Source of the DNA: a virus
Length of the DNA: 42,421 nucleotides
Strand: one strand, 5' to 3'
Virus record (IMG/VR): IMGVR_UViG_3300009376_001018
Location: 1 to 42,421 of that record
In this document: positions 1 to 42,421 of the stretch, piece by piece
How the letters are laid out: every line of letters starts with the position of its first letter
Position numbering within the stretch: the stretch's first letter is position 1
Made by a program: the position numbers and the translations under genes
The notes under the pieces: model-generated
The model's input: only the letters and a program-made list of their open reading frames with translations
Database searches by the model: none
Told to the model about the DNA's origin: nothing

Positions 1-4
1 AGAA

Positions 5-1066
5 GTGATTGAAATGACCGAAGAAACAATTGAGTTCAATGATGTCGTCGAGAGAGTGAAGGCCGCCCTCGCGGGGGCCGCTTCATCCACCGGCGCTACA
101 ATGCTACCGACCGAAACTGCCGATGAGATAATTCAGATAGTGTATGAGAGAAACTTCATGCGCTCGCTATTCCCGGCTATGCCGATGAGCAGAAGGATTG
201 TGAAGGTGCCGAAACTAACAGGCTCCATCTCATTCCACCAGCAGACCCTCAGCATGACTGAGGCTGGAACTGCATCGGATGAGTCCCGCTCCACCACAGG
301 CGAGATTTCGCTCGAACTGAAAACGATGATAGCCAATGTTCCCATTGGAAACTACCTCATCGCCTACGGAGTCGAGGGTCTTCTGACTGTTCTGCGCGAC
401 GACATCGCCAGCAGGCTCGCCTACAACGAGGAGTCACTACTTCTCAACGGCGACACCGAAACCGGTGGGTCCTACGCTAACAACATCAACGGCGCTTACC
501 ACGCTTCCAACAACCCGACCGGAGTCGATGCTAACGACAACGACTACCTGCTCGTGTTCGATGGACTGCGAAAGTCAGCCGGCAAGACAGTCACCGTTGG
601 AGGCGCGTTCGCCCTCAGCCACATGAGGTCAGCAATCAACGAACTCGGCGTCTATGCCGACAACCGCGATGACCTCGCATTGATTGTTCCTCGCAACCTC
701 GAAGTCCAATTGCTCGGCACCACCGAACTACAGACTGTCGATAAGTATGGAGCAGGCGCAACGATTCTGAGTGGAGAACTCGGCCGCATTTACGGCATCC
801 GCGTCTTCGCAACAGGAACGCTGGCTACCAACCTGAACGCAACCGGAGTGTATGACGGCACCACCACCGACAAGACGGTCGCGCTTATGCTCAATGTTCG
901 TTCTCCGCTAATCGGGAACCCGACTGTCGCTGAGAGGCGATTCAGCATCGGCTTCCACGATGAGCCCACGAAGGACAGATTCGTGCTGATACCAAAGCAA
1001 GACATAGCCTTCGGCGTCCGATACACCGACGCCGTGTGCAAACTTGTCGGCATCAACACGATATGA
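5..1066 (+). CDS. HK97-fold major capsid protein
   Basis: Probable major capsid protein forming the icosahedral head. The 353-aa product has the pattern of HK97-type capsid proteins: a charged N-terminal helix, a mid-region LLNGDTET segment followed by a Gly/Asn-rich stretch (about residues 148-170), an A-domain-like block with VPRNLEVQLL near 225, GRIYGIRVFATG near 260, and a C-terminal ERRFSIGFHDEP...GVRYTDAVCKLVGI block. The length fits the family. No scaffold or protease domain is visible inside it, and any such gene would lie left of the window. The start is uncertain: GTG at 5 or ATG at 14 are both in frame, and upstream sequence is missing. The connector gene follows after 79 nt. Family assignment is by recognition of pattern, not alignment. 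Confidence 0.75.
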   Translation: MIEMTEETIEFNDVVERVKAALAGAASSTGATMLPTETADEIIQIVYERNFMRSLFPAMPMSRRIVKVPKLTGSISFHQQTLSMTEAGTASDESRSTTGEISLELKTMIANVPIGNYLIAYGVEGLLTVLRDDIASRLAYNEESLLLNGDTETGGSYANNINGAYHASNNPTGVDANDNDYLLVFDGLRKSAGKTVTVGGAFALSHMRSAINELGVYADNRDDLALIVPRNLEVQLLGTTELQTVDKYGAGATILSGELGRIYGIRVFATGTLATNLNATGVYDGTTTDKTVALMLNVRSPLIGNPTVAERRFSIGFHDEPTKDRFVLIPKQDIAFGVRYTDAVCKLVGINTI

Positions 1067-1090
1067 GCAGGCTGACTTAGCCGCCTAACC

Positions 1091-1104
1091 GCTCCCCCGG
1101 GAGC
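1091..1104 (+). terminator. Short GC hairpin after capsid gene
   Basis: A 6-bp perfect inverted repeat (GCTCCC/GGGAGC) lies 25 nt after the capsid stop codon. It has no T-run after it, so a role in attenuation or RNA processing is as likely as termination. Confidence 0.3.
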
Positions 1105-1117
1105 CGAAGGCATCGCT

Positions 1118-1131
1118 GATAAACCGGTGTC
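1118..1131 (+). promoter_or_regulatory. Class B promoter for connector gene
   Basis: ATAAACCGGTG resembles the box ATAAACGGGTGG at 34213 and sits about 24 nt before the ATG at 1146, the spacing seen for the other class B sites. This implies a leaderless or nearly leaderless mRNA. Confidence 0.45.
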
Positions 1132-1145
1132 GCGTCTGTTGTTCC

Positions 1146-1829
1146 ATGCCGTCCTCGGGCTACTCGATGGGACCCCTCATTATAGGGGAAGCCAGCCAGA
1201 CTGCAATTGACTACTGCACGCTCGCAGACATTGAGGCATACTCCGGAGTGACTTTCAGCGACGGCATCGGTCCAACCGAGTCTGAAATCGCCACGATGAT
1301 TTCCAACGCATCGCGGCTTATTGACGCCTATATCGGGGAACAGCAAGCCGGTCAGTTAGGAGTGGAGGAGTGGTTCGATACTGTCTATTTCGGTTCGCAC
1401 ATCGTCCTCGGTATTCGTCCGGTCCAATCCATCACTTCGATTATCTCCACGAAGGGCGATGGTTCGACAGACGAAACGCTCGTTCAAAGTCGAGCGCGCG
1501 ATTCTGGCGACTATTGGCTATCTAACGGCGGCGCTGGAATCGTCCGCTTCAACGGAATGTGGGGAGAGCAAGTTCTCAACCGGATGAAAGTCACCTATGT
1601 TGCGGGCAACACATCTCCGCCCGCGAAGGTCAAGATGGCGACGATATTCATGGTCGTGAAGCAGGCCGCTCGCGCCGCGCTCAATGACGAGAATTGCATG
1701 GACCGAATCAAGGAGATGTGGGAGCGATTGCTCGACACTACATCTCAAGAACTCGATTGGTTGATGCGGGAACTCAAGAAGGAGCAGTTAGTCGGTGTCG
1801 CAACATTCGGAACCGGCGGTGCATACTGA
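1146..1829 (+). CDS. Head-tail connector (gp6/adaptor-like) protein
   Basis: Likely head-completion or adaptor protein joining portal to tail. The 227-aa product begins with a helical segment YCTLADIEAYSGVTF...ESEIATMISNASRLIDAYIG (about residues 21-62), the typical opening of gp6/YqbG-type connectors, which start with a DxxxYxG-like element and a helix carrying IDxYxG. A beta-rich middle (VQSITSI, IVRFNG, MKVTYVAG) and a long C-terminal helical region follow. The position directly after the capsid gene is the usual one. The ATG at 1146 is supported by the class B box 24 nt upstream; an internal ATG at 1164 is possible. The stop codon overlaps the next ATG (TGATG), suggesting coupled translation. 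Confidence 0.6.
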   Translation: MPSSGYSMGPLIIGEASQTAIDYCTLADIEAYSGVTFSDGIGPTESEIATMISNASRLIDAYIGEQQAGQLGVEEWFDTVYFGSHIVLGIRPVQSITSIISTKGDGSTDETLVQSRARDSGDYWLSNGGAGIVRFNGMWGEQVLNRMKVTYVAGNTSPPAKVKMATIFMVVKQAARAALNDENCMDRIKEMWERLLDTTSQELDWLMRELKKEQLVGVATFGTGGAY

Positions 1830-2347
1830 TGGCGATTACAGACACAGGCGTCCCGAGCGATTCTGGCTGGTATGCAATCAAGCAATTGCTGTTGAACAAT
1901 CTCGTCAGTCCCAATCCGTCAGGCTGGACTGTCGCCATCAACGAAACATGGCTCAAACACAAATTGCAGAAGCAGTATCAGGTCTGCATCGTGCCGATGT
2001 ATTCTGAGGATAACGCGTTCAATCTCACGGGTGGCGCCAGCACTACACGGCCTACAATCGCGACAGCCTACTACCAAATCACACTCGTTCATCCGGACCG
2101 AGCGTCCGCACATTCGCTGTTCCGAAATGTGATGACCGTCCTCAACAACGAAACCCTAACCTGTCCGCAAGCCGCTGGCGCCTACACAGGAGTCGAAGGC
2201 ACGGACTATCATTGGGTCAAGGTCACGAAATCCACTCAGGGCCAGATGATAGACATACTTGCACCCGACTGCGGACCCGGCGGGAAAGACGAAACCTGCA
2301 CCGGGTATCGCTACGACATTACCGTCGCTCTCCGCTGGAATGAGTGA
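1829..2347 (+). CDS. Probable neck or tail-completion protein
   Basis: The 172-aa product is encoded immediately after the connector, with ATG overlapping the preceding TGA. It has no recognisable catalytic motif. The pattern, a helix (SGWYAIKQLLLNNL) followed by beta strands (YQVCIVPMYS, YYQITLVHP), a helix (HSLFRNVMTVLNNETL) and a final strand (YRYDITVALRWNE), resembles small alpha/beta tail-terminator or neck proteins that follow connectors in head-tail operons. The call rests on position and predicted secondary structure rather than clear sequence similarity. An upstream in-frame extension exists but would lie inside the connector gene and is not favoured. Confidence 0.45.
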   Translation: MAITDTGVPSDSGWYAIKQLLLNNLVSPNPSGWTVAINETWLKHKLQKQYQVCIVPMYSEDNAFNLTGGASTTRPTIATAYYQITLVHPDRASAHSLFRNVMTVLNNETLTCPQAAGAYTGVEGTDYHWVKVTKSTQGQMIDILAPDCGPGGKDETCTGYRYDITVALRWNE

Positions 2348-2350
2348 CTA

Positions 2351-2362
2351 CGGTTAAAAGCC
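2351..2362 (+). promoter_or_regulatory. Class B promoter for SAP protein
   Basis: GGTTAAAAGCCC is centred about 27 nt before the ATG at 2383. It lacks the GGTGGG extension but keeps the spacing and the TTAA core, and it favours ATG 2383 over an in-frame start further upstream at 2344. Confidence 0.4.
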
Positions 2363-2382
2363 CCCGAGGCCGACCGTGTAAT

Positions 2383-2805
2383 ATGGGTTTGACGGACTTG
2401 AAGAAGGCTGAGTTAGTCGCTTTGGCTGAACAGCATGGCGTGAGTAGCGCTGGAACAAAAGCAGACATCGCAGGTCGGCTCGACGAAATCATCACTTGGG
2501 ATGAGGATGATACCGTCGATGAGAGCGCGGTTGATGACGCGATTATCTCAGATGAGAGTCTGGTCGATGACCCACTCCCCGACCCAATCACCATCAACGG
2601 GAACAATCAAGAACTCGAAATCGAGGGTGGAACAACCGATGAATTCCTTCAACGCGCATATCTCCATGTCCTCGGACGAGAGATTGATGACGGCGGTCGG
2701 AAGCACTACCGTCGCGTTCTTGATGAGTATCAAACTCAGACCAGACAACAGGTCGTTGATGACCTTCTTGCGTCCGATGAATATCGACGCAGGGTTGCGA
2801 ACTGA
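2383..2805 (+). CDS. SAP domain plus DUF4214-like protein
   Basis: The 140-aa product has an N-terminal SAP motif (MGLTDLKKAELVALAEQ...GTKADIAGRLDEI, about residues 1-36), a helix-extended-helix DNA-binding module. An acidic linker rich in Asp and Glu follows (about 40-85). The C-terminal domain (FLQRAYLHVLGREIDDGG...YRRVLDEYQ...VVDDLLASDEYRRR) matches the DUF4214 signature: a YxxxLGRxxDxxG core and a final SxEY. DUF4214 is common in secreted or surface proteins, so its pairing with SAP is unusual. The gene lies between the neck and SNase genes, suggesting a virion-associated DNA-binding or structural role. The ATG at 2383 is chosen because of the upstream box and because SAP starts there. 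Confidence 0.65.
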   Translation: MGLTDLKKAELVALAEQHGVSSAGTKADIAGRLDEIITWDEDDTVDESAVDDAIISDESLVDDPLPDPITINGNNQELEIEGGTTDEFLQRAYLHVLGREIDDGGRKHYRRVLDEYQTQTRQQVVDDLLASDEYRRRVAN

Positions 2806-3162
2806 ATGTGGGAATACTACTGCAAGGTTCTCCGCGTCGTCGATGGCGACTCGTTTGATGTGAGCATCGACCTCGGGTTCTTCACGCACCGTCGCGTCAG
2901 CGTCAGGCTATACGGCATCGACACTCCGGAAACTCGAACGCGCGACGCGAGCGAAAAAGTGCGAGGCTTCGAGGCCAAAGAGCGCGTCAAAGAATTGTTC
3001 GACGCGGCAGATTCCATCGTTCTGAAATCTCACGGAATCGGCAAGTTTGGCCGATGTCTGGGCGAAATGAAATTGCGTATTGGCGACAATACCCTGAACC
3101 TCACGGACACTTTGATTGACGAAGGGCTCGGAAAACCGTATTTTGGTGGAAAACGGTCATAA
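2806..3162 (+). CDS. Staphylococcal-nuclease-like endonuclease
   Basis: A 118-aa SNase-fold nuclease. The sequence shows VVDGDSFDVSIDLG near residues 11-24, the strand VSVRLYGIDTPETR near 31-44 (Arg34, Asp39 and Glu42 correspond to the Arg-Asp-Glu active site of the family), KVRGFEAKERVKEL, then LIDEGLGKPYFGG at the C-terminus. It is slightly shorter than typical SNase domains but complete. No signal peptide is present, so it acts inside the cell or in the virion. The start codon directly follows the stop of the SAP gene, so the two are co-transcribed. Its role is unknown; degrading host DNA or trimming packaged DNA would fit, but this is inference. Confidence 0.8.
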   Translation: MWEYYCKVLRVVDGDSFDVSIDLGFFTHRRVSVRLYGIDTPETRTRDASEKVRGFEAKERVKELFDAADSIVLKSHGIGKFGRCLGEMKLRIGDNTLNLTDTLIDEGLGKPYFGGKRS

Positions 3163-3183
3163 CCGAAACATTGATAAAGTGAA
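3163..3183 (+). promoter_or_regulatory. Class A promoter, rightward
   Basis: GAAACATTGATAAAGTGAA matches the class A core with one variant (ATAAAG for ATATAC). It begins right after the SNase stop. About 25 nt downstream lies CCCTTCGCATAGA, similar to the initiation region of other class A sites. No clear ORF follows, so it probably drives an RNA. Confidence 0.55.
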
Positions 3184-3195
3184 CACCCTTCGCAT

Positions 3196-3440
3196 AGACT
3201 GTAGCGAGAGGCGGGCTTTCACCCGACCTTGACCTACCGAGAAGCGCCGCGGAAGAAGGACCAGCGCAAACCTCGTAGGCCACGAGGGGAGCCAGCGACC
3301 GACACTACGCGACCGGCATTCGGCTTATGTCGGGAAGTCAGCGATACCCTGAGTCTGAGGACACATTCGGTCAATGCCCGAATGAAAGGGGCGTCGTGGA
3401 AGACGGATAATTTTCCCTATGAAAGAGGGATGAGCGCTTC
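3196..3440 (+). ncRNA. Candidate structured RNA, or empty intergenic region
   Basis: About 300 nt between SNase and the convergent zinc-protein gene carry a rightward class A promoter but no convincing gene. The only long rightward frame starts with TTG and has basic, low-complexity composition. Inverted repeats are frequent: CCTCGT/ACGAGG, CATTCGG/CCGAATG (7 bp with loop TCAATGC) and CCCT/AGGG. This is compatible with a structured transcript that ends near the convergent gene. No homology to a known RNA is claimed. Confidence 0.35.
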
Positions 3441-3459
3441 TCGAAGCCACGAAATTTTC

Positions 3460-3807
3460 TCAGACTTTGCGGAAGCCATGCTTCGACTTCACCCTCGCTT
3501 CGTCGAGCCGCATCTCAAGTTCTTGACCGATAAGATGCCTCGGCCACATTCGCTGACTAATCGGGTCCCATCCGTAGTAGCCGGGCGCTCGTCCTTCGCG
3601 TCGCTCGGCGATACAGAAATTGCAGATGTGGATTGAGTCTGGCCCATGCTTGAAACTCTCGGCGGCTTCGGGGACTTCTTCGAAAACCGCTTCGAGCGCG
3701 TCCTTCCGACTGTCGTCATCATCATACGCGAGCGGGATGGCGCACGGCCGACCGTGAATTTTGCATCTCGCTTTCCGCGCATCTCCGCATTTCTCAACCG
3801 CACTCAT
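3460..3807 (-). CDS. Small Cys-rich putative zinc protein
   Basis: A 115-aa product of unknown function. The N-terminal part has CxxHxxxC (CKIHGRPC, residues 15-22) and the middle part ICNFC (about 61-65), which together could bind a zinc ion. A run of Asp (YDDDDSRKD) and a basic C-terminus (RVKSKHGFRKV) follow. Its ATG overlaps the stop of the glycosyltransferase gene (TGA/ATG overlap), so it is the last gene of a leftward operon. A rightward frame over the same bases (3229-3636) is rejected as its shadow. Confidence 0.6.
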   Translation of the reverse strand: MSAVEKCGDARKARCKIHGRPCAIPLAYDDDDSRKDALEAVFEEVPEAAESFKHGPDSIHICNFCIAERREGRAPGYYGWDPISQRMWPRHLIGQELEMRLDEARVKSKHGFRKV

Positions 3808-5093
3808 AACAACGCCGCCGCTTTACCGAGAGGATGAGGGTTATTGACTGCTTCTTCCAGCACCGCTTCGAGTTTGTCTGTTAGTTTTTCCCAATCGAAA
3901 TTATCGAGAGCGAAATACCGCGCTTCTTCCCCACGGGATTCGCGCTCGTTCGTGTCCGAGTATGATTCCCACATTGCCTCAGCGAGCGCCGGCACATCGA
4001 CGAGCGTCATATTCACTCCCCACTTTGGCCCCGTGATGTGGGTCGCAGATGGGACCAGCCAGCCACGCTCGTTATCGCCAACGAGTTCGGGACCGGTCGA
4101 ATTGTCGGGCAGTATTACCGGCAATCCACAGGCCATTGCCTCAGCGCTCGGGATTCCAAATCCTTCACCGCCCGTCGCCATCACATGAACATCGCAGGCT
4201 TGGAATAACAGCGCCATTTCATCTCGGCTCATTCCGTGGAGCGGATTGCTTGAGGTATCGGAGAAGGCGACATTCTCGGAAAGGTCGAGGTCGGCAATGA
4301 GAGCCGGCAAATCCCAGCCGCCCATTCCGAATTTATCGGTCGGGTCGCCGCAATGAAGGACCAAACCCACCTTCTGCTTTTCCTTCGAATTTAGGCGGTC
4401 AAGAAATGTGGAAAATGCCTCTAATAGCCGGGGTATTTGCTTCCGATTCGTGTTTCTTGCGACACTCAAAAAGGCGAAATCAAACCGGAATCCCATGTTC
4501 TCTCTAATCGTCGATTTCGTGTCCTTCCCGACCGGATAGAAGCGGTCGAGTTCGACGCCGTGATAGAGAACGGGTCCGGGCGCCGGCGCTCCGTAGGCCC
4601 AATAGCGCTCGAACACCGGGTCTTCCGAAATCTGGCGCTCGGTGAATTTGCCGAATTCGCTCGCGCCGAATTGACTCATCCACATTGGAGTGTGGAGCAT
4701 CTTGAGTATGTCGGCCCACGCGCTCGATATGGGATAGCCGTCAATAGGCAGATACGCGACATACGGAATCGACATCTGATTTGTTGAAACGACAGCGTGG
4801 CCGATGAACCACGGGTCGATGAGCGAGATGTAGCAATCAGGTTTGAGCCGGTGCAGATGAGTGTCGAGAACAGTCGGCGAGTTTTCACCCGCGACGCGTT
4901 CTGCTCCGAAACCAGACACGCCGCTGTGGACCATCGTCCAGCCTTCTTCGTGCGTGAGGTCTTCTCCGTTGTAATCCCAACCTATCGTGAATACCTCGTG
5001 TCCGCGCTCGACTAAACGCTTCACGAGGTTTCGTGTGACGACAGCATACCCGGTAGGTCTGGTTGCTTGTTCGCTTCCCCACAGGATTCGCAC
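3804..5093 (-). CDS. GT4-family glycosyltransferase
   Basis: A 429-aa GT-B fold glycosyltransferase, family 4 type. The N-terminal Rossmann half opens with MRILWGSEQATRPTGYAVVTRNLVKRLVERGHEV, the usual start for this family (Gly-rich loop, then a helix). The C-terminal half contains FAFLSVARNTNRKQIPRLLEAF (about 207-227) and the donor-binding E-x7-E signature EGFGIPSAEAMACGLPVI (about 310-327), followed by GPELVGDNERGWLV. It would transfer a sugar from a nucleotide-sugar donor to an unknown acceptor in the cytoplasm. It begins at GTG 5093, 26 nt after the HNH gene. Possible roles are glycosylation of virion proteins, DNA or host surface polymers; the sequence does not decide. It is a plausible accessory gene. 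Confidence 0.85.
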   Translation of the reverse strand: MRILWGSEQATRPTGYAVVTRNLVKRLVERGHEVFTIGWDYNGEDLTHEEGWTMVHSGVSGFGAERVAGENSPTVLDTHLHRLKPDCYISLIDPWFIGHAVVSTNQMSIPYVAYLPIDGYPISSAWADILKMLHTPMWMSQFGASEFGKFTERQISEDPVFERYWAYGAPAPGPVLYHGVELDRFYPVGKDTKSTIRENMGFRFDFAFLSVARNTNRKQIPRLLEAFSTFLDRLNSKEKQKVGLVLHCGDPTDKFGMGGWDLPALIADLDLSENVAFSDTSSNPLHGMSRDEMALLFQACDVHVMATGGEGFGIPSAEAMACGLPVILPDNSTGPELVGDNERGWLVPSATHITGPKWGVNMTLVDVPALAEAMWESYSDTNERESRGEEARYFALDNFDWEKLTDKLEAVLEEAVNNPHPLGKAAALL

Positions 5094-5119
5094 GATGGAA
5101 TGGCGACGCTCGACGGCTA

Positions 5120-5641
5120 TTATTCTTCCTCGTCGGTCGGTTTCGGTCCGGGCATTCGGTGGCCTTCGGGTAATCTCGCGACTGCTCTCGCTCGATTGAC
5201 TTTCTGTTCGAGTTTTCTGGCGGTCGCCGCATTTCTGGCTTCGGGACTTCGGTCCCTATTGGCCGCAATATCCAGCGAGTTTTCGGCTTCGTGACGATTT
5301 TCCCAATGGTGCTGTCGATGATGGTTCGCGCACAGGACCTCGCACTTCTCTATCTCAACCAAGATGCGCTCTTTCGAATATCCGTTATTCACGAGATACG
5401 AAACCGTGTTCTGTTTCGTTGATGGGTCGAGATGATGGAAGTCCAACAACCACGGACAGTCCGCACCCTGCAAGCCGCAGACAGCGCATTGGGATTCCCG
5501 GCGAAGGTCCTCGAACCATTTGCGGATTCCTTTCCGCCGAGCCGACACTTCCGACCTTCGCTTCGCCTTGTTCTTGGCGTAGTATCTCTTTTGGTAGCGG
5601 CGATTATACTCCCGCCGCCGCTCCGGGTCTTTGTAAGGCAC
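5120..5641 (-). CDS. HNH endonuclease
   Basis: A 173-aa HNH-type nuclease. The N-terminus is highly basic (DPERRREYNRRYQKRYYAKNKAKRR), typical of phage HNH proteins. The domain has a zinc pair CAVC (residues 52-55), the catalytic strand LLDFHHLDP (66-73) and the second zinc pair with final histidines CEVLCANHHRQHH (100-112). A basic C-terminal tail follows. It starts at GTG 5641, about 26 nt after a TCAAGAACC box on the same strand. It may be a free-standing homing or mobile nuclease that brought the leftward cassette in; an HNH role in packaging is less likely given its distance from a terminase. Confidence 0.85.
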   Translation of the reverse strand: MPYKDPERRREYNRRYQKRYYAKNKAKRRSEVSARRKGIRKWFEDLRRESQCAVCGLQGADCPWLLDFHHLDPSTKQNTVSYLVNNGYSKERILVEIEKCEVLCANHHRQHHWENRHEAENSLDIAANRDRSPEARNAATARKLEQKVNRARAVARLPEGHRMPGPKPTDEEE

Positions 5642-5662
5642 GAGCGAATCTCGTGTCTGATG

Positions 5663-5672
5663 GTTCTTGACC
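5663..5672 (-). promoter_or_regulatory. Possible class B promoter for HNH gene
   Basis: On the minus strand GGTCAAGAACC resembles GTTAAGAACCG at 6410 and is centred about 26 nt before the GTG at 5641. Confidence 0.35.
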
Positions 5673-5684
5673 GTCGTGGTTAGC

Positions 5685-5700
5685 GCCCCCCGTCGGGGGC
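5685..5700 (-). terminator. GC hairpin upstream of HNH gene
   Basis: Perfect 6-bp stem GCCCCC/GGGGGC with a 4-nt loop, in the leader of the leftward transcript. It could end an upstream short RNA or act in attenuation; no T-run follows. Confidence 0.3.
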
Positions 5701-5985
5701 TGACGAACCGGCATCACCCGGATTAGGCATACTCCTTGCCCCAACGAAGCGCATCGTTTTACTCACACCGTCATGTGAGAACAGGGTTTCACAGGCAACA
5801 CAGGGACCGAACAGTTAGTCGTTCGGCTGAAATCCCGACCCTATTCCGAGCGCAGTCATATTCCATACTGTCCGCTGGCGCTGGGGTCGTTGAGCCCGTG
5901 GCGGGGATTCGAGCCCCGCTTACACCATTTCGTCGCAGGCCCCCATGCTCGGCAGGCCCACACCGATAGGCTCCTATCGGCAATA
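5701..5985 (-). ncRNA. Structured leader or RNA with T-arm-like hairpin
   Basis: A leftward class A promoter (6001-6019) precedes about 300 nt of noncoding DNA rich in inverted repeats. On the minus strand these are CCGATAGG/CCTATCGG (8 bp, 5963-5980), a T-arm-like hairpin with 6-bp stem GCGGGG/CCCCGC and loop CTCGAAT (5901-5919), CTCACA/TGTGAG (5761-5778) and CGAAC/GTTCG. The stretch around the T-arm-like hairpin can be closed by TGGGCCTG paired to CGGGCTCA, but I could not build an anticodon arm, so it is not called as a tRNA. It may be a tRNA fragment, a tRNA-like structure or an unrelated RNA leader of the HNH operon. Confidence 0.35.
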
Positions 5986-6000
5986 TGACCGAGTGGAGTT

Positions 6001-6019
6001 CAGTATATCAATGTTTTGG
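6001..6019 (-). promoter_or_regulatory. Class A promoter, leftward
   Basis: On the minus strand CCAAAACATTGATATACTG matches the class A core exactly. It is back-to-back with the rightward copy at 6033-6052, forming a divergent promoter pair separated by 13 nt. A CATATT start-site candidate lies about 25 nt downstream, mirroring CATATAGG on the other side. Confidence 0.65.
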
Positions 6020-6032
6020 ACTATTGAGATTT

Positions 6033-6052
6033 GCGAAACATTGATATACTAA
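6033..6052 (+). promoter_or_regulatory. Class A promoter, rightward
   Basis: GCGAAACATTGATATACTAA is followed by a run of C and then CATCATATAGGAG. The start site is expected near the ATAG at 6070, leaving a short leader with an AGGAG-type ribosome binding site before the ATG at 6085. Confidence 0.7.
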
Positions 6053-6084
6053 CCCCCCCTCCCATCATATAGGAGCAAGAGAAC

Positions 6085-6396
6085 ATGAGCCAAATGATGC
6101 TAACCCAAGCAAACCGAATCAGCCTACCAGCACTTTATTCCACAGACGGACAGGGAATGGATGCAATCGCACAGGTCCGCTACTTCTGGGGAGGTCGCTC
6201 CTCAATGCTCGTCACAGAATTCGATGGCGAGGACACCTTGTTCGGCTACATCACGAACGAGTATGGCGAGGGAGAGTGGGGCTACGCGTCACTCTCGGAG
6301 ATGCAGGCTACACAGGGCCGAATGGGCGGAGTGGAGCGCGACTACTACTACACACCAGCACGCGTCGGTGATGGACTCGCGTCCTTGATTAACTGA
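6085..6396 (+). CDS. DUF2958-like protein
   Basis: A 103-aa protein with the DUF2958 pattern: a substrate-like strand MLVTEFDGEDTLFGYITNEYGEGEWGYASLSEM (about residues 40-73), then GGVERDYYYTPARVGD. In the family the conserved features are the LFGY.....E.G..SL.EL block and the ERD.yf.P motif, both visible here. The function of DUF2958 is unknown; it is usually found on plasmids and other mobile DNA. The gene has its own class A promoter and an AGGAG ribosome binding site, and is separated from the tail genes, so it may be expressed earlier or more strongly than them. Confidence 0.7.
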   Translation: MSQMMLTQANRISLPALYSTDGQGMDAIAQVRYFWGGRSSMLVTEFDGEDTLFGYITNEYGEGEWGYASLSEMQATQGRMGGVERDYYYTPARVGDGLASLIN

Positions 6397-6408
6397 GCAG
6401 ACCGCGAC

Positions 6409-6420
6409 GGTTAAGAACCG
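6409..6420 (+). promoter_or_regulatory. Class B promoter for tail tube gene
   Basis: GGTTAAGAACCG is centred about 27 nt before the ATG at 6441. A CCTCC-containing tract rather than a ribosome binding site lies between, in keeping with a leaderless mRNA. Confidence 0.45.
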
Positions 6421-6440
6421 TTTGACCCTCCTTTGGACGC

Positions 6441-6833
6441 ATGGCGGTCCATGCTTTCACAGGCGTCACGGGTAAAGTCACGGTCAGCGGCTCGATAGTC
6501 GGCTTCGTATCTGGCGACTTCACAGCCGCGGCGGCTACAGGAAAATACACGACGCTCGGCTCAAATACCCCGACAGCAAACACTCGTGGCCTTCGGTCCA
6601 TCAGCGGCTCGCTGACGAAGGCATGGGGAATCAACGACGACGAACTCTTTGATTGGTTTCACAACGATACCGAACTATCCATCATATTCGACGCTGACGA
6701 TGCGGGAACTCACAGTTATGAAGCCAGCGGATGCGTTCTGACTGACCTCGCTATCGAGGGACTTGAGGCGGGAGCCGAGGGAGCATTGCTCATCAATGCT
6801 TCATTCGAGGGCTTGACCTTCACCCGCGACTGA
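6441..6833 (+). CDS. Major tail tube protein
   Basis: A 130-aa beta-rich protein, probable tail tube subunit. It opens with MAVHAFTGVTGKVTVSGSIVGFVSGDFTAA, a pattern shared by many tail tube proteins (short strands with G-x-V-x-V), followed by an Ala/Thr-rich loop, RGLRSISGSLTKAW, and a C-terminal strand set YEASGCVLTDLAIEGLEAGAEGALLINASFEGLTFT typical of these proteins (strand, Gly-rich turn, final E-G strand). It is directly followed by the tail assembly chaperone and tape measure genes, the standard order tube-chaperone-tape measure. Confidence 0.7.
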   Translation: MAVHAFTGVTGKVTVSGSIVGFVSGDFTAAAATGKYTTLGSNTPTANTRGLRSISGSLTKAWGINDDELFDWFHNDTELSIIFDADDAGTHSYEASGCVLTDLAIEGLEAGAEGALLINASFEGLTFTRD

Positions 6834-6852
6834 TTCTGGACGGTGATGATGA

Positions 6853-7197
6853 ATGACTTCTTGGCTCGACTCCGCTCTCGAACAGGCATCGAACCGCATT
6901 GTTGTGAATGTAGCCGACCTCGGACTCGGGACCGATGAAATCGAAGTCCTCCCACTCTCGGCGGCAGAATTTCAAGCAATCAAGGCGGACCCTAAAATCC
7001 GAACCATCGACCTCGCCGACCGCGCGGAAGTCATCGGGCTCCGCGTAGTTTTCGAGATGATGGCGAAGTGCGATAAATCACTCACATGGGGCAAGTTCAA
7101 TGACCTGCCCCTCAACCTATTGGCTCTCATAGCCGATGCCGTGACCTCAGCAGTCGGAGATTCCTTCGACGGCGGTGGTGCGCTGGGAAACTCGTGA
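6853..7197 (+). CDS. Tail assembly chaperone, short form (gpG-like)
   Basis: A 114-aa acidic helical protein with a C-terminal Gly/Ser tail (GDSFDGGGALGNS). Between tail tube and tape measure it occupies the place of the lambda gpG chaperone, which coats the tape measure during tail assembly. The middle segment EIEVLPLSAAEFQAIKADPKIRTIDLADRAEVIGLRVVFEMM resembles the substrate-binding domains of such chaperones. Its last codons contain the slippery heptamer GGGAAAC in the correct frame, 3 nt before the stop, so a fraction of ribosomes would make the longer form (6853-7397). Assignment is by position, length and the frameshift site. Confidence 0.7.
   Translation: MTSWLDSALEQASNRIVVNVADLGLGTDEIEVLPLSAAEFQAIKADPKIRTIDLADRAEVIGLRVVFEMMAKCDKSLTWGKFNDLPLNLLALIADAVTSAVGDSFDGGGALGNS
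7185..7191 (+). promoter_or_regulatory. -1 ribosomal frameshift slippery site
   Basis: GGGAAAC lies in the upstream reading frame as G GGA AAC, the X-XXY-YYZ form of -1 slippery sites. The lambda G-T site is GGGAAAG. The zero-frame stop is at 7195-7197. Slippage by -1 continues as CTC GTG ACC GAC into the downstream frame. Confidence 0.75.
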
Positions 7198-7397
7198 CCG
7201 ACGCGCAGTCGGACAATGGTCAGTTCATTTACGCCATGCTTGTCGAACTCGGCATCACTCCCGATGAGTGGAGAAACATGGACCCTCGCGACACGCTTTG
7301 GCTTCTTACCGCCCATAGCGAGAAAAACCGCCGCGCAAACCAAGAGGCTAAGCAGGCTCAGCATAAGGCGCGCGCGAAGACGATGACGAGGAGATAA
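7194..7397 (+). CDS. Tail chaperone T-domain frame
   Basis: This 67-codon frame is read mainly as the C-terminal part of the frameshift fusion. A GTG at 7194 overlapping the previous stop (GTGA) could also allow independent initiation, but a GTG without a strong ribosome binding site and the in-frame slippery site make the fusion the likelier product. The encoded segment has PDEW and WLLTAHSEKNRR motifs, the latter resembling the C-terminus of siphovirus GT proteins. Confidence 0.6.
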   Translation: MTDAQSDNGQFIYAMLVELGITPDEWRNMDPRDTLWLLTAHSEKNRRANQEAKQAQHKARAKTMTRR

Positions 7398-7399
7398 TC

Positions 7400-9772
7400 A
7401 TGGCGAAAGGTCCCGAAGTTATCGCCAAAATCGGCGCTGACCCCGGCGGTTTCACGAAGGGAATGTCGGCGGTATCGGGTTCAGCCGGAGCGGCCGGCGG
7501 AGCCATTCTCGGCCTCAAGGGAAAACTCGGTTTGTTAGGCATCGCAGTCGGTGGGCTCGCCAGCGCTTTCGGGGTTGCGAAGTTCATCGGAGTCATTAAG
7601 CAGGCGACTACGACCTTCATCATGTTCGAAGACCAAATGATTCGGACGCAGGCTATCGTTGGTGCGACGGCTGAGGAAGCCGCAGTTCTCGAAGACAGCA
7701 TCCGTGGTGTAGCGCAAAACACGAGTTTCACAGCATCGCAGGTTGCGGAGATGGCTGAGATTCTGGCGCTTGCAGGTCTGAGTGTTGATGATATGCGGTC
7801 GTCGATAGACGAACTCGACACCACGGCCGGGAACGCTATAGACAACATGGTCCATTTCGCTGTCGTCGCCGGCACCGATGCTGAAACTGCCGCAGGTATC
7901 GGTATCGCGGCAGTCAAGGCGTTCAGGCTCGAAATCAACCAATTGGAACAGGTCACTTCGGTCCTCACCAACACCTTCACTTCTTCGTTCGTCAATCTTC
8001 AACAGTTAGGCGACTCCATGAGATTCTTTGCGCCTGTGGCCGCGGCCGCGGGGGTCAGCGTCGCAGAAGCCGCGGCGGCTGTGGGTGCGCTCGGAAATGC
8101 AGGTCTGCAAGGTTCGATGGCTGGAACCGGTCTGCGACAGGCACTACTGAAAGTCATCTCGCCGTCTGACGATGCTCGTCGAACCATCGACCGTCTTGGT
8201 CTTTCGATGGTCACTATGACGGCCGCGGGAGAAGCCGCGAATGCGGGGCTCGTCGCGACGATGAGAACTATCCAAACGCTCGAAGGCGAACTTGAAGATG
8301 TGACCCGTGATTTGGAGATGTTGAATCGAGAACTCACAGACCTGAGTGTCGAACAGGAACGGAACTCAATAGCCATCGGACGCATACGCCAGCGAGCGCT
8401 TCGGATGGGCCGTGACCTGACCAAAGCAGAAATCGCGCAAATCGAAAGACTCGAAGCGGCGAACAACGACCTGAGTCTGACCCAGCGTGAGATTGCGCTC
8501 GAAGGCGCGGAGATGCAACGGGTTCAGGAGGGAATCACCGATGGGCTCAGCGAGCAGGGTTCGGAATATACTCGGCTGAAAAGCATCGTCGAGGCTCAGA
8601 CGACCGGCGTGACCAGCCTCGCAAGCATCCTCGACCAATTGAACGAATCCGGCGCCACGACGGCTGAGATATTGGAGATATTCGCTATCCGTGGTGGTGG
8701 TGCTGTGCTGGCTCTAATGGCGCAGGCTGACGCGTTCAAGGAAATGGCCGACGCGAATCAATTGGCGTTCGATGGCGTCACCGAAACGAGTTCGACGGTC
8801 AAGGATTTCGTGAATATATTGACCGGCTCGACTCTCTATGCCTTGCAGACTACCAAATCGAAGTTCGAGGAACTATTGCTGGTAATAGGCGAACCGTTCG
8901 GCTTGCTGATGGACCAAGAGGACGGCGTTCTCGATGTGCTGAACACGGCTATCGACAAGGCCGCGACTATGGGAGATGTCTGGGAGGACATCGCCATCTC
9001 GGTCCAAGAGCATTTGCTCCCCGCTCTCCGAGAAGCGCTCAAGCCGGAGAATGTCGAGAAGTTCGTCGATTTGCTTCGACAGATTCCGTCGTTCATCGAG
9101 GTTGTAGGAGAGTTTCTGTTGAAGGCGGCGAAGGTAATCACGCCGATTCTCGATAACCTACTCGCCGCGATGACGGGGCTTGGGCTGGCTGGCGAACCAA
9201 CGGAAGGAGGCGGCTCGCAACGCGAAGACCGGCTCATAGGCGCCACCGGCGAATCAAGGTGGAATTCATTGACGGATATTTTCGGGTGGGGTCTTGCAGG
9301 CGCCGCCACCGGAGCGCCCGGTGGCCCGGGTGGTGCGGCTATCGGATTCGGTATCGGGGTTGGTTCCGGCGTCATCCATGAAGTCGGTCAAGGGCTCCTG
9401 TCGGATGAGTCGCCTGTTGATGGATGGCTTACCTTCGGTGGCGGTGGCGGCGAGGACGACGGCAGAATCGTCGGGAGTGAGGGTGGTCGGCACGATGGGC
9501 CGATGGGAATGCCGATGGCGACGGGTGGAATTGTTCGAACTCCGAGGCAAATCATTGCGGGCGATGCAGGGCCGGAAGCGATTATTCCGCTCAATAGGTT
9601 CTTCGGCCCCGGTCCCATAGGGAGTGAAACCGTAATCAACCTCAATTTCGATTCCATCACTATCGGTAGTGGAAACGCTGTGACGGCGGGAGATGTGAGG
9701 ACGATAATGGAAGGAGAATTACCCGCAATCATCAGAAGTTCTTTGCGTCGTGGCGCTCGGGGGGTGTTGTGA
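7400..9772 (+). CDS. Tail tape measure protein
   Basis: A 790-aa tape measure protein that sets tail length and is ejected with the DNA. The N-terminus has a Gly/Ala-rich hydrophobic stretch (about residues 26-68). The core block MFEDQMIRTQAIVGATAEEAAVLEDSIRGVAQNTSFTASQVAEMAEILALAG (about 75-127), followed by LGNAGLQGSMAGTGLRQALLKVISPS, is the conserved TP901-type tape measure domain. A long predicted coiled coil (EGELEDVTRDLEMLNREL...EIALEGAEMQRVQEG) lies around 290-380. A second Gly-rich hydrophobic region is near 630-670. Length would correspond to a tail of roughly 120 nm if 1.5 A per residue holds. The stop overlaps the next gene's GTG. Confidence 0.9.
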   Translation: MAKGPEVIAKIGADPGGFTKGMSAVSGSAGAAGGAILGLKGKLGLLGIAVGGLASAFGVAKFIGVIKQATTTFIMFEDQMIRTQAIVGATAEEAAVLEDSIRGVAQNTSFTASQVAEMAEILALAGLSVDDMRSSIDELDTTAGNAIDNMVHFAVVAGTDAETAAGIGIAAVKAFRLEINQLEQVTSVLTNTFTSSFVNLQQLGDSMRFFAPVAAAAGVSVAEAAAAVGALGNAGLQGSMAGTGLRQALLKVISPSDDARRTIDRLGLSMVTMTAAGEAANAGLVATMRTIQTLEGELEDVTRDLEMLNRELTDLSVEQERNSIAIGRIRQRALRMGRDLTKAEIAQIERLEAANNDLSLTQREIALEGAEMQRVQEGITDGLSEQGSEYTRLKSIVEAQTTGVTSLASILDQLNESGATTAEILEIFAIRGGGAVLALMAQADAFKEMADANQLAFDGVTETSSTVKDFVNILTGSTLYALQTTKSKFEELLLVIGEPFGLLMDQEDGVLDVLNTAIDKAATMGDVWEDIAISVQEHLLPALREALKPENVEKFVDLLRQIPSFIEVVGEFLLKAAKVITPILDNLLAAMTGLGLAGEPTEGGGSQREDRLIGATGESRWNSLTDIFGWGLAGAATGAPGGPGGAAIGFGIGVGSGVIHEVGQGLLSDESPVDGWLTFGGGGGEDDGRIVGSEGGRHDGPMGMPMATGGIVRTPRQIIAGDAGPEAIIPLNRFFGPGPIGSETVINLNFDSITIGSGNAVTAGDVRTIMEGELPAIIRSSLRRGARGVL

Positions 9773-10686
9773 GTTTGAGCGAAGCGGAGGTTGAGTCAGT
9801 TCTGGAAACCATCAACAAGCGCGCAGGCGAACTGCGAAACTTGTTGATAACCATCGGTTCAATCATCATCGTCATCATCCCAGCCATCGAATATCTCGGC
9901 CTCGATTTAGCCGGAGTTTTCGAACCGGACCCGGAGCCCGAACCGCTCGATTGTGATGCGGATTGGAATGTTCAGATGACGGTCTTCGTCGTGGAACAGG
10001 ACATCAACGCCCAAATGGAAATTCGAGATTTCGCATTCTGCAACGAGCGTTTGAACGATTCCTTGCTATTCGAGTGGGAGCATATTGACGGCAATACCTC
10101 AGACTACGAGGAGTTCTCCTCAGAAAACGCTCGAAATTGGGCGAGTTTTTCATCCGTCTGGACCGACATGAATGAGGGTGAATATCTCCTGACGGCAAGC
10201 ATCGGCGAGGTAGCGACCAACAAAACGGTCTGGGTCGAGGGTGAGGAAACGACCGTCGAATACCACTACGGATGCACGGACACGAATGCAACGAACTACG
10301 ACGAAGACGCAGACCACGATGACGGGTCGTGCGAATACGAGCCGGAGCCGGAACCGGAGCCGGAGAACTGCACGGCGGACTTCTATGAGGTCGATGCGTG
10401 GTGGTCCAACAATACCACATTCACTACCCTGTGGGACGCGGATTGGTCGTGTGAATCCGAGATTGAGATGAGAGCCAATGTGACGGTCACTAACTCAACC
10501 AGCGGCGCGCTCGTTGCTGATAGCAGTCGAACCTTCGTGACTTACTACTACGATTGGGACTATCACTACATCAATTTCACAGCCCCTCAAGGACAGGATG
10601 CGTTCGGTCCTCTCGATGTGCGGTTCGAATTGTTTGTCGCTGATGAACTACATGACGAGCGCGAAGTCGAAGGTGTGGGGGAGTGA
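9769..10686 (+). CDS. Membrane-anchored Asn-rich surface protein
   Basis: A 305-aa protein starting at GTG 9769, overlapping the tape measure stop. A hydrophobic segment (LLITIGSIIIVIIPAIEYLGL, about residues 25-45) forms a single membrane anchor. The remainder is acidic, with EP repeats (EPDPEPEP and EPEPEPEPE), a Cys-containing module GCTD-TNATNYDEDAD-DDGSC known from secreted proteins of marine bacteria and archaea, and about nine N-x-S/T sequons. It is therefore probably exposed outside the cell and could be N-glycosylated. It lies inside the tail operon, so it may be a virion-membrane adaptor, a superinfection-exclusion factor or an exit factor. Function is unknown. Confidence 0.6.
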   Translation: MSLSEAEVESVLETINKRAGELRNLLITIGSIIIVIIPAIEYLGLDLAGVFEPDPEPEPLDCDADWNVQMTVFVVEQDINAQMEIRDFAFCNERLNDSLLFEWEHIDGNTSDYEEFSSENARNWASFSSVWTDMNEGEYLLTASIGEVATNKTVWVEGEETTVEYHYGCTDTNATNYDEDADHDDGSCEYEPEPEPEPENCTADFYEVDAWWSNNTTFTTLWDADWSCESEIEMRANVTVTNSTSGALVADSSRTFVTYYYDWDYHYINFTAPQGQDAFGPLDVRFELFVADELHDEREVEGVGE

Positions 10687-10689
10687 CCC

Positions 10690-13600
10690 GTGGCTTCCGT
10701 TATCCAATCCATCACGAAACCGTTTAGTCGGCTCAAGAATGGGCTCGTGGAATTACAGCGCTGGTGGCCCGCGTTCGTGAAGAACGACGGGACAGGTGGG
10801 CTCTCGATTGACCCCGTTCTCTATCGAACCAATTTCGGACCCCTTACAGAAGCCGATGAAGGCGGTCTGAACGACGAAGCGAACACGCCGGGGGTTAGGG
10901 TCGAGGCCATCAAAGACGACGGCACAACGGCCTCCAATGATGCCGGAAGCAACACTACATTCACAGTCACCATCTCAGGGGCAGGGACTCTCAGTCCTAT
11001 GTGCGAAGTCAATCAAGCGGGAACAACGACGAAGTTCATGCTCATCGCTCCCTCGAACGACACAGCCGCGAACGCCGCGACCAAGTATGGATATGGAATC
11101 GTATCAGGTGGCGAAGGGTTCGGTGGTGCGCTCGATTCAACGAACAGCGCTGGTCCATACCCTGTCTATATGACCATTCAGGAATTCGCAGAAATGCTCG
11201 ACACCTACCGTCACATCGGAACCAACGACGACGAGAAGAAGGCATGGCTTCCGCATCCGCTCGTTGGGGATGCGTCGCAATCCGTTTCGGCTTCGGCGGC
11301 TTTGCCTGATGTCGATGCCGACCCTCGAATTTCCTCGAACTCGAATTGGCCCGCGAAAGACGCCATCGCCAATATCACCGAAACGCTCGTGCGGGCGACC
11401 GTGTTCATGCCTATGATGCTCGATAACAATCAGATGAGCAAAGCGATTTCGGGTGCTTCTGTTGATTTCGCAACGCCGTTCACAAGTCAGGACCCCGACC
11501 CCGATTCGAATGAGCAGTTCATCGGTTATATCACGAAGTCTGGTGTCGGAATAACTCGCTACGATAGCAATCCGCTCGGAGAAGACGGGGCGAAATTCAA
11601 GAACGGCGGTTTCAAGAAGTTAGGGACTTCCGGCGACCATTTGGAAGGGAAGGTCGGAGGGTGGTCGCTGTTCCACACTTCCTACAACACGCACTATTCC
11701 GGAGATAACGCGGGGACCGGATTCTCCAACGCAGACCTCTCTCTCGATTCGAGCCCGAGCATCGGTCCGAAATATCGGATGCGAATGGCGCTCGCCTGCT
11801 TCCTCAAGAACGGCACATACGACATCACGGACGGGGGTGCGCTCATCCCCTATGTCTATGACCCGGACCGCGTGATTGGAGGCAAGACCACTTCCACGCT
11901 ATACAAAGTGTGGAATGGAAAAATAGGGAAAGGTGACGCGACGGGGCTCGTCCTCGGTCACGACTGCGATGCTCAGATTTACCCGATGTTCGACTTCATT
12001 CAAGGACCGGCTTGCCCGGCCGCACAGGGAGCGAACTTCGATTACGACAACCTCGAAGGATTTCACCGCTCATGGCCCAACACCTACGCCGCGAAGAAGG
12101 CGGCGACTGCTCGACCTCAACCGAGAATGTGGAGTGTCCGTCCCAACCCGAGAAGGGCGCGAGTTTTCGGGGTCACGCAGTCATCCGCCGGCGTGATGAC
12201 TCTCTATATTGATGTGGGAACCGGAACAGCCGCCGAACAATTCCGAGCCGGCGAGGGGATGCCCGTTTATGTGACCGGGATGCCCGGAGTTCTGGGAACC
12301 GGAACCACGAATGCAGATTACCAGCCAGACCCCTACACCATCGACACGACCACGAATGCGAGCAAGGGTTCTGATTTCAATAAGAACGGATGGATGGTCG
12401 CTTCGGCCAACATCAGCGCCGTTGCGACTTCGACCTATCACACACTTTTCGATGACGGCGACAATACCGGCGTCAAATATCAGACCCTACAGGTGCAATG
12501 GCGCAACAACCTATTCGGGTCAGCAGTCGTTTTGTATCGAATCGGCTCGCAGGGCCAGCCATCGACTGCCTACATCAGTCAAGGGAGATTGCACGGGTAT
12601 GCCTCAAACGCGGGTGGAAATTACGGATTCAAGGCTCCGACTTCGCACTACGCCAGCGGGACAGGGACAGGAAAGGCGCGCTCGGTCGGGCTCGGTGGGT
12701 ATGCTATTGGGACCCATAGTTCAGATTCGAATGCCGCTGTGAATGCAGACGACACGCTACCCGGAAGACCGACCGTTCGTTTGCCTACACTTGCCGACGC
12801 CGGCGGTCACTTCAATTCCGATACGAAACTAACTCCACGCTCGATTAGCATTCGAGCGACCGACGACGACACCTTCGCAACATCTCCGACCGTTGCGAAC
12901 TATGGTGGTGGCTCACTTAGACTCCCGCCGCCTATCGGATGGGATTTGGCTATCTCCTACTTCACGGATGGGGAAACCTCGAACACGACTGTTGCCCGAT
13001 GGGGCAAGGATGGGAATCAAACGGCTTCCGCCACGCAAGACGGGGTTGCGGCTGATGGACGGTATTCGCGATGGGGCTATCGCGGCATCTCGGTTCCGTT
13101 CTGGTCTTTCATGGAACCTACTACCGGCAGTCACGCATGGGATGAAGTCAAGCCGGAAACAACAGCCTCCGGCACTTGGTTATGGGGCAGAAATAGGCCG
13201 TGGCCGGCGTCTGAGCGGCTTGGAACGCGTGGGGCCTATGCACCCTCCCTACTCGAAACGGCGACGCTCACGCAGTCTGACGGGAACTCCTACGATGGAT
13301 GGGCTACAACGGCCTCAACAAACAGGCTCGCGGCTGGTGTTGAATCAACAAAAATCGGCTTGACCGAAATGGGCTGTTCACCGGTCTGGCTCGACATGGA
13401 AATTCGAGCGTGGATTCCGGTCCAGCAAAACCGGATGGTGCTTATTGAGTTCGATAACGGAGTGTCCTATCCTCTCAGCGGGCGACACTCGATGCTAACT
13501 TCGGCCGCTTCAAACGCAGGTCAATTCGGACACGGGTTCGTTCCGATGAGTTCCGACGGTTCATCACCACAGTATTTCTCAATCAACGCGAGCGGGACCC

Positions 13601-15498
13601 GGCTGTTTGGAAAACAGGATGATGAATACGATTGGCCTTCGACACAGGTTCGCAGACCGACCTTCGTTCTCAACCGACCTGCTGTCTATTGTTGGAATGG
13701 CTCATCCTTCTTCAAGGAGAATGACCTCAGCCCCCCGACGGTCTGGGCCAACAGCGAATCATGGCCGTTTGGAAGTTCGACTATTGGCTGGGGTGGGCTC
13801 GGAAATCAAACGGGCTACGGCGGTGGAACGACAATCGCAGAAGGGGCTCATACTATCCGGACAGTATTCACCGAAGCCGGAATGGAGTTCATCGTCGATG
13901 GCTCGTCGAAAGGCATCGACATCAACAGCGCCGCTCAGGTGTGGGGAATGACCATCAAGGTCGCTGATGCAATGGCTGGTGGTGCGCCTGAGAACTATCC
14001 AAGCATCATCAAGAACAACCGAGATGAAATGGTCACGCTCGCTTCTCCGAATATGCAGGTGTCGAGCAAGGACCTCCAAATCGACTATCTGATACTGCGA
14101 CAGATTCCGACGAGCGCGATGGTCCCGTTCAATGTTGATACGACGACGCAGACTGTAGCGAATGTCGCGAAGTATTCGAGCCTCAACATCGAAGCCGAGA
14201 ACATCAGCAATTCGAAGGGAATGAAAATCAGGGTCAGTCTATACGAGCCGCCGACTACGCCTGCTGGCCGACCACAGGCGGAAGCCGTGACGCCCATCAC
14301 AGGATTCACGGACCTTGACCCGGGGTTCGCTGGTGGGATTGGGGTTGTTGATTTATCCACACTTCCAACGAGCGCGCTGACGAACGGGTTCGTTATCCGA
14401 TTCCACTTCTATGTTCCAACGGCGAGCCAGACAGACTACCATCCGATAAATTGGGACGCGACTCCACTCATTCGGTCATGGACGCTGAACTACGACCTCA
14501 AACCAACAGCCACGAATGCCTGCATCGGGAACTCGTTCAATGGGGACATCACTCCCACCATCAACACGGAAGTCGGCCACATCATTTCGTTCCGTGGGAC
14601 CGGGACCACGACCGACATCGACCGCCTCATCTCGGAGGTCAAGTTCGACTTTGGCGACGGGGCGACAACCGGCTGGCTCGCATTCTCAGACCAAACTCTC
14701 CAATCGACAACCTACGATACCGCTCATGTCTATTCGAAAGCCGGCTCGTTCAACGCGGTCGTATATTCGCGCGACGATAATGGAAACGAATCTGCGGCGA
14801 GTTCCGCAATCGCTGTGACGGTAGCGGAAGTGAAACCCGTCGCGCTATTGCGCTCAATACCGTCAATGGTCAGGGCTGGTCAGGCGGTCAGACTCGATGC
14901 GTCGGAATCTTACACAATTTCCTCGGACGCCGACCGGACCATCGCATCCTACACATTCGACCCGGGTGACGGCAGTTCCACAGTCACCGGCTCGTCGCCC
15001 TACACCGACCATACCTACGCGGCCGCGGGCGAGTATATGGCGACGGTCACAGCAACCGACAATGACTCACCCGCGAATGTTAGCACGGCCGCGAAGTGCG
15101 TGGTGAAAGTCCTCCCCGCCACTCTCGTCATTCCACTCACGCTGAACACCAAGCCCGCGAAGTTCGAGCGACGCCGGCGTGCTGAATTCCAATCGACTCC
15201 TGTTCTCGATGCTATCTATCCCGAGATGAGCGACCTCGGCCAGCGCTCAGACGAGTTCCGAATGGAGGGGTCCTTCCTCAAGGCGACTGCGAACTCCGAC
15301 ATTGACTTCATGGAGGAACTGCTGGTCAGCGGTGCGCTGGTCGAGTTCGAATGGGAAGCCGTGAACTTCACAGGGACGCCGACCGGGAAGAAGTTCGTTG
15401 GTCGGCTAACTGCATTCCAATATCAGCGCGAGGGTGGGAAGCACGGCGAAACTCCCTACACGGCGACGCTCGTGCGAGAAGCCGGCCTCGGAACCTGA
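10690..15498 (+). CDS. Large PKD-domain tail/adhesin protein
   Basis: A 1602-aa protein starting at GTG 10690, 3 nt after the preceding stop. Most of the length is Gly/Ser/Thr/aromatic-rich and beta-like. Two PKD-type Ig-like domains can be seen near the C-terminal end: one with VKFDFGDG...YDTAHVYSKAGSFNAVVYSRDDNG (about 1310-1380), the second with IASYTFDPGDGSS...YTDHTYAAAGEYMATVTATDND (about 1410-1470). The final 120 residues (PLTLNTKPAKFERRRRAEFQ...DEFRMEGSF...KFVGRLTAFQYQREGG) look like a separate tail-attachment domain, similar in style to distal tail proteins. It probably forms a tail fibre or receptor-binding structure. No enzyme motif is seen. Confidence 0.65.
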   Translation: MASVIQSITKPFSRLKNGLVELQRWWPAFVKNDGTGGLSIDPVLYRTNFGPLTEADEGGLNDEANTPGVRVEAIKDDGTTASNDAGSNTTFTVTISGAGTLSPMCEVNQAGTTTKFMLIAPSNDTAANAATKYGYGIVSGGEGFGGALDSTNSAGPYPVYMTIQEFAEMLDTYRHIGTNDDEKKAWLPHPLVGDASQSVSASAALPDVDADPRISSNSNWPAKDAIANITETLVRATVFMPMMLDNNQMSKAISGASVDFATPFTSQDPDPDSNEQFIGYITKSGVGITRYDSNPLGEDGAKFKNGGFKKLGTSGDHLEGKVGGWSLFHTSYNTHYSGDNAGTGFSNADLSLDSSPSIGPKYRMRMALACFLKNGTYDITDGGALIPYVYDPDRVIGGKTTSTLYKVWNGKIGKGDATGLVLGHDCDAQIYPMFDFIQGPACPAAQGANFDYDNLEGFHRSWPNTYAAKKAATARPQPRMWSVRPNPRRARVFGVTQSSAGVMTLYIDVGTGTAAEQFRAGEGMPVYVTGMPGVLGTGTTNADYQPDPYTIDTTTNASKGSDFNKNGWMVASANISAVATSTYHTLFDDGDNTGVKYQTLQVQWRNNLFGSAVVLYRIGSQGQPSTAYISQGRLHGYASNAGGNYGFKAPTSHYASGTGTGKARSVGLGGYAIGTHSSDSNAAVNADDTLPGRPTVRLPTLADAGGHFNSDTKLTPRSISIRATDDDTFATSPTVANYGGGSLRLPPPIGWDLAISYFTDGETSNTTVARWGKDGNQTASATQDGVAADGRYSRWGYRGISVPFWSFMEPTTGSHAWDEVKPETTASGTWLWGRNRPWPASERLGTRGAYAPSLLETATLTQSDGNSYDGWATTASTNRLAAGVESTKIGLTEMGCSPVWLDMEIRAWIPVQQNRMVLIEFDNGVSYPLSGRHSMLTSAASNAGQFGHGFVPMSSDGSSPQYFSINASGTRLFGKQDDEYDWPSTQVRRPTFVLNRPAVYCWNGSSFFKENDLSPPTVWANSESWPFGSSTIGWGGLGNQTGYGGGTTIAEGAHTIRTVFTEAGMEFIVDGSSKGIDINSAAQVWGMTIKVADAMAGGAPENYPSIIKNNRDEMVTLASPNMQVSSKDLQIDYLILRQIPTSAMVPFNVDTTTQTVANVAKYSSLNIEAENISNSKGMKIRVSLYEPPTTPAGRPQAEAVTPITGFTDLDPGFAGGIGVVDLSTLPTSALTNGFVIRFHFYVPTASQTDYHPINWDATPLIRSWTLNYDLKPTATNACIGNSFNGDITPTINTEVGHIISFRGTGTTTDIDRLISEVKFDFGDGATTGWLAFSDQTLQSTTYDTAHVYSKAGSFNAVVYSRDDNGNESAASSAIAVTVAEVKPVALLRSIPSMVRAGQAVRLDASESYTISSDADRTIASYTFDPGDGSSTVTGSSPYTDHTYAAAGEYMATVTATDNDSPANVSTAAKCVVKVLPATLVIPLTLNTKPAKFERRRRAEFQSTPVLDAIYPEMSDLGQRSDEFRMEGSFLKATANSDIDFMEELLVSGALVEFEWEAVNFTGTPTGKKFVGRLTAFQYQREGGKHGETPYTATLVREAGLGT

Positions 15499-15544
15499 GA
15501 TTTTGAGCCCCGGTGAAGTCCTACCCCCTCCACCGCCTCCGTGC

Positions 15545-15583
15545 CGGGGCAAGCCCCGACATTCGTCCATTCGCCTTTCGGCG
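15545..15583 (+). terminator. Two GC hairpins
   Basis: CGGGGC/GCCCCG (6 bp, 2-nt loop, 15545-15558) and CGCC/GGCG (15572-15583), 47 nt after the stop of the 1602-aa gene. They probably mark the end of the tail transcript. Confidence 0.4.
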
Positions 15584-15593
15584 TGGGCGACGA

Positions 15594-15700
15594 TGCTCCT
15601 ATTCTGTGCGCTCCTTCGAGATGTATATGGCCCGGTTTCTTGTAAGCCGCCATTGCTCCTATTCACGCTTTCCTTCGAGATGTATTCGTCGCTGGCCCGG
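15594..15700. repeat. Imperfect direct repeat, two copies
   Basis: Copy 1 (15594-15635) and copy 2 (15654-15700) share TGCTCCTATTC, then CCTTCGAGATGTAT, then GGCCCGG in the same order, with small insertions between. They are noncoding and lie between the tail terminator and the promoter at 15764. Function is unknown; protein-binding sites or a duplicated RNA element are possible. Confidence 0.55.
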
Positions 15701-15763
15701 GGATTTCTCCCCACGAGAAACTGCTTTCCCGCAAAATGAACGGGTCGGTATTGGTTAATAAAC

Positions 15764-15816
15764 CTTACTATTGATATACTAAAGCAGTCAGATACCCAAA
15801 CCTTCATATACCCCTA
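15764..15816 (+). promoter_or_regulatory. Tandem class A promoters
   Basis: A first box (TACTATTGATATACTAAAG, 15766-15784) is followed by a second (CCAAACCTTCATATACCCC, 15796-15814). The second is centred about 26 nt before the ATG at 15832 and would give a leaderless mRNA; the first would give a short leader. Confidence 0.6.
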
Positions 15817-15831
15817 ACCTCTCCTCGGTAT

Positions 15832-16200
15832 ATGAGCGAAGGGCGGAACCTCGTGATTGACGCGCACGCCTACAGCCGGATGGCTATCCGCCTCTCGGAC
15901 AGCGAGAAGCAGACAATCGAGGCTCGAATCGCAATCGCTCACAGCCGCTCGCCTGCCCCTTCGATTGGGGTCGTCGCAATGGACCTCAACACTCGCCGAA
16001 CCACAGACAACGCCGGAGTTTCCAGCAACGGAAACCTCGTCATCGGAATCGTCCGCTCGGGCGTCCTCAAGACAGTCATGCTCCGCCGCGACAGCCAAGA
16101 GGTCAGCAAGAACTCGCTTGGGACCGCCGCTGTTAAGTGGGTGGGAGTCGCAAAGAGGGCTACAGGAAGCCGCGCACACCGCGGTCGCAGGTCATACTGA
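15832..16200 (+). CDS. Small basic protein, unknown
   Basis: A 122-aa protein not recognised with confidence. It has an N-terminal H-x-x-x-R segment (DAHAYSRMAIRLSDSEKQTIEARI), a central strand-turn-strand (IGVVAMDLN...GNLVIGIVRSGVLKTVMLRRDSQ) and a very basic C-terminus (KRATGSRAHRGRRSY). The GIVRSGVLKTVMLRR strand pair is reminiscent of small RelE/BrnT or DUF4258-like folds, but the similarity is too weak to use. It has its own strong promoter and its ATG sits at the expected transcription start, so it is a real gene. It heads a run of small genes ending before the 2098-aa gene. Confidence 0.55.
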   Translation: MSEGRNLVIDAHAYSRMAIRLSDSEKQTIEARIAIAHSRSPAPSIGVVAMDLNTRRTTDNAGVSSNGNLVIGIVRSGVLKTVMLRRDSQEVSKNSLGTAAVKWVGVAKRATGSRAHRGRRSY

Positions 16201-16246
16201 GTCACCGGTGACGAAAAAGAACACTCACACCAGACATGGGGAATTG

Positions 16247-16936
16247 ATGACGATGAATTGGTCCAGCCAACTCCACGCCCTCGGGCTCGGCCCGGGATGC
16301 CTACCCTCGACGGTCGAGGAGTTCGAGGCAATCCTCGACATCACACCGGAGTTCTCGAACGCTCACGAACTTTTCCACAGCGCTCGCTATCACCCGGAGG
16401 GCGACCACTCACTACGCGCTCACATGATAGCGTGCTTCGAGAAGTGGTTGCTGAACATTCCCTGCCTGTGCAACGCAGGCCACAGCCGCTACCTCTCGTT
16501 CTGGTCGCTGTTCTTCCACGACATCGGCAAGCAGGCGACAGCCACGGTGAAGTGCGAGAACCTTGACGGCTCGATAACCCACTCCTACATCAAGCACGAA
16601 TCGGTGGGCGGCGATATTTTCCGCGACAACTACTCGGGGTTCTTTGACTCCGCAGTCATCGCGCCACTCCCGTCAGTCCGTTGGACGCCTCTCGGAGATT
16701 TCATGCGGAACTCGTCGGAGGACCGCTTGATAGATGCGGACGCTATCGAGTATTGCATCCGCCAGCACATGAACTTCTGGACCATCAACAAGCACGGCAA
16801 GGTGGAGGGAATGCGTCTTTCGCCTATGTTCTGGCTACTCGCTGAGGTTTGTCTGTGCGACAAGATGGGCTTCAAGGACGATGAGTGGAGCGACCGCTTG
16901 ACCCGCTTCGGCTACAACAAGAAGGAGGTCATGTGA
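16247..16936 (+). CDS. HD-domain phosphohydrolase
   Basis: A 229-aa HD-superfamily hydrolase. Visible metal ligands are His54 or His59 (GDHSLRAHM), the His-Asp doublet in SLFFHDIGKQ (about 88-95) and His117 in YIKHESVGG; a late Asp is found in CLCDKMGF. The order H...HD...H...D is that of the family. Such proteins cleave phosphoester bonds in nucleotides, cyclic nucleotides or RNA ends; the similarity to HD domains of tRNA nucleotidyltransferases is general. ATG 16247 is chosen because GGGGA precedes it by 6 nt; GTG 16208 and ATG 16253 are alternatives. Its stop overlaps the next ATG. Confidence 0.75.
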   Translation: MTMNWSSQLHALGLGPGCLPSTVEEFEAILDITPEFSNAHELFHSARYHPEGDHSLRAHMIACFEKWLLNIPCLCNAGHSRYLSFWSLFFHDIGKQATATVKCENLDGSITHSYIKHESVGGDIFRDNYSGFFDSAVIAPLPSVRWTPLGDFMRNSSEDRLIDADAIEYCIRQHMNFWTINKHGKVEGMRLSPMFWLLAEVCLCDKMGFKDDEWSDRLTRFGYNKKEVM

Positions 16937-17019
16937 TGGACCGGCTCGATATGATGCGGAACAAAATGTTCGGTCGTGTGATTATCATGGCTCCGAAGGA
17001 CGACGAGGAGGAGGAGTAA
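16936..17019 (+). CDS. Tiny acidic-tailed ORF
   Basis: A 27-residue frame (MDRLDMMRNKMFGRVIIMAP, then Lys-Asp-Asp and four Glu). The start overlaps the HD stop (TGATG) and its stop overlaps the next start (TAATG). This tight packing, and the string of such overlaps in the following two genes, supports translation. Function is unknown. Confidence 0.45.
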   Translation: MDRLDMMRNKMFGRVIIMAPKDDEEEE

Positions 17020-17183
17020 TGGCTCGTGTTCGCTCATCAATCGCTGAAAATTCCCATCACGAACGGGTGCATTGCATTCCAAAGTGGCTAACTTGTTCTC
17101 GGTGTAAAACCATGCTACGATACCGTATTACTGATTCGAATATCGTGGAAGTGGATGCTTGCTCCTGTTGGAGTGTGGAGTAA
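17019..17183 (+). CDS. Small zinc-ribbon protein
   Basis: A 54-residue protein with CSRCK and, about 26 residues later, CSCW, arranged as in a minimal zinc ribbon. It starts within TAATG after the 27-aa ORF and stops within TAATG before the next. Function is unknown; small zinc ribbons of this kind are common in archaeal viruses. Confidence 0.5.
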   Translation: MARVRSSIAENSHHERVHCIPKWLTCSRCKTMLRYRITDSNIVEVDACSCWSVE

Positions 17184-17380
17184 TGTCCGGCAACAAGGGA
17201 ACTCGCCGAACTCCGAACCGGGGCAAGGGGCTTTACCCTGACGGCAGGCCCGATGAGCCAACGAAGAAGTGCGCGACCTGCGGAATAGAACTCCGTGGCT
17301 GGTTTAGCCAAGCACACCTACTCCCCAAAGTGTTCTGCGCTGAGCATCACGCTTTCATGGGCCAATGGAATAAGGATTGA
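17183..17380 (+). CDS. Small zinc-finger protein
   Basis: A 65-residue basic protein with CATCG (near residue 30) and CAEHH (near 52-56), a C-x2-C / C-x2-HH type finger. The segment before it is Arg/Gly/Pro-rich (GTRRTPNRGKGLYPDGRPDEPTK). The start overlaps the previous stop. Similar C-x2-C...C-x2-H proteins in phages are often annotated only as hypothetical. Confidence 0.55.
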   Translation: MSGNKGTRRTPNRGKGLYPDGRPDEPTKKCATCGIELRGWFSQAHLLPKVFCAEHHAFMGQWNKD

Positions 17381-17418
17381 CCGTCAGCGTGATGAACCCC
17401 GATGGGGTTTGAACGACC

Positions 17419-20400
17419 GTGACGAAGGTCAGTTTGGCTCAAGTGGATTTGATGCCGCCTCTCGGTATGGGCCTCGGCTTGCCCTATACTGTATGGTGGG
17501 CTGACGAACGAACGGACCCGACGACAGGCCAGACAAACCGCTTCAATCGCGATTTCGATTTACTGACTCCGGCGCACGCTCGAACCGGAGGCCAACTGAA
17601 CGCGAATGTGATGCCGCAATCTGCGGCGAGTTTTTCGTTCCAAGATTCGTCCGCTATTGAGCCCAATACTTCTGCGGTATCTCATCTGGAACCGCTGTAT
17701 TTTGGAACGAGTCTGAACCTCAGCGCGCCTCGATACAATTTCGAAAAAGGTCAGATGGAGTTCGGCCAAATCTCCGGTCACTCATCGCGCTCGATGTATG
17801 ATGTGGCCGAGATACGAGATGCTTGGTTAGTCCCGCGGCGCTCGTATAGCGAAGCAGGTCGCTACACCGCGCACAGCAGACGGCAGTTTGCATCCGCTCG
17901 GGCAGGGAACTTCACGATGAACATAGGACCGGCGGGTCCCGACCAAACAGGACTCCACCTACCATGCGACCAGCACTACGGCGCCATCGGTGGGCTCGAC
18001 GCTGTGGGGGCCTGCACCAACGCGAACTTCTCGGGTGGAATGCGCGTCGCTACCTTCACTCATTACGCGGCCACGGACATACCCTCCAATGGCTTCGGAC
18101 TCACCTACGGGGACGCGCACAACACGCTCCACCTGACTGCGCTCCATAGCCATCCGATTCTATCGACAGCGAGCGCCGCGAACTACGGCATCGAAGCGGA
18201 CGACGCCGGAAACTCGGAGTGGGGCGGAAGCGCTCGATACTCAACATTCGATTACCAATGGTCCGTCAATACCCTCTCCATCAACCAGACTCTCAAGGAC
18301 GGAACGAGTTTGTCGGCACCTGACTGCGCGCAAGAAGCAACGGCAGACACAACCGAGGACGACGACTACCTGACGGAGAACAATACGATTCAGTCAATTA
18401 CTGTCCGCGACAAGTATGGCGGGAGCGCGGAGAAACTGTCCCCGCTGGGGCCAACCCATCTCGGCAATCACGCAGTCGCAGACACTTGCGGACTCGTTGG
18501 ATTTGATGGCTACATCACGGTCACAGGCTTCTTCTCCGTGACCGGTGCGGGTTCAGGTCAAGGTTCAGCGAGCGAGGACCTGTGGGCCACCGAGGGCAAC
18601 GGCTACGGTGGTCTGAATGTGCAGGTCCATTCGGGGCTCGGACTTCGCCGGAACCGCTTGAAGGCTCAGCAATTGGATGAGGATGAGAAGACCTACACGA
18701 CAATTTTCCGATATGGGACGGACGGCGCGGCAGTTCAACCGATGACTGATGCGCTAAAAACAAGAGGTGGAAGGTTCGCGGATTCCACTATTGACGGCAA
18801 TACGACTTCGTTTTTCGCTTCGAGAACTCCGTGGGACTCGAAGGGTTCGTTCGGCGGTTCCGGTTCGCTCGATATTTTGGGTGGAGCGGCGACTTCGGCG
18901 GCGCCGGGAATTCTCGGAGATACTGTCGCGTTCAATGGAGCATGGGAGAAGACGCAGACGCTTTCGTCGGCGTTCCTCAAGGAGAGAATTCCAACGCGAG
19001 TGCGAATCGTTCCTCAGATTGTTGGCTATACCGATGTCGTGGTCGCTCCCGGGACATCGAAGAACAACGAACCATTCACTTCAAGCAACCAGACCTTCCG
19101 AAAGCCAATCGTCGATTACCATGTAATCGTCAGCGTCGTGAAGCCAACACAGAACATCACTTGCGCGGCCGCGTCGAACGACATCGGCGACCCAACAAGC
19201 CGGAACGACCCAGACCCAAATCAGAAAATCATCGACGCAGACTACGACGGTGAAGGGGCCAATTTGTTTCACGCTATCTTTAGGATTGAACCTACCAATA
19301 TGGAACAGGTGTATATTCAGAATTCATTCACCGACACTTCCTACAATCTCACACTTAGCGAGCGCGCGATGCAGAATTCGATTATGCCTCGTCACGATTA
19401 CAGCGCTGACGCCACACGCTCGTCGAAGACGAATCAGGGATGGGGTCTGCATCAGGTGACGCCGTTCCGTCCGCTCGCGAACAACGAATGGGTCAAGGTT
19501 CCGAAACTCGCTGGCGCAATCGAGTCTGGCGGCTTCTATCAACGGGGCGGAATCAGCCACCTGTGGGATGCCGCCGCCTACGGAAAAGAACTGTTCGTCG
19601 GCGTCGATTTCACGGACTCAGCGGACTTCGCGGCGGCAACCACGAAGGACGGAAAGCCGTGGTTCGGGCCATTCGGTCACGGGCAGAATTGGCCTGACGG
19701 AACGATGGACCCGATTGCACCGCCGGGCTCGGAACTCATGGTGTTCCGATATAGTTCGGTCGGCGACCCATACCATCCCGGCGCTGTGGTCACGACTCCC
19801 ACCAACAATCCACTATACAATCGAATGGTCGCCGACCGAACGGATGCGACGGATTTCATTTACGGCGCCTACACGAGCGCGATGGACGCGGGCTTCACAG
19901 TCACCGACGAAGCGTATCTGAATTGGCGCGGCTGGAACATTCACGATTGGGTATTCCCTCAGAAGGAAGCCATGCGCTATCTCGGCCGAGAGGATAAGGG
20001 ATTGATGAGCCACCATCCTTCGCTCCATTGTTCGAGCCTCAGAATCATGGACGATGGACGGATGATGATGGCGGCTGTTCAGCGGGACCGTATCGTGACT
20101 GACGACGAATATCCATTCGAGGATATTGGCTATCCAGCGAATCCGGATTTGGCTTGGTATAACTGTCCGCCCGGCTACTACTACGATTCATCCTCGAAAA
20201 CCTGCAAGTCAATTCTGGGAGCCGGAGATGCTGGTTATACTCGTGACCCGATTATCGGTATGGCTGTGCAAGAGGACGAGCCAGCGCCGAATGTGACTTC
20301 ACGCGCTTACATTCCGACCGGCGACAATTTCAGTCGCTATCCAACATGGTCGAAAATCGTCGCGAACTCAACGGCGCGCTCGTTGATTCTGATGTTCTCC

Positions 20401-23400
20401 AACACGAAGGCGAAGGACGGACAGGTTGCGAGAGGCCGGGCTATGTTCGACATCACATGGGAGAAGGTTGGCTCGCAAGAAGTGGCGACTGAGAATTGGA
20501 CCTTCGACGATACTTGGTGGAATGGCTCGCGCATCTCCTACTACTACCCGGAATCGGGTCAGCGCGCAATACCGATGACTTACGGTTCTTACCCGGAATG
20601 TCGGTGCAGTCACGCAGTTCTTCCAACATCGCTTCCACATCTGATGTCTGACCTAACATATCTGGGTGGGTTTCCGTTGAGTATTCCGCTCGATAGGGTG
20701 GCGAATTCTCCGCGAGGAGTGGACGGAACTTCGCGAGCGTCGCTGGACGCATGGATGACTGAACACCGGAAATTTCTCCGGCTTACTCGGTATGTTTCAA
20801 CGACAATCGGGTTTTCAGATTTCGGACTCGGCCCGAATCCACATCAGGAGATGGGATGGTCTGGGTGGTCATTCCCAGCGGGGCTTTACGACCCTATTGA
20901 CTACGGTGACGGGACCGTGTTCTTCCGAGAAGACGCCACCTACAAAACGCCGTGGGCGAACTATCTCAAGAAGTCCAACACCTATGCGAGCGCGAACAGG
21001 AACATGATTGGCCCGGGTGGTGGATGGTCGCACTTCGGTCCTCTCCACTACGGACTTTCATCGAGTAGTCATCCCTACAGGACCGACCGAATATGGACTC
21101 AGGTGCATGGGGGAGTCGGGTATGACCTGCCTCTCCATCTTCTCATTCCGCCGGAGGTTCATGTGCGCGCTCGGAATGGAGGTTCGTCCGGACTCGATTT
21201 GGATTTGGAACTTCCATTCCATCGCACAGACACAATCGAACTCGATGGCGCTATTGAGTTCAATAGCGGATTCGATTTGGGACCAGAAGGAATACCAGAT
21301 GGAACTCGGCCAGCGCTCGGAAATTTTTCCTTGAATACTCAGTTATGGGATTCGCCCGTCGTCAATTCCGGAGCCGCGAAAATGGGTGGCTACGATTCAT
21401 CGTATCAACGAATCCACGGACCTATCGTCGAAGGGACAGGGCTCTCCGCTTTCTGGGCGGACCATCCTACAGACCATTTCCATGCGGGGGCGATGCCGAT
21501 ACTTCCGGGGCTCGATTACGACCCGGCGTTTGTCGAATCGAACAACTACCCGCCGGCCTTACTATCTCGGACCCGGGAAATGTCGCGGCTCGATTCGCTG
21601 GCGATAAGCGAACAACTCCAATCATCAACCGAGGTCCATGTCGCGCACGGCGCTCGACCGTTCTGGGACTCCGGTTCGATTGTGAATGCACAGGGCGTCG
21701 GGGCGACCAATGCGAAGGGAGGCTACTATCGAGCAAAGTGGCTGTCTGAGATGGACGGCGCGAATGTGAAGACGGTGGCTCAGGCTTGCGTCAATTACAA
21801 CAACGGAGATTCTGGGCTCGGAAAGGGCCAGCGAGTTTTTCGAACACCGGACGGCACGCTTCACTCCTTCCAATTGAACCGCTCGGCCCAAGCGAGTTCC
21901 GACAATTACCCAATTTGGACTCACTTCAAGAAGCCGCGAGATTCAGATTTGTTCTGGAATTCGAAAGCGCTCAAGGCTGACGGAAGCGACTACGATGGGA
22001 AGGATGAATGCGGTCCTCTATTGGCGTCAATAATGGGGACAGCCGACAGGGGCCGAGTTTGCGGCGCGGCATTTACGAGCGATTCGCAAGGCACGATTCA
22101 CGCCGTCATCGAATACTCGGCCACATCGAGCAACGCGGCGTCGTGGGCTGAGCGCTCGCATCGGCTTTACTACACCTACGCGAAGCGGGTGGTTATCTCC
22201 ACCAATCCATCGCCTGTCTATGATTGGGATTGGAGCGTTCACACACCCGTCTTAATCAACGCTACAGTAGGCGACACGCTCGCCGGAGGGCCAGAAGACC
22301 TCAGACTACCATCGCTGGTTTGCGATGGCTACGACAGGCTCCATTTGGCCTTCCAGCAGATATACAAAGCATCGCAAGGAGGAGGCGGCTCGGACTATTC
22401 AGCGATTTGGATGATGAACAAACTCAGCACCGAAGACGACTTCCCAACCTTTGAAAACTCGGCGACCTCACCGAGCGTTTTCGATTCGAGAATTCAATTG
22501 GTTTCGAAGTTCATGTCGGACACCACGGACGCTACAATGAACCAACAGTCGGCCGGCCCACACGCCGTTCAGTTCTGCGACCATCCGAAAATTTGCCTGC
22601 GCGGCGACAATGTTCCGGTAGTGTTCTGGCGAGGAGCGAGCCCAGATTTCGTCACATCTTCGAGAAGGAAGGACGCTATTTACGCCAATAGGGGAACCGA
22701 ATCGACCAGCAAAAACTCGCCGCTGGGTCGAATCGAGTTTTCCACGGATGAGGCATTTTGCGTGGTGGGCTTCGCGCCGACCGACGACAAGAATTCCATC
22801 CCGAATTCTGATGTTCTCTATTACGACGCTATCATAGACGAGCGCGACCGCGCGTTTGTGACGGCCATCAAGGAATCGAACGGGACCTACGAACGACCGA
22901 CCTTCGTCACGATGTTCTATGCGAACCAAACGCTCACCGAACAATACTCCGCGGCCTTCGGGCTCGGCACTACGAGGACGCTGTTCGTTGCAGACGCGCA
23001 AGGTGGCGTGGGGAATTACCTCAGCGATGTGACGATGACGACAAACGGGAAGGGGGAGATTCACATGGTCTTCGCCTTCACCCTCGTCGGTGGAGTTCCG
23101 CTCGGGAAGGTGTATCGAGATAGTGCGGCGCCCCTCGCCACTCAATCGGCAATCGCTCCACTTCAAGCGCCAGCCACTCCCGTTAGTCCGCTGGATGAAT
23201 CAACAGCCGGAGATGGTGTCGCATACTCCGGGGGCTACGACCCGCCGACCTCTCAGGATTGGCCGGACGGTGGAACATGGCCGAGCGCAGAAGTCGGAGG
23301 ACAGCAGGGGAAGAACAAGCACTTCCTCGAAGTGTGGATGCCGTCGTTCGAGTGGGACCAAGCGAGTTCCGCCGACCATTGGGTTATCCGCTCCATCAAT

Positions 23401-23715
23401 ATCCGCTGGCTCTCCACGCCGAGCATGAACTACAACGCGACCGATGGGTGGTTCCCGGCCGGCGCATCCGCAGGCATCTCGGGCGCTGAGGACTTCCCAC
23501 ATTTCGCACCGCAATTGCGGTATCAGCGATTCTGGGGCTACGATTCCGGGGCGCTCGATTTGAAGTGGAACACGAATGAACTCTCATGGCGCGGGACGCC
23601 ACTACCACAGGGGCGATTGATGATGCCCGGCTCCGGTCGTCTGGCGCTATTCCCAGCAGATGCGAATGACCCGCTGTCTGACCCGAGCGCCGCCGATGAG
23701 ATACCGGGTTATTGA
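17419..23715 (+). CDS. Giant (2098-aa) tail-associated or adhesin protein
   Basis: A 2098-aa protein starting at GTG 17419. It is rich in Gly, Ser, Asp and aromatic residues. The second half contains several segments of the form strand-D-x-x-G-x-hydrophobic strand, for example LRIMDDGRMMMAAVQ, FTSDSQGTIHAVIEY, LVCDGYDRLHLAFQQ and MTTNGKGEIHMVFAF, which look like blades of a sialidase-type beta-propeller. A Cys pair CPPGYYYDSSSKTC resembles a small disulphide loop of extracellular proteins. No catalytic motif could be assigned. It is probably a structural or receptor-binding protein at the tail tip. The reading frame is intact over 6.3 kb. Confidence 0.6.
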   Translation: MTKVSLAQVDLMPPLGMGLGLPYTVWWADERTDPTTGQTNRFNRDFDLLTPAHARTGGQLNANVMPQSAASFSFQDSSAIEPNTSAVSHLEPLYFGTSLNLSAPRYNFEKGQMEFGQISGHSSRSMYDVAEIRDAWLVPRRSYSEAGRYTAHSRRQFASARAGNFTMNIGPAGPDQTGLHLPCDQHYGAIGGLDAVGACTNANFSGGMRVATFTHYAATDIPSNGFGLTYGDAHNTLHLTALHSHPILSTASAANYGIEADDAGNSEWGGSARYSTFDYQWSVNTLSINQTLKDGTSLSAPDCAQEATADTTEDDDYLTENNTIQSITVRDKYGGSAEKLSPLGPTHLGNHAVADTCGLVGFDGYITVTGFFSVTGAGSGQGSASEDLWATEGNGYGGLNVQVHSGLGLRRNRLKAQQLDEDEKTYTTIFRYGTDGAAVQPMTDALKTRGGRFADSTIDGNTTSFFASRTPWDSKGSFGGSGSLDILGGAATSAAPGILGDTVAFNGAWEKTQTLSSAFLKERIPTRVRIVPQIVGYTDVVVAPGTSKNNEPFTSSNQTFRKPIVDYHVIVSVVKPTQNITCAAASNDIGDPTSRNDPDPNQKIIDADYDGEGANLFHAIFRIEPTNMEQVYIQNSFTDTSYNLTLSERAMQNSIMPRHDYSADATRSSKTNQGWGLHQVTPFRPLANNEWVKVPKLAGAIESGGFYQRGGISHLWDAAAYGKELFVGVDFTDSADFAAATTKDGKPWFGPFGHGQNWPDGTMDPIAPPGSELMVFRYSSVGDPYHPGAVVTTPTNNPLYNRMVADRTDATDFIYGAYTSAMDAGFTVTDEAYLNWRGWNIHDWVFPQKEAMRYLGREDKGLMSHHPSLHCSSLRIMDDGRMMMAAVQRDRIVTDDEYPFEDIGYPANPDLAWYNCPPGYYYDSSSKTCKSILGAGDAGYTRDPIIGMAVQEDEPAPNVTSRAYIPTGDNFSRYPTWSKIVANSTARSLILMFSNTKAKDGQVARGRAMFDITWEKVGSQEVATENWTFDDTWWNGSRISYYYPESGQRAIPMTYGSYPECRCSHAVLPTSLPHLMSDLTYLGGFPLSIPLDRVANSPRGVDGTSRASLDAWMTEHRKFLRLTRYVSTTIGFSDFGLGPNPHQEMGWSGWSFPAGLYDPIDYGDGTVFFREDATYKTPWANYLKKSNTYASANRNMIGPGGGWSHFGPLHYGLSSSSHPYRTDRIWTQVHGGVGYDLPLHLLIPPEVHVRARNGGSSGLDLDLELPFHRTDTIELDGAIEFNSGFDLGPEGIPDGTRPALGNFSLNTQLWDSPVVNSGAAKMGGYDSSYQRIHGPIVEGTGLSAFWADHPTDHFHAGAMPILPGLDYDPAFVESNNYPPALLSRTREMSRLDSLAISEQLQSSTEVHVAHGARPFWDSGSIVNAQGVGATNAKGGYYRAKWLSEMDGANVKTVAQACVNYNNGDSGLGKGQRVFRTPDGTLHSFQLNRSAQASSDNYPIWTHFKKPRDSDLFWNSKALKADGSDYDGKDECGPLLASIMGTADRGRVCGAAFTSDSQGTIHAVIEYSATSSNAASWAERSHRLYYTYAKRVVISTNPSPVYDWDWSVHTPVLINATVGDTLAGGPEDLRLPSLVCDGYDRLHLAFQQIYKASQGGGGSDYSAIWMMNKLSTEDDFPTFENSATSPSVFDSRIQLVSKFMSDTTDATMNQQSAGPHAVQFCDHPKICLRGDNVPVVFWRGASPDFVTSSRRKDAIYANRGTESTSKNSPLGRIEFSTDEAFCVVGFAPTDDKNSIPNSDVLYYDAIIDERDRAFVTAIKESNGTYERPTFVTMFYANQTLTEQYSAAFGLGTTRTLFVADAQGGVGNYLSDVTMTTNGKGEIHMVFAFTLVGGVPLGKVYRDSAAPLATQSAIAPLQAPATPVSPLDESTAGDGVAYSGGYDPPTSQDWPDGGTWPSAEVGGQQGKNKHFLEVWMPSFEWDQASSADHWVIRSINIRWLSTPSMNYNATDGWFPAGASAGISGAEDFPHFAPQLRYQRFWGYDSGALDLKWNTNELSWRGTPLPQGRLMMPGSGRLALFPADANDPLSDPSAADEIPGY

Positions 23716-23734
23716 TGGCGTCCGCCGCGGTCTG

Positions 23735-23812
23735 AGAATTTGGAGCGCCGATTGGGTCGCCGGGTGGCGTGGTTCTGATGGGGACTGCTGGTCTTCCAAT
23801 CGCGCTCTCTAT
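23735..23812 (-). ncRNA. Candidate viral ncRNA, copy 1
   Basis: Transcribed leftward from the class A promoter at 23831-23850. The start region reads CCCTCGCTTAGAATAGA on the minus strand, identical to that of copy 2. It is followed at once by a 12-bp closing stem with one bulge (plus-strand 23743-23755 with 23796-23807; minus-strand GAGCGCGATTGG with CCAATCGGCGCTC). Inside are CGCC/GGCG and a short GAC/GTC helix, giving a three-way-junction-like shape. After the closing stem comes CAAATTCTC. No ORF is present. Confidence 0.5.
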
Positions 23813-23830
23813 TCTAAGCGAGGGGGGGTG

Positions 23831-23850
23831 GGTATATCAATGTTTTGGTC
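23831..23850 (-). promoter_or_regulatory. Class A promoter, leftward
   Basis: Minus-strand GACCAAAACATTGATATACC. It faces the end of the 2098-aa gene, so its transcript would be short or antisense to that gene's 3' end; a structured RNA lies immediately downstream. Confidence 0.6.
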
Positions 23851-23864
23851 CATCAATTAGCGGG

Positions 23865-23904
23865 CAGAAAAAAACTCGCGGCGGGCCATATCGAGTTTTT
23901 TCTG
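23865..23904. terminator. Bidirectional A/T-flanked hairpin
   Basis: CAGAAAAAAACTCG pairs with CGAGTTTTTTCTG: 13 bp with one extra A, with a 13-nt loop. Each strand ends in a T-run after a GC step, so it could stop transcription from either side and insulate the leftward promoter. Confidence 0.5.
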
Positions 23905-24002
23905 ATTCTTTCCGGATTCCGGAAAACGCGAGTGCTGTTTTCGGAGTCGGTGTTTTTCGGTCGCCCGAAACCGGGGCTGAAAGTGAACATTAAATAGTGT
24001 GA

Positions 24003-24036
24003 AAGTGAAAAATCGTCGATTCCAGCCCACGAGCGA
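24003..24036 (-). repeat. 17-nt element, inverted copy
   Basis: Minus strand TCGCTCGTGGGCTGGAA (24020-24036), identical to 39970-39986 on the plus strand, and in both cases followed by a CGRCG-like step and a T-run. It may be a shared terminator or protein-binding site. Confidence 0.5.
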
Positions 24037-24165
24037 TGTTTTTCTTAATATCGAAAAGAGAAGAAAAAGCAAACTTAATCACAAACCGAATTCCGGTAAA
24101 TTACACAGAATAGGCTTTGCGAAACTTGCCGTTCAATCTTCCCGCGGTCCTTGTTTTGTTGATAA

Positions 24166-24186
24166 CCGAAACATTGATAAAGGAAA
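24166..24186 (+). promoter_or_regulatory. Class A promoter, rightward
   Basis: CGAAACATTGATAAAGGAAA, like the copy at 3163, followed by CCCCTCGGACGGTATAGG about 25 nt downstream. It probably starts a transcript covering the small ORF at 24311. Confidence 0.55.
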
Positions 24187-24310
24187 GACCCCTCGGACGG
24201 TATAGGAAGGAGTTTAACTCCGACCATCCACGACAGATGCGAACATCGCGACCGGCTTAGCGGCTGGTCTTGGTGGATAAGGTTCCACGAGGGAAGGAAG
24301 GCCAGCAAGA

Positions 24311-24511
24311 ATGCGCCGCGGCCGCGGTGACTTAGTTTCTGCTCCCATCCGGACCGGCCGTGTGAGGGAGTCACGGACAGCGCCTATCATAGCAGAAGAC
24401 GCCGCCAATGGGCGGTCTGAATTGGAACTTGATGCTCCCATTGAAACTCCATTGGAGTCGGTCGGGCAGAAGTGGCTTCGCGCCACACCCGAGGGAAAGT
24501 CCGCCATGTAA
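24311..24511 (+). CDS. Small ORF, unknown
   Basis: A 66-residue frame with a GGAAGGAAGG tract about 10 nt upstream of its ATG and a class A promoter 125 nt upstream. The product begins basic (MRRGRGDLVSAPIRTGRVR) and continues acidic (SELELDAPIETPLES). No family is recognised. Composition resembles that of neighbouring genes, but it could be part of an RNA leader instead. Confidence 0.4.
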   Translation: MRRGRGDLVSAPIRTGRVRESRTAPIIAEDAANGRSELELDAPIETPLESVGQKWLRATPEGKSAM

Positions 24512-24559
24512 AGGACCCGACTCCAAACCTAACGCGACAACCAGCGCAAGCCAAACGGA

Positions 24560-24573
24560 CTATAGGGGTGGGC
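24560..24573 (+). promoter_or_regulatory. Class B promoter for methyltransferase
   Basis: CTATAGGGGTGGGCG: the box is centred about 25 nt before GTG 24589 and carries the full GGTGGGCG extension. It places the translation start at 24589 rather than at an ATG 117 nt upstream. Confidence 0.5.
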
Positions 24574-24588
24574 GTCCCCTCGCTCGCT

Positions 24589-25311
24589 GTGACGAGGAAG
24601 TGGGAAGGTGAAGAAGGAGGCGGCGGCTACGCCAACGAGTTCCTACGGAATGCCCGAATTGAAATCCACAGCAAAAAGGACTCGAATGTGTTCTGGAAGG
24701 GAGAGGGATGGAAGACCGCTCCGAAGCGACCTCGGAACATCTGTATGCCTTACCAATGGTTATTCTCACAATCGAAAAAACTCGATTTCCCAGACCGACT
24801 TCGACCCGACCCCGAAACCAACAAGGCCACCGTCGCCGTTCTCGACTACGGATGCGGCCGAGGTCAGGACGCAATGCGATTCGGGTTTGAGAAGTATGAC
24901 CCAAATTGGTTCCCTGATTCTGTCTGGGACCCGGTTCGGTTGGAAGGTCATTATGATTTCATTTTCTGTCTATATGTCCTTGATGTGATAGAGGACCCAG
25001 AAACTCGACATGAGGTCGTTGAGGATATTCGAAGACTACTCAAGCCGGGAACCGGCGAAGCCTACATCGTCAATCGGTGTGATGAATACGCCACGATGAA
25101 GGACGGCCAGACCACACGGAAAACCGTCGATAGTTCATGGGACCTACACCGCGTCGAGGCGGCTCGGGAATATGACTGCGCGGAGATATACCGGAACTAC
25201 TTTTTCCAAGTGTGGGTGACGAAGGCTGACGGGGCGTATGTCCCTCCAAATACCGACGAACTCCCTTCGTCATGGCCGGAAACCGAGATAAGCCGTCACG
25301 AAGAAGAATAA
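24589..25311 (+). CDS. Class I SAM-dependent methyltransferase
   Basis: A 240-aa Rossmann-fold methyltransferase. Motif I is VAVLDYGCGRGQDA (about residues 83-95); the acidic ligand region is EKYDPNWFPD; motif IV-like YDFIFCLYVLDVIEDPETRHEVVEDIRRLLKPG and AYIVNRCDEY follow. The DYGCGRG plus YDP plus YVLDVIED pattern is like that of the putative methyltransferases associated with DNA phosphorothioation systems, so nucleic acid or a small molecule is a possible substrate; no NPPY or DPPY motif of amino-DNA methyltransferases is visible. GTG 24589 is chosen by the class B box; the ORF could extend to 24472. The tail hub gene follows at 2 nt. Confidence 0.75.
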   Translation: MTRKWEGEEGGGGYANEFLRNARIEIHSKKDSNVFWKGEGWKTAPKRPRNICMPYQWLFSQSKKLDFPDRLRPDPETNKATVAVLDYGCGRGQDAMRFGFEKYDPNWFPDSVWDPVRLEGHYDFIFCLYVLDVIEDPETRHEVVEDIRRLLKPGTGEAYIVNRCDEYATMKDGQTTRKTVDSSWDLHRVEAAREYDCAEIYRNYFFQVWVTKADGAYVPPNTDELPSSWPETEISRHEEE

Positions 25312-25313
25312 TC

Positions 25314-27107
25314 GTGAGCAAAGCAGTCGAGCGTTTTCATCGCATCGTTCGTGAGCCGCCTGCGGGAGTAATCGAAGCGCCGGATGGGCTCGTGGATTAC
25401 ATCGAAACGATGGCCGAGGACCCACGAAGACCGAGGACTGCAATCGCTCGCGTGACTTCTCGTCTATGGGCTGAACTTCACTATGAGCGCGAGGAGGGGG
25501 AAGCGCTACCATCGCCATCTCCTACGATTGGGATGGTGGATAAGGAGGTAATTGAGAGGCCACCACATTACCCGCAATTCTGGGGGCTCGGATTCATACC
25601 ATCACCGGGAACAATCAACGGATGGAATCAGGACACGGTGGTCACAGATTGCTACACTTCACTTTCAGTTCCACGACCGTTTGACCCCACACTTCACGGG
25701 ACGATTGCTGGTGCAGTCGGATTCGGATGGATGGGGTATCAAGGCAACCCGTTCCCAGACAATTACGACATCGTGACTCGAAGGGGAGGAGGACCACGAG
25801 GAGGATTCTCATGGACCACGGGTCCGACCGAGGGGAATTACCCAACAGGCGTCCTACCATCTCCGACCTTCGACCTCGGAAAAATCGGATTCAGTAATGG
25901 CGGGTGGAATCCCGAGGGACTGAAATGGACGAATCGACCGAGGCGAGTTCGCCTGCAAGGTCTTCGGAATGGATGGGCTCATCGCGTCATGTTCGCGCGC
26001 TCGCGGAAAGTGATGTTCAGGAATCTGTATGGTCCGGTCAGCGAAGATGAGGCGACGCCGAAAGCACCGACCGTTGTTCTGAATGGAAGTTTGGGTCTGA
26101 CGGGAGTTCGCTCAGTTCGAGTTCGGCGGGCGTTTAACGCTCCATCAATCGTCAGTATTGACCTCAATAGCGTCGCGGGGAGGAGGTCTGGTGTAGCGAA
26201 ACTCGGTGATACGGTGCAAGTTTTCGCGACCCCGAGAAATTGGGCGTTCCCACCTTGCGTCTTCACAGGATTCGTTTCCGACATAGAGGAAGATGGGGAT
26301 AAGGTTTCGATTATTGGGCTCGATACCCTCGGCTACCTCACGAAAGATGTGATTCTCACGAATCCGAATTATCAGGAAAGTGACGCCGGCTCGGTAATTC
26401 GGGACATCGTTGCGAACTCGTCATACGGTCCGCCCATTGGAAAAATCTCGACCGAAACGCGGGTGATACTTCCAGCCAATCTCGACCTATCAGGAAAAAC
26501 TCGATTGGCGGCGGCTCAGACAGTTTTGGATATTGTGAACAATACCCCGAACCGTGTCCTCCTCCAAGCCGGAGCAGACGGCTTCATCAATCTCATACGA
26601 CTCCGAGAAATCGACGATGCGAATCTCACTCCTTTCGTCGCAGGTCGAGTTCCCAAGACGACTGTTCCCCAAGACCTCTATCCATATTCCATCATGCGCG
26701 AGGAGGGCGACCTTGACTTCCCGAACAAAGTCACCGTCAAGAATCCTGACCTCAATATCGAAGTCACCGAACCTCGTGTCGAGCCCACGAATCCAATCCA
26801 TATCGTCGTCAAGGAAACTGCGGCAACGGACGAATCGACCGCTCGATTCTTTGCACAGCAAATACTCTCGCAACATGGAACATCGAAAGCGAGATGGGTA
26901 GTGACGGCAATACCCGAGCGCTTCGACATCATGCCCGGCGACATCATTGACTTTGCATCGAAGGAAGGTTCTCTCGCCGGACGCCAAATGGTGTTCAATG
27001 TGGAGTGGACTTACTCGACAGGAGGCTCAGAAATGAATCTGAATGTTGGCCGTCAAGCGGCCGACCTCGTGACTGCGATGAGATATGCGACCGGCGTTTC
27101 CCTGTGA
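25314..27107 (+). CDS. Tail hub / baseplate protein
   Basis: A 597-aa protein starting at GTG 25314, 2 nt after the methyltransferase stop; an in-frame ATG at 25272 would overlap that gene. The C-terminal 330 residues have the pattern of gpD/gp27-type tail hubs: a first beta domain (SLGLTGVRSVRVRRAFNAPSIVSIDLN...LGDTVQVFATP), a Phe-Thr-Gly-Phe-Val turn with dependent strands (VFTGFVSDIEEDGDKVSIIGLDTLGYL), a helix-rich part, and a final domain FDIMPGDIIDFASKEGSLAGRQMVFNVEWTYS. The N-terminal 270 residues are Gly/Trp/Pro-rich and unrecognised. It probably forms the hub under the tail tube. Confidence 0.65.
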   Translation: MSKAVERFHRIVREPPAGVIEAPDGLVDYIETMAEDPRRPRTAIARVTSRLWAELHYEREEGEALPSPSPTIGMVDKEVIERPPHYPQFWGLGFIPSPGTINGWNQDTVVTDCYTSLSVPRPFDPTLHGTIAGAVGFGWMGYQGNPFPDNYDIVTRRGGGPRGGFSWTTGPTEGNYPTGVLPSPTFDLGKIGFSNGGWNPEGLKWTNRPRRVRLQGLRNGWAHRVMFARSRKVMFRNLYGPVSEDEATPKAPTVVLNGSLGLTGVRSVRVRRAFNAPSIVSIDLNSVAGRRSGVAKLGDTVQVFATPRNWAFPPCVFTGFVSDIEEDGDKVSIIGLDTLGYLTKDVILTNPNYQESDAGSVIRDIVANSSYGPPIGKISTETRVILPANLDLSGKTRLAAAQTVLDIVNNTPNRVLLQAGADGFINLIRLREIDDANLTPFVAGRVPKTTVPQDLYPYSIMREEGDLDFPNKVTVKNPDLNIEVTEPRVEPTNPIHIVVKETAATDESTARFFAQQILSQHGTSKARWVVTAIPERFDIMPGDIIDFASKEGSLAGRQMVFNVEWTYSTGGSEMNLNVGRQAADLVTAMRYATGVSL

Positions 27108-27130
27108 AACGCTCGAAATGTCCCAATCAT

Positions 27131-27159
27131 TACCTTCCCCCCCTTTAGGGGGGAAGGTA
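27131..27159 (+). terminator. 12-bp hairpin after tail hub gene
   Basis: TACCTTCCCCCC pairs perfectly with GGGGGGAAGGTA around a 5-nt loop, 24 nt after the tail hub stop. It is the strongest hairpin in the window and separates virion genes from replication genes. Confidence 0.55.
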
Positions 27160-27390
27160 TTCCAAAGAATCCTTCTGTAGCCTACGGTGATACCCACATA
27201 GTATCGTTAAGGTGTGTCTGTGATAGAGATTGGACCATCTGGTTCATTTAGGTGGGGGTGGAAGGACATATTGCCCGGGGGACATACATTCCACCGCCCT
27301 GTGTCTGCAAGCACGGAGCGGGGGGCGCTGGGCTCCGGGCCGGCGGGACCTGTAGCGGACTGCCGCCGATTCTTACCCAGCGTCCCGAAC

Positions 27391-27405
27391 TTATCAAGGT
27401 GGGCG
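27391..27405 (+). promoter_or_regulatory. Class B promoter for helicase gene
   Basis: TTATCAAGGTGGGCG is centred about 25 nt before ATG 27419. Confidence 0.5.
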
Positions 27406-27418
27406 CGTAGGGTAGGAC

Positions 27419-29155
27419 ATGGCGTTAGTGCGAATCAACATTCCATCGAAGCATCCGCTTCCGGATTTATGGCGAGAGATTCAGCCAGATTTCCCGATGC
27501 CGAGCCCGAGGAAGTATCAGGATGATGCGCTGAATGTAATCTATCACGCGCTCAAGAATGACGACTTCGATAACATCATCATCCAAGCACCAACAGGAAT
27601 CGGCAAGTCTGCGATTGCGATGACGGTCCAACGCCGATTCAAATCGGCATACCTCCTATCTCCGTCACTCGGCCTGACCGACCAATACCTCGCGGACTAT
27701 GGACGACATCTCGCAGAAGTCCGGGGACGCTCGAACTTCCCTTGTTGGGTGCGCTCGGGAGATGCGGACGGCGCACCTTGCTACGGGATAAAGCGAACCT
27801 GTCCTCACACGAAGCGCGACGACCCGTGTCCCTACTACGAACAGAAGTTCAAGGCGGCGGACGCTCGATTGACGCTGAGTAATCCAGCCTACTTGTTCAG
27901 GGTGATTCAGGGGAATTCGAATTTCGACCAACGGGAGTTCGCCATCATTGACGAAGCACATAATCTCGAATCGTTCTTCATGGGATTGATGGAAGTCAAA
28001 ATCAACGAGCGCGATTTCGCTACCGTCGGTTTGCGACAGTCGTTGCCCGTCATCTATCACGCGGCAGATTGGGAGCCTTCCATCAAGGCCCTTCATCAAG
28101 GAGCAATCGCGCTCGTGGATAAGGCCGAACTCGATGAAGATGAGAAGACCCGCGAACGAGCGAGAAAAATTCTCCGCCGCACTTCGACTTTCATCGAACT
28201 TCTCCAACGACCGAATGAAATGGTCGTCGAAACCGGCCGCGACAAACTCGGTTCCTATGTTCGTGCGCGCCCTATTCGGGTCAATAGGTTCGCCGGAGAG
28301 TATCTTGAGCAGATTGCTGGGAAACGAATTTTCCTCAGCGCGACAATTCTCGATGTCGAAACCTTCCTCACCAATCTCGGAATCGAAAATCAACGAACGC
28401 TCTATGTGAATGTGAATCGGTCCCCATTCCCATCGGAGAACTTCAACATCGTCTATGCACCATGCGGACCCATGTCTTACGGCAAGCGCGACGCGAGCCT
28501 CAAGAAGCAAATCAAGGCAATAGCCGCCATCATGGAAAAGAACACCGAGCGCCGAGGCGTTATCCTCCCGCACACGCATTACATCAGAAAGGCGCTGGTG
28601 GATGGGCTGACCGACCTCGGGTATGGAGATAGGATTCTCACGCATGGGTCTGACGCTCGGGGCAGACAAACCGCGCTCGATGTGTTTTTCAAGAGCCCGA
28701 GGCAAGACCTCGTTCTCATCTCAACCTATGTTGGAGAAGGATTCGATTTCAAGGGAACGCTGGCCGAGTGGTTGGTCATCTGTAAAGTTCCGTTTCTCCC
28801 AATCAAGGGCGACCCTCAGATTGAACAGCGGATGATTGAGGATGAAATGTCGTGGCGTCGTGACCACGAGGGAACTCCGGCTTGCCCCCACGAACCGCCC
28901 AACAAGTATTCGAACGGCCTATGTTCGTCGTTCAATTGCGCGAAGCCGTGCATGAAGTGGTATGATTTGCAGACCGCGCTCAAATTGGTTCAGGGCGCTG
29001 GGAGGATTATCCGAACGAGCGACGACAAGGGCGACCTGTTTATTCTCGATGGTTCGTTCTCACGATGGTCAAGGTGGAATACTCATTTACTGCCTGCATG
29101 GTTCAGGAATTCAATGCGTGAAGTTCCGAATTGGTTGAAGCGAGTGATTGGATGA
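27419..29155 (+). CDS. XPD/Rad3-like Fe-S helicase
   Basis: A 578-aa superfamily 2 DNA helicase of the XPD/Rad3/DinG type, 5'-3' polarity expected. Walker A is APTGIGKS (57-64). Four cysteines (109, 121, 128, 137) in the segment after motif Ia match an Fe-S cluster domain. The DEAH box is at 178-181 (IIDEAHNLESFF). Motif V is TYVGEGFDFKG and motif VI is QGAGRIIRTSDDKG with a DG...SRW end. A second Cys-rich stretch (CPHEPP...CSSFNCAKPC) sits between motifs V and VI and is unusual. It may act in replication fork opening or repair. It is the first gene of the replication module; its ATGA overlaps the next gene. Confidence 0.85.
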   Translation: MALVRINIPSKHPLPDLWREIQPDFPMPSPRKYQDDALNVIYHALKNDDFDNIIIQAPTGIGKSAIAMTVQRRFKSAYLLSPSLGLTDQYLADYGRHLAEVRGRSNFPCWVRSGDADGAPCYGIKRTCPHTKRDDPCPYYEQKFKAADARLTLSNPAYLFRVIQGNSNFDQREFAIIDEAHNLESFFMGLMEVKINERDFATVGLRQSLPVIYHAADWEPSIKALHQGAIALVDKAELDEDEKTRERARKILRRTSTFIELLQRPNEMVVETGRDKLGSYVRARPIRVNRFAGEYLEQIAGKRIFLSATILDVETFLTNLGIENQRTLYVNVNRSPFPSENFNIVYAPCGPMSYGKRDASLKKQIKAIAAIMEKNTERRGVILPHTHYIRKALVDGLTDLGYGDRILTHGSDARGRQTALDVFFKSPRQDLVLISTYVGEGFDFKGTLAEWLVICKVPFLPIKGDPQIEQRMIEDEMSWRRDHEGTPACPHEPPNKYSNGLCSSFNCAKPCMKWYDLQTALKLVQGAGRIIRTSDDKGDLFILDGSFSRWSRWNTHLLPAWFRNSMREVPNWLKRVIG

Positions 29156-29529
29156 TTGACGGATATGGTGGCCGCGACAATCCGTGGTCCGAGCGGACGA
29201 TGACCCAGACCGAAGCGAACAACGAATTAGGTCGGCTTCGGACTATTCCCGAATTCGTTCTCGGCCCCGGGAATACCTTCGAGGTATTTGGAGTCGAGCG
29301 CACAATCGAACCCAGACCACTACGCGTCTATGGCTATGGGACTTACATGAAGTGCCTCGGGTGCGGACGAGTGGGATTGATGGACGCGCTCATGTTCAAG
29401 CCGGATTCATGGCCGAATGTCGCCATCATCTGCGGAACCATGACTGCGGGATGCGGAGTGTTCTGGGGGATGATTCCCGAGCCACCCGAAGATGTCGTTT
29501 GGACCTACCGCGAGCCCGATGCTGATTGA
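29152..29529 (+). CDS. Putative zinc-binding protein, unknown
   Basis: A 125-aa protein whose ATG overlaps the helicase stop (ATGA), so it is co-translated with it. It contains MKCLGCGRVG (about residues 66-75), an early CxxC knuckle, and AIICGTMTAGCGVFWG about 25 residues later, a possible second half of a zinc ribbon. Trp- and Pro-rich ends. Function is unknown; the coupling suggests a helicase partner. Confidence 0.5.
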   Translation: MIDGYGGRDNPWSERTMTQTEANNELGRLRTIPEFVLGPGNTFEVFGVERTIEPRPLRVYGYGTYMKCLGCGRVGLMDALMFKPDSWPNVAIICGTMTAGCGVFWGMIPEPPEDVVWTYREPDAD

Positions 29530-29533
29530 TTGC

Positions 29534-29683
29534 GACGGCCCCTACCCTCCGCCACTCCCCCCATCGGGGTCGTCCGTATATCCGGTTGCCCGGTGTCTTG
29601 CCTGTTTAACGCGGTTCTCGCGTCCTGAGCCCCTACCCTCTCAGGAAATCCGTGTAATGAGCAGGTGTCCCTGCCCCCATTAC
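29534..29683 (+). terminator. Cluster of three hairpins
   Basis: GACGGCCCC/GGGGTCGTC (9 pairs, one G-U; 29534-29574), CCTGAG/CTCAGG (29624-29645), and GTAATG with an inner GCAGG/CCTGC closing with CATTAC (29654-29683). The first and second both carry the sequence CCCCTACCCTC in their loops. Together they fill the 250 nt between the helicase operon and the next promoter and probably end or process that transcript. Confidence 0.45.
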
Positions 29684-29740
29684 AGGGGAGCAGTCCTCCG
29701 TTAATAAAGGTTTCTATTAAGAAATTCGTTTTATTGAGGG

Positions 29741-29763
29741 ACCGAAGCATTCATATACTAAAG
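29741..29763 (+). promoter_or_regulatory. Class A promoter, rightward
   Basis: CGAAGCATTCATATACTAAAG, then CTCCTCCCCGGTATATGG. The core is about 24 nt from ATG 29779, so the mRNA would be leaderless. Confidence 0.65.
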
Positions 29764-29778
29764 ACTCCTCCCCGGTAT

Positions 29779-30093
29779 ATGGGCGACCTTAATCGACACA
29801 ATTACCGCGGCGTGGTTTTGACCACGGAGCAGACCGAGGCTTTGCCTTCGGGTGATGTTCATCTCGTCTGCCCTGCTTGGACTGACTCGACAGTTCTCTA
29901 TCAGGTTCGCCCTTGCACAGACCAGCGCCACCATGACCATGCTCGCGCTCACGGGCGCGATGGTTGCCCCGGCGGCGCCTTGACTTATGTCTGGGGAGTG
30001 TGCGATGTCTGCGGCGAGAACTCGTGGGTTTCCTACAATGTCTTGACGGACGCTACTCGCTGTGAGGCTCACGGCGTAGGGCCTGTTGCTTAA
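29779..30093 (+). CDS. Cys/His-rich zinc protein
   Basis: A 104-aa protein with several possible metal ligands: CPAW, CTDQRHHDHARAH, CPGG, and CDVCGENSW followed by CEAHG. The GVCDVCGENSWVSYNVLTDATRCEAH part looks like a C-x2-C...C-x2-H finger. ATG 29779 lies at the expected start of the class A transcript. No function is recognised; it may be a regulator, given its own strong promoter and its place before the replication operon. Confidence 0.55.
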   Translation: MGDLNRHNYRGVVLTTEQTEALPSGDVHLVCPAWTDSTVLYQVRPCTDQRHHDHARAHGRDGCPGGALTYVWGVCDVCGENSWVSYNVLTDATRCEAHGVGPVA

Positions 30094-30104
30094 GACGGTG
30101 GGCG
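30089..30104 (+). promoter_or_regulatory. Class B promoter for AAA+ gene
   Basis: CTTAAGACGGTGGGCG, centred about 27 nt before ATG 30120. The stop codon of the upstream gene is within the box. Confidence 0.55.
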
Positions 30105-30119
30105 CGCTCGCTTTCTGTA

Positions 30120-32102
30120 ATGGTTGAGGTCCGACAGTCGGCAGACTCCGGCACACGGTTCGAATGCGACATCGAAGGCATCTCGGTGAAACTCGATTTC
30201 TTGGCCGGCGCCAAAGGTCGGCTCGACTTTGCGGTGGAGTTCGACGGTGAGCCGAAGGGCAAGGTGAATCTGCTCAGCCAGCACAGCATCAACCGGATGC
30301 CGACCGACGGGCTCGGGAAGGATGAGCGAAAGCAATTCCAACAGGATATGCTCTCGGTCGGCGTCGCAATTCGTGACCAGACATTCGTCCCGGCTCCGAA
30401 GGCGAAGCGCGAACTCATCGAGGCTTCTTCCTACACAGGAATGGATTCGACCCTCGGGGCTATTGACGAGAATAGCATCAACGAGTTTCTGGAATCCGAC
30501 GATTTGTTCGACAGGGTGAATGAAATTCTCCACGAATCCCGCGACCAGCCATTCGTCGGAGATGACGCCAATCTCCTCCTGACCTTCCTCGTGATGTTGT
30601 CGTGCAAATCTGGCGCGCCGCTGAACCTTGAGATGATTGGTCAGTCTGCTTCGGGGAAGACCTACATGACGCTCACCGCGCGCAACGGATTTCCGCGCTC
30701 GATGGTGATGGTCCTCGCGGGTGCATCTCGTGAAGCGCTCAAGTATGACTACGATGAAGTCGATGATGATGGGAACTTCATCGTCAATGTCGAAGGGAAG
30801 TGCATCGTGGTGTTGGAGAAGGACGAGTCGGAAGCGTTCATCCGGAAATTGAAACCGCTCATGTCTGGCGACGATAGCGAACTCGTTTGGAAAACTCCAC
30901 AGAAGAACGAGATAACCGGCGAAATCGAAACTCGGGATTTCATCATCCGAGGCCAGCCATCATTCATCACACTCACGACGCGCAACCCGAGGCAACAGGA
31001 ACAAATCACGAGAACGCTGATGATGACGCCGGACCATTCGAGCGAGAAGGTCGCGGTCGTTGTCGAGAATCAATTGCTGTCGAAGGCTCGGCCGGAACAG
31101 TATCAGATTCACGCTGATGTGAATCTCCTTCAAGCGTCGATGCTGAGCCTCAAGCAGTATCAGGTTCGCAACATATTCGCCCCAATCATGGCCGAGTTCT
31201 TTCCAGCGAAGTCGGCACAGCACCAGCGAGATATTTCGAAGGTTCTCGGCATCATCGACGCCATCACGATTCTGCACCAGCGACAACGGCCAATCGAGAA
31301 ACTCGATGACGGCGAGTTTCTTCTGAGTTCCATCGAGGATAACATCATCGGGCTGATTCTGGCCGACCTCGTTCTTCGAGCGTCGCTGTCCGGAGTTCCC
31401 GATGGGTCGTGGGTCGTCTTCACGGAGATGCTGAAAATGGAGGAGGCCAAGCGCCCGCTGACGACAGACAACATTCTCCAATGGCTTCACATTCATGCGT
31501 TCTCATCGACGAAGAACGCGCTCATCGAGAAGCACCTTCCGACGCTGGAAGACTGTGGGCTCGTGGAGGTTGCCCGTCGTGGTGGTGGTCGTGGAGGCGG
31601 ACGGAAGACATGGCGCATCGTGAAAACTCGAACCGGTCTGATGGAAACCTACGCCCTCTCTCCCCTCTTTGTCGAACACGCGCGCGACACGCTCGCGGAA
31701 CTCATCGGCGAGTTTTCCGATGTTCTGGGCCGAGCCGGCAAACCAGCCACCGGGCGCGCGTTAGTGAGTGGAGAAGCGGCGATTCTGAAATCGCTCGGTT
31801 GCTCGACAAAGGATGAGTCGGCAATTTTCCGAAGCCTGTTCCTTCCACAGTATCTCCGCCCGAAAAACTCGGGAAGAACCCTGTGGGAGATAATTGGCGC
31901 CAATACCCAGCGCAAGATGTTGTTCAGCGGGAAGGCGTGGCTCGATTCGACAATCGAGTCTGACGCGATTGAGAATTTGGAAGCGCGACACGAAGTCCGT
32001 GAGAAAGTTCGACAAGCGATAACCTCAGAACATGATGACCAATCATGGGAAGCGTTGGCCGAAGTCCATCTCGATGAGTTCGAGGGGGACCGTCCCGCTT
32101 AA
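30120..32102 (+). CDS. AAA+/RecA-like ATPase, putative replicative helicase
   Basis: A 660-aa protein with a P-loop at residues 172-181 (MIGQSASGKT), a helix after it, SREALKYD, a Walker-B-like strand CIVVLEKDESEAFIRKLKPLMSGDDSEL (about 228-255) and a sensor-like strand QPSFITLTTRNPRQQEQITRTLMM with several Arg that could act as fingers. The C-terminal third contains a winged-helix-like segment (LTTDNILQWLHIHAFSSTKNALIEKHLPTLEDCGLVEVARRGGG). The overall order (N-terminal domain, ATPase, winged helix) suits a hexameric helicase loader or MCM-like helicase, but canonical MCM motifs are not clear. It is probably the main replication ATPase. Confidence 0.55.
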   Translation: MVEVRQSADSGTRFECDIEGISVKLDFLAGAKGRLDFAVEFDGEPKGKVNLLSQHSINRMPTDGLGKDERKQFQQDMLSVGVAIRDQTFVPAPKAKRELIEASSYTGMDSTLGAIDENSINEFLESDDLFDRVNEILHESRDQPFVGDDANLLLTFLVMLSCKSGAPLNLEMIGQSASGKTYMTLTARNGFPRSMVMVLAGASREALKYDYDEVDDDGNFIVNVEGKCIVVLEKDESEAFIRKLKPLMSGDDSELVWKTPQKNEITGEIETRDFIIRGQPSFITLTTRNPRQQEQITRTLMMTPDHSSEKVAVVVENQLLSKARPEQYQIHADVNLLQASMLSLKQYQVRNIFAPIMAEFFPAKSAQHQRDISKVLGIIDAITILHQRQRPIEKLDDGEFLLSSIEDNIIGLILADLVLRASLSGVPDGSWVVFTEMLKMEEAKRPLTTDNILQWLHIHAFSSTKNALIEKHLPTLEDCGLVEVARRGGGRGGGRKTWRIVKTRTGLMETYALSPLFVEHARDTLAELIGEFSDVLGRAGKPATGRALVSGEAAILKSLGCSTKDESAIFRSLFLPQYLRPKNSGRTLWEIIGANTQRKMLFSGKAWLDSTIESDAIENLEARHEVREKVRQAITSEHDDQSWEALAEVHLDEFEGDRPA

Positions 32103-32113
32103 GAGGGTGGGCG
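32098..32113 (+). promoter_or_regulatory. Class B promoter for ssDNA-binding protein gene
   Basis: GCTTAAGAGGGTGGGCG, box centred about 26 nt before ATG 32128. It includes the stop codon of the ATPase gene. A second GGGTGG tract near 32118 could act as ribosome binding site. Confidence 0.6.
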
Positions 32114-32127
32114 ACAGGGTGGAGAAT

Positions 32128-33279
<1,152 letters not shown>

Positions 33280-33287
33280 GCGCCTAC

Positions 33288-33303
33288 CTTAAGAGGGTGG
33301 GAG
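33288..33303 (+). promoter_or_regulatory. Class B promoter for RecA-like ATPase gene
   Basis: CTTAAGAGGGTGGGAG, centred about 26 nt before ATG 33317; a GGTGA ribosome binding site lies 7 nt before the ATG. Confidence 0.6.
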
Positions 33304-33316
33304 TGAAGGTGAAGTT

Positions 33317-34216
33317 ATGCCGAAGGCGTCGAACAAAAAGCGGAAAGCCGACTACGCTACGCTGATTGAATCCTGTGATGATGGAGTGAGCATGGCTGAG
33401 GCCAAACCACTTCGCCACATGAAACTACAGGGGTTCCCCGGCGGAGGCAAATCGCACTTCGCGCTCACCTTCTTCGCGAACGAATGCGAGGGGCGAAAGC
33501 CAGCCGAGTGTCTGATGACCATCATCGACTGCGACCTTGAAGGCCAGCGCGACCTCGTGGTTCGCGAGGACATTCTGCCGAAGCCTCTCCGACCGAGGTT
33601 GAAGCGTAAGGTCTGCACCGACCCCGAAGAAGTGAATGCAATCGCGCTCGCTTTCATCGACCTCCACCGCCAGCACGCTGAGAAGCACCCTGATGGCGTG
33701 CGCGTGATGTGCATGGAGAACGAAGGCGCGTTCTATCTCGCCTGCCGCGACTACTACTCATTCGAGGTTCATGGAAAATCCGAGGCCGACCTGCTCCTGT
33801 CCCGACAGGCTCAGGCAATCAGCGAAGGTAAGAAGACGCTCCCGCTGTTCGCCGAGGGTCAGATGCACTCCTACAAAGTCATTAACAAAATGTTCTTCCA
33901 GCCCTACGAACGGCTCAAGGTTGCCGCTGAGATGTATGGCTATCACTTTCTCTCAACCGTGCTGATGCGCTCCTACACGGAGAACTTCGGAACGGCCAAC
34001 GAGAACAAGGTCGTCGCGAGCGCTGGACGCGCAGACATGACCGACCCTCTATTCGATTGGATAGTCGAACTCACTCAGCAACAGCGCACGGTGAAGGGCG
34101 AATTGAAAACTCGCCACATCGCCGAAATCAGAAAGTCGCGCTCGTGCAAACCCTTCCGAATCGAGAACCCTAACCAAACGAAATTCTGGAACGCCGTTGA
34201 GAAGCAATCGTCATAA
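33317..34216 (+). CDS. RecA-like/Sak4-type ATPase
   Basis: A 299-aa P-loop ATPase. Walker A is GFPGGGKS (39-46); a DCDLEGQ strand follows after about 30 residues and a Walker-B-like hydrophobic strand VRVMCMENEGAF around 130-142. The length and simple ATPase core fit the AAA_24/Sak4 group of phage recombination ATPases, which assist ssDNA annealing together with SSB; an archaeal RadA would have extra N-terminal helix-hairpin-helix motifs that are absent here. It lies between SSB and a RecB-like nuclease, a natural recombination trio. Confidence 0.7.
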   Translation: MPKASNKKRKADYATLIESCDDGVSMAEAKPLRHMKLQGFPGGGKSHFALTFFANECEGRKPAECLMTIIDCDLEGQRDLVVREDILPKPLRPRLKRKVCTDPEEVNAIALAFIDLHRQHAEKHPDGVRVMCMENEGAFYLACRDYYSFEVHGKSEADLLLSRQAQAISEGKKTLPLFAEGQMHSYKVINKMFFQPYERLKVAAEMYGYHFLSTVLMRSYTENFGTANENKVVASAGRADMTDPLFDWIVELTQQQRTVKGELKTRHIAEIRKSRSCKPFRIENPNQTKFWNAVEKQSS

Positions 34217-34224
34217 ACGGGTGG
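34212..34224 (+). promoter_or_regulatory. Class B promoter for RecB-like nuclease
   Basis: CATAAACGGGTGG, about 31 nt before ATG 34247; a GAAGGTGA ribosome binding site is between them. Confidence 0.45.
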
Positions 34225-34246
34225 AACAGCCCGAAGGTGACGACAA

Positions 34247-35449
34247 ATGAAACTGCCCTACATCTCAGCATCTCGATTGAAGACGGCACAGGACTGCCCG
34301 CTGGCCTACGCTCTCCGCTACGACCCTCCCAACGAGGAGGCTGTTCAAGTCAAATGGGCTGGCGAGCATCGCGATAACCTACAGGCCGCGAAACTCGGAG
34401 GCAACATTCACGACGCATTGGAGGAGTGGCGCCGACCGAACCCGAAGACGGGGAAGGTTCGACGCCCGGTGTTCAAGGAGTTAATCAGGCTCTATGACGA
34501 AGCGTGCGCTAAACAGGAGATTAACTTCGACCTGTATAACGACGGGAAGGATATGTTGCGTCGCTGGTTCGACAAGCGGAACGCCGGCGCGATGAAGACC
34601 AAAATCCTCCATGTCGAACAGCAGTTCGGTTCGCATAAGTCGCCCCATGTTCTATCCAACGGCGTTCCCGTTTTCGGATTCATCGACCTGACGCTCGAAC
34701 ATGAGGACGGCACTATCGAACTCGTGGATTACAAGACCCAGCGCGCTCCCATCAAGCAAGAAGAAGCCGACTCGAATGTTCAGGCTGGAATCTATCTGAC
34801 GGTTGCTCGCGAACTGTGGCCGGACCGGCCGCTCAAATTCACCTTCGACCTTCTCCGCTACGGGACGGTCACAACCTATTGGACCGACGAGAAAATTGCG
34901 TCGTTCAAGGATTGGCTCAAGACGAAGCAATCGTGGATTGAATCTATTGAGGAGCCGCGAGCCACGATTGGACCTGCGTGTAAATGGTGTTCGTTCATCG
35001 ACATTTGCCCGAAGGCCCAGAAACTCCTACAGGCCGGCTCGTGGGAAGTCGTCATCGGTGAGAACGAACCGACGGACGACGACGAGATGCTGGACCAATT
35101 GCAGTCCATCAAGGCGGCGAAGGCAATCCTGTCGAAGAAGCAGTCGGCGCTCGAAGGCATCATCAAGAACGAATGGTTCGACCCTCACGCTCCCGCGGCC
35201 GAACGAGTTCGGATAACCGAACGCTATGCGGTGAAGTGGGATGACCGTTCGAACACGGTATATCTCCCGTCGGAGGTCCAGCGGCTCGTGCCGCCCGGAG
35301 TGTTCGGTCAGATGGCTGGGCTCTCCAAAGCGAAGGTCGAACGGCTCCTTCCTGTTCTCCCCGCAGATGTGGCCGACGCGGTTCGCGACTCCGCAGTATT
35401 GAAACCCTTCAAGGCGCTGACCATTAGACGGCGCCAAGATGCAGACTGA
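34247..35449 (+). CDS. Cas4/RecB-like Fe-S exonuclease
   Basis: A 400-aa PD-(D/E)xK nuclease. Motifs: N-terminal Cys17 (SRLKTAQDCPLAY), GGNIHDALEEW with His55, GFIDL with Asp147, ELVDYKT with Asp161 and Lys163, QAGIY (Gln179, Tyr183), then C-x2-C-x5-C (Cys245, 248, 254) in CKWCSFIDIC. One early and three late Cys form the Fe-S cluster typical of Cas4, AddB and Dna2 nucleases. About 130 further residues follow, longer than Cas4. It likely resects DNA ends in recombination with the SSB and the RecA-like ATPase upstream. There is no CRISPR array nearby. Confidence 0.8.
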   Translation: MKLPYISASRLKTAQDCPLAYALRYDPPNEEAVQVKWAGEHRDNLQAAKLGGNIHDALEEWRRPNPKTGKVRRPVFKELIRLYDEACAKQEINFDLYNDGKDMLRRWFDKRNAGAMKTKILHVEQQFGSHKSPHVLSNGVPVFGFIDLTLEHEDGTIELVDYKTQRAPIKQEEADSNVQAGIYLTVARELWPDRPLKFTFDLLRYGTVTTYWTDEKIASFKDWLKTKQSWIESIEEPRATIGPACKWCSFIDICPKAQKLLQAGSWEVVIGENEPTDDDEMLDQLQSIKAAKAILSKKQSALEGIIKNEWFDPHAPAAERVRITERYAVKWDDRSNTVYLPSEVQRLVPPGVFGQMAGLSKAKVERLLPVLPADVADAVRDSAVLKPFKALTIRRRQDAD

Positions 35450-35768
35450 CGATGAAAGAGTGGTCCCATCGTCAAAATACGGCAAGCGCAAATTTGGTCG
35501 GATGGGAAAAACCGACGGTCGGTCGGTCAAACGACTGTGGCGCGCGATGATGAATGCGGGTGCCGTTTCACCCGACGGCTCTCCGCTGACGACCGGTGAG
35601 ATTGTTCAGTTAGACGACCAGCCGTTTGAGATTCACCGGCTCACGAATCACTTAGCGAAGAAGCCCCACCTGTTCGAATGTGTGGGCTCGGAACGGGTCG
35701 CCGGCATCGACGGCAGAACTCGCTACCCTCAGAAATTGTGGCTCGCCCGGGCGGACGCCTACGACTGA
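35439..35768 (+). CDS. Small basic protein, unknown
   Basis: A 109-aa protein overlapping the nuclease gene end by 11 nt. It contains a Lys/Arg-rich N-terminus (YGKRKFGRMGKTDGRSVKRLWRAMM) with a helical look and a C-terminal part (LTTGEIVQLDDQPFEIHRLTNHLAKKPHLFECVG...LWLARADAYD). No family is recognised. A DNA-binding role is only suggested by charge. The tandem hairpins follow its stop immediately. Confidence 0.45.
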   Translation: MQTDDERVVPSSKYGKRKFGRMGKTDGRSVKRLWRAMMNAGAVSPDGSPLTTGEIVQLDDQPFEIHRLTNHLAKKPHLFECVGSERVAGIDGRTRYPQKLWLARADAYD

Positions 35769-35828
35769 AAAACTCGATTTGGTCCAGCGAGTTTTTGCGA
35801 AAAACTCGAATCGTCCGCGCGAGTTTTT
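35768..35828 (+). terminator. Two tandem AAAAACTCG/CGAGTTTTT hairpins
   Basis: AAAAACTCG (35768-35776) pairs with CGAGTTTTT (35788-35796), and a second copy (35800-35808) pairs with 35820-35828; the same 9-nt arms also allow alternative pairing between hairpins. Each ends in a T-run, as in an archaeal terminator, and they follow directly on a stop codon. Confidence 0.6.
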
Positions 35829-36005
35829 CCTATTGGCGGCAATAGCCCCTGAAACTCAGCGCGTTTTCGAGCCCGATTTCGCGTCTGAAACGCTCTCAGT
35901 TTCGAGCGGTTCGAATCCCCAGAATGGCTATCGGCGTCAGAAGTGAAACTATTGGCGCCCATAACACCCCCCGAAACGAGTCGAAAATGGGGATTTGACC
36001 CTTAT
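35829..36005. other. Intergenic tract after terminators
   Basis: About 180 nt without a gene. It holds TATTG-GCGG-CAATA (35831-35844) and a set of GAAAC/GTTTC-rich partial repeats up to 35920. No promoter is evident until 36006. Confidence 0.4.
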
Positions 36006-36040
36006 TTCCATTGATATAGTGAAAACATTGATATACTAAA
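36006..36040 (+). promoter_or_regulatory. Tandem class A promoters
   Basis: TTCCATTGATATAGTGAAA (36006-36024) and AAAACATTGATATACTAAA (36022-36040) overlap as a near-duplication. A C-run and CATTATACAG follow. Likely drives the four-gene run starting at 36079. Confidence 0.6.
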
Positions 36041-36078
36041 CCCCCCTTCCATTATACAGAAGGAACGGGGGGAAACTG

Positions 36079-36225
36079 ATGGGGAACTACAACATGAGGG
36101 CGCCGAGGAGCAGGGTTGGCGCATCTGAGGTAGCAACCGCAGTCCCCCGTTCCGACTACGCAACAACCGAGGAGTGGTTGGTCGCACGACGCGCCTACAT
36201 GAACTCGGTGAACAGGAGGAACTGA
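36079..36225 (+). CDS. Small ORF, unknown (48 aa)
   Basis: Starts after a GGGGGGAAACTG tract, 45 nt from the class A promoter. Product begins MGNYNMRAPRSRVGASEVAT and ends in a helical, basic stretch (TEEWLVARRAYMNSVNRRN). It is the first of four very short, closely packed ORFs. Function is unknown. Confidence 0.5.
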   Translation: MGNYNMRAPRSRVGASEVATAVPRSDYATTEEWLVARRAYMNSVNRRN

Positions 36226-36227
36226 AT

Positions 36228-36353
36228 ATGAGCCAGACAGTCTGCCTAACAGGCAACACCATGCACGCAACAATAACGAACGACGAGGATGCCGAGAACG
36301 GCCTTTCGGTCGCCGCGGTTCTCGTGATGATGAACGGAACAAGGTGCGTTTGA
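36228..36353 (+). CDS. Small ORF, unknown (41 aa)
   Basis: ATG 36228 is 2 nt after the previous stop. Product MSQTVCLTGNTMHATITNDED continuing to a hydrophobic helix (GLSVAAVLVMMNG). A single short membrane helix is possible. The stop touches the next ATG. Confidence 0.4.
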   Translation: MSQTVCLTGNTMHATITNDEDAENGLSVAAVLVMMNGTRCV

Positions 36354-36542
36354 ATGAGCGCTGAGGACAGGGCTCGCCGGATAATCGCCGGCACCGCGAC
36401 CGACCTCGAAATCGACTTCGACTTCACTTGCGACGAGGCAGACGAAGGCGACATAATCGGCTACTGCGATTCATGCGCTTACCCCCACACTTGCGGGGAC
36501 GGCGACCAATGCCGCGGATGCGGAACATGGGAGCGATACTGA
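36354..36542 (+). CDS. Small zinc-ribbon protein (62 aa)
   Basis: Starts directly after the preceding TGA. It has an acidic first half (DLEIDFDFTCDEADEGD) and a Cys-rich end, YCDSCAYPHTCGDGDQCRGCG, with C-x2-C and C-x5-C-x2-C spacing that could bind one or two zinc ions. Function is unknown. Confidence 0.5.
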   Translation: MSAEDRARRIIAGTATDLEIDFDFTCDEADEGDIIGYCDSCAYPHTCGDGDQCRGCGTWERY

Positions 36543-36715
36543 TGAGCGACCTCGATGTTGAAATCAATTACCAAATCGACCTGTGGCGAGAACGGCGCGC
36601 ACTTGCACGCCACGAGAGGGACCTGAGAATCAGGGCTCGAATGGAATCCACCATAGCACTCAACCCCGGAATGTCTGATGACGAAGCATACGAACTCGTC
36701 ATGCTGACTTTCTGA
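36542..36715 (+). CDS. Small helical protein (57 aa)
   Basis: ATG overlaps the previous stop (TGATG). Product is charged and helical (YQIDLWRERRALARHERDLRIRARMEST) with a C-terminal YELVMLTF. No family recognised; it could be a DNA-binding or coiled-coil partner. Confidence 0.45.
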   Translation: MSDLDVEINYQIDLWRERRALARHERDLRIRARMESTIALNPGMSDDEAYELVMLTF

Positions 36716-36729
36716 GTGACCGGCCCCTT

Positions 36730-36743
36730 CATAACGGTGGGAC
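36730..36743 (+). promoter_or_regulatory. Class B promoter for PCNA gene
   Basis: CATAACGGTGGGAC, centred about 25 nt before ATG 36758. Confidence 0.5.
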
Positions 36744-36757
36744 TCAGACGACTATCC

Positions 36758-37558
36758 ATGTCGCTGACGCCCAACAGTCAGGTTTCACGAAGCGGAGTCA
36801 TCCGTGCCGAAGCCGGCTCGCTGGCTACTGTTCTCCGCCGGTCGGTTCTCGATAATCCATCGAATCCGGTCCGGGCTCTTTTCACCGAGGACGGCGTAAG
36901 CATCTGGACCCACGACATAGCGAAGACCGTTCAACTGATTATGACGAACGCAAGCGTGAATGGATTGAAGGTCAAGGAGCCCGTCATCATGCTCATCGAC
37001 CCGGACTCGATGGCCGGACTTCTCGATACGAAGTTCAGTCGCGAGATGATTCAGATTGAGGTTAAGCCGAACGCGCCGCTCGTCGTGAAGTCACGAACCG
37101 GTGGCGATGTTGTCTATCATCCAGCGGATGAAGACGATTGCTTCATCGTTCCCGACCATTGGATTATGCCGAAGGACTCGAAGGGATGGTTCCTCGTTCC
37201 GATGAAGAACAACGAACCATGCACGACACGGGTCACAGTCAGCAAGGAGGAGATGAGTCGCGGACTCGTGGATATGCTCGTTGCAGGTGCGCCCTATGTT
37301 TCGTTCGACTTCCAGCCGGGCGGCTCGACCTGTGCCTCCGGTCATTGGGGCGCGAAGGGAAACCGCGCGTCCTCGCCCATCGACGCAAAGGTCGAAGGCT
37401 CGGGCATCACACTCAACTTCACAGAAAACCTCGGGGGAATCATCTCCCGAATGGACGGCAACACCTTCGTTGTGCAGAAGCACCACGACACGCCGTTCGT
37501 GATAATCGAATCCGGCTCGACCGTAGTGGTCGCGACCGAAGCACAGCGCGAGGGATGA
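36758..37558 (+). CDS. PCNA-like sliding clamp
   Basis: A 266-aa protein whose length and pattern fit an archaeal sliding clamp. It starts with AEAGSLATVLRRSVLDNPSNPVRALFTEDGVSIWTHDIAKTVQLIMTNAS, like the PCNA opening (helix then F-x-x-x-G-x-x-hydrophobic and D-x-x-x-V). IMLIDPDSMAGLLD and a C-terminal PFVIIESGSTVVVATE resemble the clamp's interdomain and final strands. It stands beside primase and polymerase genes. No PIP-binding feature can be tested by eye. Start ATG 36758 is fixed by the class B box, not the TTG-like upstream extension. Confidence 0.6.
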   Translation: MSLTPNSQVSRSGVIRAEAGSLATVLRRSVLDNPSNPVRALFTEDGVSIWTHDIAKTVQLIMTNASVNGLKVKEPVIMLIDPDSMAGLLDTKFSREMIQIEVKPNAPLVVKSRTGGDVVYHPADEDDCFIVPDHWIMPKDSKGWFLVPMKNNEPCTTRVTVSKEEMSRGLVDMLVAGAPYVSFDFQPGGSTCASGHWGAKGNRASSPIDAKVEGSGITLNFTENLGGIISRMDGNTFVVQKHHDTPFVIIESGSTVVVATEAQREG

Positions 37559-37561
37559 ACG

Positions 37562-37798
37562 ATGGAATTTCCAGAAACGAAGAAGCGGTTCAGCCGCGAG
37601 GAAGCAGAACAAGCGTTAGGGATAGACGAGGAGGAGCGCGCGGTAATCAAGGCCAGCGTCAGCATCGAACTCCTGTTGGCGCACGCGGGAATCACGGACG
37701 ACCAAATCGACCTCGCCTACACGGCGCGGCTCAAGAATCAGTTAGCAGATGTTCGCGACGCATTTCAGGAACTCGTCGGTGACGAGGATGAGGTTTGA
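37562..37798 (+). CDS. Small acidic helical protein, unknown
   Basis: A 78-aa protein 3 nt after the clamp stop and overlapping the primase start by 11 nt. Highly charged and helical (EEAEQALGIDEEERAVIKASVSIELLLAHAG...LADVRDAFQELVGDEDEV). The tight packing suggests a primase or clamp accessory factor; no family is recognised. Confidence 0.5.
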   Translation: MEFPETKKRFSREEAEQALGIDEEERAVIKASVSIELLLAHAGITDDQIDLAYTARLKNQLADVRDAFQELVGDEDEV

Positions 37799-38957
37799 CG
37801 CCGGACAGATGGAGCGCGTTCTCCACCATCTCGGTTTCAATCACTATCCCCGAACGCTCGGGAATCCACGACAAGAATTCGTGCTGACGACGGATGAAAT
37901 CTATCCGCGGCTCGTGAAGTGGGACGGGCTCTATCCGTGCTTCATCTCGACAGCCGGCTACGACGACCTTCGATGGGAGGTCGGGAGAAAGCAATCACCG
38001 GGTCGTATCATCCATGAGATGACCTTCTTCGATTTCGACCACGACACCAAGCCGGAGAATGCGTTCGCTGATGTTCAACGGCTGAGCCAATTTCTGCGCT
38101 CGATGGATATTGCACATTGGGTTCAGTATTCCGGCTCGAAGGGCTATCACTTGTTCATCGTCCACGAACCGACGAAGTTCCGGTTCAGTCATCTCGACGG
38201 AAGCGCGGATGCTCTCAAGCATCTCATCAATCAGACTCAAACCCACCTTTCGAAAACGCTCGGGCTCAACACGCTGGACGAACAAACAACCGGCGACCCA
38301 AAACGCCTGTGTCGAATTCCATTCACGCGTCATGTGAATCGCCACCTTGAGGCGAGCGGCAGATTTGCCGTTCCGATTGAGGTCGAAAAACTCGACGAAA
38401 TCTCTCACGAGGAGGTAGTGAAGTCAGCCTATCGGCCCCAATACTTCCTCCCAAGTATCGTAGGTAGGAAAATCACGCTCGCAGAATTCATCGACGAGTT
38501 AGGCATTCGACTTCACGCGCCTGAAACTCAGATACGCGACATCATCAACGCCGAGTTCGATTTCGATTCGAGCGCAAAACAGTTCCTCGCGAGCCTCGAT
38601 TACCGATGCCCGGGTGTCGTCAATGAACTCAAGCGACGCAACCCACCGCACAGCGCGCGAGTTTTCACAGCCCTGTTTGCGAAGACACTCAATTACACGC
38701 CAGCACAGTTCGAGGAGATATGGTCGGAGATTGGGGAGGAGGTCGGCTATGTTGATTTACACAACAAGGAGCATCGGCTCTATCAGATTTCAACCATCTT
38801 CGACAATCCGAAGTATCGGTCATTTCCAAACTGCTCGACGCTGAAAACAAAGGGCTGTTGTATAGGGGAAACTTGCCCGAGATGGAAAACCTTCATGGGC
38901 GCAGAAGCAACCCCGCGAATTGAACGAAAGTGGCGGAGTAAGCATGGGTGCGAGTAA
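37788..38957 (+). CDS. Archaeo-eukaryotic primase (PriS-like) with Cys-rich C-terminus
   Basis: A 389-aa AEP-family primase making RNA or DNA primers. Catalytic Asp pair is in MTFFDFDHD (about 78-86), followed by the SGSKGYH nucleotide-binding motif (115-121; Ser-x-His/Lys type) and RLCRIPFTRH (about 180), all typical of PriS. The C-terminal 45 residues contain NCSTLKTKGCCIGETCPRW, a cysteine set like that of the PriL C-terminal or CHC2/PriCT Fe-S or zinc modules, so small- and large-subunit functions may be fused in one chain. ATG 37788 is chosen since translation from 37749 would lie wholly inside the previous gene. The XPF gene overlaps its end. Confidence 0.8.
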   Translation: MRFDAGQMERVLHHLGFNHYPRTLGNPRQEFVLTTDEIYPRLVKWDGLYPCFISTAGYDDLRWEVGRKQSPGRIIHEMTFFDFDHDTKPENAFADVQRLSQFLRSMDIAHWVQYSGSKGYHLFIVHEPTKFRFSHLDGSADALKHLINQTQTHLSKTLGLNTLDEQTTGDPKRLCRIPFTRHVNRHLEASGRFAVPIEVEKLDEISHEEVVKSAYRPQYFLPSIVGRKITLAEFIDELGIRLHAPETQIRDIINAEFDFDSSAKQFLASLDYRCPGVVNELKRRNPPHSARVFTALFAKTLNYTPAQFEEIWSEIGEEVGYVDLHNKEHRLYQISTIFDNPKYRSFPNCSTLKTKGCCIGETCPRWKTFMGAEATPRIERKWRSKHGCE

Positions 38958-39786
38958 GAAGACGAGATATGGCGACCTTCTCGAAAACTCGGATGCGCTC
39001 AGCGAGTTTTTCTCCACAGCCAACCTCGGGAAAAAACTCGGTTTCTATCGACATCTCACTCATCTGGTGGAGAAGGAAGAAGACTTCGAAAAACTATTGA
39101 CGGCAATAGACCCATACGACCTGCGCGAAAAACTCGGGAAGTCAATCATCGACGAAATGGTCGGCCGACATTTGAGAATCGACCATCGCGAACATTGGGC
39201 GATGCTCGGTTATCTCGGCGACCTCGGATTTGAAATAGTCCATCTCGATACCGGGACAGGAGATGTGGCGTCGAAGCGAGTTTCGATTGAGCGGAAGGAG
39301 GACGACCTCGTTCCGAGTTTGTTCGACGACCGCCGACTCAGACAATTGGGAGCGATGCGAGAGGAAGCCGAGTTCTCGTATCTCGTCGTCACGAAGTCCT
39401 ACTCAGAAATCAAGGCCGGCCTCGCGGAGCGCGACATCTGCGACACGGTGTTCATCTCGTTCATCGCCAGCCTGTGCGCCGTTGGCTATCCGCCTGTCTT
39501 CATTGACGACCGATTCGACGGCTCGGCGCTGATGGGGAAAATAATCAGCAAGATTGAGGACGACAAGCACCGGCTGTATATCCCTCGGCCGCGTGGCGCG
39601 AAGCCATCCGACTACAGGAACGCACTCATCGAGGCACTTCCAAAAGTGGGATTGAAAACTCGCCGGAAGTTAGTCGAGCGTTTTGGTTCGGTAGCGAATC
39701 TGAGCCAAGCAAGCGTCGATGAATTGGCGTCAATAGAAGGAATCGGCAAGGTCACAGCGCAACGCATTTTCGACTCGCTGAACTGA
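38944..39786 (+). CDS. XPF/ERCC4-family nuclease with HhH
   Basis: A 280-aa ERCC4-type structure-specific nuclease. The active site VSIERKEDDLVPSLFDDRRL (about 113-131) carries the ERKxxxD motif. The C-terminal region (LIEALPKVGLKTRRKLVERFGSVANLSQASVDELASIEGIGKVTAQRIFDSL) is a tandem helix-hairpin-helix DNA-binding domain. The helicase part of full-size archaeal Hef/XPF is absent. It would cleave branched DNA such as forks and flaps. ATG 38944 overlaps the primase stop by 14 nt. Confidence 0.9.
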   Translation: MGASKKTRYGDLLENSDALSEFFSTANLGKKLGFYRHLTHLVEKEEDFEKLLTAIDPYDLREKLGKSIIDEMVGRHLRIDHREHWAMLGYLGDLGFEIVHLDTGTGDVASKRVSIERKEDDLVPSLFDDRRLRQLGAMREEAEFSYLVVTKSYSEIKAGLAERDICDTVFISFIASLCAVGYPPVFIDDRFDGSALMGKIISKIEDDKHRLYIPRPRGAKPSDYRNALIEALPKVGLKTRRKLVERFGSVANLSQASVDELASIEGIGKVTAQRIFDSLN

Positions 39787-39822
39787 ATCGAGTTTTTCGC
39801 GCTCAGGGCGGGAAATTGATAG

Positions 39823-39845
39823 ACCGGAACATTCATATACTGAAG
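39823..39845 (+). promoter_or_regulatory. Class A promoter, rightward
   Basis: CCGGAACATTCATATACTGA, then GGACCCTCGCTTAGAATAGA, an initiation region of which 17 nt are identical to that of the leftward promoter at 23831. It begins 36 nt after the XPF stop. Confidence 0.65.
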
Positions 39846-39857
39846 GACCCTCGCTTA

Positions 39858-39995
39858 GAATAGAAGTGAAGGCCGACATTGGGTCCCCGTAGCCCCGGCA
39901 CACTTCGACCCAACGAAGGGCAATTCGGACATTCGGACACCGTTGCCGCCGACACCCTTCACCAAATCTTCGCTCGTGGGCTGGAAACGGCGTTT
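39858..39995 (+). ncRNA. Candidate viral ncRNA, copy 2
   Basis: About 100-135 nt starting at the AGAATAGAA of the class A promoter. A 7-bp closing stem (GTGAAGG 39866-39872 with CCTTCAC 39956-39962) encloses two hairpins: TTGGGTC (39879-39885) with GACCCAA (39907-39913), and GGCAA (39919-39923) with TTGCC (39943-39947). After the closing stem comes CAAATCTTC, then the 17-nt element and a T-run at 39991. There is no ORF with a credible start in either direction. The architecture matches copy 1 at 23735-23812 although stem sequences differ. Confidence 0.55.
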
Positions 39996-39996
39996 T
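39970..39996 (+). repeat. 17-nt element, direct copy
   Basis: TCGCTCGTGGGCTGGAA followed by ACGGCG and TTTTTT. Identical core to 24020-24036 (minus strand). Possibly the terminator of the RNA before it. Confidence 0.5.
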
Positions 39997-40002
39997 TTGA
40001 TA

Positions 40003-40027
40003 GGCCGGAACATTGATATACTGAAAA
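40003..40027 (+). promoter_or_regulatory. Class A promoter upstream of RFC gene
   Basis: CCGGAACATTGATATACTGA is followed by CCTCTCCCATCAAACGG. It would start an mRNA with a leader of about 150 nt before ATG 40198. Confidence 0.6.
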
Positions 40028-40043
40028 CCTCTCCCATCAAACG

Positions 40044-40197
40044 GAAGCGGAAGTGGCCCCGACGCCGGTTAGCGCCGGTAGCAAGGACCCACAGGGCGGT
40101 CGAAGGGGATGGCTCCCCAGCCAGACTGCCGGTGCAAATCCGGACCTTCGTGTCTTCCACCCTCTTATTTAGAAAGGTGGGCGGAGCCTGTCGGTCC
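40044..40197 (+). promoter_or_regulatory. Structured RFC leader
   Basis: The leader between the class A promoter and the RFC ATG contains CCGG/CCGG (near 40071), and a unit closed by CGAAGG/CCTTCG (near 40099-40150) holding TGGCT/AGCCA and CCGG-TGCAAAT-CCGG hairpins. It resembles a small three-way junction, perhaps with a regulatory role. A class B box at 40167 offers a second, leaderless start. Confidence 0.35.
40167..40182 (+). promoter_or_regulatory. Class B promoter for RFC gene
   Basis: TTTAGAAAGGTGGGCG, centred about 27 nt before ATG 40198. Together with the class A site at 40003 this gene appears to have two promoters. Confidence 0.5.
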
Positions 40198-41223
40198 ATG
40201 TGGAGCGAATCGTATCGACCTAAGACGCTGGATGAAGTCACAGGACAGGAGCATATCGTCCGGCGGCTCGAATATATGATTGACGACCTCCACGCTACCG
40301 GCAACGATGGCGCTTGGCCTCATCTGATGTTCGCTGGACCTCCCGGGGTCGGGAAGACGACCGTGGCTGTGGCCGCGATGCGGTCAGCCTTCGGCGACGA
40401 TTGGGAGATGAACTACATCGAACTCAACGCGAGCGACGCGCGAAGCATTCACGACATTCGAACGACGGTCAAGGACTTCTCACGCAAGGGAGTCATGGGC
40501 GTCTATCTCGTGGATGGGAAGCCGACTCCGATACCGTTCAATGTGGTCTTCCTCGACGAGTGTGATTCTCTCACACCGGAGGCACAGGCGGCTCTCCGCC
40601 GAATCATGGAGAGGTTCGCCAAGCAAACTCGATTCATCCTGTCGTGCAATTACCCTCACAAACTCATAGACCCCATCAAGGACCGCTGTGCGTTCAGCGA
40701 TACTCGATTCTCTCCGATACCCGCTAAGGCCATTTACAGGGCGCTCAAGGGCGTCGTTTCCCGAGAGGGGGTCGAGATAGACAAGGAGGCTTTGCGTGCC
40801 GTAGCACATCACTCGAAGGGCTCTATGCGTAAAGCACTCAACCTATTGTTCTCCGTCACCCGGGTCCCCGGCGAAGCCACGATAGAAGATGTGGATGAGT
40901 TAGTGGTCGAACTCTCAGCAGATAAAATGAGGTCGATGATGGCGCTTGCGTTCGAAGCCGAGAAGGCGGACGGACAGAAGCAGATTCAGTTCCACAGGCG
41001 GCTCGATGATATGGTCGAGAATTTCGGGGAGCGTGGAATGAGTGGAGGCGAAATCCTCGACGCGATTCATCGCTCGGTATCGGAAGATGCGGCCTGTCCG
41101 CTCGGACTTCGCCGGAAGGTATATCGGCATCTCGGTGAGGCGCTGTTCTGGTGTTCGGTGAGCCAAGATGACCTGCTGGCGGTCAAGACATTTTTGCGGA
41201 GAGTGACGATGGATGAACGGTGA
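40198..41223 (+). CDS. Replication factor C small subunit (clamp loader)
   Basis: A 341-aa AAA+ clamp-loader ATPase. It starts with MWSESYRPKTLDEVTGQEHIVRRL, the conserved RFC start. Walker A is GPPGVGKTT (47-55), Walker B is VVFLDECDSLT with the DECD box, the sensor region reads FILSCNYPHKLIDPIKDRCAF, with an RC pair in place of the SRC arginine-finger motif, and SKGSMRKALNLL forms sensor 2. It loads the PCNA-like clamp onto primed DNA. A rightward extension of the frame to 39943 is not used, because the conserved start and class B box both fall at 40198. Confidence 0.95.
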   Translation: MWSESYRPKTLDEVTGQEHIVRRLEYMIDDLHATGNDGAWPHLMFAGPPGVGKTTVAVAAMRSAFGDDWEMNYIELNASDARSIHDIRTTVKDFSRKGVMGVYLVDGKPTPIPFNVVFLDECDSLTPEAQAALRRIMERFAKQTRFILSCNYPHKLIDPIKDRCAFSDTRFSPIPAKAIYRALKGVVSREGVEIDKEALRAVAHHSKGSMRKALNLLFSVTRVPGEATIEDVDELVVELSADKMRSMMALAFEAEKADGQKQIQFHRRLDDMVENFGERGMSGGEILDAIHRSVSEDAACPLGLRRKVYRHLGEALFWCSVSQDDLLAVKTFLRRVTMDER

Positions 41224-41347
41224 TGATGTGGAGGGGTGGTCGAACGGTCATGTTGGTCGTCTTCAATTAGTCCGAACTCTCGTCGGTTGCGTCAATCTGT
41301 TCGTGGCTATTCTGATTCTCGCTAAGGTCATGGGGTGGCTCGATTGA
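41213..41347 (+). CDS. Small membrane protein (44 aa)
   Basis: Overlaps the RFC end by 11 nt. After a polar start (MNGDDVEGWSNGHVGRLQLV) it has one hydrophobic helix (TLVGCVNLFVAILILAKVMG). Probably a single-pass membrane protein; small proteins of this sort can be holins or exclusion factors, but nothing more supports either. Confidence 0.45.
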   Translation: MNGDDVEGWSNGHVGRLQLVRTLVGCVNLFVAILILAKVMGWLD

Positions 41348-41664
41348 ATCCGAAGGCTATCGACACCGACCAGAACAAGGAGATTCTGGCTATCATACTA
41401 CAGCGCCTACAGATTGGAATCAAAACCTACGGTCACGGCTTCCGCGTCCATGACGACACCCGACAGTTCGGAACTGAGAATGATGATTGGGTCGAAATGG
41501 CGCTCGAAGAAGCCATCGACGGAAGCCTCTATTTAGTGGCGCAATTGCTCAGGATTCGGGACTCACAGCGGAACGCGGAAGGTCGGGGGAATAATAGGAC
41601 GCCGCACGATGCTGTCGAGAGTCAGGGCGACTTCAACCCTGACGCTCCCACAGGAGATGACTGA
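41335..41664 (+). CDS. MazG-like nucleotide pyrophosphohydrolase
   Basis: A 109-aa protein from GTG 41335. The segment IGIKTYGHGFRVHDDTRQFGTENDDWVEMALEEAIDGSLYLVAQLLRIRD (about 27-76) fits the phage MazG/dUTPase-like pattern, with helix-borne EE-x2-D (Glu-Glu...Asp) metal ligands followed by YL and a helix. The C-terminus is disordered. Such enzymes hydrolyse (d)NTPs to clean the nucleotide pool during replication. Similarity is moderate. Confidence 0.55.
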   Translation: MARLNPKAIDTDQNKEILAIILQRLQIGIKTYGHGFRVHDDTRQFGTENDDWVEMALEEAIDGSLYLVAQLLRIRDSQRNAEGRGNNRTPHDAVESQGDFNPDAPTGDD

Positions 41665-41777
41665 TGGCGAATCGCTGGCGTAATGGCGTATGTCGAATCT
41701 GTCGCAAACGCCGCAATCTCGTTTGGGACCCGGAGCATCTGCGATGCTATGATTGCTGGATAGCGGTCAGTTCTTAA
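41664..41777 (+). CDS. Tiny zinc-ribbon protein (37 aa)
   Basis: ATG overlaps the previous stop. The product has CRICRKRR and CYDCW, a minimal C-x2-C...C-x2-C zinc ribbon, with Arg-rich surroundings. Likely real because of the overlap and the zinc pattern; function unknown. Confidence 0.5.
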   Translation: MANRWRNGVCRICRKRRNLVWDPEHLRCYDCWIAVSS

Positions 41778-41787
41778 CGGTGGGCGC
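41772..41787 (+). promoter_or_regulatory. Class B promoter for PolB gene
   Basis: TCTTAACGGTGGGCGC, centred about 25 nt before ATG 41801. The usual distance favours ATG 41801 over the in-frame ATGs at 41792 and 41798. Confidence 0.55.
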
Positions 41788-41800
41788 CTTCATGGGAATG

Positions 41801-42421
41801 ATGAAAATCAAACGGACGCCGTTCCTCATCGTCGATGTTTCCTACAGGGAGAATCCATTCGTCACCCTTCTTCGGCTCAAGGGGCTGGACGGCTCGACCG
41901 TCATGCTTCCCGTCACTCAGACGAAGCCGAGGTTCTGGACTGAGCAGGCGGTAGGAGCGCCGAGCGATTTCACGAGCATAACCGGGACTCCACTCCATGA
42001 GATTCGCGTCGATAAGCCGTCCGATATTCGAACCGAGCGCCGCCTTGTTCCCGACACTTACTGCTCCGATGTTCCGTGGGCTTCGCTGGTTCGTTGGATT
42101 CACGGATGGGAGTCGGTTATTGAGGTCGATAGGAAGGCGCTCGATGTTGGGGAAGCGACTCCCATTCATATCCACGACTCCGACCATCACCCGGACGAGT
42201 TCGACCTCGATGTGATGTGGTTCGACATCGAAACCGAGGACTCGCTTGATACGAAGGAAACACCCGGGAGAATCGTCAGCATTGCCCTTCTGCGTCCCGA
42301 TGGAACGCACGAAATAGGCACGACGGCCCCAACCAGCGCCAGACAAGTGAAGCGCTTCATGCAGTCGCAGAAGGCATTAGAGGGGGTCGTGGAACATACC
42401 GAATCAATCCCGGCTGTCGAG
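41801..42421 (+). CDS. Family B DNA polymerase, N-terminal part
   Basis: The first 207 residues of a family B DNA polymerase; the gene runs off the window. It starts MKIKRTPFLIVDVSYRENP and reaches the first exonuclease motif LDVMWFDIETED (about 142-153), where Asp-Ile-Glu are the metal ligands of the 3'-5' proofreading site, followed by RIVSIALLRPDGTHEIG. The N-terminal extension of about 140 residues before Exo I is normal for archaeal PolB. It is the replicative polymerase of the module. Confidence 0.85.
   Translation, partial: MKIKRTPFLIVDVSYRENPFVTLLRLKGLDGSTVMLPVTQTKPRFWTEQAVGAPSDFTSITGTPLHEIRVDKPSDIRTERRLVPDTYCSDVPWASLVRWIHGWESVIEVDRKALDVGEATPIHIHDSDHHPDEFDLDVMWFDIETEDSLDTKETPGRIVSIALLRPDGTHEIGTTAPTSARQVKRFMQSQKALEGVVEHTESIPAVE

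What the first reader, a model, noticed from the sequence alone, without database searches (positions are those of the whole stretch)
23735..39962. Candidate new family of viral structured RNAs with covarying closing stems
Two loci, 23735-23850 (minus) and 39823-39962 (plus), share CCCTCGCTTAGAATAGA at the same distance after a class A promoter. Each is then followed at once by a long closing stem, whose sequence differs between loci (GAGCGCGATTGG versus GTGAAGG) but whose pairing is kept, and by CAAATYYTC after the stem. Inside each, two smaller helices are possible. Conserved flanks, variable but paired stems and absence of an ORF suggest a structured ncRNA family with unknown role, perhaps regulatory or decoy-like.
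Basis: partly seen in the sequence, partly recalled or inferred. Interest (0 to 1): 0.8.

Follow-up and report, generated by a model that had tools for sequence, protein, structure and literature searches.

The report
Structured RNA genes of archaeal viruses
One of the two spots flagged in this virus, apparently one of archaea, is a real small folded RNA whose stem letters have changed in matched pairs in related viruses while its loop stayed almost fixed; the second spot mainly shares its promoter, and a larger folded RNA gene elsewhere in the window (about 310 bases) suggests these viruses carry several movable RNA genes of unknown function.

Summary
The shared 17-mer is real but is mostly promoter: it lies at a fixed distance from the TATA box at 33 distinct sites in the window and relatives, some before protein genes, so it does not define an RNA family. 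Locus A (23810-23743, minus) is a structured RNA. Three related IMG/VR contigs (one distinct sequence) carry the same 40-nt loop (39/40 identical) inside a helix in which 6 of 12 pairs changed on both sides and a one-base bulge is kept. Locus B has a 7-bp closing helix, but thermodynamics do not favour it, a model built on A does not find it, and no relative was found: a candidate transcript, not a second member. A stronger example lies elsewhere in the window: about 310 nt (5983-5674, minus), conserved in two relatives with 16 covarying pairs of 81, at a different gene neighbourhood in each virus. Best reading: these archaeal-type tailed viruses carry exchangeable structured RNA genes with their own promoters that act in trans; target unknown. 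No Rfam match. Expression and host were not tested.

The parts
23835..23845 (-). TATA-like box of locus A (AAACATTGATA)
23811..23822 (-). Promoter element CTCGCTTAGAAT just before the inferred start site (about 23810) of locus A
   Evidence: fixed offset 23 from TATA
23796..23807 (-). Locus A, 5' arm of the closing helix (GAGCGCGATTGG)
   Evidence: covariation; fold z -3.5
23756..23795 (-). Locus A, 40-nt conserved loop with two small hairpins
   Evidence: 39/40 identical in L047/L019/L150 copies
23743..23755 (-). Locus A, 3' arm with one bulged base (CCAATC-G-GCGCTC)
   Evidence: covariation with the bulge kept
39827..39837 (+). TATA-like box of locus B (GAACATTCATA)
39850..39861 (+). Promoter element CTCGCTTAGAAT of locus B; inferred start about 39862
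39866..39872 (+). Locus B, 5' arm GTGAAGG (weak)
   Evidence: 34/2000 shuffles, pair probability about 0.012
39956..39962 (+). Locus B, 3' arm CCTTCAC (weak)
5674..5983 (-). Larger structured RNA of the same promoter class (TATA at 6016-6006, minus), outside the given coordinates
   Evidence: 81 pairs, 16 changed on both sides in 3 viruses; stops in all frames in window and L150

Best explanation
Locus A is a small non-coding RNA gene with its own archaeal-type promoter. The transcript starts about 3 nt before a 12-bp helix that joins its ends and holds open a 40-nt loop whose sequence is kept almost letter for letter. The helix is a replaceable clamp: its letters drift, its pairing stays. The loop is the working part and most likely binds a host or viral partner (a protein, or an RNA by base pairing), so the RNA acts in trans as a regulator or sponge. 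It belongs to a wider set of structured RNA genes that these viruses carry under the same promoter class and place between different genes. Shown: promoter geometry, covariation, loop conservation, different neighbourhoods. Inferred: transcription, action in trans, binding by the loop. Locus B is another start site of that promoter class and not the same RNA.
For: Promoter element at a fixed offset and start site from leaderless genes. Helix of A: 6 of 12 pairs changed on both sides, 4 unchanged, slid controls 0-1. Arms differ at 16 of 25 positions, loop at 1 of 40, Fisher p 4e-8. Fold of A better than all 200 shuffles. The loop domain lies after the 2098-aa gene in the window and before a prohead protease gene in L047, and is absent from the matching locus of L021. 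The 310-nt RNA (16 covarying pairs) sits in three different neighbourhoods. Further RNAs of relatives have stems with matched changes.
Against: The relatives of A are one distinct sequence, so covariation rests on one independent comparison. No RNA data. No partner or target found. No obvious terminator right after A. Promoters of this class are not in general enriched for long stems at their start. The domain of L047 may be part of a longer RNA or a leader.
Confidence: 0.62

Rival explanations
1. The structures are 5' leaders of viral mRNAs that protect or regulate the message in cis.
For: Locus B and the 40008 promoter point at the clamp-loader gene starting at 40198; L047's copy of the domain precedes a protease gene on the same strand; the 310-nt RNA precedes an HNH-like gene in the window.
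Against: Locus A points into the 3' end of a gene on the other strand with no gene of its own behind it; the same RNA precedes different genes in different viruses.
Confidence: 0.2
2. The shared sequence is only a promoter element, and the stems are chance or by-products of base composition.
For: The 17-mer is clearly a promoter element; B's stem occurs in 34 of 2000 shuffles; long stems are not enriched at start sites overall.
Against: For A, matched changes on both sides with a kept bulge and a frozen loop; for the 310-nt RNA, 16 covarying pairs against 0-2 in slid controls. It remains a fair reading of B.
Confidence: 0.1
3. The conserved piece of A works as DNA (protein-binding or recombination site) and not as RNA.
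For: An inverted repeat also forms in DNA; the domain and a 22-25-base piece behind A (shared with L016) have moved between genome positions.
Against: The arms vary freely in sequence, unlike a recognition site; the domain lies just behind a promoter at a fixed start site in the window and in relatives.
Confidence: 0.08

Closest known systems
GOLLD and ROOL, large structured RNAs of bacteria and phages (PMC12286853)
   Same: Non-coding, highly structured RNA genes carried by tailed viruses or mobile elements; function unknown
   Different: Locus A is about 70 nt and the other RNA about 310 nt; no Rfam match to any family; virus of archaeal type
Phage-encoded small regulatory RNAs (review PMC12197685)
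   Same: Small RNAs with their own promoters, thought to act in trans on the host
   Different: No target known here; no long antisense match in the virus itself; archaeal-type TATA promoter
Morons of phages (independent genes inserted between others; own knowledge)
   Same: Own promoter, inserted between conserved genes, different places in related viruses
   Different: Here the cargo is RNA, not protein
Archaeal box C/D and H/ACA guide RNAs (own knowledge)
   Same: Small archaeal RNAs with an end-closing stem and internal loops
   Different: No C/D boxes in A; no ACA box kept next to the stem in relatives

Membership tests
Any Rfam 15 family | Score at or above gathering cut-off | tested here: not met
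   No match in the window at gathering or at E<=1; none in 11 relatives; 5600-6020 only a chance-level 13.2-bit match
One RNA family comprising loci A and B | Both recognised by one sequence-structure model | tested here: not met
   Model R1 of A: at most 3.2 bits in 39700-40210
RNA family of locus A | Compensatory changes in the stem with a conserved loop in relatives | tested here: met
   only one distinct related sequence
Box C/D guide RNA | Boxes C (RUGAUGA) and D (CUGA) | tested here: not met
   Sequence of A read directly: no UGA in 23810-23743 (-)
tRNA / tmRNA | ARAGORN match | tested here: not met
   None in the window
Phage-type trans-acting small RNA | Expressed transcript and a target | not testable with these tools
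   No transcriptome; no host genome reachable
Magroviruses (viruses of Poseidoniales) | MCP / DNA polymerase B kinship with named magroviruses | tested here: inconclusive
   Relatives encode PolB, portal, prohead protease as magroviruses do (PMC10160649); the MCP has only a 26% hit in the phage collection

The most novel reading that the evidence does not exclude
A group of archaeal tailed viruses carries an exchangeable set of structured RNA genes under one promoter class ('RNA morons'), built from modules that move between scaffolds and gene positions, and including at least two undescribed RNA families in this window (locus A and the 310-nt RNA).
Probability: 0.5. Interest if true: 0.8.

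Novelty: new variant of a known kind. Interest (0 to 1): 0.62.

Why it matters
I found no paper in the searched library on structured RNAs of this virus group, although that library is only part of the literature. Conserved, covarying RNAs with their own promoters would point to an RNA-based layer of virus-host control in uncultured viruses, and give exact targets (a 40-nt loop, a 310-nt fold) to look for in existing marine metatranscriptomes.

Tried and rejected
Exact 16-mer scan of IMG/VR: 12 hits in unrelated contexts, taken as chance. Core of A in GTDB genomes, deposited phages and E. coli: no real match. Looser scan for A and a scan for B: the same three contigs, and none. Complement of A's loop as an antisense target: only itself (output partly cut). 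General enrichment of long stems at start sites: not found; fold z-scores of 33 non-coding promoters only modestly below 53 coding ones, -0.96 against -0.32, p 0.006. I first read a convergent gene behind L047's copy of A; the ORF map shows a same-strand protease gene instead. HNH-like gene as a specific partner of the RNAs: it is a conserved gene near the capsid gene in most relatives, mostly without an RNA before it. No host genome could be reached, so host rRNA and tRNA targets were not tested; Rfam control genomes gave no usable handle. A first run of the promoter scan was off by one base and is replaced.

Full report
What the window is. A 42.4-kb virus record with an HK97-type capsid gene (5-1066), tail genes, an XPD-like helicase, a PD-(D/E)XK nuclease, an HHH nuclease and an RFC-type clamp loader. 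The capsid protein has 80 listed relatives in IMG/VR at 66-99% identity, several on records of about 80 kb; one relative encodes family B DNA polymerase, portal and prohead protease. The gene set and the TATA promoters point to an archaeal tailed virus, perhaps a magrovirus; the host is not proven.

The shared motif. CCCTCGCTTAGAATAGA occurs exactly twice. Over the window and its relatives, its last 15 bases are found at one fixed offset from the TATA box: 33 distinct sites at offset 23 with up to 5 mismatches, 1-6 at the other offsets tried. Leaderless genes of the same promoter type have their ATG at offset 34-35. So the motif is the stretch just before the start site, and the RNA begins within its last 2-3 bases (inference). 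Protein genes also use it (L179).

Locus A. A 42-nt piece of its interior is 97.6% identical in relatives whose surrounding DNA aligns only in the promoter. Aligned without gaps, the loop differs at 1 of 40 positions and the arms at 16 of 25, yet 11 of 12 pairs remain, 6 by changes on both sides, and the one-base bulge stays in place; sliding the partners destroys this. A covariance model finds only these copies in 1.7 Mb of held sequence. The three contigs are one distinct sequence, so this is one independent comparison, though a strong one. In L047 the domain is part of a longer region before a prohead protease gene; L021 has that region without the domain, which suggests a module that can be gained or lost.

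Locus B. Same promoter, 7-bp arms, but the predicted ensemble does not form them, the model of A does not recognise it, and no relative is known. It may be a separate RNA or a leader of the clamp-loader gene.

A larger RNA outside the coordinates. Promoter 6016 (-) of the same class is followed by about 310 nt that two relatives keep at 69-80% identity, with 14 helices, 81 pairs, 16 of them changed on both sides, no shuffle of 500 as high, slid controls 0-2. There are stops in all frames in the window and L150. It lies before an HNH-like gene in the window, a tail-tube gene in L150 and a prohead-protease-like gene in L017: it does not follow one gene, as expected of an RNA acting in trans.

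Other RNAs of relatives. A domain ATAACTCCGTTGAAAGG...CGGACCGCGG in three relatives is closed by stems that change in matched pairs; L018/L021 and L177/L154 give further examples. As a whole, however, promoters of this class are not enriched for long stems at the start, so these are individual RNAs and not a rule.

Known families. No Rfam family matches, and the literature searches gave no report on structured RNAs of this virus group (the library is incomplete).

Verdict.

Noticed in passing
window 5674-5983 (-); L150 11147-11466 (+); L017 962-1252 (+): About 310-nt conserved, covarying non-coding RNA behind a promoter of the same class, in three different gene neighbourhoods; no Rfam match.
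   Followed up: partly
L018 4300+, L151 9510+, L016 627+, L096 1435-, L155 7348-, L158 9825-, L025 5777-: Transcripts that start with an 8-bp hairpin, several followed at once by a second hairpin; sequences differ, layout looks alike. Possibly one fast-changing RNA family.
   Followed up: partly
window 24036-24014 (-) and 39970-39992 (+): TCGCTCGTGGGCTGGAAWCGRCG followed by a T run occurs twice, behind locus B and upstream of locus A; possibly a terminator; not found in relatives.
   Followed up: partly
window 23738-23715 (-) and L016 minus strand behind its promoter at 616: A piece of about 25 bases behind locus A matches the coding end of a methyltransferase gene in L016, which suggests past recombination.
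   Followed up: partly
window 40044-40190 (+): CTGCCGGTGCAAATCCGGAC, a T-loop-like hairpin, is identical over 20 bases in L022 and L154/L024.
   Followed up: no
window 3199-3440 (+), 24203-24440 (+), 29679-29480 (-): Further non-coding stretches behind promoters of this class; folds not clearly better than shuffles; the last has a 67% relative in L151.
   Followed up: no
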